64,000 nt of DNA from Ctena decussata. Its lineage: Eukaryota > Mollusca > Bivalvia > Lucinida > Lucinidae. Under the pieces are notes generated by a model. The model saw nothing but the letters and a program-made list of their open reading frames with translations. It was not told the origin of the DNA and made no database searches. The stretch lies in NCBI GenBank assembly GCA_963989385.1, contig OZ022512.1, positions 27,425,899 through 27,489,898 on the forward strand, written 5' to 3'. The position numbers and the translations under genes are program-made. Positions 1 to 64,000 of this stretch are shown in pieces. Numbering within the stretch: position 1 is the stretch's first letter; each line of letters starts with the position of its first letter.

Positions 1-1
1 T

Positions 2-486
2 ATTGTGGATTACGAGGATGTAAGTTCTGATTCTGCTGACCTGTCAGAACCTTTATCAGGTGCTAACAGTCGTGTTTCTGGGCATGTTGCTCCGCCTAGT
101 ACTAGTAGTGGTAAACGGGCTGAGTCACCTGCCTCTGCCATACGTTCTTATCTAAAAGAAAGAAGCCATAGCCCTTCACCTGTGATACAAGAATCTAGTC
201 CATATAACAGAACTGAACGAAGCTCTCGAAAATCAAAGAAACGTCCGCGAGAGCGATCACCTGTAGAGCAAGTTAAAACAAAATACATAGAACATTCTCC
301 ACCAAGAACTAAACAGTATGTTAATCCCCCACGTGCCTATGCAGCAGAACCTCCAAGAGCGTATGCAGAAGTGTCTAAATACAGTGGGGCATTTAGGAAT
401 CATAGCCCGCCTAGTGCTAAGAAAAGATATAGATCTAGATCACCAACAAGTCCATTTGGTCGGCGGAAAAGCAGGAGCAGAAGCAG
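2..486 (+). CDS. CDK12: CDK12 exon a (cut by window edge): acidic motif and RS-like region
   Basis: The reading frame is open from base 2 and starts [13 protein letters not shown], which resembles the LVEYDDISSDSD segment near the N-terminus of vertebrate CDK12. The true start codon is therefore a short way upstream of the window. The exon then becomes rich in Arg, Ser and Pro with many SP and RS pairs (for example [19 protein letters not shown]), as in splicing-linked CDKs. The donor GTATGG at 487 follows AAGCAG and cuts an AGG codon after two bases, which fits the acceptor at 34127. Reading past the donor hits a stop at 520, which supports the border. Confidence 0.9.
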
Positions 487-3400
487 GTATGGTATATGTA
501 AGGGGTGTAAGGATGACTAACTCATTTTTAAAGGTGCAAGCTGGGCCCCTGAAAAATGAAAATTAGGAGCCTAGCCAAAATTTCAGGGGCCCACATTTAA
601 AATGTAAGACTTTTTGTGATCCCATGACGATAGTCAGGGGGCATTAAGATTCACACCTGTGTGTCCATCCATCCGTCTGCCATGACGATAGTCAGGGGGC
701 ATTAAGATTTGCCCCTGTCTGTCCGTCCATCCGTCTGTGTTCCTCACACTTTAGGGTATAGAGTTTGTGTAATCAGCTCCTACAGTTCTTAATGGATCTT
801 TTTCAAACTTTGCATACTTATTAAGGGTTCTCACTTGAATTTTAAAAGTAGGAGTCCGGGACTCCTCTTTTCCAAAAATAGGAGTCCCATTTGAAATGTA
901 GGAGTCCCATCCTGAAAAATTGGGAGTCCCACAGATTTCCACATAAAATTTAACTCTAAAAGCCTTAAGTTAAAATCCCAGCAGCAGTGTAGTATTTAGC
1001 CACAGTTCAGCACTATTCAGTGATGCCCAGTTTAGTGCAACATTGATTACACTAATTAATATAGTGCACCAGTCATTTGCAACCACGACCCCCATGGGGC
1101 CGGGGATAGCAGGGGCATAGCAGGGCTTAAGTACCATGTTTTTACCTAAGCGGTGTCCCGGCAGTGCCGTGGATATGCTGGGCTTTTGATTCCCGCCAAA
1201 ATTGGGGGGAAACTAGTGGAGTGTTTTTAACGAGATTTACAGTGACACATTGTCAGAATATGGATTTGTAGCTCGCCTGTACGAGTGAATGTACAGGAAG
1301 AGCTATTGAACTCCCCCGGCATTTGCGTTTGCAAAATGTTAAAATTTTACATTAAAGTGTTTTTAGGTGATGGGCAAGGCGCTGTCAAGTGAGCTGTCCT
1401 GTCCCCCTGACAGGTCTTGTTATATTTACATGATCCCCTGGGGGCGGAGACCTTTACCAGGGATTTGACTTTAAAGATGTCCCCACAGTGCAGGGCATAT
1501 ACCAGGGCTTTGCAGAGTGAAAAATCAATATCCCCGCTATTCCCCGGCCCCAGGGGGACCGTGGTTGCAAATGACTGGTGCATAGCTTGTTTTAACCCCC
1601 CCCCCCCCCCCCCCCCGCAACTTCGGTGCACCTAACCCCACCCGCCAACATCAAACACAGAAAACCGTCTAGACATGTACTTTACCTTTCTCAATCTGAG
1701 TTCCTGACTGATTCAGAGAGCCAGATAAGCTTCGTATTTTCGTAAATGCCAGAATACAAATGTCTTTCAAATTTCAGTTGTATCACTTACGGCTGTCATT
1801 TCTCAGCTTACGCACGCGGTTTTGTTTTGTTCCGTATTTTCGAATATCGCTCCGGGCGACTGGACCATGTCTGTTGATAATTATCAGCTCAAATCTGCAT
1901 TAACTCTTCAAAAACACTTCCTAATCCAGTCAAACTATTTCATTTCTTCAGAAGCTCACTTTCTCACCCATTTTAAATGTTTGTCTAGTAATATGCAAGC
2001 GTTCCGATGATCAGCGTAATCCTCAGACGCACTTCTTTACTACAATACGGCTGTGTGGCGGCCGTAAAAAGCCTCCCCGTACATCATCCATAGTGCAGAG
2101 GATATATTCTGAGAAATCTGAAATTTGAGATCGATTTAGAATGTCTTTCTAGATCATCGTCTTTTATATTATTTGGATCCTTTTTGATACTAATCAGTCT
2201 TTGAATCGACTGCCCAATTAAAATTAAGAAATTACAGTATGCTTTCTGTCAGGTCACTGATGAGGCTTTATTCGCCGAAACTACGTAGTCTGGCCCATGT
2301 TCCTTCTGATGAATCTATTCTCTGCTCTTGAAGGAACTATTTCAGATTTTTTCTTTCAAATACAAGAACAACAACAGTAAATCCAAGCAGACTAAGGTAG
2401 TCCTATTCAGGGCCTGACAAATCAAATTTTGATCTACTTGTCCGGTAGACAGCTTCTGCCCCAAAAAGCTGAAATACATGGGTTTTCCCTATATAATTCA
2501 GGCAAAGTCTCCTGCCAGCCGGCTATTGAAATGCTAATAAAATAGATAAAGGGACATCACATTTCACAGTATTCTTGGGTATATCTAAAGGCGACGGCTA
2601 CTGACAACCGGTTGTCAGTAGCCTCACAGGCTAGAGACAACCGGTTGTCAGTAGCCTCACAGGCTAGAGACAACCGGTTGTCACTAGCCTGTGAGGCTAG
2701 TGACAACCAGCTAATAATTTAATATGCATTTTAAAAGACAGGAAGTATTGGTTCATTGTAAAAACATCACAAGTAATTCTCAATAGGTTTATACTTTAAA
2801 TCAAGCTACATATGAATCACAACAACAAAATATCTGCAAATAAAAAAGCAAAAATATGGAGAAGAGATACCTTCTAAAAATAGATTTTCCAAGGGAAGTA
2901 ACTCAAATCATACTTTGTAAGGGAACTAACTCAAAATACCACTTACAAATTTTCTCTGAATGTTTATGTGCTAATTCTGTTTGCACAATTGCCTCCATGA
3001 TCATAGTAGTTATACTTGAATTCATATTATAAATTTGTAGTTTATTTTTCCTAGTGGATAGAATCAGTAAATAAACAAATTTGCTTGACTGAACAGCAAG
3101 AATATAACTATAGGGAAGATCATGTAATGGTAACTGGAAAATTTATGTAAAACCTTTTTTCCATCAAGGTAAATGTATAATTTGTGTGCATGTGATGCAT
3201 TAATTCTTGTAGCTATTTGTATGAATAACCCAATGACTTCCAGACAATAAAAAAAAACAAAAACACAGAAATGTACATCTGATTTTTTTCATAGTTTCTT
3301 GCTTTCTATAGATCTTCTATGAATTTTACAACTGTTTACACTTTCTAGTCAGTGGTGGTAGGGTTTATTCACTTAATAAGGGATGTCACACCTGTAAGAT

Positions 3401-6400
3401 TTAGCATACTATGCATGTGCAATCAGTGCACTGTTCAAAGTCTTTCACCTGGCTAGTTTTGCGTAAATACATGCTTAGAAGTCATCCCTATCTTTAATAC
3501 TAAATAAACGAAGTAACGCATAAACTGCAAAATTGGTGGCATTTACAAGCGTAATTTCTATACGGGTTCTTTCGCATATTGCTATCATTGATAATTTTGG
3601 TTAGCGTGTGTTTTAGTTTCACGTAGATTTAAAGAATTTGGGAATTAAATTCGTCTTTCATTTTAAATTCTCCCAAGTATTTTTCTAGAAACTTCGCCTA
3701 TTGGTCGATTTTTTTTTTGTCAACAATGGGTGCGTTCGAGTGAAATTATCGTGTACTCGAATACACGTTTTAAATTAATCCGTTCGTTTCGGTTCTGCGT
3801 CGTTATATCGGCGCGCTGCTTAGCAAGTCTAAATTTAGCAGGTTCTAATGCAAAAATCTGACCCATGAACGTACGTCATTCCCCATAAATAACGATTTAT
3901 TTTTGTATTTTTGCTCATATGTCTAAACGGATGAAGAACTAAATGGTCATAGTCCCGACGGCCCTGGCTCAAAACGACCCATTTTCTTCCAGAACGATAG
4001 TCAATACGAGTAGCCAATCGAACTTGCCCATTGAAGAATAAAGCTCAACGCACATGGTCTTTCGAAAAGTTGGACGGACACACGGCGCCAAGTGTGTGCG
4101 GCTATGGTTACGTACCGCTGAGCCACTTGGGGAACGTCGTTAGGAGAATTCAAACTGAACTGAACTTTCGAAAAGACAAAAATTAAAAATGTTAACACAC
4201 ATGCGCCAGGTAAGAAAGGGCATTTTTTCCAGCGAAGCAGACAAATCAATTTCAATGATTCAACGAAGCTAAATAAGCCTTTAGTCTTCAGAGGGCTTGA
4301 ATATTTTCCCCCAAAACGTTCCAGGACCCAATTTTTCCAGAAAAAAAATACCCAGGACAGGTCACATAACCAAGATGGCAAACATTTATTATGGTAAAAA
4401 ATTTCAAAAATCTTCTCCCCCAGAGCCACGCCTGGCCGCGTAGCACAATCGGTAGGACACCTGACTCATAAGTCAGAGGTCCTGGGTTCGAAACCCGGTC
4501 TGGCCACATACTTTCGTTTCTCCTTCCGCTGATTCAAGAAGGGCAGTTGTCAGTTAATGGCGAAAGTATGTGCACTTAGTACTGGTTAACCGCTTAGGAG
4601 GTCTAAGCCTGCCCAGGAATAGTTTGGTTAGGTTAACTGACCGTCCCGACATGACCTTAGCTGTTTACCGTGGTAAGCATCAAATCAACCAATTCTCCAC
4701 CAGAACCACAAATCCTATGATCTTGAATCTTAGCATGTCGCATCAAGGACTCAAAAGCTCAACAAAATATGATGACCCTGGGATGACCTTGATCTGTTTT
4801 ACGGCAAGGTCAACTTTTGAGTCACTTAGTTTTTTCTATAGGAAAAAGTGAAAGAAGTTGATTTTTTTTTAGAAACAATGCAGTCTGCTACCTGAAAGTT
4901 TGTAGATGCAGACAACTAATTAGGTAAATGAAGCTTTAGTGAGTATTCATGGTAAAGGTCATATCTTCACCTGGGCCTAAGGCCATTTACATTGAAAAAT
5001 TAAAACTCGCCTTTTTTATATAAACTTGACCATCATGAAATATTTCCGCGCTTGCGCGGGCTCTTTTCTAGTGTTTCTTAAAATAAAAGCATCGAAAAGG
5101 TCAAATTTTAGACTTCCGCTGATTCGAATGCTTAGACTCTGCTGTTGAAATATTTGAACTTGTCTCTTAACAAAAACTAAAAACTTGCAGAAACTGGACC
5201 TAAAAACTAAAGATTTGGGGAAACTGCTATTTAGAAAGCCTTGAATAAACGGCATAAGGCAAAACAAGGTCTTGTGCAACAGGTTTGAAACAAGGTTGGC
5301 AAAAAGGCGGGAAATACTCATATTTCCCAGGACGGCGGGAAATACTGGTAATTCCTGGGAAATACTGGTAATTCCCGGGAATTACTGGGAAATTGGTCCC
5401 TCCCCATCTGGAAAGTTTAAATATATTTTATAACAGCCATACAACTATATAATGCAAAGCAAAAACTAATCTAACAACCCTTTATTTAACCATCAAACAA
5501 AGGTACAGAAAAAATATTGTTTAGATCTGCATACGCAATCAAACTATTTTCTTATATGAACTGTCCAAAGATGAGTCTGCATGTGCAGTTGTCTCTGTCT
5601 AGGGATAAGTTGTTATAACACACTTAGATTAAAGGTACCTAATGTGCAGTAATTGTCACCTGTCTGTTGAATCAAAACAATCAATTATTTTTCACACCTT
5701 CAGCAGTGTTTGGTCATTACTTACAATAGGAAGCATAGTTGATCATTAAGATAGCTATTCTCTTTAGAAGCCTTTGAGGGGAAAAAGATATTACAGGACT
5801 TCATCAGGTAACCATCAGACCACAATGTCCACACATCATTGTTTTAATTAATCTGGTGACAACTCAGAGATACATGCAAGAAACTGGAGTATGATACAGT
5901 GTCACACTTCTTTCTTGTGAAATAGTTGTGAATCTATGCCCAGCTTTGAAGACTTTCAACAGGTTCTTTCGTATTTTGGTACAATCAAACTTAAGAACAG
6001 ATTATACCAGCCTGCAGAAAGCTATGGTCTTTAGTAGTGATAAACCAGGAAAAAAGGTTTATGTAAAACTGCAGCCCACTTTAGTATATACCTCAGTGTG
6101 AGAACTAAATGATAAAAAGATCTTGTGTTTAGAAATACAGTGTTGAAGGGATTATAGTTGTTGTTTTTATATTTATATAAGAATTTTACAGGCAGTTTTC
6201 TTTGAAATGATAGCCTTTGAAACAACCAAGAGTCATCCGCTGTGTCCTCGGGCATGGACCAGTATTGGAATTTATAACCTTATTTGCATGATATGTATAT
6301 AACTGTGTCCCCTGGCATGGACCAGTCCTGGAATATATAACCTTATTTGCATGATGTGTATATAAATGGTAAGTATCTTCTATTAACTTAAATTTAAAGA

Positions 6401-9400
6401 AATATTTAAGAATATTTAAGGAAAAAACAGCACTAAAATTTCATATTTACCAGTATTTCCCACTTTGGCAAAATCTGGAGTATTTCCCAGGACGGGAATT
6501 ACCGGTAATTACCGCTGGAAATTCCCGCCACCGGTATTTCCCGGCCAACCTTGGTTTGAAACTATAAGAACTTGTTGACCGGTTTTCACCAAGACAGTTT
6601 TAGGCTATCCAGATGTACCTCTCGGCATAGACTTAATATGACATCTTTCCCTCTTCATTTTATTCATTTTTCTGTATATCCTGTACAAGCATATACTTGG
6701 ATTTTCACTCCAGAGATATAATACAAACAAAGGTGCGAATTTGGTCTAACAAGCGCTTAAATGTTCTAAAATGGTCTTCAAAAGTTGTACCACCTCACTA
6801 AATATTGGGGCAGTAATGTCTGAGCAAACACTGTAGACCAAGGTCAGACTGTTCAGAGACTGCAGTAGTATTTTCCATTCTGTCAGCACTTTTGTGTCAA
6901 ATTAATAATTGTCAGTTAAATCAGTGAAAGTCAAATCAGCTTAGTTTCGGTTTACAATCGCATCTGCTGCAAGAGATAGCTTTAATATGTTAAATTAAAG
7001 CTGTCATGGTAAGGTGTTATATCAGTAAGCAGTCAGCTGTAGCAGAAAAGGCTTAAATTGTGCTAAAATGGGCAGTCAACCTTAGCGAAAAGTGGACTTG
7101 GCCATTATGGTTCAGACCTGTTCTTAAAATTTGTATAAGACCTATACAATCAACTTAAAACTTGATCAGAGTGGAAACAAATATCATGATATAATAGTAA
7201 TACCATGAAACTAATATTCTAAAAATATCTTGAGTTTTATTATTTGAAAACAATAGGATTTATAGTAACTGGTTGTCACTAGCCTGTGAGGCTAGTGACA
7301 ACTGGTTGTCAGCAGCCTGTGAGGCTAGTGACAACCGGTTGTCAATAGCCACTTCCATATCTAAATATATCTTTTAAAGTTGATGTGACATCAATAGTAT
7401 AATTACATTAACATAATATATGCAAACAAATAAGCAAAAAATATAAATAAGCCGACATTCTAAAAATAGAATTTACAAGGGAAGTAACTCAAATTATACT
7501 TTGCAAGGGAACTAACTCAAACTACTACTTAACAATTTTCACTGAAATTTTATATGCTTATTCTGCTTGCATAATTGCCTTTATGATAATGGTAGTTTCA
7601 TATTGAAACTGTTACATATTTTGCCTGGTAGAAAGAATTAGTTGATAAATTTGCCTGACTGAACTGCAAAAATGCAACTATAGGGAACAGCTTGTGAGAA
7701 AGCTAGTAAATTTGTGTAAAACTTAGTGCATATTGAAACTTTAAGATCAAAGGGGGCTTTTCAAACCTATCTGTATACAAGACAAAATTCATAAAAAAGA
7801 AAATTAAGCAGTATAATGATAAACAAATGATAATGTAGGAGGGTCTCCTGCTAATTTCAAGATTGTTAATGTCAAAACAAAAATGGATTAATGTTCCAAT
7901 TTTACATACTGAAAGCCAGACCAACCAAAATGAAAATTTAAGTTAATAAAATGTTCAATAAGTTAACTAAATGTTAAATACAATAAAATATAGCTATTCA
8001 TCATAATGCCATGAAAAAAGGTATTTTCTCATCAGTATTCCAGTAGCCGGCTGGCAGGAGACTTTTAGGTCTAGTGCCAGCCGGCTGGCAGGAGACCAAA
8101 AAGTCTCCTGCCAGCCGGCTGGCAGGAGACACTTCCTATAATTTATACATTTTTCTGGGCAAGTAAGAACAAATTTTACTTGCCCAGCAAAACTTTTAAC
8201 TTGTCCCGGGCAGCAGGACAATGGATTTGTCAGGCCCTGGTCCTATTACTTCAAAGTAGCAGCGAATTAAAAAATCACTTTATTTATATGAAAACACCGA
8301 TTCTTTTAAGCATTAACACATATTTCTAAGTCACTTCAATTATTAATAATAAAAAATGAGTTTGTTGGTGCTTTTAGCGGTTTGGGGTGATTCGAGGGAC
8401 CCCTATACCAGTGTAAGCCAGCGGCGTACTTCGCAGGCTAATTAGAACGAATCGAGTACACCTGAAAAACGAAAGTAAAGACGTTGGCCAGAAATAAAAA
8501 AAACTTTGTTTGATTATTTCACGCCGTAAAAGCGATTGTCGGCGGCGCAGATCTGCTTGCCCATCATACTTGATTGGTGATAAGGTGACTGGTAGATGTG
8601 AATAAAATGCCAACCAGAATGCAAACAGCTTCTGCCAATCTGAAAGGGTTCAATGGTTCCCTCAAAATACAGTAAAGATACAGTAAAGAACCCTAAAAGA
8701 CGATCGACTGGCATTCTGTTTGGTCAAGTAGTGTTTGCAGAAAATGTTTGGCATTCTGGTTGGCATTCTCTTTACATCTACCCGTCACGTTGTTAGGAAA
8801 ACAACTATAAAACTTTAGGATAACTGTCCAAAGTTGCTTTTTTGCAGGATTGTAGTTTAAATGGTTTTCTGTAAGGTGCACTTGATAATATTTACATGTT
8901 CACTGAGTAATTGTCTAGTCAGAATAAGATAAACAAACTGGTGTTTCAACTTCAGTTATTTTGTTTTTTGTATTCTTGCACAAGTCAAGGAACTGAGTGA
9001 TTTTCTAATTAGAAAGATAACAAACTGGTTCTCTGGTTTCCTTGCTATCTGTACATGTGTACTTCCTGTTGTCCAGAGTTTTAAGCAAGAACCCTGGCGT
9101 GACAAGAAGAAGTAGACTGACATTTTGGGAGACCAGTTGTGCGTTAAAAAGATACTGAACAACCACTGAATCTCAGGAGTACCGATACTGAAAGACTCAT
9201 CAGGTTACTGAACAGGTTAAAATTCTGTTTGGTAAATACTGAAACCACTGTAAAAATTATCTGGAGCTCTGCTGATTGGTAAAGTCAAATCGAGTTAAAT
9301 TTACACCTGAATGCTTATCTGTCGCTTAATCTGCCGTATATCCCCGCAGATATACGTCAATTAACGTTCCTGAACTGTCCGTGTAGAGCTCGCGGATTTC

Positions 9401-12400
9401 CCAAAGCGTTATTTATAGATCTGCACTGGTACTCGTTCTGCATATCGTGCGCGAGATATGGCGGGAAACAGACTAAAAACGACGGGGAAATAATTTTAAA
9501 GTGCACGAATCGAAGATCTCGGAAGCCAACGGTTTCCGAGAACTGCTCCGATTGGCCTTGCTAAGATATAATAACGTTATCTCTGATGATCGTATCAATG
9601 AACCTGAAGTTACCAATTGCATTTTCCAAGTAAAAAATTGCGTTCATACACAGGTGTAACGCTAATCAAGCACAGCGCACGTGCCTAATACGAAGAGTCA
9701 GAAAATAGAAAAAGTGCCCCTAGAAACGCTCAGAACTTCGGCAGGCAACCTGAAATTATTTTTTTCGCGTGGAAAGTTCCGGGATCCTCTTACTGAGACC
9801 GTAGTTGACTCACATGGGCTCTCATCTTGCTGGCGTGCGTAGATCTAATAATTTTATTTTTCTGGCAAAGCCACCTTCAGACAAGCTGTCAATTAGTGCG
9901 TGTCCCATGTCGTACTACTGGTCAATCATGCGAGGCGGTTGATCAAAGAAGAAACAGTGTTGACCCAGTTTGTTTATTGATTTTTATTAAACCCGGAAAG
10001 GTTCGGTTATTAGCGATTAAGAAAGTGTGAAATACTGACACGTGCCCTGCTACTGGTGATTAACGACGATAACGACATACAGTAGTGGGGATTAATGAGG
10101 TGTGAAATTCCAGGTTAATGACAGGCAGCATTTGCGATGATTTATTGTGTATCGGTACGGCCAAGGTATGGCCAACGCATGGCGGCCAACGCATGGCTAC
10201 TTCACAACTTGTAAAAACTGACATTTTAGGAGATTTTAAAGGAGTACTGTCGGAAAAATAACGCGTCCGCGGGAATCCTCGGAAGGCAAACGTTGGCGTC
10301 TGGATCGGATTTTCAGGGACGCCAAATTTGGCGTCCCCGGGAACCCTGTTATTGTGGACATATTAAAGATGTGCATGTGGTTTTTAATGGAGCTAGAATT
10401 AATTTTGACAGAATTGCGGTCTATTGAACTTAGTCATTTGAGGCAGTCTTTTGCACTGTAGGGTATGGAGTTTGAGTAATCAACTCCTTCCACAGTTTTC
10501 AATGGATCTTTTTAACTTTGCGTACATGTTTTGGATATATTGAAGATGTGTATGTGGGTTTTTGATGGAGTTAGAATTAATTTTGACAGAATTACGGCCT
10601 TTTGAACTTAGTCATTTTAGGCATTAGTTTTTGCATTGTGTGGTATGGATTTTGTGTAATCAACTTCTCCCTCGGTTTTCAGTGGATCTTTTAAAAAATA
10701 CTAAACTTTGCATACATGTTGTGGATATATTGAAGGTGTGCATGTGGGGTTTTGATGGAGTTAGGATTAATTTTGACAAAATTACTGCCTATTGAACTTA
10801 GTCAGTTTAGGAGGTTTTTTGCATTGTAGGATATGGAGTTTGTGTAAGGTAAAAAAAAATGGCCTTTTTCTGGAAACGTCACCGAAAAAAATAGGGTCGG
10901 TAGGTCGGAATTTTTTTTTTTTTTTTAGAGAATTTTTTTAAACCTTCTCCAAACATTTTGCGCTAGATGCTAATAGGTTTTTGCATGTAATTTGTTAAGT
11001 CTTTTCAGCTGTTGAACTAGCCTAGAGGTTTGATGCCTGCAGAAACCCAGAGGACCTCATGGAAGATTAAAATATAGGATGTAAATTGCCAGCAACGACG
11101 ACGCCATCTTGATGGAAGCAGGGCTTCCACTAACTTTCAAAATTTGGAAGTCCAGACTTCCAGGGTTTCAGATTTGGACGTATTGAGAGAATTTTTTGGA
11201 AGTCTGAAGTTTTTAGGAATGACTTATGCGTGGTTATCTTAAGCCCCCCCCCCCCCCCCCTCCCCTCTCGCCACCACTTTCTCTCTCTCTCTCTCTCCCA
11301 TTGTGAAATTTTTTGTTCTACGAAGGGAAGCCTGAGCATTTGCGCAGTCTAATCAGAGTCATTCCTGCAATACGTAAGACCTGAGCATTCTAAAAACGGG
11401 GGATTTGCCCAAGTTACGATTGTTGCACTGTCTGTTACTGCATAATATTCCCTTTCATTGCCGCCGAATGGGCCGCGTCGGAAATAGGTGACTTACGAAA
11501 CATGTGAAGAGCGTATATTGACACGCTTCCACCGAAGAACTCGGTTGTCTTTAGGTCGATGTTCATTATTATTCATGTTAGATGCGAACAAGAAAGACCG
11601 GTCTGACTACTTAGTTGCGCTGGCTGATACGATTGTTAGGTATCAGTGTGTGTACTGAGGTACCTTTAGCCGCCTCACAGTTAAAATGACACTGTGCACG
11701 GCACGCGTATACTCACAGCGGCGTCTTTGATATTAACATCAAAGCAAAACGTGCTTGACCCCTAATCAAGCAGGTAATTGCATATCAACACTACCGTTAG
11801 TATTGTACCGAATGTATAATCGCGTAGACCCTGATCAGAATGCGCTATTTTTGTGCACTGTTCGGCATTATTTTCGCACTGGGTTGCATGACGATATGAC
11901 GATACAACTAGGAAATCGGTGAAATGGACGTTTCAATATTCGTATTTTAAAAGTACCATTAATTAAAACAATGTAAATTATACCAGAGCGTGGACCATAA
12001 CGCGCGGAAATAGCGACTATTTTAACAGTGTATCTTCGCTTTTCGTGGAAGAGGTTCGTATTCCTAAAAACTCCATTGACGACAGTAAGGATCATGACAA
12101 GATCTTCCGTTGTTTGGGCAAACGTCAATATGAACAGTGTCTATTCTAGAAACTAAAAATGAGGGGGGATTTTCCCCCCTCCATCTCAAAAATAGGGGGG
12201 ATTTTCAAAAAATAGGGGGGACAATTTTCGAACAGACAGAAAACACTTAGCTCATAAAACAGACATTTACACATTTATTCCTGTCTAAGACTATACAGTA
12301 ATCTGAACTGACTTTAGACATTAGACATTTATTCCTGTCCAAGACTATACAGTAATATCTTAACTGACTTTTTTCACCCAGTTTGAGATAGATTTTTCTG

Positions 12401-15400
12401 TTCTAAATCCCTATCACATTCCAGTTACATATTTTCTGAGTTGATTTGAAGGTTTTAGTCTTATATCTAAGTATTTCAATGGGTTTACAGTGATTATTTT
12501 GCTGATACATAGTTTTTCAGCGATTTATAAATTTCCACCGCGGGTATGCTAACGTAGGTGCGGCAGCGGGTTACGCATCTTACCCACTCTCTAATGAAAT
12601 TCCTTCCGGTATTTCGTCGAACCTGTGAAGTCAAGGGAAGCTACTCTAATGGACAATATGGCGAAAACAACTTCGGCAATGATGGCTTGATGCCGTTTTA
12701 TTCAAAACAGCTGTATTTATTGCGAGGCAAGAGTAAATTCTTTGTTTTGGGACGTTTTCATTGTTTATTTTTTACGCGGGACTGTCACGCAATCGGTCTG
12801 AATTTATGCGGGATATGAGAAAAATTAGCGTGAATCCCGCAATCGCGCATCCTAGAATAGACACTGTATGAATGTTGTGTTTGTAAAAACTTCGGACAGA
12901 GTTTGTCAATACATGCTTCAGTATTTGTGTGTTATGGCTACATTCACAAACTTTTGAAGACGGCATGTATACGCCCTACACATACAGGTCAGTTACATTC
13001 TCGCGATAGTAAAAATTTATCCAAACGCTCAGTCATCGTGATTTGATCAGTTGTTTTGCAGACTGTTCTACGAGTGGGCGTTATTTTGACACTGGTTATT
13101 GACAGGTAGGCGGTCCAACGTGTGTTACCTGTTTCAGTGCTCCATACAGACAATCTCGATTGGCCCGTAGCCTGGCCGTAGGCGGTCTTTTCGCCTGGCT
13201 GACACCTGTGGTAATCCTATTAATTATGACACGTGCTAGAATTTTAAAGCCAGTGGCTATATTTTATACGTCGGGACAAGATCAAATGGCCGTAAGTGAC
13301 AATTATTGGAAGACACGGTTGCAGTAATGGCGGTATGCGCCGTTTGGCTTACTGGCTTACGCCGCGGGACTTGTATAAAAAGCTGGGCCGGGTAGCGCAA
13401 TCGGTAGGGCACCTGACTCGTAAGTCAGAGGTCCTGGGTTCGAATCCCGGTCTGGCCACATACTTTCGTTTCTCCTTCCGCTGATTCAAGAAGGGCAGTT
13501 GTCAGTTACTGGCGAAAGTATGAGCACTTAGTACTAGTTAACCGCTTAGGAGGTCTAAGCCTGCCCAGGAATAGTGTGGTTAGGTTAACTGACCGTCCCG
13601 ACATGACCTTAGTTGTTTACCGTGGACGTTAAGCATCAAATCAACCAACCAACTTGTATAAAAACCGGGACTACCGGCAAAAATGAAGGTTGCTGATTTT
13701 TACCGATAGCGAGGCGCCTTAAAAAATTTCGAGTCGGGTCCAAAAAAAAAGGGGTCGGTCGGGTTTCCGGAAACAAGACATTGTTTTTTTTATTTGGCCT
13801 AATCAACATCTTTTACAGTTTTCAATGGATCTCCGTGGATCTTTACTAAACTTTGCATACATGTTGTGGATATATTGAAGATGTGCATATGGGGTTTTGA
13901 TGGAGTTAGGATTAATTTTGACAGAATTACGGCCTTTTGAACTTAGTCGTTTTAGGCAGTTTTTCGCATTGTAGGGTATGGAGTTTGTGTAATCAACTCC
14001 TCTCACATTTTTCAATGGATCTTTTTTCAAACTTTGCATACATATTGTGGACATATTGAAAACATGCATGTGGGTTTTTGATGAAGCTAGAGTTAATTTG
14101 TATGCAATTACCGCCACTTGAAATTAGTAATTTTAGGCAGTTTTTGCATTGTAGGGTATGGACTTTATATATTAAAGTTATGTCACACAATATATGCCCG
14201 GGAACTTTACATATATACAGAAGATATGGCTTTTGAAGTGGCTTTAAGGTCAGTCAAAAGTACTCAAAACAAGAACAAAAATCGGTTGTTTTAGGTCCTA
14301 AGTGCCCTTTTCTTGCATAAGAATCTGTTGATCTGGACACACTGACGTAAAGTAAACCTCCTTGCCCAAATATAAATGGCGATAAACTCCAAATAAGGCT
14401 GGATCTGTAAAAAAAACAACTTGAGGTGCCTGTGATGCTATGGCTATGGAGGTGCCTGTGATGTATGAAAATATAGCGAAACTCTGAAGATTTATTGCGG
14501 TTGCAAATATTGATATTCTTCATCTCTAGGCCACTGCCTTGAAAGAATCGTTCATTCAATGTCCCAATAATCTATCATAATGTGAATATCAAGCATATTT
14601 TTGTTAAATCGACAGATAATGATCATAAACTTTTACAATCAGATTCTTACATCCTGCTCTCAAAACCAAGAAAATATAGTATGAATATATAGCGAAACTC
14701 TGAAGATTTATTGCGGTTGCAAATATTGATATTCTTCATCTCTAGGCCACTGCCTTGAAAGAATCGTTCATTCAACGTCGCAATAATCTATCATAATGTG
14801 AATATCAAGCATATTTTTGTTAAAACGACAGATAATGATCATAAACTTATACAATCAGATTCTACATCTTGCTCTCAAAACCAAGATGGGAGTAAGTATA
14901 CATTGACAATAGTTCATAAAAGACACGCGTGGTAAACCGAATAAAGAGCTCTTTTCCAGACAGGTGGTCATTCATCTACCCCAAATGAAAACAACGCTAA
15001 CTTCTGTTTAACCTATTTTATATTTCAAATTACAAAACAAACCAGAAAGCAAAGTGGGCAGCTGTACAGGTGACCTTATTGCCAGAAGACTGCAGACAAG
15101 CGGACATATGAACATGTAACATTGATGCTTCACAACAGAAATCCAAAATACAAAGCATATCATCTCAAAGAGTTATTGCGCGTTTTGTTTCCATATCTGT
15201 TAGTCAAACATTGACGAGTTGTACGTAGCTGTTGAAAATTTACTGCATAATTCAGTGTTAGAATAGTTATAAAATGTGCTTAAATAAGAGGCAATGTTTT
15301 TGTGAATGGTGATGACTGCCTGTTAGTCATTCCAAATCGTTAGAAATTGTCGAGGTCCTACGCCATGCTAGCTACTTGAAACGTTTGCAAAAACAACATT

Positions 15401-18400
15401 GTTTCGGAAGATGACTTACGTAGTAAAAGTGCTCTTTTGCTACCAAATTTTATCCAGTGGCTGTTCGGAGACTTTGAATTACACATAATTTACAGATTCC
15501 GATCATACGAAAAGGTGTAATGTTGAGAATATGTCACCTACCAATGATGTAATCTGTCGGCCTTACGGATGTATTTGGATTCTAGCGCCAACTATTCAAA
15601 ACTAGCCAGACTGAATCACTTGTAGCACCTATCACTCCAGTTACCTCAAAGTTAACACATACAGCGAGCCTCATACGACACATGCAAACGACATATGAGG
15701 TACCAAAAGGATCAATACTATAGATATCTGTACGTGTATGCCTGTTGACGGGTATCAGCAATTTTGACCCATTTGACACACCATACGTGTAGCTGGCATG
15801 GCGCGTGACATCGACAATTTCTAATGAGTTGGAACAGGGCTCTCGATCACCGAAATTTGGGGCCGAAATTCGGCCCCATTCCCAATGCCAAAAAGTATCT
15901 TTTTTTCCCAATTCCAGATGAAAAATTCCCAATTTGACTAAGCCTATTTGGTCCAAGAATAATGCAGTTGTATCAGTGCAAAATGGATTAAAAACCAGCT
16001 AAAACTAAAAATGTTAACATAATTTATAACTTAAAACTCAGGAAGCGATTACATTTTCAATCACGATCGTCATGTTTTGTTACTGGTAACCGGTACCGGG
16101 TTTTCTCATGTACTGTTAGAGTTACTTCCCTTCCATTAGAGGGCGAATAGCCTAGCGATTTTGGCTGCATATTATTATATGTTAATATTTTCTTTGCTTT
16201 AAGGGCCAATATTGTTGTGGTTAACAATATTTTGACTTATTCTTTAATTTAAAGCCTTCCAATGCTAAAATTTGATTGGAGCTTCCACCTATGGTGGATG
16301 ATTCAGCTGTTTTTGTGTTTCATACCTGAATCAATTTTGACAGTCATTTTCGGCCATATCCAAAATCACTAACGGGATTACCGGGAAGTCCAAGAGTTAG
16401 AACAGTGATAGTGACATACCGTGGATGGACTGAAAGTTTTGTGGTGTTCTGCATTGTGACAGTCCACTTTCTTTCAACCTCACATAAATATTGTACTTTG
16501 TTCTACATAGCCAGTCATGGCAGTAGAAAAGATTCCTGTTCCATAGTAACAGCAACCTAACCAGGGCTACTGAGGTGTCTGAGAGTAAGTTTTTTGACCT
16601 CTGATATATTGTTTTCAGGGATATAGGGAATTCAATCTGAAGGAAGAGGCATATTTATCTAAGTACAATATATTTTCAGGGGTTTTCCTAGGGACCAAAA
16701 TGCCATTGGCCTGCAGGGCCACCTGGCCGGAAAATCTACTGGCCATCCAAATTTTCAACTGGCCCGACTATTTTTCCAATGCGGAATATACAGGACTAAT
16801 TATATTCAATAAAATAAACCACCATTAAAATGTATGATCCTTTATCACCAAATATCTAGTCTTGTCTGTAGTTGTTTAGTATCCGAATGTTTAAGATAGT
16901 TAACCCATTAAGCCAAGTCTGATACCTCATGATATAGCCATGAGGTTTTCTTGTAATTGGTGCATCCAGTAACATAAGAGCCAACTGTGTCCCTAGTTTT
17001 ACAAATTGAACATTTCATTCCTAGGGCATCATCAAACTCGAGCCACTTCAGGCACTTGAATTCAGTCAGCCACCCAGGTTGAAAGTACCGATGGCGGCCA
17101 GACTGTTCGTATTTGTCTCGGGTGGCTTTTTTTCTTCATCGGACTTAAGCAGCTGTTTTTGTTTTTTAGATGGCGGGGGTTGAAATAAGCGCAGAAGTCC
17201 TTTGGGGTCCATTTTTTTACATGTGACCTGCGATTCATCCCCAAACTTCATCGGTCGGCCATATTGTCTATTTGCAATGCGAGGAGAAATTTCATTGGAT
17301 TAAACATTTCTGATCGTCCAATGAAATCATCTGTAGCAAAACGAAAGTAGACTGGTTTTCAGATGGTTTTCGCTTCAAGTTTGAAACAAACTGAATGTCC
17401 CGAAATGACTCCCCGAAATTCAACTGGCCTGACGGACCTGCTACAGTGGGATTTAACTGGCCCGAGGCCAAAATCAACGGGCCCGGGCCAACGGACCCGC
17501 GCTTAAAAAAACCCCTGTATTTTGCAACAGAAATATTGAACAGAAATTATTAAACATCCAAATTGTTCTAGAAATTGCATAAAAATGATCAGTGAATGAT
17601 GATATGCATACTTACCACAGCTTACAATGGATAAATTCTAAGTTTTAAGTCTAATTGAATTATGCTTACTTAGTTCAAAGGTACTTAAAACCTAGAGTGT
17701 TATACTGTTGTCATATTGTAACACTTTTTGGGTAGGTCCCGGTCTTGTCTCCAATTTGAGAGTGGCAAGATAGGGAAGTTGCCAGTTCAAAGGAAAGAAA
17801 GAAAAGCTCAACACACACAAATAGTTTTGTTATTATCTAATCTCCCAACTATTTAATAAAATTTATTATGATTCACATTCTGCTATGTCTGCTTATAGTC
17901 CAGCTCCGGACCGAAATTATTTCAGAAACAAAGTTTTTAAATTGAAACTTGTTTCTAGGTATTTTCCGGCCCAGAGCTGGGCTACTGCTTATTGACTGGA
18001 TTCCTCTGAAAATATGACAGTACCATATGTAAGTTTTGTTGGTCTGACAAGGTAAACTTCACACATAAAATAATGTAAATTTTCCCAATTTTAGGCAAAA
18101 ACGACGCTATTTTTCCCAATTCGAAAGGCCCCGGTCCCATTCCCAAAATGGGGTGTGAGAGCCCTGTGGAATGACTCACAGGCAGCACCTCCCGATCACA
18201 GTCAGCACCATTCACAAAAAGGATGACTCTTATTATACCCCCGGCATATGAAGTATGTCGAGGGGTATATAGTTTTCGTCTTTCCGTCCGTTCGTCCGTC
18301 CGTACGTAAGTTAACATTTGCGTTAAAGTTTTGCGTTAAGTTTTTAGCTCACCTGAGCCAGCGGCTCCGGGGGAGCTTATAGGATGGTAAGGCTCCGTTG

Positions 18401-21400
18401 TCCGTCGTCCGTCCGTCCGTCGTCCGTCCACACTTTCAAACAACTTCTCCTCTGAAACCGCTGGGCCGATTGTAACCAAATTTCATATAGAGCCTCCTGG
18501 GACCTTAGGAACGAAAAGTTGTTCAAACGGTCCTGGTCACATGACCAACATGGCCGCCATGCCCATATATGGTAAAAACCTGAAAAAATCTTCTTCTCCA
18601 GAACCAATAGGGCGATGGCCTTGAAACTTGGTATGTAGCATCGGGTACACGAGTACTACCAAGATTGTTCAAATTATGACCTTGGGTTGACCTTGACCTT
18701 TTTTACGGTAAGGTCAAATTTGCTTCCTTATGCTTTTATATGGCAAAATGCTGCAACATAAGATATCTTGGAAACTGTTGAATATTTTGGCCTAAAAATT
18801 GGTACATACAGTTATCTTAATGACTACATGAAGATTTATGAGTTCAAGAGGTCAAGGTCATTCTTTGACCTTTGCCCCAGAACTCTCATATTTTGATAAT
18901 ATCAAACAATCTCCTCAAAAACAACTAGGCCAATTGTAATTAAATTGCATATAGATCCTCCAGGGGTTGAGGGAATGAAAATTTGTTCATACGGTCCATG
19001 TCACATGACCAACATGGCCACCATGCCCATATATGGTAAAAACCTTTAAAGATCTTTTTCTCCAGAACCAGTAGACCGATGGCCTTGAAACTCGGTATGT
19101 AGCATTGGGTACTCAAGTACTATCAAGATTGTTCAAATTATGACCCTGGGTTGACCTTGCCCTTTTTTACGGCAAGGTCAAATATGGGAAAATGCTAGCA
19201 CATGAGATTTCATGGTAAGTTTTGAAGATTTTGGCCTAAAAATTGGTATATACAGTCATCTTAATGAGTACATGAAGATATGTGAGTACAAGAGGTCAAG
19301 GTCATTCTTTGACCTTTGACCCAGAAATCTCAAATTTTGACAATTTCAAAGAATCTGCTCTAAAACCACTGGGCCAATTGAAACCAAATTTCATATAGAG
19401 CCTCGAGGGGTTGAGGGAATGAAAACATTTTCTAACGCTCCTGGACACATGACCAACATGGCTGCCATGCCCATATATGGTAAATACCTTTATAAATCTT
19501 CTTCTCCAGAACCAATTGACCGATGGCCTTGAGACTTTGTATGTAGCATTGGGTACTTGAGTACTATTAAGATTGTTCAGATTATGACCTTGTGTTGACC
19601 TTGACCTTTTACAGCAAGGTCAAATATGGGAAAATGGTAGAACATAAGATTTCATGGAAAGTTTTGAAGATTTTGGCCTAAAAAATTGGTATATACAGTT
19701 GTCTTAATGAGTTCATGAAGAATTATGAGTACAAGAGGTCAAGGTCAATTTTTTACCTTTGATCCAGATCGCTCATATTTTGACATTTTCAACCATTTCC
19801 TCAAAAGCCAAAGGGCCAATTGCGAACACATTTCATATAGAGCCTCCATGGGTTGATTGAATGAAAAATTTGTTCAAACGGTCCAGGTCACATGACCAAC
19901 TTGGCCGCCATTACCACTTATGGTATAAATCTTTAATATTTTTCTTCTCCAGAACCAATACACCTATGGCCTTGAAACTTGGTAAATAGCATGGAGTACT
20001 AGAGTACCACCAAGACTGTTCAAATGGTGACCTTGGGTTTACCTTGACCTTTTTTTGCGGCATGGTCAAATATGGGAAAATGCTAGAACATAAGATTTCA
20101 TGGAAAGTTTTGAAGATTTTGGCCTAAAAATGGTATATATGGTTGTCTTAATGAGTACATGAAGATTTATGAGTACAAGTGGTCATGGTCATTCTTTGAC
20201 TTTTGACCCAAAACTCATATTTTGACAATTTCAGACATGATAAGTAAAAGCCACCTTGCCAATTGTTCAGGTCAAATCCTTAAACTGCTTGTCTGTAATT
20301 TGCGATTATATATGTACATTTGACTGAAATAAAATATGTTTAAACCAATTGTTCAGGTGAGCGATTCAGGGCCTCATGGCCCTCTTGTTTATTTTGCTTC
20401 TTTTAACCAGAACTTGTTCATAATGGCTTATCATTTTAGTTAAGGATACAAACTGATTAATTTTCAATATCTGGATGCTGCTGCTGGCCTGAGGTCAAGG
20501 TCACAGACTTTGAAATTTGTACAATAGCTGTGTTAAGTTTTTTGTTAAGTTTCTGCTTTTGCTCTGTTTTTCTGAAAGACTTAACTGTAACTTGTTCATA
20601 TGTGCTTAGTGTTAGTATTGGATAGATACATATTAGTTTGCATCATCTTGATGCTGCTGCTGACCTAAGGTCAAGGTCACAGACTTACAAATTTGTATAC
20701 CATTTGCCTTAAAGTTTTGTGTTCAGTTAAATTTTATGCTTATATTTTGAATATACTTGCATAGAACCTTTTGCAGTGCTACTAGGTTTACTTCTAGATT
20801 AAAACGGATTAATTGACATCATGTAGATGCTGCTGCTGACTTAATGTCAAGGTCACAGACTTTGAAATTTGTATACTCTTTGCATTAAAGTTACATGTTA
20901 ATTCGTATTTATTTCCTTATAGTTTGAATGTACCTCCCAAGAAAATTTTTGTCATGCTACTAGATTTACTTCTTGGATGAAACTGATTAGTTGACATCAT
21001 GTGGATGCTGCTGCTGACTTACTGTCAAGGTCACAGACTTAGAAATTTATGTAAATTTGTGTTGAAACTTTGTGTTAAATTTATTTATTTTTTTTTTTTG
21101 CTAATATAAATTTGAAATGGAATCTTTTGGCTGTTGTCTATAGGCCTTTCTTTGGGTTTGTTATATATTGTCCACCTGTCTGTTTGTCTATTTTTTAATA
21201 TTTGCTTTAAAGCTTTGTATTAAATTGTTGTCACCCGACGTAGGCGGAGGGGGACTATAAAAATGACCCTCGTCCGTCCGTGTGTCAGTCCGTCCGTCCA
21301 TCCGTCCTTCCGTCCGTCCGTCCGTCCGAAATCTTGTCCCCGCAACTCCTCCTACATCTTTCATCGGATTGATTTGAAATTTTACAGATTGTATTCTTAT

Positions 21401-24400
21401 GATATGAAGATGTGCATGTGGTTTTTGATTTTTGTTTCGGCCATTTTTGATGGAGTTACGGCCCTTGCTGACTCAGACCTTGTCCCCGCAACTCCTGCCA
21501 CATCTTTTATCAGATTGACTTGAAATTGTGCAGAATGTTTCATCATGATCTGAAGATGTGCATGTGATTTTGGAATTTCAATTGCCCTATATTTTACAAA
21601 GTTATGGCCCTTTGTCGTTTTTGGCATTTTCTGTCCGTCCGAAATCTTGTCCCCGCAACTCCTCCTACATCTTTCATCGGATTGATTTGAAATTTTACAC
21701 ATTGTATTCTTATGATATGAAGATGTGCATGTGGTTTTTGATTTTTGTTTCGGCCATTTTTGATGGAGTTACGGCCCTTGCTGACTCAGACCTTGTCCCC
21801 GCAACTCCTGCCACATCTTTTATCAGATCAACTTGAAATTGTGCAGAATGTTTCATCATGATCTGAAGATGTGCATGTGATTTTGGAATTTCAATTGCCC
21901 AATATTTTACAAAGTTATGTCGTTTTTGGCAATTTTCCAACTTTTGAACCGTTTGACCGAGTGAGCTGAAATTTAGTATGCTATTAGCATTTGGTAAATT
22001 GAGTATTCTGATTATTGTTAGGATATGCTAAATTTATTAGTGACAGAGTTATTCCCCTTTCATAGATAATAGACATTCACTTAAAGGTAAAAGGATAACT
22101 CAAGAACTATTCATATTAATGGGCTGAATCTTCATAAATGCAATGTTCATTTTTCATCAGATTCATATAAGGGGGATTATGGCCCTTGTTATTTTGTTAT
22201 TGGGTATATGGTCTTGATGTTTAGTCATTCTGTAAGGGCCTAAAGTTTCAGTAACCTGATTTTACACACATACGCCCAGTCCTGAACTTAAGTATTTTAT
22301 AACCTCATAGAGGCCCAGTAATTGGGTATATGTCTTTGCTTATGCTTCAATTATTATTTCCTTACCAGATTCTGTTGTACACATATTTTCTGGTTTTGGC
22401 CATACAGTTACTCTGAAACGGAATAAAGGGCTGCAGTTTGTGACACATTTCAAACGTCGGGTGACACTTGGCCGATGGCCTTTTATTTTGATTAGGCGGT
22501 GGCACTGGCCGGGGGTATACGTGAGTCCCTGCTCACTTGCTGTAGTTTATAAAGCGTTCATTTGATAATGATTCTAACACTGAATTAGGCAGTTAATTTT
22601 CAGCAACTGTGTGAAATTCATCAATGTTTGACTAACAGAAGTGGAAAGAAAATGGGCAATAACTCTTTGAGATGGTGTTTTAGGAATTAACATGGAATTT
22701 CATGATATACGCATTATGATAGCTTAATGGAACGTTGAATGAATTATTCTTTCCAGGCAGTGGTTAAGAGAAGATGTCAGTATTTCCAGGTGCAATAAAT
22801 GTTCAGATTTTCACTATATTTGCTTACATCACAGGCACCTCCACACCATTGCAGGCACCTCCAGCTGTTGTTTTGAAGAATCAAGCTTTATTTGTAGTCA
22901 GTCGACATTTTTATTTGGGCAAGGAGGTTACCTTAACATCAGTGTGCCTTGAAAAACAGATTCCTGTGCAAGATCACTGCATTTAAGACCAAAAACGGCC
23001 GAATTCTTCATGTTTTGAGTACTGTGGGCTGACATCAAAGCCACTTCAAAAGTCGTATCTTTGGTTAATATGGAAAGTTCTGGAGGATATGATGTGTGAC
23101 AAAACTTTATATCTATAAGGGTCGAATAGCACTTTTTGATTTTTAATATACTCCCTGGGTATTAATTTACTTTGTCAAAAAAAGGAATACCTACCGTTTG
23201 TTGTCATTTTTTTGACATTCACAGGCAGCTCCAGATGCCTGTCACAACTTTTTATCGGTACGGAGGTACCTGTGATAGTTTACCAGGCGTGAAGAATCAA
23301 AACCATTAAATTAAGGTGATCGCTATTGACAACCGGTTGTCAATAGCCAATATTCGCTATTGACAACCGGTTGTCAAAAGCGAACGTTCGCTATTGACAA
23401 CCGGCACAAACATTGCCTATCAAATTAAGATGGGTCAGTTAAAGACCTATGAATTTTGAAGAAATAAATTGGTAACATGAAATTTTATACTGTATTTCAC
23501 AAGAAAATGTGAATATGGAGATGTCAAGATATGACTTCAAGTTTTTGTTTCATGCTTTTTGGAACTTTTATTTGAGCAGATATCAACATAGTATATGAAC
23601 AGCAAAGGCATAAATGATGTTTTCTTCTATAGATATTTCTTCAAAACTCTAGATAGTTAAGGTTTGATAGTAATTCATTTCACTTTTTTATAAATTCACG
23701 TTTGCCAAAGAATATGCTACGACTGAAATCCTGTTGAAAAGGCTGTAAAACTCCAAATAGCCATCCATGCGTCATTTTAGAGTAGATAATGTCAGAGAAT
23801 GTTACTGCATATATATTTTATTTAAACGTTCAAAAGGAAATAGGTCCAAGATTCCATCCAGTATAACACTGGATTGACATTTCAACTTTCTATATAGATA
23901 TCCTGTCTTAACAAGAGAGGTGTCTCAAAACAAATGATGTAGAACCTGATCAGACTACTCCTGACTGTAACAGGAGGTGGTTTGACATGGCTGACTGTCA
24001 CTGAAGTGAATAACTTCAGTGAAAGTCAGCCACATCACAGTGATGTGGCTGACTGTCACTGAAGTTGTTGGACATGGCTGACTGTAACAGGAGCTGGTTT
24101 GACATGGCTGACTGTCACAGGAATTGGTTTGACATTGCTTACTATCATTGGGGTTGGGTTGACACGGCTGATGGTCACTGAAGTTGGGCTGGCATGGCTA
24201 ACTGTCAAAAGAACTGGTTTTACATAGCTGACTGCAACAGGAGTTGGTTTGATATGGTTTACTGTACTCTTCGGCCAACATGAATATTTGAAACTAGAAA
24301 ATGTGTTTCTGGAACACTATGCCCCCAACCGTATGCTTGCTTCTAAAGAAGGTTCATCCCATAATGTTTAAGTAAAATAGGGGTTTTAATCGGTTCATCT

Positions 24401-27400
24401 ACATCTTAGCCGGTAACTGTATTCCAACTAGACTTGAAAATGTGTTTATGCCCCCAACCATATGCTTGCCTTTATAGAAGGTTCATCCAATAATGCTTGT
24501 ACCTTTGTACCATAGGCTTCAATGCACTAAGTAGAAAAAGGGGCTAAACTCGGTCAAAAATTTACGAATTGCTTTCAAAAGTTAAGCAGGTCATCTACAC
24601 CTTGGGCAATATCTTCCTGCAAAAAATCATGATCCTAGCATCAGGGGTTCTCCAGATATTTTGTTCACAAGGTTCCATAGGCAAATAATGCACTAAGTTG
24701 AAAAAGGGGAATAACTCAATAAAAAATCCATGATTTTTTTCAAAAGTTAATCAGGTCATCTACGCCACAGGCAGTATCTTCCTGCAAAAAATCATGATCC
24801 TAGCATCAGGGGTTCTCCAGATATTTTGTTCACAAGGTTCCATAGGCTTACAATGCACTAAGTTGAAAAAGGGGGCATAACTCATTCAAAAATTCACCTT
24901 TTTTTCTCAAAAGTTAATCAGGTCATCTACACCTTGGGCATTGTCATCCTGCAAAACCACATGATCCTAGCATCAGGTGTTCTTGAGATATTTTGTTCAC
25001 AAGGTTCCACAAGCTAAGTATAAAAAGAGAAATATGGGAGTGACTGAAAAACCCCAGCTTTACCCTTGAACATTGATCCCGACTGGACGTAGTGTGTGGA
25101 GCTGATAGATCCAGTGGAGTTCCTTTCTCCGACGGATGGCAGTGCTTGTTTCACTGTCGGGGTCTGATGCTAAGATTTCGATAATTTGAAATTTCATATG
25201 TTGTGGGGAATGATTGTTTAGGTTAAAATGGTTAGCGACCGGTGTGTCCCTTTGATTGCGGGTGTCACGTTGGTGCTCTGTCATTCTGACCTTTATTTCT
25301 CTTTTAGTTTCGCCGACGTATTGTTGTTTGCAAACTTGACATGTTATCAGGTAAATAACATTTCTTGTTGTGCAGTGTCCTCTCAGTGCACATTTATATT
25401 TGTACTTTGTGTACGTGCTAGTGAACACTTTAGATTTGTTCATGAATGTGCAGTATTTGCAATTTACCGTAGTGCAATCTTGTACTGGGTTTTTGTGCGT
25501 CATTCCTGTTTGTCCGCGTGTTTTGGTACTAAATTCCGCTCTGATGAGTGTTTGAGATAATTTACTTCCTATTTTGAAGGCAAAAATTGGAAGGTTTGCG
25601 AACATGCGTGGGTGATGTATGTTGAGGATTGGCCACATACGTACTACTGCTTTTTATGCCCCCAATTTCGGAGAAATTGTGGGGGCATATTGGTTTGGGT
25701 CTGTCCGTCTGTCCGTCTGTCATCTCAAGAACCGTAAGAGCTAGGAGCTTGAAACTATATACACATGATCAGTATGAAAAATAAGCGAATACGTGTTTTT
25801 TCTTTTTTCCGCGGGTCACATATTTCAAGAGTTATGCCCCTTTTTAGACTTAGCCTGTGGAACCTTGTGAACAAAATATCTCAAGAATCCCTGATGCTAG
25901 GATCATGAGGTTTTGCAGGATGAGAATGCCCAAGGTGTAGATGACCTGATTAACTTTTGAAACAAATTCGTGAATTTTTGACCGAGTTATGCCCCTTTTT
26001 CGACTTAGTGCATTGTAAGCCTATGGAACCTTGTGAACAAAATATCTCAAGAACCCTTGAAGCTAGGAGCATGATTTTTTGCAGGAAGATACTGCCTGTG
26101 GTGTAGATGACCTGATTAACTTTTGAAAAAAATTCGTGAATTTTTGATTGAGTTATTCCCCTTTTTCGACTTAGTGCATTGAGGCCTATGGTACAAAGGT
26201 ACCCTTACATATAGTCAAGAACAATAAGAGCTAGGAACTTGAAACTTTATACACATGATCAGTATGGAAAATAAGCAGACCCGTATTTTTTTATTTTTCC
26301 GCCGGAAATGTATTTCCAGAGTTATGCCCCTTTTTCGACAGCCTGTGGAACCTTGTGAACAAAATATCTCAAGAGCCCCTGATGCTAGGATCATGAGGCT
26401 TTGCAAGATGAGAATGCCCAAGGTGTAGATGACCTGATTAACTTTTGAAACAAATTCGTGAATTTTTGACCGAGTTATACCCCTTTTTCGACTTAGTGCA
26501 TTGTAAGCCTATGGAACCTTGTGAACAAAATATCTCAAGAACCCCTGAAGCTAGGAGCATGATTTTTTGCAGGAAGATACTGCCTGTGGTGTAGATGACC
26601 TGATTAACTTTTGAAAAAATATGTGAATTTTTGATCGAGTTATTCCCCTTTTTCGACTTAGTGCATTGAGGCCTATGGTACAAAGGTACCCTTACATATA
26701 GTCAAGAACAATAAGAGCTAGGAACTTGAAACTTTATACACATGATCAGTATGGAAAATAAGCAGACCCGTATCTTTTTATTTTTCCGCTGGAAATGTAT
26801 TTCCAGAGTTATGCCCCTTTTTCGACTTAGCCTGTGGAACCTTGTGAACAAAATATCTCAAGAGCCCCTGATGCTAGGATCATGAGGCTTTGCAAGATGA
26901 GAATGCCCAAGGTGTAGATGACCTGATTAACTTTTGAAACAAATTCGTGAATTTTTGACCGAGTTATGCCCCTTTTTCGACTTAGTGCATTGTAAGCCTA
27001 TGGAACCTTGTGAACAAAATATCTCAAGAACCCCTGAAGCTAGGAGCATGATTTTTTGCAGGAAGATACTGCCTGTGGTGTAGATGACCTGATTAACTTT
27101 TGAAAAAAAATTCGTGAATTTTTTATCGAGTTATTCCCCTTTTTCGACTTAGTGCATTGAAGCCTGGGGTACAAAGGTACCCTTACACATAGTCAAGAAC
27201 AATAAGAGCTAGGAACTTGAAACTTTATACACATGATCAGTATGGAAAATAAGCAGACCCGTATTTTTTTATTTTTCCGCCATTCATGTATTTCCAGAGT
27301 TATGCCCCTTTTTCGACTTAGTCTGTGGAAACTTGTGAACAAAATATCTCAAGAACCCCTGATGCTAGGATCATGGGGTTTTGCAGGATGAAAATGCTCA

Positions 27401-30400
27401 AGGTGTAGATGACCTGATTAACTTTTGAAACAAATTCTTGAATTTTTGACAAAGTTATGCCCCTTTTTCGACTTAGTGCATTGTAAGCCTATGGAACCTT
27501 GTGAACAAAATATCTCGAGAACCCCTGATGTTAGGAGCATGATTTTTTGCAGGAAGATACTGCCTGTGGTGTAGATGACCTGATTAACTTTTGAAAAGAA
27601 ATCATGAATTTTTGATTGAGTTATGCCCCTTTTTCGACTTAGTGCATTGTAAGCCTATGGAACCTTGTGAACAAAATATCTCAAGAACACCTGATGCTAG
27701 GAGCATGATTTTATGCAGGAAGATACTGCCTGTTGTGTAGATGACCTGATTAACTTTTGAAAATAATTTGTAAATTTTGGATTGAGTTATGCCCCTTTTT
27801 CAACTTAGTGCATTATTTGCCTATGGAAGCTTGTGAACAAAATATCTGTAGAACCTCTGATGCTAGGATCATGATTTTTGCAGGTTGATATAGCCCCAGG
27901 TGTAGATGACCTGATTAACTTTCGAAAACAATTCGTAAATTTTTGACTGAGTTAAGCCCCTTTTTCGACTTAGTGCATTGTATGCCTTTGGTACAAAGGT
28001 ACAAGCGTTATTGGATGAACCTTCTCTAGAGACAAGCATATGGTTGGGGGCATAGTGTTTCATAAACACATTTTCTAGTTTTAGGTGGTGTATGTAGCGG
28101 TCATAGGTCAGAACAAATGGAATCCTGTTGGATATGTTTTGTTTATTGCTGGGTTGAAGCAGCGTATTTCTGTCTGATTCTCTTGCCTTTTTTAAGCCAT
28201 TTTCTAAAATATTTTTAGGATAGCCCCTTCTTTCATAATATTGTATGAGAGTTTGCGCATGTTTTTCAAAGTCCGTAATATTACTGCAAATGTGTCTGAT
28301 ACGAAGAAATTGACTGTAAGGGCCTGCTCGTTTTTGGTTTTCTGGATGATTTGACTGATAGTGCAAATAACAGTGTTTGTCTGTTGGTTTGCAGTATAAG
28401 TCGAATTCTATGGCGCCACTGTCTGTGCGGCGTACGATCGTATCTAGAAAGGTAATTTGCCTCTGTGAAAATTCCATGGTGAATTTTATAGAATGGTGGA
28501 AATTATTGCAGTAATTGTAAAACTCATTGAGTTGGGCCATAGTGCCAGTCCATATGATGAAAATGTCATCGATGTAGCGCAGGTACGTGTGTGGTTGATA
28601 AGGGGCTGTTTGGAGCTTTTTTCTCTCTAATTCACCCATAAATATGTTTGCATATGATGGGGCCAATTTTGTTCCCATAGCTGTGCCTCCAATTTGGAGG
28701 TAATTTTTGCCTTCAAAAGAGAAATTGTTGCAGTGTAGTACTAAGCGAAGAAGAGACAATATGCTTTGATAGGATAAGCGATAGGTGGGCCTTTGTCTAT
28801 TTAGAGTATGAGCTACTGACGTGAGGCCTTCATGGTTAGGGATGTTAGTGTATAGTGAGGTAACATCAAGTGTAACTAGAAAATAACTTAGAGGTAAGTT
28901 GTGGATGGACTCTAGCTTGTTAATGAAGTCTGTTGTATCCTTGATATAGGATGGGATTTTTTGCACGAAAGGTTTGATATGTTCATCAACAAAACTGCTG
29001 ATTTTCTCAGTGCAGCTGCCGTTTCCGCTAATTATTGGTCTGCCCGGTACCTCGCCAGGAATTAGTTTCTTATGTATTTTTGGCAATAAATAAAATTTTG
29101 CCGTTCTTACTTTATATGGAATAAGTCCATTATATACCTTGTCTGTGATTTCTCCCTTGGCATGTAGATTGTTGAGAAGTGTTAGAACCATATTTTGGTG
29201 TTTTTCTGTCAAATCTATAGTTGTGCTTATGTAGAACCGCTCATCTTTGAGCTGGCGTAAGGCCTCTTTCCTGTAGTCGTGGCTGTTTTGAATGACAATG
29301 GCAGAGCCCTTATCTGCACGTTTTATAACAATATTTTTATTGTTTTTTAGATCGTGTAAGGCTTTAAGTTCTTGTTCTGAAAGATTGTTAGAATAATAAC
29401 GTGGTTGTTTGAAATGAACTAAAAACTGCTTACACAATTTAGAGAAGCTTTCTATGCTTTCATTTTTGCCCATTGGGGGTGACCAAGTGCTTTTTGCTTT
29501 AAATTTTTGCGATAAGCGGCTCTCAAGGTCATTCTGGTCCTGAATGTTAGCGGTTTCAGATTTGAAAAAGTCCCTTAGACGTAGTTGTCTGATGAACTTT
29601 TCCAGTTCTGCCGCCGCTATGCCGAGATCTATTTCTCTTTTGTTAGGACAAAAGTTTAGCCCTTTCTCTAGCACAGAGATGTGTGCGTCAGAGAGAGGTG
29701 TGAGGGATAGATTAACAACAAAGTCCGAAACATATATTTCTTGATTGTTTGAATTGTTATTGCCATTTGCAAGATTGGCGAGAACTTTTAAAATGTTTAC
29801 AACTTCATTATTTGGTGTTTGAGTGTTTTGTTGAGGACGTCTTCGCCTCGGTTTCTTTATTGTTCTATTCATCTGGTTGGCTTTCTTGCTATCTGTGTTT
29901 GAGGGATTTTGCCTCCGTCCATCCTCTTGCCCAGTGAAGCGCTGTTTTCTTTGGCGCGGACCTCTATTGGGTCGTCCTGATGTTTTCGGGCGTTGTTCTA
30001 GTTGTATTTTGTCTTGAGCAAAGTTCAATTTTTTGGTGTACTTTGCTTTTCCTGTGTATTCCAGTCTCTCCCTAATTTGCTTCAAAGCTTGTTCTGCTGT
30101 CTCTCTTTGTTCTGGGGTGCAGTTTGCGAAGAGCAAATCTAGTGCTGCTTTGTAGGAAGTTTCCATATCTGTTAAGCGTTTGGCGTGATGTTGGTGTACC
30201 AGATGAGTGAGTTTTCTGGAAGAATCTGAGAGTATGTCATGCCAAGCTTTGGTGAAGTCGGTGTCATCTTTGGCACTGGTAGGCCGTAATCTGATGGTAA
30301 GGCCAGATGGTGTGATGTTTCTGTCTATGCATTCCCCTAGAAAATTCACCAGCTGTCTTGTTCTTGTTAGCTTCGACAGGTAACCTCTAGCATCTTTGTA

Positions 30401-33400
30401 GAGTGGGTGAATTTCTTGTGGTAGCTCCAAAGTCTTCCTCCTCTTTGAGGCTTCTACATCTCCTTCGTCGTCCCTAATCCGCTTTTTGGGCGTTTCCTGT
30501 TGGACGACTGTGATTTGTGAACTGCCAGAAATTGACGGTGTTGTCAGAGTTAATCCGCTCATGCTTGTGCTGACTGACATATCACTGTTAGTCGGTGTTG
30601 GATTCTCTGATGTGGATGGCTGTGACGGTGGACCCCGGTCCGGGCGCTTGGTGTGGGTTATAAAACTGGCAAGTAGTGACTGGTGACTCGGGCCTGGGTC
30701 CTCGTCGTGATGCTTATGTGCACTCATAAAGGCTTTGCAACGTTTCTGACTAGTTTCGTCAGATTATCCTGACTCCTCAGAGATTTTCGTGCTTGTCAGA
30801 TTATCCTGACTCCTCAGAGATTTTCGTGCTTCGTCAGATTATCCTGACTCCTCTTCAAGCACGAAAATCTCTGAGGAGTCAGGATAATCTGACGAAACTA
30901 GTCAGAAACGTTGCAAAGCCTTTATGAGTGCACATAAGCATCACGACGAGGACCCAGGCCCGAGTCACCAGTCACTACTTGCCAGTAAGTATAAAAAGAG
31001 GCATAACTCTGAAAATACGTGACCTGCGGAAAAAAGAGAAAACACGTTTTCGCTTATTTTTCATACTGATCATGTGTATAAAGTTTCAAGCTCCTAGCTC
31101 TTACGGTTCTTGACTTATAGATAGCGGACAGACGGATTGACGGGCGGACAGACGGACAGGCCCAAACCAATATGCCCTCACAACTTCTCCGATGGGGGCA
31201 TAAAAACACGTTTTCACTTATTTTTCATACTGATCATCTGTATAAAGTTTCAAGCTCCTAGCTCTTACGGTTCTTGACTTATAGATAGCGGACAGACGGA
31301 TTGACGGGCGGACAGACGGACAGGTCAAAACCAATATGCCCTCACAACTTCTCCGATGGGGGCATAAAAACACGTTTTCACTTATTTTTCATACTGATCA
31401 TGTGTATAAAGTTTCAAGCTCCTAGCTCTTACGGTTCTTGACTTATAGATAGCGGACAGACGGATGGACAGACGGACAGGCCCAAACCAATATGCCCCCA
31501 CAACTTCTCTGAAGTTGGGGGCATAAATACAAGGAACATAACTTTGCTGAACTTCTGATATTTTGTTCACAAAGTTATTCATATAGCTTCTTTGTATACA
31601 AAATGCCTATGTTCGAAAATGGGGAGAAATTCTACCAAAAATTATGAAATACATGTAGGTTCAAAAGCTACCCTTGGTCCAAACCTGCATGACTCATGAA
31701 AGTAGGTCACAGTGATCTAGTTTTGTTGTAGGTGACCTGGAGTGGTAAGGTACATGCACTGATGAAGTTTAAATGTTCTGGGGCCAATGAAAAGAAAGAT
31801 ATGGGGCTGACCTCGAAAATTAAATATGTGGTTCTATTTCGTGAAAGTAGGTCACAGCAACCTAGTTGTGTTGGAGGTGACCTGGAGTGTGGAGTGGTAA
31901 GGTGCATGCACTGATGGGGATTCAATGTTCTGGGGCCTATGAAAAGGGAGATATGGGGCTGCAGACGAAAACTAAATATGTGGTACTTTTTCGTGAAAGT
32001 AGGTCACAGTGACCTAGTTTTGTTGTAGGTGATCTGGAGTGGTAAGGTGCATGCACTGATGAAGTTTCAATGTTCTGGGGCCAATGAAAAGAAAGATATG
32101 GAGCCGACCTCGAAAACTTAATATGTGGTACTTTTTCGTGAAAGTAGGTCACAGCGACCTAGTTTTGTTGGAGGTCACATGGAGTGGTAAGGTGCATGCA
32201 CTGATTGAGTTTAAATGTTCTGGGGCCAATGAAAAGAAAGATATGGAGCCAACCTCGAAAACTGAACAGTGGTACTTTTTCGTGAAAGTAGGTCACAGCG
32301 ATGTTTTCTTCTATAGATATTGCTTCAAAACTGCAGAATCTGATAGACAAGTTTTGATAGCCATCAATTCCATTTTTATGCCCCAACTTCGGAGAATTTG
32401 ATGGGCATATGGGTTTGGGCCCGTCCGTCCATCTGTATATCCGTCTGTCTGTCTGTCCGTAATGCTTTTTGGCTAGTGGGAAACTCGAGATCTGCTTATG
32501 CTCGGATCTTTAAATTTTATGTGTGGCATGTATATGTAAAATAAGCGAACCCGTATCTTTTTTTCTTCCGCTGAGTTATGCCCTTCTTCAACTTAGTCTA
32601 TGGAACCTTGTGAACAAAATACCTCGAGAACCCCTAATGCCAGAATTGTGATTTTTTGCAGGATGACATTGCCCAAGGTGTAGATGAATATGCCAGCGAA
32701 CCGGTTGTCAATAGCGAACATTCGCTATTGACAACCTTTTGTCAATAGCCACTTCCTTAAATTAATATATGATCATTAAGGTCCATCAAGGCTAAAGAAG
32801 TCAACAAACTATCAGTTGGTTTCTGCAGCCATTTTAGTCTTTGGTTTGTGTGGCTATGACAGTCTTGGAGTGCATTTTTGCGTTAAAGTTTTCAATTTTA
32901 TAGTGCTAATATAACAGGGTGGATGATCACGTGGTTTTCATGTCAGGAAATACTGGAGATTCCAGTACAACGATTGTTTCGTGGTTAGAAATTTTTTCAA
33001 GATTTCTTTGTTGCCAAATGCAGTCTTATAGAATAAAGCTCAGTGAATGTGTGCTCGTAAGTACTTTAACTGGTGTTCTTGTTTTTACTGAGCAATTACT
33101 TGTTTTCACGTTTAAACCTCCCCCAGTTTTGAAGCGACAACATCATTCACATGCCACAGCCTACTTTCGGTTTCGGATGTTGGGTGACCATTAAATACAG
33201 AACTATTAAACTCGCGATAAAATCGCAAATATCGTCTGAAAGTACTCATGACTACACATTCACTGAAGAATGTATACAGAAACAATGAAATTATTAACTA
33301 AAATGTGAATAATTCCCAAGGTTTCCTTGATCAGAATGACGTAAGAAAATGACGTAAGAAAGCACATGATCATCCTCCCTGTATAAGTACGAACTGGGTT

Positions 33401-36400
33401 CATGCGAATCACATTTGAATTTGACCTACCAGAATGTTTTTTCCCTTTTCTACATGCAGTCATAACCGCACCTGAGATAATAGCATTTATTATCTCATAG
33501 ACGCATCTACTATTTCGGTTCATTTGTCAGTAGGCCCAAAAAAACGCAGAATAGAGGCCTGCTTGTCCTGTTGAGAGCTCGAAGCCATGCTTTCCTACTT
33601 TCAGTTTTGGAGCGACTGGTTTACAGTCCATCTATTTTCCACGCATTAGAAAGGCTAATTCAGAAGGAAATATTTAGAATCAGTCAGCTTCTCGGTGAGT
33701 GCGACGCATAAGGAAGCCCAGTCTACTTGATGTACCATAATGCAAGCATCTATGGGAACTCATCCAGGTGGTACGGATTACTGGAAAAAAATGATCAGTA
33801 ACGGCTAGAAAGCGTCCATACCGGGTACCGATAAAATTTCCAATACCTCCGTATCGGCCAAAAATGATCCGTAATATACGGAGATACGGATGCTATCTGG
33901 AGCACTGTATACAGTCATCTTAATGAGGTCATGAAGATTTATGCGTACAAGAGGTCAAGGTCATTCTTTGACTTTTGACCCAAGACTCATATTTTGACAA
34001 TTTCAGACATAAGAAAAAGCCACTTTGCCAATTGCTCAGGTGAGAGATTCAGGGCCTCATGGGGCTCTTTTTTAACTTGAAACTCACTTTTCCTACTCAA
34101 AACTCGCTTTTTTTTTGTCTTTTCAGGGGTCGAACAGTATATAAAAGTAGAAAGTCACGAAGTAAGAGTCCTCGCAATTGGTCTGTGAGAAGCCACTCTC
34201 GATCTCGAAGTCATTCCCGTCAGCTAAAAGCTAAAAGACGCTCATCTTCAACGAGCCCTCGGCGAAGTAGAGAGCGCTCAGGTGGTAAACACTCCATGAA
34301 ATTCTCAACCAGTTTAGCATCAGAAGTGTATAAACATAGAAAAGCAAGAGAAATGAGAGACGCTCAAATTGCTGCTAAACTTAGACAGTCTGTGAAAGAA
34401 GACATTCCATTGTTAGATAAGAAAGTCCGGTTGAAAAGAGAAAGAACTCCAGAAATAATCAAACAAGACCCGGTCCATAAAGAGCCGGAATTTTCACGTA
34501 AAGAAAGGTTGCTAGATGCAAGAGATGCAAATATCGTTGTGAAAGTTGAAACTGTCCACCATAATCATGGAGAATTATATGAAGAGCGGCATGTTCAAAA
34601 GACAGAATCACCGAGACCAGTTCCTCGGGAACCGGTGATTCATGAATCAGTGCCTGTAGAAACATATCATAGAGAACCGGTTCAGGATAATCATAGAAAC
34701 AATGATAATGACTATATGAATAATTCTGATACAGACAAAAGACACATGCTGCTTAATTTGCCATTACCAAAAATATCCCCAGCTTTTGATGTGGAAAGTG
34801 TCAGTGATGCAGAACCGAGTCCTCCTAGGTGAGTTTTTGTTGTTGTGTTTTTAGCTCACCAGAGCCGAAGGCTCCAGGGAGCTTATAGGATAGGCAGTTG
34901 TCCGTGGTCGTCGTATGTCGTCGTCTGTCATCCATCAACACTTCTAAACAACATCTCCTCTGAAGCCACTAGGCCAATTGGGCCCAAATTTCATCTGTAG
35001 CATCGTTGGGCTGGGGGATTGAAAGTTTAAGTTTTTTTAGGAAAATCTGCCCATTAGTTTGGTTGCTATGGCAACTTAGAGTTCCCGTAGACTTGTAATG
35101 GGGAAAATTGAAAAATGGTATTTACTGCCAAGCCATTGCAGATATGTTGACAAAACTTTTATAGAAATGTTTGTTGAGAATCACACTTTGATAGAGGGCA
35201 ATGAGGAGAAGTGCAAAATACATGAACCAAAACCCTATTACAAGTATTTATGCAGTTAGATCCCTTCGCACATTTGAGGGCAATTAGTTGAAGTGCAGAG
35301 CACAAGAACCAAAACTGTATCGCAAGTAATTATGGAGTAAGCTCCCTTCCTAGTTGTCCCACCTGCGTTAGCTGGTGTGATGTTGGCGTGCAAGTTTCCG
35401 TCCATTCGTCCATCTGTCTGTTCGTCAACAATTCACAGTGGGTGTCTTGTGAGCGCAACTCCTCTTACACTTTTTGGTCAATCATTTGAAACTTCACAGA
35501 TTTTTGGGCATGGTCTGTAGATGTGCATATTGTTTGCCGATAATTCCCAGATTAATTTTTGCCACTTTTTTCACATGTTTATTAAACTTTATCAATTTTT
35601 TACACAATATTATACACCTGCCATAGTGGGTGTCTTGTGAGCACACTTTTTGGCCAATCATTTTGAAACTTTACAGATGTTTTGGCCATGGTCTGTAGAT
35701 GCACATGCATATTATTTGCACATAATTCCTTGATAAATTTTTAGCCACTTTTTTGACATGTTTAACTTAGTCAATCTTTTGCACAATACCTTCCATAGTC
35801 AGTGCTGGAAACGGCCAGTGGCCCGGTGGCCAAATGCGCCTAATTTTTGTCTCGGGCCTCCAGAAATCTCCAAAATATGGCCTTTAGTGGCCCAAATTTA
35901 TCTTTCTGGCAATACTAAATGAATGGGAACTTAAGGTAGTAGATAATTTGGGCCACTGAAAGTTAGGCCGGTTAAGCTTTTGGGCCACCACATTAATCTT
36001 GCGAGTTTCTAGCACTGATAGTAGGGTCTTGTGAGCACAACTTCTCCTACATCTGTTGAACAAACCCTTTTAAACTTCACAGATGCTTTGGCCATGGTTT
36101 GTAGATGTGCATATTAATTGCATATCATTTCCAAATTAATTTTTGCCACTTTTTTTTTTTTTACTAAGCGTTTACTTACATGTAGTCATATTTTTCACAA
36201 AATACCTTCCATAGTGGGTGTCTTGTGAGCACAACTCCTAGATTTGTTGGACAATCCCTTTGACACATCACAGATGTTTTGGTCATAGTCTGAAGCTGTG
36301 CGTATTGTTTGCACATAATTCCCAGATGAATTTTGCTGCCTTTTTTACATGCTTAACTTTGTCATTTTTGTCACACCTGCTTTTGTCACACCTGCGTTAG

Positions 36401-39400
36401 CATGGGCGATATAGTTTTCAATACCAATTGGAACTTGTGTGAGTTAATCCCGCAGGTGCAAGACCGCTTTCCGCGGATTTCTTGTTTTTGTTGAACTTGC
36501 AGTCAGCGAGACATAGTCGCCCCCAGCCATTGCTGAAATTTAATAGCAATGTGTATATGGTTGAGATGGCATGTCAGATATAAAAATGATTGCTCTCCCT
36601 TACTTTTGGAGTTATGTCCCTTTGGTTACTTTTTGAAGCCTTTCTTTTGCATGCCATAACTAGATTTATCTGATGGGATATCTTGATGCAAATTTATAGC
36701 AATGTGTATAAGGTTGAACTGGTATGTCACATATAAGAATAATTGCTTCCTCTTCCTTAGTTTTGGAGTAAGCTCCCTTTGTTTAGTTTTTAAGGAGATT
36801 CTTGTGCATGCCATAACTTTGTAAACCTGATTCTTGTGTGCGGCGTCAGTACATAAGCCTTTGGAATGTCTTGAAACTTAAATAACAATGTGTATTTGGT
36901 TGAGACAGTATGTTGCATATGATAATTATTGTACCCGCCTTCTTCTGTTTGGAGTCCCTCTGATTGATTTTTTAAGGCTATTCTTGTGAGAACCCTAAGT
37001 AGGTTACTGTTTGCAATATCTTAATGAAACTTTATGGCGATGAAGATGAGGTTGAGATGGTGCGTTCATATAAGAATTAGTGCCCCAATTTAATACTTAC
37101 TATCAGAGTTACATCTCTTTGATTATTTCTTCGACTATGTTTTTGCACACAATTACAAGGTAATTGTTTGGAATTATATCTTGATGACTGTGCCTTAGCT
37201 TGAAACTGTGGGTGGAGTATGGGAATGGTTGCTTCCTCATACTTAAATTTGAAATTCATCCCTTTGTTTAGTGTATACAGACTATTCTGGTACCGTGTGT
37301 GGCTGATTGTCAGGGCAATAGGTCTGTCCCAGGTACTGACTGGGGCTGAAACTCACTAAAATATATTGCTCAGCTTGTGGTGGTCTTTTCTTCATGACAT
37401 TGAAGTTCTGTCTATGTATTTATTAAAGACCCATGTTTTCATTTGAATTACTAAAAATGTAAACCAAAGGATCCTTCTCAGTTTTGCCTACCAGATCGGT
37501 ACTAATTTATTGTTGTTAAGTTGTTGTTCAGTGTCCCACTAAACAATATTTCAGTCATATCGAGACATTGCCTCCAAATTAGTAGGACTTTTACCTAACC
37601 TGGGGCCGTATTCATAAAGCTACTTAAGTCGTTGCTATGCGGTTGCTAAGGCTAAATACCTATAAAGGAGATTCCCTACAACTATGAAATTTGGTCTGGA
37701 GGAACAGTCTTTGTAAGACTGTTCCTCCAGAGCAAATTTCATAGTTGTAGGGAATCTCCTTCAAAGAAATTTAGCCTTAGCAACAGCATAGCAACGACTT
37801 AAGTCGTTTTATGAATACGGCCCCTGAAATAAATGATACTCAGATTCTGCTACAACTACTATCATATCTGCTGTAGAGGCACCTGGCAGCCCGTCTTTAA
37901 ATGTATTTCGCGGGATCCCAGATAAGGTACTTGTAGCTTTTAAACGCACATAAATTATAGGAAAATATACTGTAGCAGGCATTGTCAATTCATCTGTTCA
38001 TCTAATTATTCCTTGATAGTTGCCACTTCTTAATTGGAGTGACCAAAAACGTTTGATATGGTGTAATAATTTTAAAGGTTGGATACCATGACAGAATATG
38101 GAAGAATGTTTTGGATTTTGGCCCCACCAGTGGGGTCATTGTATGGTCAGAAAATCAGAAAAATTCCTAATTTTCCTCCTAATAATGAACTTATTTAAAT
38201 CAGATTGGTATGGAAATTTATGATTGTAAGATAACACAGCTTTTGTTTTGATGCCTCTAGGGGCCCCACTGAGCGTATAATTTAAGTTATGTATGTTTTA
38301 TATGCAGGCCATCTCCGCAGCGCCAACGAAGAATTACCGAGCTACCAATGCCCCCGGTGATTGATGATGCTGACCAAGAGTATGAGGTATCCCCAGATCA
38401 GGATGGTGCTTCAGACAGAAAGGATGGGCAAAAAGTGAAGAAACCAAGGTACTGGAAAAGCTCACAATATGACAGTTTGTGCACAAAGCAAATTAACCAT
38501 TTCTGGTGTTTTCATTAGACTGACACATTTGTATTTCATTCTAAGTACAGTCGAACTTCGGTAGTTCGAAGTGCCAGGGACTCCCCATTTTACTTCGAAC
38601 TATCCGAATTTCGAAGTTACCGAGTCGGCTATTTCCGTAAATAACAGAAATGTCCGAACTCTACCGTGACTTTGTGATCGCGTCGAATGTGTGAAACGCA
38701 CCTGTATTGTGGTACATGTAATTACATCTTCTGTACGGTGTGAAAGAAGATGCAAACAGATAATTTGACTCTCTTCTTCCCTTATGCCTTCAGGAATCGG
38801 ACTGTTAATGACAAAAAAGAAACAAAATAACCTCTTTAGCTGGAATTTTAATGACCGATAATTTGGACAGTTTGATAAAAAGAAGTGGGCTTTTCTGCCA
38901 CAAACGAACAACAAACAAATTATGGTGGCACATAGATTTTCGTTAATATTAAATTCAATTTACATTAATCCTTACCTTGAAGTCAGGATGCTGTATCTTT
39001 GAACACTCCCAGTTCAAACACAGATAAAAAGAATAACGCCGTCTTCCACCCAAATTCAATTTTAATCGCATGCTAAAGACATCTTTAATTAAGTCACAAA
39101 AGAAGAGCATTTACCTGTATGTAGTAATACCTCGCCAACGCAAGCTTAACTGCTATTGAAACATGATTAACGTCATCACGCGTCATTGGGCTTCTGCATG
39201 ATCTTTCAGCATGGCTGACGGAACCTTGCGGCAATAATTGCGACTTCGAATTTTAGGAGGTATTTCTAATGGAAATTGCAGTTCGGGACTGAATCCGATT
39301 TTTCGAACTATCAATGTTCAAAGTTGCGGAGGCAAATTTGTATAGAATGCATAGCAAAAAATTTGGGACCTTCAGAAGTAATTGAAGTTTCCGATGGATT

Positions 39401-42400
39401 CGAAGAATTGACGTTCCAACTACCGAAGTTTGACTGTACTAGCCATGCTCTCTCTCATCATAAACAGCATTAAACAGCATTTTATCAAAATTCTTTTTGT
39501 CAATAAAGGAATAGAATTTGTAGATTTTCCAAGTATCTATTAGGCTGTGACTGGTGCTCTACCTGTTTACTAAACAAATACCAAAGTACCCATACTCGAG
39601 AGCCATACTTTGTTGCCTATTAGGTCAACTTTAATTTCAACAAAACTTGTTATTTATCACCTTGATATATGTGCAAACAACCATGAGACTGCAAGGATTT
39701 CAAATTGTTCCTCTAAATATTTCTTGCCTCTACTTGTCCCAGGCATGTTCTGTCCTCTGTGTGTGTGTGTGTGTGTATGTGTGTGTGTGTGAAGTCATCA
39801 TTTCCATCAGGGCCTTTTCGGCGGGGGATATAAATTCACCGAATTTGTTTTACACAACTGGCTTACGGACCCCAATAAGAGCACATTATGGTATTTTTTT
39901 AGGCATGTTACTGTAAGTGCACATTTCTAATGTTTATCCCTTTGTTTGCTTGTTTATAAGAACTGAAAATGGTAGGGTCAAGTCGGGTAAATTTTGACAG
40001 CAGGTAAATTCAGTGACAGTGACATTGTTTCCTTTGTATATCAGTTGTTTGGAATTAAAACAAAATCAACTGGGCAAACAGTGAAAATCCTGATGAGACA
40101 GCTCATCATGAGCCATCTCATCTGTTTTTTCCGGGCCGCGTAGCGCAATCGGTAGGGCACCTGACTCATAAGTCAGAGGTCCTGGGTTCGAAACCCGGTC
40201 TGGCCAAATACTTTCGTTTCTCCTTCCGCTGATTCAAGAAGGGCAGTTGTCAGCTACTGGCGAAAGTATGTGCACTTAGTACTGGTTAACCGCTTAGGAG
40301 GTCTAAGCCTGCCCAGGAATAGTGTGGTTAGGTTAACTGACCGTCCCGACATGACCATAGTTGTTTACAGTGGACGTTAAGCAATAAATCAATCAATCAA
40401 TCTGGATTTTCACTGTTTGCAGTGGTATGTCCGAATTTACCCGCTGTCCGAAGTTACCCGACTTGACCAAATAGAACCTTTCAGCTTTCACTTGCAAAGC
40501 TTCTCTATGACCATGAGCAGCTTTTCTCTAAGTTTAACCACTCATTTTGTTTCCTTTAATATATAATAATTCTTTGAAATTTGAGCATTAAAGAAAGACA
40601 GTTTACTACAAGTTCTTGCTGCCATTTTGAGAAAGTTCAGTGCACAGGGCACTAATAAGGTTGATTATGGTAGTTCATTTGTAACAGTACTTATGGTAGA
40701 CATATAATTCTGTAAAATTCATATACATGAACTGTTTTGTAGACTTTGTTTCCAAAGACGTCACAATGAGAGGGTAAAAGGAGACTGGGGTGAGAGATGT
40801 GTAGATCTCTTCAATATCATTGAGATCATTGGAGAAGGTACATATGGCCAGGTTTATAAAGCAAAGGATAGTCTTACAGGTAAAAATTTGCTTTTATATT
40901 TCTTGCAGGATTGTGAAGATGCATGCTTTTACAGTCCTGACAAGTTGACATTATGATATCAGAAAATATCGTCCATTCACATTATAATGAAATAATATTG
41001 TGAAAAAAAGAAGGCATAAAAAGTTATCATAATATATCGATTCTTTTTTATCCCCCGACCGAAAGGTTCGGGGGATATAGCGATGAGCCTGGCGTCCGTC
41101 CGTCCGTCCGTAAACACTTTCTTGTCCGCTCTATATCTTGAATACCCTTTGGAATATTTTCATGATACTTCACTGTTATGTAGAACAGGTCATGACGATG
41201 TGTCGCGTACAAGAATGGTAACTCTTGCTTTTGTAATTTTTGAATTATCTCCCCTTTGGTGATTTTTTGGCAGATTCGTGTCCGCTCTGTAACTTGAATA
41301 CCCTTTGGAATATTTTCATGATACTTCACAGAAATGTAGAACAGGTCATGACGATGTGTCGCAAACAAGAATGACAACTCTTGCTTTCTTACTTTTTGAG
41401 TTATTTCCCCTTGATAGTTTTAGGTGTGATTTTTTGGCAGATTCGTGTCCGCTCTATAACTAGAATACCCTTTGGAATATTCTCATGATACTTCACAGAT
41501 ATGTAGAACAGGTCATGACGGTGTGTCGCGAAAAAGAATGACAACTCTTGCTTTCTTACTTTTTGAGTTATTTCCCCTTGATCATTTTAGGTATGATTTC
41601 ATGTCCGCTCTATAACTTGAATACCTTTTGGAATATTTTCATGATACTTCACAGATATGTAGAACAGGTCATGACGATGTGTCGCGAACAAGAATGACAA
41701 CTCCTGCTTTCTTACTTTTTTAGTTATTTCCCCTTGATGGTATCCCCCAACCGAAAGGTTCGGGGGATATAGCGATGAGCCTGGCGTCCGTCCGTCCGTC
41801 CGTCCGTCCGTCCGTAAACACTTTCTTGTCCGCTCTATATCTTGAATACCCTTTGGAATATTTTCATGATACTTCATAGTTATGTAGAACAGGTCATGAC
41901 GATGTGTCGCGTACAAGAATGGTAACTCTTGCTTTTGTAATTTTTGAATTATCTCCCCTTTGGTGATTTTTTGGCAGATTCGTGTCCGCTCTGTAACTTG
42001 AATACCCTTTGGAATATTTTCATGATACTTCACAGAAATGTAGAACAGGTCATGACGATGTGTCGCAAACAAGAATGACAACTCATGCTTTCTTACTTTT
42101 TGAGTTATTTCCCCTTGATAGTTTTAGGTGTGATTTTTTGGCAGATTCGTGTCCGCTCTATAACTAGAATACCCTTTGGAATATTCTCATGATACTTCAC
42201 AGATATGTAGAACAGGTCATGACGGTGTGTCGCGAAAAAGAATGACAACTCTTGCTTTCTTACTTTTTGAGTTATTTCCCCTTGATCATTTTAGGTATGA
42301 TTTCATGTCCGCTCTATAACTTGAATACCTTTTGGAATATTTTCATGATACTTCACAGATATGTAGAACAGGTCATGACGATGTGTCGCGAACAAGAATG

Positions 42401-45400
42401 ACAACTCCTGCTTTCTTACTTTTTGAGTTATTTCCCCTTGATGGTTTTAGGTCTGATTTCGTGTCCGCTCTGTAACTTGAATACCTTTTGGAATATTTTC
42501 ATGATACTTCACAGATATGTAGAACAGGTCATGATGATGTGTCGCGAATAAGAATGACAACTCTTGCTTTCTTACTTTTGGAGTTATTTCCCTTTGATGA
42601 TTTTAGGTGTCCGCTCCATAGCTTGAGTACCTTTTGAAATATTTTCATGATACTTCACAGATATGCAGAACAGGTCATGACAATTTGTCTCATACATGAA
42701 TGATAACTCTTGCTTTTAGACTCAGTGAATTATTTCCCTTTGGTAGTTTGAGCTGCTGTTTGAGTCTCTTCTCCATAACTGTATAACCCTGGCCAGCTCC
42801 AGAATTTGAATAGCCATGTACCTTTTAGAATATTGATGATCATGCTGTGATATCTTATCAGTGTTCCTAACTCTCTCTTACCCCTCCACATTCCCATGAC
42901 CCCTCCTGCACCCCCCCCCCCCCCCCAAAAAAAAATAAATTTTTTTTCCAGATTTGGATTCTTTGTCCAAATTCACTTACTAGAGAACTCAAAATTAGAT
43001 TTGTAGGGCTTGTACTTTAGAAGTTATTCACACATTTTGAAAGTTGAATGTATCGTATGCTATACATTTGTGTATATGGTGGCTGTTTGAGATATTACCT
43101 CTTTTTAGCAGTCAAGCATACTGTTTTAGTCTGAGTGTTATATAATCATGCATCTGTTAACAGTTAATGTCAATCAGAAGCATAAAAGAACGACAATATA
43201 TTACTAATATGTGTTTTGAAGTGCACCCTTTTTACCAAGGCCCATGGGGGTCTTCGGTCGGGGGATTTGCCATCTCCTCTGATGGCTATTTTTTTATGAC
43301 CCAGTGACGATAGTCAGGGGGCATGAAGATTTGCTCTTGTCCATCCGTCTGTCCGTTCGTCTCACTTTATGGTATAGAGTTTGTGTAATCAACTCCTCCG
43401 ACAGTTTTCAGTGGATCTTTTTCAAATTTTGCATACATGTTGTGGACATATTGAAGATGTTTTTGCTGAGCTAAAATTAATTTTGACAGAATTACAGCCT
43501 TTTGAATGTAGTCATTTTAGGCAAATGTTTGAATTGTAGGGTAAGTACTTTGTGTAATCGGCTCCTCTCACCACTTTAAGTGGCTGTTTTTCAGACATGT
43601 TTACTTGTTGTGGACATAATGAAGACATGCATATGGGTTTTTGATGGGGAAAAAAATAATTTTGATGGACTTAAACTTTTAAACATACTTATTTTGGGCA
43701 GCATTTCTGCACTGTAAGATATGAAGTTTGTGTAACGTTTTAGGGATGTACACATGTCTGGTGACAGGTGCTGCACGGGGGCATCATTAATGTCTTACAG
43801 ACACAATTTTCTAGTTTTACCATATTTATCTAGTTATAAGATGAAGGTTACAAAACAATCCCAGAACTCTAGATCTGTCTGGCAAGATGGATCTAGATCT
43901 TTTTTTGATTGTTTTTGAAGAGAAAACCTTATCTCATCCCCAAATTACAAAAGACTGATTCACATATTTGGGTACTTTTGGAGAGATGAATGGATGACCT
44001 GCGATTTTATGTCCTTTTCAACAGTATTTCAGTTATATCAGGATGATGAAAAGGTGATAATGTAAGGCTGTATTCATTGGAACCCAGTTGACTGTGTTCA
44101 ATTGAACCCAGTTCATGATTGAAAAGAATTCCACATCCGGGAATCGCTCTTGGGACTGTAGATCAGCAGACCAGTGCTTAACCAGTTGAGTTCCCCAGGC
44201 TCCTCACGTTTGGAGAGAAAGGGCCCTGTCTTATAAAGTTATTTGAATAAATGCAGTTTCAGAGTAAAATATATACTGTAAAACACTTATATTTGGCAGT
44301 CACTTTATTTTGGTGATATTGGCGAAGAAGAAGAAAATCGCCAAATTAAAATGCCGCCAATATAAACTGTTTGTGAAGAAAAAAACTGTCATAAAGTCTA
44401 TAATTTATTGTTCTTCTATATTATCAAAGCCACTACACATCATGTAAATGAGAACAAGACAAACCAAAGCATCCAACAAAGGAGAAGAAATTTTAACAGA
44501 GTGTGAAAATGTTAATTAGACATTCCTTACAAATTAGTACCTACATGTAAGCCAAGTTGATTTAATCAGGAGGAACTCTAAAATTTATTTACTTTAAACA
44601 GTTTTATTAGGCAAAATTTAACATTATAATAGAAATGATTGTAATTTCTGTATTCAACCTCAGACTCAAGTGGCCCATATGATGTCAGCAGAAAACACTA
44701 TTTCATCAGAAATCACAAATACGCTAAAATAAAAATCCGCCAAAAGGTCCGTCTATTGAAACCGCCAAATTTTGCTGCCGCCAAATATAAGTGTTTTATA
44801 GTACATGTATCTATGTTTGCAGATGAATTGGTAGCACTGAAGAAGGTACGGCTGGAGAATGAAAAAGAGGGCTTCCCAATAACAGCTGTGAGAGAAATAA
44901 AGATCCTAAGACAGCTCAATCATATGAATATTGTGAACTTGAAGGAGATAGTTACAGACAAACAGGATGCCATAGATTTCAGGAAAGACAGAGGTATAGT
45001 GTGCATTAGCTGAGCCACGAGGAAATGGTGTCACATGGTATTTGCATACAGTGAAAATGCAGATCAGCATACACAGCCATGCACTGTATGCCAGAAGTAA
45101 CAATTTCAGCTCAACAGTTGTATGCTATTTAGTGCAGTTTAATTGCTCCAGATAGAAAGCAACTTTCCAGCAACAGTAAATTTCCTGAACTGAAAATTTG
45201 GAATCGTTTAAAACCATTTCTTTGTTGTCATTTTCTATGGTAAATCAGTATAGACAACAACTTTAAGATTTAGTTGAACAAAATGCACTTAAAGAAAATG
45301 TGGAACAATGATTTTTTAGCTCACCTGAGCCAGAGGCTCCGGGGGAGCTTATAGTATGGTCAGGCTCCGTCGTCCGTCGTCGTCCGTCCGTCCACAATTT

Positions 45401-48400
45401 CAAACGACTTCTCCTCTGAAACCGCTGGGCCGATTGTAACCAAATTTCATATAGAGCCTCCTGGGACCTTAGGAACAAAAAGTTATTCAAACGGTCTTGG
45501 TCACATGACCAACATGGCCGCCATGCCCATATATGGTAAAAACCTAAAAAAATCTTCTTCTCCAGAACCAGTAGGTCGATGGCCTTGAAACTTGGTATGT
45601 AGCATCAGGTACGGGAGTACTACCAAGATTGTTCAAATTATGACCTTGGGTTGACCTTGACCTTTTTTACGGTAAGGTCAAATTTGCTTCCTTGTGCTTT
45701 TATATGGCAAAATGCTAGAACATAAGATATCTTAGAAACTGTTGAAGATTTTGGGATAAAAATTGGTATCTACAGTCATCTTAATGAGTACATGAAGATT
45801 TATGAGTACAAGAGGTCAAGGTCATTCTTTGACCTTTGACCCAGAACTGTCATATTTTGACAATTCCAAACAATCTCCTCAAAAGCCACTGGGCCTTTTG
45901 GAACCAAATTTCATATAGAGCCTCCAGGAGTTGAGGGAACAAAAACTTATTCATATGGTCCAGGTCACATGACCAACATGGCCGCCACACCCATATATGG
46001 TAAAAACCTTTAAAAATCTTCTTCTCAAGAACCAATTGACCGATGGCCTTGAAACTTGGTATGTAGCTTTGGGTACTCGAGTACTGTCAAGATTGTTCAA
46101 ATTATGACCATGGGTTGACCTTGACCTTTTTTACGGCAAGGTCAAATATGGGAAAATGCTAGAACATAAGATTTCATGGAAAGTTTTGAAGAGATATGCC
46201 TAAGAATTGGTATATACAGTTATCTTAATGAGTACATGAAGATTTGTGAGTACAAGAGGTCAAGGTCATTCTTTGACCTTTGACCCAGAACTCTCATATT
46301 TTGACAATATCAAACAATCCCCTAAAAAAAACTGGGCCAGTTGTAACGAAATTTCATATAAAGCCTCCAGGGATTGAGGGAATGTAAATTTGTTCAAACA
46401 GTCCAGGTCACATGACCAACATGGCCGCCAGGACCATATATGGTTAAAACCTTTAAAAATCTTCTTCTCCAGAACCAATCGACCGATGGCTTTGAAGCTT
46501 GGTATGTAGCATTGGGAATTCCAGTACTATCAAGATTGTTCAAAATAATGACCTTGGGTTAACCATGACTATTTTACTGCAAGGTCAAATGTGGGAAAAT
46601 GCTAGAACATAAGATTTCATGGAAAGTTTTGAAGATATATGCCTAAAAATCGGTATATACAGTCATGTTAATGAGTACATGAAGATTCATGAGTACAAGA
46701 TGTCAAGGTCATTCTTTGACTTTTGACCCAGAACTCTGTCATTTTGACAATATCAAACCATCTCCTCAAAAGCCCCTGGGCCAATTTTGAAACCAAATTT
46801 CATATAGAGCCTCCAGGGGTTAAGGGAATGAAATTTTTTTTCAAACGTCCAGGTCACATGACCAACATGTCCTCCATGGCTCCATGCCCATAAATGGTTA
46901 AAACCTTTAAAAATCTTTTTCACCAAAACCAATTGACTGATGGCCTTAGAGTAACTAACCCTAGAGTACTGAGGCTGAATGGACCCAGGTGAGCTACAGG
47001 ACCAATGGTCCTCTTGTTTTTTTTAGTTCCTTGATGTATATGTAATGGCCTACGGATCACTCTCAAACTTGAGATAAAGCCCTTCAGGGTTCGAGGAGAA
47101 TAATCTCAAACTCAAAATAAAGCACACTGATTGGCTGCTTCCAAGCATGTGCTCGGAAGCAGCCAATCAGTGTGCTTTATTTTGAGTTTGAGAATGGTAC
47201 CTCTGGGCCTGATGTCAATCTCTTTTAGAGATTTTAATTAACGCAAGAAAACAAAATTCACATCATTAGATATCACACAAGCTATTATGCTGATACAGTG
47301 AGCTCCAGCTAAGATTGAGTTAATGGTAATAATAACAGATTATTGTCGACTGTGACTAGCAGAAAGTAGCTGAAATAAGTCCTAACTTTTCTGGTGTAGG
47401 CAGCATGGTTTGCACTGGCCACATAACTTTTTGTCGAATTTTCTGTTTAGTGACAATGTTTAGACATGCCAGCTATAGCATTTTGTAGAAATCTTGTTAA
47501 AAGTTATTTTGATCTGTGCAAAAACTCAACATATGCTTTCATTGAGAAACAAGAAAAATGCTCGCCTGAACTGGAGTTCTGGGGCCGTATATATAAAACG
47601 ACTTAAGTGGTTACTATGCTGTTGCTAAGGCTAAATTTCTTTGAAGGAGATTCCCTACAACTATGAAATTTGCTCTGGAGGAACAGTCAGAAAAAGACTG
47701 TTCCTCCAGAGCAAATTTCATAGTTGTAGGAAATCTCCTGTATAGAAATTAAGCCTTAGCAACAGCATAGCAACAACTTAAGTGCTTTTATAAATATGAC
47801 CCCTGGTGACTCAAGTCAAAATGCAGAGAGGTGCTGTGGTTGAGTGGTTAGAGGCATTCCCCTATAGTGCAGAAGGTTGCGGGTTCCTCTATAGTGCAGA
47901 AGGTTGCGGGTTCAGATTCTGCTAAGATTCAGTTAGCTGTCAGTGCAGTATACTGAAGGGCAAACCAAACCTGAGTCATGTGGTTAGAAAACTTGTCCTG
48001 AAGCCTATGAGAGCAGAGAACAACAAATATTAATAGCACAATCTTATGTTTGATGAGAGCTTGAAAAAATGAGGCCAAATGAGTTGAAACCAAACCTAAA
48101 TACGGATTAAATACGCAAATTCAGTGTCTGGATTTTATGAAATTGGTTCTCCACTAGTCTACATTTAACCAGAAGTAAATAGTTTTGCAACATTTTGTTT
48201 CTTTGCAGGTGCCTTTTACCTAGTGTTTGAATACATGGACCACGATTTGATGGGAATTCTGGAATCTGGAATGGTGTCATTTCAAGAAATTCACATTGCA
48301 TCATTCATGAAGCAGTTGATAGATGGTTTGAATTATTGTCATAAAAAGAACTTTTTACATAGAGACATAAAATGTTCAAACATACTATTGAATAATAGGT

Positions 48401-51400
48401 AAGTAAGTGTAGTTTTGATTGCCAGAGCTTTTTTCTCAGATTAGAAAGCTTTTCAGATTAATGAAATTTTATTTGTATAAACATCCTATCTAAACATTCT
48501 GTTTCAGGACTTTGAATTATTCAGATTCTATAGTCAGTTCATATTGGTTAAAAAATATGAGCCGCGACACGACAAAACAAACAAAGTGTTATGCATGCCC
48601 AGCAAAGACTCCGGTTAGCCTGGACATCTGATCAGAGTCTTTGCTGTCCGCATGAAGGTAGCTTAGACCCTTAGCTATCTATAAGCGCACAACATAGACT
48701 GATCAGACTGGGGGGATGCCCAGGCTGATCTGAGTCTTTCCTTGGTGCACATGCCACTTTGTTGCTTTTCTTCGTGTCGAAGCACATATTTCTGCATGAA
48801 AAATTTGACTGAAGTCTTTCTCAGTATCAGTTATTGTCCAACTTCACGTTGCTATAAAATCTCTGAACAAGGTTTATTTTGCAATTGGATCTGTAGGATA
48901 ATTTGTGATTCAAACCATAGATGGTGATTTAAATGCAATATGAAATAGGCACTTAATGTTTTATTCATTTTCAGCTAAAGTGGCGACCAGTTGAAAAAGT
49001 GGCCTGTTGTAGGTTCTTGTAAAGAGTGATTTAGGAGAGACATGTCAAGAATAAGATGTTTTGGCTAGGAAAAATAATCTATGTAATTGTACATCATAAA
49101 ATATAGCTCTAATGTTTAGACAATTCATGTCCCCATTACCTCACATGCAGCAGAAAACCATACAGTTCCAGTGAAAACTGAACATAAAATGGAGGGTACT
49201 TATTGCTGAAGGAAAAAAAAAATACTGGAGGATTTGGACACTTAAACCAGTACTAAAGTTTTGTAAAATATGATACTCAGCAATTTGTTCAGTATCACTT
49301 GCAAAATTGCAAGCTTTTGCAGATCCTGATTACACAAGAGGTGCCATTGTTTAGGCCTGCCAAGCTAACACATATGGTAGTGAATATCATTTCTTCCACT
49401 CAGTGCTAGTTTTGAAAAAAAAAAAATATAGCAGTTTACTATTTGTTTATCAATGCAATTGCTTCAATAGTTTTTGTCTGAGTTTACCAAACTAGATAGC
49501 TGGTAAGATAGCTGATTACCTGATGATGTGTGATATGATTTGTTGAAAGTTCTACAACTCAAATGTTGTGAATACTTTGTGAACAGCTGAAAATTGGAGG
49601 ATAACTTGGTAAAATCTCTTTCCCTTATTAGCTTTAGAATTAGTTTTATCTTTTATCTTTGGTAAATGAAAACATTAATGCACAGGAACCATTCAGGTAA
49701 GTTATGCCGTTTTGCAATGCATGTGGATGTGAAACTTTCAATCATATCTATTTGATTACACTCTCATATAACATTCAAGGACTAAATGTAATTCTGTGAA
49801 GTTAATTTTCCCGTAAGTCCCAGTGCATTTATATATTGTTACTTATTTTGGACTTATTGCAATTATTTTTTTGGAACTGGTAGAAAGCTAAACAAATATT
49901 GCAGCAGCTTGATTATTCCTTTTGCAGCTGTCCTTTTGTATTCACAGCATAACAAAAAATTTTGTTGTCTTTTTTGACAACATCATGAATGATGTCATCG
50001 GGGACCTGCTGCTTTAAAAAATCTTACTAAGGAGCCCTAGTAGCTCAGTGGATTAAGCCCTTGCCTGCTGATCTAGCGATCCAGAGTTCGATTCCCCGAG
50101 GCGGAAATATTTTCAATCGTAAACGGGGTTCCATTGCAGACAGCCTTTCATTATCACCCTTCCATTGTCCTGATATGACTGAAATACTGTTGAAAAGGAC
50201 CTAAAATTGCAGGTCATTCATTCATCCATCAGAATTCATGCTAAGCTTGATAAGGTTATCTTGACACTGAGGAGGTGGAATTCAGATCTGGAAAATGAAT
50301 ATCGCATTGTTCCTTTAGCTTTTTGACTGTTCTTTTTGTTTATTCATTGCTCCAGGAGACTGCCAATTTTTTGTGTCGTGTGATAACTAGTAAACACACT
50401 GTGTCACACAAGTTTTTGGAAAAACAAGTTAAATTATTTTTGGTCTCCATGAATATGAAAAAAGATGTATATGTATGTTTCAGAAAGAGAGAGGTTTTAT
50501 TTAAGATTAGTACAAGACAGGTATAGCAGGGTTGGAAAAATTGTTCCACTGATTCTGCATTCTGTCAGAAATGTTGAAGATGATGAAATGTCAGAGACAG
50601 TAAACAGCTATGTCCTATATTGCATAGCTATATCACTTTTCTCATGGCAAGCAGATGAATAGATTTTTCCAGCCCTTTGCAGCTATACCTTCAGCAAAAT
50701 ATGAATAAATTGAGTTCAGTTATGATACCAGTATATACTACCGCCTTCCTTAATGGACCATATGTATGGATGTCCCAAGTTCAAATATAGTAATGTTGCA
50801 GGTACTGTTTGCATCTTGAATGTTTTAACACACATTGACTTTCAGCGGACAATTAAAGCTGGCTGATTGGGGTCTGGCCCGTCTATATGATGCTGATGAT
50901 AAGGAGAGATTGTATACCAATAAAGTGATAACGCTGTGGTACAGACCTCCAGAACTTCTGCTAGGAGAAGAGAGATATGGGCCTGCTATTGATATATGGA
51001 GTATAGGGTAAGTAGTACTAAGCAAAGAATAAGAATGGAAGAATGAAAAAAAAATACTGCCACTGTACACATCATTGCAGAACAGGTACTGCACAAAAAG
51101 GTTAACTTCAGTCTTATACCCTTTATTAAGTATTGTAACAAATATGCCTGAGCAAATACTGTATTTGAGATTTTGCTTGAAGGTAGCCTAGACCCTTAGC
51201 TAAGGGTCTAAGGTAGCCCCTGTGAGAGCAGATATATGTAGTAGTAAGAGAAAAATCTGTGAAAAACATTTCTTGAAGAGCCCACAGCAGGTAACAATCT
51301 CATGACTCCAAGATTAGAAAGGGAGCACACAATGTCCAGACCAGTTAGACTGGTCAGTTATACACTCTGTATACCTATATACATATTACCACTAGGGGTG

Positions 51401-54400
51401 TAACAATACATCGGACTATCGATATATTGCAATAGTAGCATTGACAATAGTCACTATCGATAGGGAAAGCTGCAATGTCAATACTATTGGCAATAGTGTT
51501 TCCAATATCGCAATAGTTTCAATAGTTTCTAGACATGCATCTATTTCTTGAAAGAAGTCTTTAGCTAAAAGAATAATGGAAATGCATGTGGATTCCAAAA
51601 AATGAAAAATAATGTTTTCTTGTATTTTGTATCCAAGGTGTGCATGTTGTGAAACAACAGTCATTTAACAATGCTTTTCAGTCGTAAATTTGTGAACATA
51701 CCAGATTTTTATACAGAAAAGCTCAGTTTCTGGATAAATAATCTGTCCTCAATAGTTATCGCAATGCATTGCAATAGCAAGCTGCAATAGTAATAGTATC
51801 GCAATGGTACTTCTTGCAATGTCAATACTATCGCAATAGTCATTTATGGACTCTCGATACATCCCTAATTACCACATCACATATTGGCCGTACTGATACA
51901 TACAGATTCATCGTGGTAGCTGCTTTCAGTCTCAGGGTCAGTTTGCTGATTTAGTACTAAATGGAGCTGCTGTGATGCAGTGTCTACAAAGAAAATCAGC
52001 TATAGTAAATTCTTTATCTAAACCTTAGATAATGTCATACTCATGTCTAAGGTTCGCTTGGAGAATACAAGCTGATATGCAAATTTGAATGTAGCAGGAC
52101 GGCAGCTGGCCTTCATTGCACTCAGGTTTAAGTGCAGCTGACATATTAATTAACAGATTAAAGGACAGGGTGATCAGAGCCGGGCCGCATAGGCTTTAGC
52201 GCAATCGATAGGGCACCTAACTCATAAGTCAGAGGTCCTGGGTTCGAAACCCGGTCTGGCCACATACTTTCGTTTCTCCTTCCGCTGATTCAAGATGGGC
52301 AGTTGTCAGTTACTGGCGAAAGTATGTGCACTTAGTACTGGTTAACCGCTTTGGAGGTCTAAGCCTGCCCAGGAATAGTGTGGTTAGGTTAACTGACCGT
52401 CCCGACATGACCATAGTTGTTGACCGTGGAGGTTAAGCATCAAATCAATCAATCAATCAATCAAAGACAGGGTGATCAGTTAGAAATGATCTTTAGGGCC
52501 AGTATATATAAGTTGAAAAAAAATGCATTTGACAGCTTACATATGGGTATATATGGCCAGAAAAAGGAATGCATAAAAGACATACAAACTTTATGTTGTG
52601 TTGAATATATATAACATATAACATAAGCCCTGTAGGACTTTTATTTTGAGCCACGACACGAGAAAGCCAACAATGTGGTCGTGCGTCCAGGGCAGACTCA
52701 GATCAGCCTGGGCATCCGCCCAGTCTAATCAGAGTCTTCGCTGGATGCATGAAGGTAGCTTAGTCCCTTGGCTACCCTTTAAGCGCTTAGCAAAGAATAT
52801 GATCAAACTGGGCGGATGCCCAGGCTGATATGAGTCTACACTGGGCGCACAACCACGTTGGTTTTGTCGCGTCGCGGCTCATTTGTTTTGCCTGTCAGGT
52901 TTGCATCCCTTGATATAAAGTTTATCCTAATTTTATGTTTTCAGTTGTATACTAGGAGAACTGTTTACAAAGAAGCCAATATTCCAAGCCAGTCAGGAGC
53001 TACAACAACTGGAGTTGATTAGCAAGACATGTGGCTCCCCCTGTCCAGCGGTCTGGCCAGACGTGATTAAACTGCCGTTGTTTCACACATTCAAACCCAA
53101 AAAACAGTACAGAAGGAAATTGAGAGAGGAATTCTCATTGTAAGTTCTTGTTCAGAGCTAAGGGGGTGATGTCAGAGACCTAAATAAGAGGGTGATATTT
53201 AGGAATAATTGCTAAATCTGCAGAAAAACATACGAGCCTCAACAAGACAAAACCAACAAATTGGCATGGTGACCAGCAAAGACTCAGATCAGCCTGGTCT
53301 GATCGGATTCTTCGCTGTGCACTTAAAGGGTAGCTAAGCATCACTTTGCTACAGACAGCAAAGACTCAGATCAGACTGGGTGGATGCCCAGGCTGATCTA
53401 AGTCTTTGCTGGGGGAAACATTCCACTTCGTTGGTTTTGTGGTGTCGCGGCTCATACGTTACGACACCTCATCAAACTGCACTGAAGATGAGAGCTATAG
53501 TAAATTCTTGTTCATAAATAATGGGATAAGAGTATGTTTCAGTTTAGTGCAAGGTTAACAGATCTGCATTGCCATTTCAAGAGTTGCAGCATTTATTTTC
53601 ATGCTCCACAAGGGGTGATTTTCTGCTTTGTCTATCCATCACATTTTTGCAAGGATGGATGACTTGATTTTATGTCTTTTTTAATAGTATTTCAGTCACA
53701 TTGGGGATGGGAGGCTGATAAGGAAAGGCTGTGTGCAATGGAACTCTGTTTACAGTTGGAAAAATTCCTGTCTCCAGCAGGTTTGACTGCTAGATCAGCT
53801 TCCAGGTCTGCTACTTTATGAGGACTATATCTCTGGAATTAAAGTGAAACATGTCTGATGCACTGCACAGCGAGATTCAGTGCATAGTCTAAGAATAATA
53901 GAGAGGTCAAAGTGTCCAAACTAGTATAATCCATATAAACATTGACAAATCCAAAATATTTAGATACATGTACACAGACATAGACCCCAGTAGGAAGTGT
54001 GAGCAGGTGCTCGCCAGTAGCAAGCATCACCTGCCTATTATAAAACACCCTCCATGTCTATATCTGAAGGAAAAGTCACTTAAAATGAAATTTCGGTAAC
54101 TGAAAGCCATACTGTGCTTCGGCCATGGCCCTCAAGTTGTCAGTTAGTTCAGAAATTGCCACATTGTAGGAATCAAAGAGGTCATAGTCAAAGAACAATA
54201 ACCCTATCAGAGAAGTAATTAAATAAGAATATGTTGAAAGTTGTTAGTTACAGATACTTGGGCTGATTTTATATGAAACAGAGCTGCCAGTATGCAGTGT
54301 TTGTGAGACAAATCAGCTAGAGTGATTTCTTCTTCTAAACCAAAGATGCTGTGTGACTTGTGTTTTTGGTTCGCTTGGGGAATACAGTTAATTTTTATGC

Positions 54401-57400
54401 CTAAACCAGGTGCATGTAGCTCAACAGCAGCTATACTTTTAGGGGTCAACAGGCTAGGGTTGTGTAGTATTTCTTAGTTGCAGGAAGTACAACAGAATTC
54501 CATTTACCATATGATATCGCTGTTATTCAGTAGATAACATCGTGTCATAAAAATCGTATGACAACTCGTGTAATAACATTTTTGCACATACATGTAACGT
54601 CATTGACAACAACCATGTCAGCAATGCGTTTTTTCATTGAAATAATGTTCAGTTTGAAGGCAATAAAATCCAATTTTAAAGGGTCAATATGATAAACAGA
54701 ATCTTCCACTCGTGGTCAATTCATATGAAATTTATGAAGCTCTCCCAAGGCTCATTAAATAGATTTCATATGAAATGACCATTCGTGTAAGATCCTCAAT
54801 GTCTTTTAGGTTTGGAGAAATTATAAAATAGACATGAAATTTTGAGGTAGCAATTGTAAAATAATTCATAGTTATCTTATGACATGATTAAGACATACAA
54901 AAGGTTCAAAGGGAGATAACTGATTTGGCAATATTTGCTCCATTCTCAAAGGGGGCTGCTCTTAAAGGACAGAATTTGCTCCCTAAAGGAGCAGTTTGTT
55001 TCTTTGAAGAGTTGCCCCCATTTTGGAAGGGCTTTATTGTCCAGGGAAGGAAAAAAAAGTAAAAAAAACAACAAAAAAAATGTTCCCTTATTAAAAAGAT
55101 GGCAGAAAAATGTGGTGGTGTAGTCATTCACCAGAGATTATATGTTTCAGTTTACCTAAAATGGCATTGGATTTGATGGATAATATGTTGGAGCTGGATC
55201 CAACAAAGCGATGTACTGCAGAGGAAGCTTTAAGCAGCCCTTGGTTGAAATATGTGGACCCAAATATAGTGACCCCTCCTGAGTAAGTACATTGTAGGGT
55301 CATTGTACTTTATAGAGTATTCACTACAATAGCAAAATTTTTATAATATAGTAGGTCATTGCACTGATCTGAATTTGCAATCTTTATAATGTCAAATTCT
55401 TTACAAGAAACCAGTGCAGTCCTTGTAAAGGGTCCATTGTATACTGCACTGTATTTTTTATGCATAACTATTGTTGTGATGTTTGCATTCATTGAGTTCA
55501 TTCAGAGTCATTCTGCATATGCCGGTGCTAGGGGGCGTGACCAGTGTTACACTTTTCAATACTGGTTGTGAACAGACTCAGTTAGACTGAGTCGGCAGTT
55601 TTCATTTCTTTGTTGAATTGCATGTGAAGGATGTAACTTTTCAAAACTTACTAATTAGGGTTGCCACAGTCAGGGCTTTTCCAGGAAAAAATTACATCCT
55701 GGGGCAGGACCGGAAACTAATTATTAAAGTTTTGGTGGTGGGGGGTTAAAGAGACAAAAGTACTATTATTTCCAAAAGTACTATTATTTCTTATTTGTAA
55801 ATGTAATTAAGCTTTCCTCATAAGAAGTTCTCTGCACAGGGAGGTACTTTTATCTGGAATATCCCTCGAGGGGAAAACATCTGGAAAATGCTTTTTTTCC
55901 AGGTCAGGGAAAAGTCAGGGAAGTTTGTGGTTGGTCAAAAAAATCTGGAAATGACATGAAATGTCAGGGAAACGTCAGGGCATTTGAAAGCTAATGGCAA
56001 TGGCAGTCTTTAGACAACATATTTATTCTGTTCAAGGGGAAAGGATGTACTTTGAGGAGAGATAATCTCCACTCTCATTGTAGGCTACTCTTAATGGAAA
56101 GAATATGCTTCCCCCAGGGAGCAATTTTTTTCCCTTTAAGAGTAGCCACCGTTTTTCAAATGATACAACTAGCATTGTTGAAGTAAAGAGTAAAAATAAC
56201 TTTTGGATCCGTAAAAAAGGTTATGGAAAACTGCAAAAAGTCAGGGAAAACTCAGGGAAGGGTAGGGGAATTTTGAAGTTCGAGTATTAGTGGCAACCCT
56301 GTTTAAATGATGATGTGAGTAACCAACAAGTGCTTTATTTTCAGTCTTCCTAAAGACCAGGACTGTCATGAAATGTGGTGCAAGAATAGGAAGAAAGTGA
56401 TAAAAGAAATGAAGCAAAGAGGAGAGGATCCTAGTGTTCAAATTCCTGCAAAGGTTGAGACCAAACAAAACAGGAACTTACAGAGGGTAGCCTCTCAGAA
56501 AGAGATCACTCCTTCAGAAGAAAGGAGCAGAAGTTTACAGAGGGGTGCGTCTCAGAGGGAGGCTACCCCTGCTGAAGATAAGAGCAAGAATATACAGAGG
56601 GGAGCTTCTCAGAAAGAGTTCCCTTCAGTGGAAAAACGTAGTTCTACTCAGAATCAGCCTGCTGCTTCTATGAGCAGTAAGCAAAGTAGTGTTGGGCAGA
56701 CGGTTCAGTACAAGGATTTGTCAGCAAAAGTGTCTTATAAAGACTCACCTGTGAAGGTTTCTAGTGTTAGTTCAAGGAGTGAGCCATTTGCACCTTATGT
56801 GAAACCAAGTGCTCCAAGTGAACCATTTGCTTCAGCAGTGAAACAAAGTGTAACAAGTGAATCATATTCACCCGTAATATCACATAGTGCTCCAACAATG
56901 CCTCCAGCATTGCTAACTCATCCAAGTTCAGCTTCAGTAGTAACACAATCAAGTAGTATAACAAATGTTAAATCTAGCTCAAGTTTACCTAGTCTAATAC
57001 CTAAACAAGTCAGTGAACCACCACCAGTGCTCCACACTTCCTCCCTGTCTGCGCCACATTCCACACATAGTACTCGTGAGCCCTCACCTGAGGACCCAAC
57101 ATTGCCATTAAAGTTCATGGATATAACTCAGTTTAAAGCTCCAGAGGACTTAGAGGAGGAGGACAAAATGGGTGACCATAGGCATGCACCTGCTCCTCCT
57201 ACTCTGGAACCTGTTCCCACAGGTCCAGCAGACCCTGGCCCGCTTACAAATATTGATCCTGATATGCATCAATTAACAATGCTGCTACAGCAGGGGGGAA
57301 GTGTGGAGGATGTTGCTAAGAGCTTAAATATTAGACTTGACGAACATACATCAGGTCTGTTGAGTACTCTAAAACAGCAGCTTGATCTAGCAGCAACTTT

Positions 57401-58577
57401 GCAGAACAAGCCAGTTCTACCTATGGTGCATAGTAGTGGGAATGAAGCTTCTCATACAGTTAGTGCTGTTTCCCAGAATCCAAGCTTTAATCAGACATCT
57501 GAGTATGAATATAATTCCAGTGGATATAGTGATAAATATTCCTCTAATTCCTATAGTAGTCAGGGGTATGTACAAGAAGGGCATTCAAGTCACACTGAAC
57601 AAGATAATGATGATGGTAATACTGGTGTTAAAGCTGCTCTTGCCAGTTTGCTTGCACAACAAGGGCATAGGGTTAGCATGGGTGGGACTGAATATTCTCA
57701 AGAAGATCCCTATTCTCAACGAGAGCCAGTATATGCTCAAGCTCATGGGCATGAAGACACTTATTATTCTAAATCAGATCAGCCTGAATATCAGGCTCAG
57801 GCTGATGTTTATCATGAGGATCGCAATGTTGATCTACCACTAAGCCAGCAGCACAGTGAATTCCCTTCAGAAAGCATGACCACTAACACTGGCCCTTCCA
57901 TGGGGGGTTCTCATGGTGCTTCTAAACAGTTTGGCTACGGTAGTGATAACACTATAGCAGATACTAGTACTGTTGATTCTATGACTAAATATAGCTATGG
58001 TTCTGAATCCAGCTCTGCAAGGGGTCAGGGAAGTGGGTACCAAAAGTATGGACCTGAGTCCAGGTCTGACAGCATGTCCAAACAATTTAAATTTAGTTCT
58101 GATAGTTACAGTTCTGGTATGGATAATGATGGAGGTGTGGGGGCTCTGAACAGAAGGCGCTCTTCAAATGCTGGAAGTGGGCCGGACTTAGGTTCTGGTG
58201 AAGGTATGGGAAGAAACGTTGGTTCTGGAATGGGATACTCCAACCAAGGGGGCTATTTGCAAAGGGCCGGTTCTTATACTAGGTCAGAGAGTGATGGGGC
58301 AAGATCTGGTGGAGTTGCTTTACTGGGTTCTCCTCCGTATAGGTCTGGTGGGGCAAGTGGGCCTGGGGGAAAGTCTTTTGGACGTCAGCTGTCAGATGAG
58401 GGGACACCTCGTGGAAAAGTCCCTGGGGGTGGTATTTTGGGAGTTAGGCCACCTGGCTTCATGGGTAATCAGTTTGGGTCTGGAAGGGGAGGTTCTCATG
58501 GTCCAAGGCCGCTAATGTCATTTGATGTTTCAAGAAGTCGAAGTGATAGGGGGAATTTTAGGGGGAAGTGGAAGTGA
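2..58577 (+). CDS. CDK12: CDK12/CDK13-type cyclin-dependent kinase, spliced, ten visible exons, 5' end outside the window
   Basis: In known animals this kinase pairs with cyclin K in the nucleus and phosphorylates the RNA polymerase II C-terminal domain, supporting elongation of long genes. Seen here: exons 2-486, 34127-34828, 38308-38448, 40743-40879, 44823-44993, 48209-48398, 50846-51007, 52945-53139, 55151-55282 and 56345-58577, all with AG/GT borders and matching phases, joining into 1515 codons to a TGA at 58575-58577. Numbering from base 2: acidic motif 1-12, RS-rich 40-250, LPMPP 408-412, kinase about 466-770, then about 740 residues rich in S, Q, G and P. Kinase motifs: GEGTYG 473-478, Lys495, PITAVRE 507-513, HRD 596-598, DWG 616-618, T-loop Thr633, PPE 643-645. 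The RS region plus the PITAVRE and [11 protein letters not shown] motifs separate it from CDK9. Invertebrates usually have one gene for the vertebrate CDK12/CDK13 pair, so the symbol stands for both. Confidence 0.95.
541..600. repeat. Short inverted repeat just after exon a
   Basis: TGGGCCCCTGAAA is followed about 30 bp later by TTTCAGGGGCCCA, a 13-bp inverted pair within 60 bp of the first donor. It may be the remains of a small hAT-type element. No duplication was found around it. Confidence 0.5.
1065..1582. mobile_element. MITE with about 55-bp terminal inverted repeats
   Basis: The ends begin TGCACCAGTCATTTGCAACC on both strands, identical for 22 bases and similar for about 55, including a GGGGCCGGGGATAGC block. 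TAG flanks both sides (1062-1064, 1583-1585), a possible 3-bp duplication. Non-coding. Confidence 0.75.
1596..1616 (+). repeat. Poly-C run of 21
   Basis: Twenty-one C in a row just outside the right end of the MITE. Similar runs are at 11244-11260 (17 C) and 42911-42926 (16 C). Lengths may be unreliable in an assembly. Confidence 0.9.
1617..2399. other. Unassigned stretch inside insertion I
   Basis: I see no repeat, open frame or RNA gene here that I can name. It may be unique filler of insertion I. Confidence 0.5.
2500..2710. repeat. Cluster of CCGG-centred palindromes (left end of element II)
   Basis: GACAACCGGTTGTC occurs three times in full, joined by arms such as CACTAGCCTGTGAGGCTAGTG, so the cluster can fold into several consecutive hairpins. 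A CTGCCAGCCGGCT half-copy lies at about 2510. Related clusters are at 7268-7345, 8045-8135, 23325-23405 and 32695-32755. Confidence 0.8.
2860..4330. other. Internal sequence of element II
   Basis: 2870-3100 resembles 7465-7680 (shared GGGAAGTAACTCAAAT and GGGAACTAACTCAAA words). 3200-4330 holds nothing I recognise apart from traces of an A-family repeat at its end. Confidence 0.45.
4340..4850 (+). repeat. A-family CCGT-tract repeat, fragment, interrupted by a SINE
   Basis: The words CAGGTCACAT, AACCAAGATGGC, ATGGTAAAAA and, after the SINE, GATGACCTTGATCTG match the A-family unit seen at 18450-20300. Both its ends are missing. Confidence 0.6.
4430..4692 (+). mobile_element. tRNA-derived SINE, copy 1
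   Basis: The head has a polymerase III A box (TAGCACAATCGGTAGG) and B box (GGTTCGAAACC) in a tRNA-like fold. A body shared by all copies follows (ACTTTCGTTTCTCCTTCCGC onwards), with a tail of ATCA-type repeats. Imperfect 17-bp target duplications flank it (4413-4429 and 4693-4709, 15 of 17 matching). Other copies: 13382, 40131, 52178. Confidence 0.88.
5292..6552. mobile_element. MULE-like element, 1.26 kb, 10-bp duplication GGTTTGAAAC
   Basis: GGTTTGAAAC at 5282-5291 and 6553-6562 flanks ends AAGGTTGGC and GCCAACCTT. Both subterminal regions are built from short GGGAAATAC, GGTAATTCC and CCGGTAATTACC words that pair with each other. A 9-10-bp duplication suggests a Mutator-like element, but no transposase is visible, so the class is inferred. 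Confidence 0.72.
7268..7345. repeat. CCGG-centred palindrome cluster
   Basis: ACTGGTTGTCACTAGCCTGT runs into a mirrored arm, then ACAACCGGTTGTC, ending TAGCCACTTCC. The same CACTTCC end follows the clusters at 8135 and 32755. Confidence 0.78.
8045..8135. repeat. CCGG-centred palindrome cluster, sequence variant
   Basis: The core is GCCAGCCGGCTGGC, repeated with arms GTCTCCT / AGGAGAC, and it ends in GACACTTCC. The layout is the same as the ACAACCGGTTGT clusters, but the arm sequence differs on both sides so that pairing is kept. Confidence 0.78.
8248..10340. other. Unassigned stretch inside insertion I
   Basis: No known repeat family or gene is recognised. GACGCCAAATTTGGCGTCCC near 10318 is an 18-bp palindrome close to the right end of insertion I. 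Confidence 0.45.
11244..11297 (+). repeat. C17 run and CT repeat
   Basis: Seventeen C, then TCCCCTCTCG, then a CT dinucleotide run near 11279-11297. Confidence 0.85.
12135..12866. mobile_element. hAT-like element III, 732 bp, perfect 15-bp TIRs, TATGAA duplication
   Basis: CAGTGTCTATTCTAG at 12135-12149 is mirrored exactly by CTAGAATAGACACTG at 12852-12866. TATGAA flanks both sides (12129-12134, 12867-12872). CAGTG..CACTG ends fit hAT; the duplication is 6 bp, not 8. Non-coding; rich in GGGGGGATTTTC words near the left end. Confidence 0.82.
13382..13651 (+). mobile_element. tRNA-derived SINE, copy 2
   Basis: A perfect 13-bp target duplication, ACTTGTATAAAAA, lies at 13369-13381 and 13652-13664. 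A box TAGCGCAATCGGTAGG, B box GGTTCGAATCC, tail AATCAACCAACCA. The loop triplet reads CGT here instead of CAT. Confidence 0.93.
14165..15300 (+). repeat. Left arm of a long inverted repeat
   Basis: It matches 22560-23128 in reverse complement, including GGAGGTGCCTGTGATG, AAGAATCGTTCATTCAA and TGTTAGTCAAACATTGA. It carries an internal tandem copy: 14473-14690 is repeated at 14691-14890. About 200 bp (near 14890-15130) has no partner in the right arm. Confidence 0.8.
15301..15829. other. Unassigned sequence inside the long inverted arms
   Basis: No repeat or gene is recognised. Confidence 0.4.
15835..18166. mobile_element. hAT-like element IV, 2.3 kb, TGGAA duplication
   Basis: CAGGGCTCTC at 15835-15844 is mirrored by GAGAGCCCTG at 18157-18166. 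TGGAA flanks both sides (15830-15834, 18167-18171). TTCCCAATTCC-type words fill both subterminal regions. It has no transposase and contains element V. Confidence 0.8.
16677..17517. mobile_element. hAT-like element V, 841 bp, nested in element IV
   Basis: CAGGGGTTTT at 16677-16686 is mirrored by AAAACCCCTG at the right end. TATTTT flanks both sides (16671-16676, 17518-17523). Subterminal regions repeat CTGGCC and GGCCCG words. Non-coding. Confidence 0.82.
18346..20390 (+). repeat. A-family CCGT-tract repeat, full copy
   Basis: It begins AGCTCACCTGAGCC with a GAGCCAGCGGCTC hairpin, then a TCCGTCGTCCGTCC tract, then about four tandem units of about 450 bp. It ends TCAGGTGAGC followed by the hairpin GGGCCTCATGGCCC and TCTTGTTT. 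Units carry AGGTCAAGGTCA (18849-18860, 19293-19304) and a TGACCTTTGACCC element at 19310-19322. Each 450-bp unit seems to be three sub-modules of about 150 bp. Confidence 0.82.
21229..22466 (+). repeat. B-family CCGT-tract repeat
   Basis: It opens GTCACCCGACGTAGGCGG and closes CGTCGGGTGAC. A TCCGTCC tract follows the left end. Units with CAACTCCTCCTACATCTTTC, TTGAAATTTTACA and GTTACGGCCC repeat; 21330-21620 and 21640-21910 are nearly identical. Confidence 0.75.
22560..23128 (-). repeat. Right arm of the long inverted repeat
   Basis: Reverse complement of the left arm 14165-15300 apart from the duplication and a deletion. GCAGGCACCTCC, TTCTTTCCAGGCAGTGG and TTGACTAACAGAAG mark the match. Confidence 0.8.
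23325..23405. repeat. CCGG-centred palindrome cluster
   Basis: CGCTATTGACAACCGG repeats in both orientations, giving GACAACCGGTTGTC twice and a half-copy at the end. The left border TTAAATTAAGG resembles the mirrored border of the cluster at 32695-32755. Confidence 0.8.
23972..24262 (+). repeat. Minisatellite, period about 42 bp
   Basis: ACATGGCTGACTGTAACAGG and ACATGGCTGACTGTCACTGA units alternate about seven times with increasing divergence. A local palindrome TCACTGAAGT..ACTTCAGTGA lies near 24000. Confidence 0.8.
24275..25045 (+). pseudogene. Fragments of a second Penelope-like/E-repeat junction
   Basis: On the + strand, 24275-24317 encodes the same short segment that ends the RT part of the large element (LKLENVF), then hits an E-family end (TATGCCCCC) at 24318. 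The same junction recurs at 24446/24447. E-type units in reverse orientation follow to 25045. These are broken copies with frame changes; no function is expected. Confidence 0.65.
25060..25638 (-). CDS. GIY-YIG endonuclease part of a Penelope-like retroelement
   Basis: 192 codons. The segment VIYLI (94-98) and YVGE (107-110) form the GIY-YIG signature; Arg117, His122, the VANHF block (134-138) and Glu173 in [12 protein letters not shown] fit the remaining catalytic positions. Cysteines at 55, 60 and 63 before the domain resemble the Cys-rich insert of Penelope endonucleases. The start [13 protein letters not shown] matches the conserved linker that normally follows the RT domain, so this is the C-terminal part of one protein whose N-terminal part is 28055-30727. 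A 2.4-kb E repeat separates them. GIY-YIG nicks the target DNA in these elements. As it stands it is probably not expressed as a functional protein. Confidence 0.9.
   Translation of the reverse strand: MWPILNIHHPRMFANLPIFAFKIGSKLSQTLIRAEFSTKTRGQTGMTHKNPVQDCTTVNCKYCTFMNKSKVFTSTYTKYKYKCALRGHCTTRNVIYLITCQVCKQQYVGETKREIKVRMTEHQRDTRNQRDTPVANHFNLNNHSPQHMKFQIIEILASDPDSETSTAIRRRKELHWIYQLHTLRPVGINVQG
25655..28054 (+). mobile_element. E-family CCGT-tract repeat inserted in the Penelope-like element
   Basis: 11-bp ends TATGCCCCCAA (25655-25665) and TTGGGGGCATA (28044-28054). The left end forms a hairpin (TCGGAGAAATTGTGGGGGCA), then TGTCCGTCTGTCCGTC. About 14 units of 156-170 bp follow, each with GAGTTATGCCCCTTTTTCG, AACAAAATATCTCAAGAACC and GATGACCTGATTAACTTTTG. 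Three consecutive units form a higher-order repeat of about 488 bp, seen three times (starting near 26214, 26700 and 27190). Confidence 0.85.
27869..30727 (-). CDS. Reverse transcriptase of a Penelope-like retroelement, C-terminus replaced by repeat sequence
   Basis: 952 codons. Residues 1-330 are a basic, low-complexity N-terminal region. RT motifs follow: [10 protein letters not shown] near 470, [33 protein letters not shown], and the catalytic YIDD at 718-721. This gene family copies its own RNA at a DNA nick and is related to telomerase. Codons from 28054 down to 27869 (about 61 residues) come from the E-family repeat, so the frame runs by chance into the insertion and ends there; the endonuclease part lies beyond it. 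The long intact RT frame suggests recent activity, but the split means this copy should not move by itself. Confidence 0.92.
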   Translation of the reverse strand: MSAHKHHDEDPGPSHQSLLASFITHTKRPDRGPPSQPSTSENPTPTNSDMSVSTSMSGLTLTTPSISGSSQITVVQQETPKKRIRDDEGDVEASKRRKTLELPQEIHPLYKDARGYLSKLTRTRQLVNFLGECIDRNITPSGLTIRLRPTSAKDDTDFTKAWHDILSDSSRKLTHLVHQHHAKRLTDMETSYKAALDLLFANCTPEQRETAEQALKQIRERLEYTGKAKYTKKLNFAQDKIQLEQRPKTSGRPNRGPRQRKQRFTGQEDGRRQNPSNTDSKKANQMNRTIKKPRRRRPQQNTQTPNNEVVNILKVLANLANGNNNSNNQEIYVSDFVVNLSLTPLSDAHISVLEKGLNFCPNKREIDLGIAAAELEKFIRQLRLRDFFKSETANIQDQNDLESRLSQKFKAKSTWSPPMGKNESIESFSKLCKQFLVHFKQPRYYSNNLSEQELKALHDLKNNKNIVIKRADKGSAIVIQNSHDYRKEALRQLKDERFYISTTIDLTEKHQNMVLTLLNNLHAKGEITDKVYNGLIPYKVRTAKFYLLPKIHKKLIPGEVPGRPIISGNGSCTEKISSFVDEHIKPFVQKIPSYIKDTTDFINKLESIHNLPLSYFLVTLDVTSLYTNIPNHEGLTSVAHTLNRQRPTYRLSYQSILSLLRLVLHCNNFSFEGKNYLQIGGTAMGTKLAPSYANIFMGELERKKLQTAPYQPHTYLRYIDDIFIIWTGTMAQLNEFYNYCNNFHHSIKFTMEFSQRQITFLDTIVRRTDSGAIEFDLYCKPTDKHCYLHYQSNHPENQKRAGPYSQFLRIRHICSNITDFEKHAQTLIQYYERRGYPKNILENGLKKARESDRNTLLQPSNKQNISNRIPFVLTYDRYIHHLKLENVFMKHYAPNHMLVSREGSSNNACTFVPKAYNALSRKRGLTQSKIYELFSKVNQVIYTWGYINLQKS
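30665..30990. repeat. Inverted duplication of the Penelope-like 5' end
   Basis: 30857-30986 is the mirror of 30665-30793: it repeats the first codons of the RT frame ([17 protein letters not shown]) on the + strand. The two arms are separated by about 60 bp containing further copies of a 38-bp unit (TCAGATTATCCTGACTCCTC). Identity to the coding sequence stops at 30986, inside GTAAGT (30985-30990). Confidence 0.85.
31000..31600 (-). repeat. Three tandem E-family left ends
   Basis: In reverse orientation, the E start (stem, CCGT-like tract GGACAGACGGATTGACGGGC and first unit) is repeated three times at a period of about 165-175 bp, ending near 31203, 31370 and 31527. Each copy carries CCAATATGCCC and GATGGGGGCATAA or a variant. 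Confidence 0.78.
31697..32305 (+). repeat. Tandem array, period about 145-153 bp, with oestrogen-response-element palindromes
   Basis: Units start GTGAAAGTAGGTCACAG and contain TGGAGTGGTAAGGT, TGCATGCACTGATG and TTCTGGGGCCAATGAAAAG. The palindrome AGGTCACAGTGACCT is perfect at 32001-32015 and one or two bases off at 31704-31718, 31849-31863 and 32146-32160; the fifth, at 32290, is truncated. Confidence 0.85.
32371..32690 (+). repeat. E-family fragment, left end
   Basis: TTATGCCCCAACTTCGGAGA, then CCGTCCGTCCATCTG, then diverged E units to GCCCAAGGTGTAGATGAA at 32690, where a palindrome cluster cuts it. Confidence 0.75.
32695..32755. repeat. CCGG-centred palindrome cluster
   Basis: GCGAACCGGTTGTCAATAGC, mirrored by GCTATTGACAACC, ending TAGCCACTTCC like the clusters at 7345 and 8135. 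Confidence 0.78.
32760..33900. other. Unassigned end of intron a
   Basis: Mostly unrecognised. CCGTAATATACGG near 33860 and GGTACGGATTACTGG near 33770 are short mirrored words, perhaps from a small decayed element. Confidence 0.4.
33905..34073 (+). repeat. A-family fragment, right end, close to exon b
   Basis: ACAGTCATCTTAATGAG, AGAGGTCAAGGTCATTC and CTCAGGTGAGAGATTCAGGG match the end of the A copy at 20130-20390. It stops about 55 bp before the acceptor of exon b. Confidence 0.8.
34127..34828 (+). CDS. CDK12: CDK12 exon b: RS domain and charged linker
   Basis: The acceptor is the polypyrimidine run ending TTTTCAG at 34126. The first base completes the AGG codon begun in the previous exon, then follows [15 protein letters not shown]. 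Arg/Ser pairs continue for about 60 residues and are followed by a charged stretch with heptad-like spacing ([20 protein letters not shown]) and a run of His/Glu-rich sequence ending [25 protein letters not shown]. The donor GTGAGT at 34829 again cuts an AGG codon after two bases. RS domains of CDK12 target the protein to nuclear speckles; that role here is inferred from composition. An A-family repeat fragment ends about 55 bp upstream and another A-family copy begins 24 bp downstream. Confidence 0.93.
34853..35345 (+). repeat. A-family copy, AGCTCACCAGAGCC subtype, left part only
   Basis: It begins 24 bp after the exon b donor with AGCTCACCAGAGCCGAAGG and a GTCGTCGTATGTCGTCG tract. Its units (CCACTAGGCCAATTGGGCCC) match those of the copy at 60137. 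The right end is missing. Confidence 0.75.
35349..36490 (+). repeat. G-family CCGT-tract repeat
   Basis: It opens CCCACCTGCGTTAGCTGGTG, then TCCGTCCATTCGTCCATC, then units with GGGTGTCTTGTGAGC, CAACTCCT and TGTAGATGTGCATATT. GTCACACCTGCGTTAGC recurs near 36390 and a mirrored CCCGCAGGTGCAAG at 36450. A hAT-like MITE interrupts it. Confidence 0.65.
35800..36017. mobile_element. hAT-like MITE VI, 218 bp, ATAGT duplication
   Basis: CAGTGCTGGAAAC at the left and (reverse complement) CAGTGCTAGAAAC at the right. ATAGT flanks both (35795-35799, 36018-36022), and the G-family word CCATAGT-GGGTCTTGTGAGC reads through when it is skipped. Confidence 0.82.
36500..37300 (+). repeat. Diverged tandem units, CCGT-family-like
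   Basis: Units of about 180 bp with GGAGTTATGTCCCTTTGG, TTATAGCAATGTGTAT and GGTTGAGATGG. They resemble the modules of the CCGT-tract families, but no stem or CCGT tract is visible. Confidence 0.5.
37602..37824. mobile_element. Foldback MITE, 223 bp
   Basis: Almost the whole element is one hairpin. Left GGGGCCGTATTCATAAAGC and right mirrored TTTTATGAATACGGCCCC; the two halves match nearly to the centre, a TCTTTGTAAGAC loop. A second copy is at 47581-47803. Confidence 0.85.
38308..38448 (+). CDS. CDK12: CDK12 exon c: proline motif before the kinase domain
   Basis: This short exon (141 bases) sits between TATGCAG at 38307 and the donor GTACTG at 38449. It encodes a basic start ([19 protein letters not shown]) and an acidic middle ending KVKKPR. 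The ELPMPP motif lines up with the ELPLPPE-like motif that vertebrate CDK12 has at the same distance before the kinase. Phase 2 at both ends matches its neighbours. The donor is weaker than the others (GTACTG, not GTAAGT), so alternative use of this exon is possible but not shown. Confidence 0.88.
38548..39436. mobile_element. pogo/Tigger-like MITE, 889 bp, TA duplication
   Basis: The ends CAGTCGAACTTCGGTAGTT and (reverse complement) CAGTCAAACTTCGGTAGTT differ by one base. TA flanks both sides (38546-38547, 39437-39438). CAGT ends with TA targets fit the Tc1/mariner-pogo group. No transposase frame. Confidence 0.85.
39757..39791 (+). repeat. TG dinucleotide microsatellite
   Basis: About 17 TG repeats with one TATG interruption, in intron c. 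Confidence 0.9.
39976..40468. mobile_element. MITE with a SINE inside
   Basis: GGTCAAGTCGGGTAA (39976-39990) is mirrored by TTACCCGACTTGACC (40454-40468). Pairing continues with gaps through GACAGCAGGTAAATTC and AAACAGTGAAAATCC. The SINE 40131-40401 lies at its centre. No clear duplication was found. Confidence 0.75.
40131..40401 (+). mobile_element. tRNA-derived SINE, copy 3
   Basis: Same head and body as the copy at 13382: A box TAGCGCAATCGGTAGG, B box GGTTCGAAACC, tail AATCAATCAATCAATC. Target duplications are not clear. Confidence 0.88.
40743..40879 (+). CDS. CDK12: CDK12 exon d: start of the kinase domain and glycine-rich loop
   Basis: The acceptor is TTTTGTAG at 40742 and the donor is GTAAAA at 40880. 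The exon encodes [20 protein letters not shown], then [21 protein letters not shown]. The DWGxRCVD element just before the kinase fold is typical of CDK12/CDK13, and GEGTYG is the ATP-binding glycine loop (residues 473-478). The exon ends one base into the next codon, which matches exon e. Confidence 0.95.
41050..43266 (+). repeat. D-family CCGT-tract repeat with a 692-bp tandem duplication
   Basis: 14-bp ends ATCCCCCGACCGAA (41050-41063) and TTCGGTCGGGGGAT (43253-43266). The left end folds with GGTTCGGGGGATA and is followed by GTCCGTCCGTCCGTCCG. Units of about 145 bp contain CTATATCTTGAATACCC, TTCATGATACTTCAC, GAACAGGTCATGACG and GAGTTATTTCCCC. 41050-41741 and 41742-42433 are nearly identical. 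Confidence 0.85.
42911..42935 (+). repeat. C16 run followed by poly-A
   Basis: Sixteen C followed by nine A inside the D repeat. Confidence 0.9.
43294..43800 (+). repeat. F-family CCGT-tract repeat, second copy
   Basis: GACGATAGTCAGGGGGCATG, then TCCATCCGTCTGTCCGTTCG, then two units with TGTAATCAACTCCTCCGAC and GTGGACATATTGAAGATG. It ends near GGGGGCATCATTAATG, which partly mirrors the start. Confidence 0.8.
43985..44204 (-). mobile_element. Second tRNA-related SINE family, reverse orientation
   Basis: Read on the - strand it starts GGAGCCTGGGGAACTCAACT and shares CTGCTGATCTA, GAACCGGGTTC-like words, TATAACTGAAATACTGTTG and AAAAGGACATAAAAT with 50029-50228. The promoter boxes are degenerate here. 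Confidence 0.65.
44274..44803. mobile_element. MITE ending 19 bp before exon e
   Basis: The 24-bp ends match at 23 positions (left 44274-44297, right 44780-44803; core AAAACACTTATATTTGGC). The outer TA on both sides may be the target duplication. Subterminal regions repeat CGCCAAAT and GCCGCCAA. Only CATGTATCTATGTTTGCAG separates it from exon e. Confidence 0.82.
44823..44993 (+). CDS. CDK12: CDK12 exon e: catalytic lysine and PITAVRE helix
   Basis: The exon begins after TTTGCAG at 44822 and ends before GTATAG at 44994. It encodes [19 protein letters not shown] then [15 protein letters not shown]. Lys495 is the ATP-anchoring lysine, and PITAVRE (507-513) is the cyclin-contact helix; vertebrate CDK12 and CDK13 have PITAIRE. 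The last part, [17 protein letters not shown], is close to vertebrate CDK12. A MITE ends 19 bp upstream of the first base, so the acceptor region lies almost against a mobile element. Confidence 0.95.
45318..47020 (+). repeat. A-family CCGT-tract repeat, third copy
   Basis: AGCTCACCTGAGCCAGAGG, a TCCGTCGTCGTCCGTCC tract, then about 3.5 units of about 450 bp. It ends CCAGGTGAGCT, hairpin AGGACCAATGGTCCT, then CTTGTTTT. AGGTCAAGGTCA at 45813-45824 and 46257-46268; TGACCTTTGACCC at 45830-45842 and 46274-46286. Confidence 0.85.
47104..47193. repeat. Perfect 39-bp hairpin, 12-base loop
   Basis: 47104-47142 and 47155-47193 are exact reverse complements, with core AAGCACACTGATTGGCTGCT. No flanking duplication is seen. 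It may be a very short foldback element or a hairpin RNA source. Confidence 0.92.
47581..47803. mobile_element. Foldback MITE, second copy
   Basis: GGGGCCGTATATATAAAACG at the left, the same CTACAACTATGAAATTTG and CTGGAGGAACAGTC arms as 37602-37824, and a degenerate right end ATATGACCCC. Confidence 0.83.
47823..48010 (+). mobile_element. tRNA-like SINE with a duplicated B box
   Basis: TGGTTGAGTGGTTAGAGG resembles an A box of a Leu/Ser-type tRNA, and GCGGGTTC occurs twice because about 30 bp (CTATAGTGCAGAAGGTTGCG) is tandemly duplicated. The body to about 48010 has no partner in the window. Confidence 0.55.
48209..48398 (+). CDS. CDK12: CDK12 exon f: hinge and catalytic loop
   Basis: The acceptor is CTTTGCAG at 48208 and the donor is GTAAGT at 48399. 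The exon encodes the hinge [18 protein letters not shown] and the catalytic loop [17 protein letters not shown]. His596, Arg597, Asp598, Lys600 and Asn603 are the expected catalytic and metal-binding residues. EYMDHDLMG is characteristic of CDK12/CDK13 and CDK9. Nothing in it suggests loss of activity. Confidence 0.96.
48557..48787. mobile_element. GAGCCGCG MITE, copy 1
   Basis: TGAGCCGCGACACGACAAAA at the left and a decayed mirrored right end. Internal words AGCAAAGACTC and GATGCCCAGGCTGATCTGAG are shared with 52647-52881 and 53234-53454. Confidence 0.75.
48790..50028. other. Unassigned part of intron f
   Basis: AT-rich sequence with no repeat or gene that I recognise. Confidence 0.45.
50029..50228 (+). 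mobile_element. Second tRNA-related SINE family, forward copy
   Basis: A box TAGCTCAGTGGATTAAGCC and B box GAGTTCGATTCCC, then GAAATACTGTTGAAAAGGAC and a tail of ATTC repeats. Reverse copies lie at 43985-44204 and 53651-53815. Confidence 0.75.
50846..51007 (+). CDS. CDK12: CDK12 exon g: activation segment, with DWG in place of DFG
   Basis: The acceptor is ACTTTCAG at 50845 and the donor is GTAAGT at 51008. The exon encodes [19 protein letters not shown] then [20 protein letters not shown] and the start of the alpha-F region. The metal-binding Asp616 is present, but the next codon is TGG (50868-50870), so the family's DFG reads DWG. From either Phe codon this needs two base changes. Thr633 in the YTNKVIT segment is the expected activating phosphorylation site. 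Protein kinase CK2 also has DWG and is active, so the change need not inactivate the enzyme. Confidence 0.95.
51393..51867. mobile_element. hAT-type MITE VII, 475 bp, 8-bp duplication ATTACCAC
   Basis: ATTACCAC at 51385-51392 and 51868-51875. Ends TAGGGGTGTAACAATAC and (reverse complement) TAGGGATGTATCGAG. The interior is dense in GCAATAGT words in both orientations. Confidence 0.88.
52178..52462 (+). mobile_element. tRNA-derived SINE, copy 4
   Basis: 17-bp duplications at 52161-52177 and 52463-52479 differ at one position (core GACAGGGTGATCAG). The head has a short insertion before the A box. B box GGTTCGAAACC; tail of ATCA repeats. Confidence 0.92.
52647..52881. mobile_element. GAGCCGCG MITE, copy 2
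   Basis: TGAGCCACGACACGAGAAAG mirrored by TTTTGTCGCGTCGCGGCTCA. Inner arms GATCAGCCTGGGCATCCGCC and its mirror. It ends 63 bp before exon h. Confidence 0.87.
52945..53139 (+). CDS. CDK12: CDK12 exon h: C-lobe of the kinase
   Basis: The acceptor is GTTTTCAG at 52944 and the donor is GTAAGT at 53140. The exon encodes [20 protein letters not shown], then [20 protein letters not shown] and [22 protein letters not shown]. The [16 protein letters not shown] stretch is typical of CDK12/CDK13. MITEs of one family end 63 bp before it (52647-52881) and begin 94 bp after it (53234-53454). Confidence 0.95.
53234..53454. mobile_element. GAGCCGCG MITE, copy 3
   Basis: GAGCCTCAACAAGACAAAAC mirrored by GGTTTTGTGGTGTCGCGGCT, with the same inner arms. 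It begins 94 bp after exon h. Confidence 0.83.
53651..53815 (-). mobile_element. Second tRNA-related SINE family, decayed reverse copy
   Basis: ATTTTATGTCTTTTTTAATA, GTATTTCAGTCACATTGGGG and GACTGCTAGATCAGC match the family in reverse. The head is truncated. Confidence 0.55.
54050..55150. other. Rest of intron h, with a diverged short repeat
   Basis: Mostly unrecognised. 54930-55050 (GCTCTTAAAGGACAGAATTT, TTGAAGAGTTGCCCCC) resembles 56080-56150 and 63065-63165, so a low-copy repeat with a GAAAGAATTTGCT core is likely. Confidence 0.4.
55151..55282 (+). CDS. CDK12: CDK12 exon i: end of the kinase domain
   Basis: The acceptor is TGTTTCAG at 55150 and the donor is GTAAGT at 55283. The exon encodes [20 protein letters not shown], then [20 protein letters not shown]. 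LDLMDxMLxLDPxKRCTAE is the last conserved block of the CDK12 kinase fold. It ends two bases into an Asp codon that exon j completes, giving [15 protein letters not shown], the family's C-terminal extension. Confidence 0.94.
55656..56301. mobile_element. Possible hAT-like element in intron i
   Basis: AGGGTTGCCAC near 55657 is mirrored by GTGGCAACCCTG ending at 56301, and GTCAGGGAAAA-type words lie in both subterminal regions. No target duplication matches, so the ends or the class may be wrong. Confidence 0.5.
56345..58577 (+). CDS. CDK12: CDK12 exon j: C-terminal extension, long low-complexity tail and stop
   Basis: The acceptor is ATTTTCAG at 56344. [12 protein letters not shown] matches the vertebrate DLPHWQDCHELW and is followed by a basic stretch ([14 protein letters not shown]), the extension that contacts nucleotide in CDK12. 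Three copies of a 19-residue unit follow at 56475-56642 ([13 protein letters not shown] core). Then come Ser/Pro-rich 13-residue units ([17 protein letters not shown]), a Leu/Gln-rich probable helix ([20 protein letters not shown]) near 57262, Tyr/Ser/Gln-rich sequence, and a Gly/Arg-rich end with RGG. The tail of about 740 residues is one uninterrupted exon of 2.2 kb. Its function beyond the first 40 residues is not inferable; disorder is likely from composition. Confidence 0.94.
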
Positions 58578-61500
58578 TATTTGTCATAAGTTATATGTTA
58601 TTTTCAGCTGGTTTTCTCCTTGAATTTTCAAAATTGGGGTGAAAAAAACAAATAGATTTGATAACCTCAGTTTACCCAAAAGTATGCATTTTCAAGTTCT
58701 CATAGTATATATTAAAGAAATGATTACAGAAATAATGGAAGCCTTCATTTGTAACTTATAAATGCTGATATAGTGTTAAGCTTCATGCAGATTACTTGGA
58801 AGAGAATTTACCAGTGTTGTAAAATGGAGTATAAGCAAAGATGGCAAGGTATAGAAAGTGAATCCTAAAGCCAGAAAGGTTGTTATATGGTACGGTTCAG
58901 AAATTGAAAGGTTCTGAAGATACTCTGTTGATTTTCAAGAACAGTACCTGGCTTTTCCAGGAGAGTGAACATTGCTGTAGTGGTGCTGACAACAATTCTA
59001 GTGACTGGGATGGTGATTTTTCTTCATCAAAGAGACAATGCTGGGAAACTGCTGCAAATTAAAGGCTAAAGCAGCAGCAGACTCAAGAATTGTGAAACAA
59101 GGGGAAGCAAGCTGACGATGCCTAGTGCAGTAATTAGAAAATACATTTTGCAGTGCAGTTTCTCGACAGGATGGAAAGGATTCACAGTATGTAGACTGAT
59201 TAAATAGTTGTATTTGATCAGTTTGACATTAGATTGACAAGATTTGGAGAGCTTTCCATATAGGCTTAAGTTTTCAGGTTTGGTGCTTGCTATCGGAGTT
59301 GATATTTCTGCTGCTTCGAAAATACTGTATATTAAATTCTGACTGACAGCAGTTGCAGACAAGATAAGATGTGCCGTTGTATTAGATGTTAAGAACTTCA
59401 TGGGTGGTGTAAATAAGTAGGCTGGGAATACAAACTTGGGTGCTTAAAAATATGTTCACAGCTTGGTGGATCTTGGTAATAGCTTTTACTTGTTATGGTC
59501 TCATATATATAGGTCACAGTTTTCTGTATCCTGTTTGACTGATTCATAAGTGAGCTGGAAACACAAATAATGGCTAAAGTCATGGCCTGCAGAAAGATAA
59601 AACCAGTCTTAATATTCACAGGAAATTAAGACCAGTCAGGATTTCATATTTGTAGTCCAACACTTGTTAGAATGTTTATGCATTGCTTTCAAAGATACTT
59701 GATATAACAAGCCCAAAGTACTTAGAGATGATTTCTAACAGATCTAGCAAATTTGGATACAAAAAGACCGGAAAATGAAAGGACAACGTTTCTGAAAGGA
59801 TTTCTAACGGAAACAGAAGGACTGAAAGATTTAAGGATAGGTTAAAGACAGTTACCGGTATTCTCTGCTGTGTAGACTGCACAGTATTAGGCTGTTATTG
59901 TATGAGCATGTAATGTCTACGTATGTAAGACCAGGGAATTTCTTCAATGAAACTACAGGTTCACTGGAATGTTGCATTACAGAACTAAAGTGGCCAATAA
60001 ACAAGAATTTATCTATAATTGGAAGGACATTGAATTGAAATTAGTGGTGAAGCTGTGACTGAAGACTATATAATAATAGTATGAAGACTATATAATAATA
60101 GTGAAGCATGAATGAATAATTAATATGTTGATTTTTAGCTCACCAGAGCCGAAGGCTCCGGGGGAGCTTATAGGATAGGCAGTGTCCATCGTCGTCGTCG
60201 TCGTCGTCCGTCGTCGTATGTCCGTCAACACTTTTAAACAACATCTCCTCTGAAGCCACTGGGCCGATTGGGCCCAAATTTCATCTGTAGCATCCTTGGG
60301 CTGGGGGATTGAAAGTTTGTGTTTTTTATGAAAATCTGCCCTTCAGTTTGGTTGCTATGGCAACTTAGAGTTCCCATAGACTTATAATGGGGAAAATTGA
60401 AAAATGACATTTTCTGCCAGGCCATTGCAGATATGTTGACAAAACTTTTATAGAAATGTTCCTTGAGAAGTCTACTATCAGCTGTATGTTTTTCGGCCCA
60501 GTGCCCCTTTTATTGGTTGCCATGGAAACCAAAATGAAAAAAAAAATGGAAAAAATACTTAAAAATTATCTCCTCTGTAACCACTGGGCCGATAAGGCCC
60601 AGATTTCATCTGTAGTATCCTTAGGCTGGGGTATTGAGAGTTTGTGTTTTTTATGAAAATCTGCTTTTTAGTATGGTTGCTATGGCAACTTAGAGTTCCC
60701 ATAGACTTATAATGGGGAAAATTGAATAATGGCATTTAATGCCTAGCCATTGCAGGTATGTTGACATAACTTTTATAGAAATGTTCCTTTAAGAAGTCTT
60801 CTATTAACTTTATTGTTTTTGGACCCACTGCTCCTTTTACTGGTTGTCATGGAAACCAAAATGCAAAAATAATGGGAAAAAAAACTTACAAAATTATCTC
60901 CTCAGAAGCCACTGGGCCAATAAGGCCCAGATTTCATCTTTAGTATCCTTAGGCTGGGGGGGGTTGAAAGTTTGTGTTTTTGATGAAAATCGGCTCTATT
61001 GTTTGGTTGCTATGGCAACTTAGAGTTGCATTGACTTATAATGGGGAAAAATGGCATTTACTGCAATCAAAATATGGAAAATAGTTATATATTTTGTTAT
61101 CAACTCAACAGACTTTCAGACTGAGACTTTGTAGTTGTATATTTTGTATTAGGCTGTACAAATGTGACAGTAATTTTGATAGCAATTTTGAGCTAGAGAT
61201 CTGGTGAGCTTTGTGGCCCGTGGGCCTCTTGTTTTTTTTCTTTGCATCGGAACAATTTGAAGAAAAAAAAGTATGAAAGCACACTTTGGGAGAGTTTGAT
61301 CACTTTTCAGATGACTGATACTTTAAGAAGTTAACTATTATTGTTGCCTGGCTCAGGTGTGACTGATAAACTTATCTGGTATGAAAATATGCGAGACACG
61401 TCTCCTTCAACCGCTTTCTCTGCAGAGTTCAGAACTCACCATATAACATAAACTGTCCTTTAAAAAGGAATTAAGAATTTTCCGAGTCTTCGAGTTGTAT

Positions 61501-62400
61501 AAGAAGTTACAGTAATGTATTGAATTGTTTGTATATAAAGAAACTTGTTACTAGGAAGCAGTCTTTCAATGAGCAACATGTGGTGAAAAACTGAACAATT
61601 AAAGCAGAAGAAAGATAAGAACTTAAAGTGATTGGTGATGAAAATGTTACAAGAGAAATACAACACCTGAAAGTGTGAAGAAGACAGAAGTATAAATACA
61701 GGACGACAGATTTTCAAGAATGAAGCAGTCTTAGTAATAAGTACATGTACATGGAGATTGTAAGATTGTTTGAAAATAATTATTTTTTGAAGATATTTGT
61801 GTACAGAATTTTTGTTGATTAATAATTATGTTTTTGGACAGGTTCCTAACTTTTAAATGTTAATTTTGGTTGCTAAGTCTGTGAATTATGCACTTATGTA
61901 AAACTCTAGACTTCTGTAGAAAAACACTGACATTTGTTTGTTGGAATCAATCCTGCAGACAAAGGAACCAACCACAGAATCTGGATCTACAGAATCATTT
62001 GGAAACAAATGCATCTTTGATTGGTGAAAGGGTTGCAATTTCTATGTCTTCTGTGGAGAATAATCATCAAGTTTTGTCATAGCTCCGGCAAGTTGAATAC
62101 TGCAAACTGGTTGTTGTAGTTGCACAAGAATTATTTCCAGAGTGCAAACTTTATGCAGTTCATTAACATGGTCTATTATGTTCACTGGTGTTGGGCAAAG
62201 TTGTAAAAATTTATAGTAACTTTTGCCAATTTATAGTTTTAGAATTAAGGGTAGGGGAAATTGGAACATGCACATAAGTCACAAAGTAAAAACAAAATCA
62301 GTTGGTTTAATCATATGTCAGCAGGAAATATCGCTGATAAGTGCTAGTGTAAATTAAATTTGTTAAGCTCAAGATAAAATTATTACAAAATAAAATCATT
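58578..62400 (+). other. Probable 3' UTR of CDK12 and early downstream sequence
   Basis: No coding sequence is recognisable after the stop. AATAAA hexamers lie at 59996-60001 and 62389-62394, so the transcript may end near 60020 or near 62415. The second choice would place an A-family repeat (60137-61233) inside the 3' UTR. 58578-60136 otherwise looks unique. Which site is used cannot be decided from sequence. Confidence 0.5.
60137..61233 (+). repeat. A-family copy, AGCTCACCAGA subtype, both ends present
   Basis: AGCTCACCAGA at 60137-60147 is mirrored by TCTGGTGAGCT at 61200-61210, followed by the hairpin GGCCCGTGGGCC and TCTTGTTTT. A CGTCGTCGTCGTCCGTC tract lies near the left end. About 2.5 units with CCACTGGGCCGATTGGGCCC and GGTTGCTATGGCAACTTAG. 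Confidence 0.85.
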
Positions 62401-63060
62401 GCAACAAATAATCATGTTCTTTAACAGAAGAAATTTTTTATTGCTTTTTCTGCTTTCCGTTTGGTTTAATGACAGATAATTGGATATTTTGGCATAAAGC
62501 GGACACACAATCTATTTAAAAGAAAACACTCTCTTAAATATAAACAGACTTCAAATTATAGGTCTTGATTAGCAATTAAATTTGGTGAAAACTTAATGAA
62601 AACCTGACTTAAAATAAGAAATATATGAAGATTTTAAAAATTCAAACTGGCGGTCTTGGAGGCCGCCATTTTGGAATTTCCTGTCACATGATAAATATTT
62701 AAATCTAGAATAACAGTATAAATTGCGTACTCTTACAGTATTATTTAGTTTTGATCATTTCTTTATGAAGTAAAATATAAATTTATGCATTTCATTTATC
62801 TACAGTTTGTTTCAAACTTAATTTATTTAGGATTTTCACTTTTGACTGATAGCTTATGATGTCATTAACTCACAGATTTGCTGGTTCCCAGCTGAACATT
62901 TTAATAGCCTTTAACTGGCATATCTTTCTTCATTTAAGTCCGATTTTCATGAAATTTTCTGCAAATTTTATGTTTTCTTAGAATCTTCAATTTGAGTCCA
63001 ACATGTATTTTAGTGAGTGTTTTTCCTTTAAGATGATAAGGTACACTTTCAAGGGAAGCA
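61240..63060. other. Downstream sequence
   Basis: AT-rich, no gene recognised. AATAAA at 62389-62394 is the only strong processing signal. Confidence 0.4.
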
Positions 63061-63214
63061 ACTCTGCCATTTTCATTTTTGCTGCCCTTCATATTTGGGA
63101 TCAACTCTTGAAGGAAAGAATTTGCTGAGAAGCCTGTTCTTCCCTATAAGAACAGACATCGTTAGGGAAGGACTATATGTCATTTATGGAAGCAACAAGG
63201 AAGTCACAAAAGTT

Positions 63215-63286
63215 GTTAACCCTATTGCACTCAGAACAGCCAAAACTGAATGGAGTTTTGGTCGCTTTGAGTGCAATAGGGTTAAC
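63215..63286. repeat. 72-base hairpin
   Basis: GTTAACCCTATTGCACTCA and TGAGTGCAATAGGGTTAAC pair exactly for 19 bp. Inside, CCAAAACT and AGTTTTGG pair again, leaving a small loop. The size is like a microRNA precursor or a very short MITE. Confidence 0.85.
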
Positions 63287-63299
63287 CTATATGTACATG

Positions 63300-64000
63300 G
63301 CAGAAAAACATGGCAGTATATCCATACTTCTTAGGATTTTAAGTGTCAAAGATGTCTTCAAACAAGCCAAAATTATTGTTGGTGAAATTTTGATAGAGTT
63401 TTCCCACAAATACCTAGGTTGTGGGATCTCCGCAGAATATCCATATTGAGGCGTTTGTGACACCACATGGCATTATGGAGAAGGAAAAATTCAATATTTG
63501 TTGACGTAATTTTTGCTTAGTCACTTAGTCAGAACTCAGTACTGTATTCGCTATAAACATTGGGGTACCTTTCAGAATCAGTTGCTATTCTTGTCCTAAA
63601 ATTTGAAGACAATTATGTTAGTATCAGCTAATGTGTCAAAAATGGAGGTCAAGACGTGACTTTCAAAGCAGATCCTGATCAGACTGCTCCAGTCTGATCT
63701 TGGTATGCACTGTCCCAATATTTAGGGTCATAACAGTATCATGTATTCTGTAACAAGATTTTGTTAGGGTTTGTATATACAGGTATAGTCAATTTCAGAT
63801 GAATGTCGCTTACTGTGCTGTTAAAGGGAAGATGGTAATGCAGGTCAAAAGAAACGTAGCAAAACTTGCCTTGGCATATACAAACTCAGCATGACCAGAT
63901 TAGCATGTGCGCATATGCAGTCTTAATCAGTGCATGAGCAGTTGCTCAGGGACAAAGTTCCTGCAAAGTCTGGGCATGCTCAGTTTTTACTTTGTCTTTC
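63300..64000. other. End of window
   Basis: No gene is recognised. GATCCTGATCAGACTGCTCC near 63669 resembles the inner arms of the GAGCCGCG MITEs. Confidence 0.35.

Follow-up and report, generated by a model that had tools for sequence, protein, structure and literature searches.

The repeat families A to G in the 64,000-nucleotide stretch of Ctena decussata DNA analysed here (the window) are very probably HINEs (Helentron-associated interspersed elements), a non-autonomous kind of rolling-circle transposon that would be moved in trans by the Rep-helicases of Helentrons in the same genome, and their common blueprint would be that of a Helentron minus its ORF; we give this reading a probability of about 0.9. 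The families have the anatomy of Helentron relatives, the two sampled for insertion sites (A and E) sit in T-runs without a consistent target duplication, and elements with A-type and E-type ends elsewhere in the genome carry genes preceded by leader arrays of tandem modules. A sequence-only reading of the window had proposed a single old mobile system, constant in layout but with a sequence that turns over. That proposal largely holds, given the Helentron anatomy, the family-private ends and the module profiles, most of which align far above shuffles and nearly all in the sense orientation; it does not hold in that not all families are sequence-unrelated, and the place of family C is doubtful. 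The same reading could not say whether the system had a name: it does, as Helentron/HINE (PMC4067079, PMC7492417) and, among the Pearl elements of bivalves, as CvA/CvE/CvG.

Structure of the repeat families in the window

Every copy named in the sequence-only reading was located, and several of the elements are nested. Family C begins at 18234..18345 (+) with subTIR TATACCCCCGGC, a hairpin (equalled by 0 of 300 shuffles), a (CCGT)n tract and the first part of its module array, which is interrupted by copy A1, a CvA-type HINE with 444-bp trimer modules at 18346..20389 (+). The A1 ends are AGCTCACCTGAGC and, on the 3' side, CAGGTGAGC followed by GGGCC-TCAT-GGCCC, CTTG and a T-run. The 178-bp module array of family C resumes past A1 (20390..21228, +) and is interrupted again by the family B HINE (21229..22490, +), which has a 13-bp subTIR TGTCACCCGACGT, the 3' hairpin GGCC-GAT-GGCC and an interior of 146/313-bp modules followed by modules like those of the autE leader described below. 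The 3' end of family C (22491..22545, +) consists of CCGGGGGTATA, the hairpin GTGAG..CTCAC and TTGCTGTAG plus TTT, and the family C 5' end and the stretch that stops at 22519 together make up a perfect subTIR of 12 bp.

The family E HINE at 25655..28080 (+), with an 11-bp subTIR TATGCCCCCAA, 166/491-bp modules and the 3' end GTGTTT-CAT-AAACAC ATTTTCTAG plus T-run, lies inside a Penelope-like RT/GIY-YIG ORF. Other family E sequence comprises a module fragment (24506..25034, -), three tandem 164-bp units (30985..31525, -), each reading as the 5' end, the microsatellite and the start of the first module, and a 3'-truncated copy (32371..32690, +). Further copies of family A are A2 (45318..47016, +; 11-bp subTIR, hairpin AGGACC-AAT-GGTCCT, CTTG and T-run), the subfamily A4 (60137..61230, +), whose subTIR AGCTCACCAGA is accompanied by a corresponding change at the 3' end, and A3 (34853..35193, +), an A4-type 5' end with one module; there are also module fragments (4354..4993, +) and a 3' fragment whose end was read from the sequence (33906..34070, +). 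The family G HINE (35358..36488, +) has subTIR CACCTGCG of 8 bp, modules of about 190 bp, a hairpin, CTTG and a T-run, and adjoins a D-like array of 157-bp modules, called H (36491..37330, +). Family D (41049..43292, +) has a 14-bp subTIR ATCCCCCGACCGAA and, at about 41742, a further 5' end inside the element, part of a tandem duplication that is anchored at the 5' end and in which 681 of the 699 positions aligned are identical. Copy F2 (43295..43815, +) abuts the 3' T-run of D and joins an E-like 3' end to B/G-like modules; family F is otherwise represented by the 5' part of F1 (611..830, +), with a 58-bp duplication close to the 5' end, and by module fragments at 10330..10850 (+) and 13795..14175 (+).

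The terminal features stood up well. Stem-loops are present at all eight 5' ends examined, in stretches chosen by eye, and no more than 6 of 300 mononucleotide shuffles match their stability. The (CCGT)-like tract, sought with a permissive pattern, occurs at 11 of 11 ends checked; the sequence-only reading had placed it within about 40 nt, and it starts slightly farther in, 40-68 nt from the first base. The mirrored ends reported for A to E are perfect subTIRs of 10 bp in A1, 11 in A2, A4 and E, 13 in B, 12 in C and 14 in D, matched by only 0-1 of 200 shuffle pairs. They are family-specific: in a 9 by 9 cross table the diagonal values are 10-14 for A to E, 8 for G and 6 for F2, and the other cells range over 4-8 once the A block is set aside. 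The 8 bp of G are weak, being reached by 5 of 200 shuffle pairs and by several pairs that lie off the diagonal and outside the A block. In F2 no subTIR rises above chance, with 120 of 200 shuffle pairs scoring equally well. Not listed in the earlier reading is a 3' hairpin just ahead of the T-rich end, which is present at all nine 3' ends examined and is weakest in C (28 of 300 shuffles equally stable). In an end comparison across families, where A2, A4 and C were cut a few bases short on the 3' side and their scores for that side are therefore slightly low, the 3' ends of E and F are alike; their 5' z of 2.5 carries no weight, because unrelated-looking pairs reach 4.2 (A4-D) and 3.6 (B-D).

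Insertion into T-runs

A genome search for family A gave 970 first-look candidates and 39 scored places besides those of the window, of which 20 were fetched; 19 of these have both ends. All 19 are flanked by at least three Ts on the 5' side and at least two on the 3' side. Identical non-T flanking bases number 0 in 13 copies, 1 in four, 3 in one and 5 in one; the last two copies count against the absence of a duplication, and across the sample there is no consistent target duplication beyond the Ts in family A. Family E supplies a visible empty site: the GIY-YIG part (25060..25653, -) and the RT part (27869..30763, -, its final stretch being E sequence) of the Penelope-like ORF, itself outside the HINE system, read through if the target had 1, 4 or 7 Ts. 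No homologue of this ORF was found among 7987 candidates scored. Insertion in T-runs is thus observed in the two families sampled, A and E.

Gene-bearing Helentrons in the same genome

The sequence-only reading knew of no transposase that fits, and suggested looking for an autonomous copy with a protein. Such copies exist outside the window, where Rep-helicase Helentron proteins are encoded by elements with A-type ends and probably by those with E-type ends. A coding copy within the window was rejected, since 20 of its 22 ORFs that are 110 aa or longer were scanned and contained no Rep or helicase; the other two (25222-25560 + and 57391-57843 +) lie outside the elements. The Rep domain PF14214 is present in at least 150 places in the genome, all 150 of the places scored, from 680 candidates, being above the cut-off. 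On both strands of 30 fetched loci, the residue preceding PH in the Rep motif is S at 22, L (the Helitron type) at three and A at one, and four have no motif. The S of the Helentron type is found in autA and autC, two of the three long-ORF lineages that we followed: autA with A-type ends, autE with E-type ends and autC with C-like ends.

The four A-type gene-bearing copies are more than 99% identical in the parts compared, and among the three autA copies aligned at the 5' side, identity of 99.0-99.6% starts at most 8 bp from the A-type 5' end. The autA protein matches Helitron_like_N (4e-27) and PIF1 (1.6e-18) and has the Rep motif FYRVEFQQRGSPHIH; no DDE transposase was found in the scanned parts. 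By our own reading its C-terminal SDHRLVY may belong to a putative apurinic-like endonuclease; the scanned part of the protein, which ends about 80 aa before the C-terminus, gave no endonuclease match. The A-type 3' end of autA lies at C2:27267953. With a query across this end, in which CTTG ends at 239, 37 of the 39 other matches stop at query positions 241-253, one at 215 and one at 264. When the query's own place is included, 19 of 40 matches have a listed Rep 9.6-11.5 kb upstream on their own strand, compared with 0.14 expected. Because about 200 bases upstream of the end are included, the query favours gene-bearing copies; it therefore ties the end to Rep and is uninformative on HINEs. 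A1 is only 87% identical to the autA leader, so the exact element that moved A1 is unseen.

The second lineage, autE, has a 12-bp perfect subTIR and a 3' boundary in common with a second copy (98%), about 5.5 kb past a listed Rep on C18. In autC the 3' end is about 40 bp past the ORF stop and is similar, without identity, to that of family C; the boundary recurs in a second copy (97.6%), which is known from two short stretches and is still within the array where it was read. The 5' ends of autE and autC come from one copy each. In all three lineages a leader array of modules lies between the 5' end and the ORF, and all module matches are in the sense orientation; the autE leader consists of an E-type array and then a D/H-type array. 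HINEs are also nested in these elements, with an E-type passenger in four of four autA copies compared and a HINE-A in the autE leader. Two candidate termini were rejected. The E-type 3' end that follows the autA ORF comes with a 5' end of its own and so belongs to the passenger, and the A-type end past the autC ORF is that of a nested HINE. A limited search found no gene-bearing partners of B, D, F or G. Ends in common with an autonomous Helentron, one of the marks of a HINE, are accordingly found for the A and E types, with a similar end for C; subTIRs, another mark, are present in A, B, C, D and E, weak in G and absent from F2.

Relationships among the tandem modules

Tandem modules were recovered by TRF at 444 (A), 146/313 (B), 178 (C), 156 (D), 166/491 (E) and 190 bp (F), in line with the earlier reading; those of family G are missing from the TRF list for the window. 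The proposed three-word skeleton, searched on both strands with mismatches allowed, occurs 11 times against shuffle means of 0.15 and 0.24. All 11 occurrences fall within elements and in the element's sense, and none was found in C, D or A4.

The families had been described as sequence-unrelated, and here the earlier reading fails: the cores of B, F and G are relatives, as are D and the array at 36.5-37.3 kb. Module profiles stand above shuffled controls for B, D/H, E, F, G and within A, with C doubtful. The alignments, nearly all in sense, link B, F and G with E and with D/H, and the A sub-modules with each other. D and H are linked at z 31.5. The links B-F (16.7), B-G (11.3), B-E (10.9) and D-G (6.4) have values reached in none of 200 column shuffles, and for these four pairs the reverse strand gives -1.4 to 1.7. 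Weaker links are E-F (3.6), E-G (2.9) and D-E (2.3). The family C module is at best weakly linked (Aa-C 3.4, Ac-C 3.2, Ab-C antisense 3.0), and the antisense pairs at z of about 3 or more are Ab-Ac (4.2), Aa-I (3.2) and Ab-C. Family I, a 145-bp array at 31.7 kb, has no sense-strand link to the other modules and was left out of the system. Between unlike clusters, where tandem copies are not independent, there are 38 sense and 0 antisense module matches at E<=1, with 5 outside elements. The resemblance among modules is in part homology, the membership of C being doubtful.

Comparison with known elements

The Cg_HINEs of the Pacific oyster have a tandem core of 138-181 bp in fixed orientation (PMC7492417), and they share with the present families a 5' subTIR with an adjacent inverted repeat, a GTCY-type microsatellite in several, a 3' subTIR, a palindrome and T-rich sites without target duplication (PMC7492417). 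In the portion of that paper available, they are linked to no autonomous element, the origin of their cores is left open and some cores are called unrelated, whereas in the present genome leader arrays occur in gene-bearing elements whose ends are of the A and E types, and alignments join the cores of families that differ in their ends. The likeness to Helentrons and HINE/DINE-1 (PMC4067079) extends to S before PH in the Rep motif, the helicase domain (in autA), the subTIRs, the 3' stem loop and TT insertion; the available part of that description contains no gene-bearing element with modules arrayed between its 5' end and its ORF, and such a leader array looks new as far as the literature searched shows.

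The Pearl family comprises CvA, CvE and CvG (PMC5874043, PMC5139131, PMC11136912). One scallop CvA primer matches the family A 3' end at 18 of 20 aligned bases (20356-20375 in A1). The second, core primer has no match above chance in the window; CvA is known here from its primers; its core repeat, given as 156 bp (PMC5874043), counts as a resemblance, and the trimer of 444 bp in family A as a difference. One primer for the BIV160/Cg170 satellite family (a BIV160 primer, PMC5139131) aligns to the A4 module at 60375-60397 with one gap and one mismatch, equalled by none of 60 shuffled primers; the second has no match above chance, and ungapped searches with three mismatches found neither. In viral contigs there are no matches to the A 3' end, 49 stretches for the loose 5' pattern and two for the module word, and 12 module profiles run on the viral-contig loci gave one weak match (E 0.084). 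Rfam returned only two tRNA matches, and a literature search with sequence words gave 16 papers, no title among them being on bivalves.

Proposed origin of the modules and mechanism of movement

We propose that the HINEs are moved in trans by the Rep-helicase of gene-bearing Helentrons of the same genome, which presumably recognises the 5' and 3' subTIRs and the 3' hairpin and would insert the element between Ts without target duplication. A HINE could arise from a Helentron by loss of the ORF, which would leave the 5' subTIR and stem-loop, (GTCY)n, the tandem-module leader, the 3' subTIR, the hairpin and the Ts. The origin suggested for A and E may extend to B, C, D, F and G. Modules lie upstream of the ORF, in a single orientation, in those gene-bearing elements that were followed; they would diverge by substitution and be reassorted among elements with different ends, as in F and the autE leader.

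The cores resemble a leader that belongs to the element itself, since in three of three gene-bearing lineages followed the array comes after the 5' end and before the ORF. Tentatively, and at somewhat less than even odds, we suggest that the modules are an ancient cis-acting Helentron leader, perhaps a promoter or a second-strand or rolling-circle replication signal, and that all the bivalve HINE cores linked in this analysis, and by extension BIV160/Cg170-type satellites, descend from it, freed by ORF loss.

It is possible, if rather doubtful, that the modules were instead captured, as prior satellite DNA that entered HINEs and Helentrons independently, the leader arrays being later acquisitions; this 'filler' scenario is discussed in PMC7492417. 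Cores are evidently exchangeable, as F compared with E, B (B-type then autE-leader-like) and autE (E-type then D/H-type) indicate, and related flanks with unrelated cores have been reported (PMC7492417). Against capture, the place and orientation of the array are constant in all three gene-bearing lineages, which are few, and the sense-biased alignment across differently ended families is easier to understand as an inherited leader. Fusion of a HINE-A lacking its 3' end to a position upstream of a Rep-helicase gene, the pair then being mobile together, would concern the autA lineage alone and is unlikely: the HINEs are dense and mutually nested, as in autA and the autE leader, but autC and autE have an equal layout with other ends, and the patterns used gave no A-type 3' end between the autA array and ORF. 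Convergence or base composition as the source of the skeleton, with AT-rich words spaced much as nucleosomes are and no homology, is very unlikely. The weak E-F, E-G and D-E links, the doubtful C and the array at 31.7 kb without a sense link are compatible with it, but the B-E, D-G, B-G and B-F links with their flat reverse strand and the absence of antisense matches between unlike clusters count against it, and pure convergence is rejected on a signal that is nearly all sense. Pearl elements were reportedly first described as MITEs, and inverted repeats do occur at both ends, but ordinary cut-and-paste MITEs with terminal inverted repeats have a negligible chance of accounting for elements whose 3' inverted repeat is subterminal and followed by a hairpin, which in family A lack a consistent target duplication and whose gene-bearing relative autA has a Rep and a helicase domain and, in the parts scanned, no DDE transposase; this class was rejected.

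Gene-bearing versions with the modules ahead of the gene hint at the source of these satellite-like repeats. Which autonomous element moves bivalve HINEs, and whether their cores are captured or intrinsic, are both posed as open questions in the available part of PMC7492417, and both become directly testable in the Ctena decussata genome, in which A-type and E-type Helentrons have long open frames and leader arrays. If the leader origin of the modules is true for bivalves in general, the leader of a mobile element would be the source of a long-lived satellite family.

Gene-bearing Helentrons and their leader arrays

The search for an autonomous copy with a protein, which the sequence-only reading had proposed, led to Rep-bearing elements with A-type and E-type ends in the same genome. 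At least 150 scored matches to PF14214 were found among 680 candidates, all 150 of them over the cut-off, and at many of them there are open frames of 2,000-2,982 residues. At 30 loci, Rep motif 2 is in the Helentron form (S before PH) in 22 and in the Helitron form in three; one has A and in four the motif was not found. The three Helitron-type Rep loci (L080, L081 and L082; RGLPHCH) exist beside the Helentrons.

Three gene-bearing lineages were followed outward: autA, autE and autC, with A-type, E-type and C-like ends, respectively. The autA lineage is represented by four copies and a 2,526-residue frame containing Helitron_like_N and PIF1 domains and, in its N-terminal part, a match to PF04843 (L115:2666-4099, E 1.1e-10), the herpes tegument N-terminal domain, which we take to have a cysteine protease fold. 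On the 5' side of three copies, identity of 99.0-99.6% starts within 8 bp of AGCTCACCTGAGCC, and with the A-type 3' end at C2:27267953 this element measures about 17.4 kb. A search with the sequence spanning that end, which favors gene-bearing copies because it includes approximately 200 bases upstream, produced 40 matches. Of the 39 besides the query itself, 37 break off at query positions 241-253 and the remaining two at 215 and 264; the CTTG ends at 239. At 19 of the 40 places, counting that of the query itself, the same strand has a Rep match from the list of 150 at a distance of 9,564-11,509 bp upstream, against an expectation of 0.14. A whole E-type HINE (non-autonomous Helentron) is present within the 3' part of autA in all four copies compared (C16 ~5150350-5151505; L119/L113, L125, L127, L129).

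The autE element on contig C17 has a perfect 12-bp subTIR, the family-specific inverted repeat of the element ends, followed by the hairpin GTGTTT-TAC-AAACAC and CTAG+TT; its 5' terminus is taken from one copy, and the pattern used showed no second 5' end in its tail. On C18 there is another copy (98% identical), whose end differs by at most 2 bp and which has a listed Rep match about 5.5 kb upstream. The Rep domain of autE is taken from the listed PF14214 match. The HINE copy E1 matches autE at 85% over 68 bp of the 5' end and 87% over 53 bp of the 3' end. The autC element on C7 is about 11.4 kb, with TATACCCCCCGC at the 5' end (one copy) and GCGGGGGGTAT about 40 bp past the ORF stop, then a hairpin and CTAG+TT. 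On C16, a second autC copy matches the 337 bp before the 3' boundary at 97.6% identity and diverges after it.

In all three lineages 3.6-4.7 kb separate the 5' end from the ORF, and this leader contains a module array in sense orientation. The autA array (+93 to +2270, sense) is the A-type 444-bp trimer, with 16 matches to its sub-modules Aa, Ab and Ac. The autE leader contains two sense arrays, the first E-type with a 453-bp unit (matches from +126 to +1453) and the second D/H-type (+1594 to +2200), H being a D-like 157-bp array at 36491..37330 of the window; a nested HINE-A comes next. The autC array (+95 to +1094, sense) is B-type with a 306-bp unit and is matched by the B profile at E 1.5e-15. 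The family A copy A1 matches the autA leader at 87% along 1,518 bp that begin close to the first base, and it matches 44 bp of the autA 3' end at 95%; thus a family A HINE consists of the leader and then the 3' end, with no gene between them. No other result of the analysis is as informative.

Element ends

The first 61 nt of nine elements were compared with their last 71-91 nt for inverted repeats, with 200 dinucleotide-shuffled pairs as control. Perfect repeats of 10 bp in A1, 11 bp in A2, A4 and E, 12 bp in C, 13 bp in B and 14 bp in D were equaled by at most one of 200 shuffled pairs, which bears out the mirrored ends claimed for families A to E. The repeat of G is 8 bp (5/200 shuffled pairs as good), and that of F2, between the first 61 nt and the 3' stretch, is not above chance (120/200). 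In a cross-comparison of all 5' ends with all 3' ends, A-E and G scored 8-14 with their own 3' end, and off-diagonal pairs scored 4-8 outside the A block and 7-11 within A1/A2/A4. The repeat contains CACCAG in the A4 subfamily where A1/A2 have CACCTG, and the 3' end of A4 has the corresponding change. The 3' repeat is subterminal, with the hairpin next and then CTTG, CTAG, GTAG or Ts alone. For stretches picked by eye, stability was equaled by 0-6 of 300 mononucleotide shuffles for the 5' stem (8/8 ends examined) and by 0-28 of 300 for the 3' hairpin (9/9). The (CCGT)n tract, here (GTCC)n, was present at all 11 ends under a permissive pattern; it begins 40-68 nt inside rather than within the 40 nt or so originally proposed.

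Insertion sites

Family E sits inside an ORF, with a reverse-transcriptase domain on one side and GIY-YIG on the other. When E is removed, the frame is open for 1090-1092 residues if the target had 1, 4 or 7 Ts (3.3 kb joined flank), and no other target duplication was seen in the joined flanks. The split element is Penelope-like (window 25060-30763, minus strand, RT and GIY-YIG domains), and its 5' flank was seen by eye to recur in inverted orientation at ~30.85-30.99 kb. In the searched genome of 1.658 Gb (245 contigs), 40 of 970 family A candidates were scored, and 20 were fetched of the 39 places besides the window's own. The full 3' end is present in 19 of the 20, and these 19 copies have a 5' T-run of 3-8 and a 3' T-run of 2-6; identical non-T flank bases number zero in 13 copies, one in four, three in one and five in one. 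The check for target duplications, run for A and E, gave T-run sites and no consistent duplication, and passages of PMC4067079 and PMC7492417 describe HINE insertion of this kind.

A1 and B are nested inside C. HINEs are also joined end to end (L075, L069, L124): an A copy stands head to tail behind another A (L075), an A copy is followed without a gap by an E-type 5' end, and the autC 5' end is immediately preceded by a C-like 3' tail. The terminal Ts of HINEs may be favored targets. A 3.0-kb A copy at L076 contains D/H-type modules on the opposite strand.

Module homology and reassortment

Module profiles, built from own-family copies only (4-14 per family), were compared in 66 pairs on both strands against 200 dinucleotide-keeping column shuffles. 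In sense, 14 pairs exceeded z 3 and the mean was 2.4; in antisense, three pairs did and the mean was 0.1. The highest sense values were D-H 31.5, Aa-A4 23.1, B-F 16.7, B-G 11.3, B-E 10.9, Aa-Ab 8.4, F-G 8.2 and D-G 6.4, followed by Ab-Ac 5.0, Ab-E 4.2, Ac-D 3.7, E-F 3.6, E-G 2.9 and D-E 2.3. The comparison with shuffled controls favors the proposed relationship for B, D/H, E, F and G and, in part, within A; the C module, with z 3.4 against Aa (1/200 shuffles equal), 3.2 against Ac (2/200) and antisense 3.0 against Ab, gives too little to call its kinship. The proposed division of the A module into three sub-modules is supported for Aa and Ab, is ambiguous for Ab and Ac (antisense 4.2), and Aa-Ac reaches just 2.1. 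The best value for family I was antisense, 3.2 against Aa; this 145-bp tandem array (window 31697-32301) is without the layout ends and without a sense link to other modules.

The B-E alignment has 53 identities in 94 columns, with GTTATGCCCCTT-like words in register. Across the window, 29.6% of which is elements, profile matches in other clusters at E<=1 numbered 38 in sense and none in antisense, and a further five fell outside elements; because tandem copies are not independent, the 38 do not count as separate events. At E<=10 the corresponding numbers were 84, 11 and 48. The two-word skeleton fell within elements in sense in 19/20 forward and 3/5 reverse matches (shuffle means 2.1 and 3.1), and the three-word skeleton in 11/11.

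Family F has B/G-type modules, yet its 3' end is nearest to that of E (z 4.3, 0/200); its 5' end score of z 2.5 is indecisive, since A4-D, for instance, reaches 4.2. After the B array come modules that match a gene-bearing E-type leader at 74-76% identity over 136 bp. The exchange of arrays as such is not new, because the review PMC12628747 already reports, for oyster, that distinct Helitrons carry arrays of one kind. D (41049-42440) and E (30985-31525) contain tandem duplications starting at the element 5' end, identical at 681/699 positions in D, as if copying had restarted at the terminus.

Other features of the window

A protein-kinase exon is found at 44.6-45.0 kb, and from its translation we take the gene to be CDK12/13-like. 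Together with the CvA-type repeat and the repeat families themselves, this exon gives the window (C15:27425899-27489898) the look of bivalve DNA. Four similar tRNA-headed repeats (~4438-4510, 13386-13458, 40134-40206 and 52182-52262) with the common 3' body CACATACTTTCGTTTCTCC... are apparently a tRNA-derived SINE; Rfam flags two of the four, and one interrupts an A fragment. Repeats of 33-34 bp on the palindrome GACAACCGGTTGTC are present at 2596-2708, 7267-7350, 23320-23404 and ~32695-32750 (three from TRF, the fourth by eye). Two MITE-like foldback repeats, ~37640-37820 and 47580-47800, were seen by eye to have a common TTCCTCCAGAGCAAATTTCATAGTTGTAGG-like arm.

Relation to known systems and a model for HINE origin

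The layout of these families is the HINE layout already described in PMC4067079 and PMC7492417. The latter names Pearl elements HINEs, finds TT sites, could not connect the Cg_HINEs with ten autonomous C. gigas elements whose Rep is of Helentron type, and leaves a captured versus intrinsic origin of the core undecided. The literature searched gave no account of an array in the leader of a gene-bearing Helentron. Because the layout is published and leader arrays were not found reported, we regard the HINE families as new members and the leader-array Helentron as a variant.

In our model, HINEs would have originated by loss of the ORF, and the Rep proteins of the gene-bearing elements would move them in trans; families B, C, D, F and G would be mobilized likewise. 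The array may be of use to the element, as a promoter or in replication. The window contains a CvA-type repeat, and according to PMC5874043 CvA is transcribed in the gonad and muscle of scallop; this agrees with the model but is no proof for the array. The leader array accounts for the blueprint common to families that look unrelated base by base, for the constant direction in which the arrays lie and for much of the module homology.
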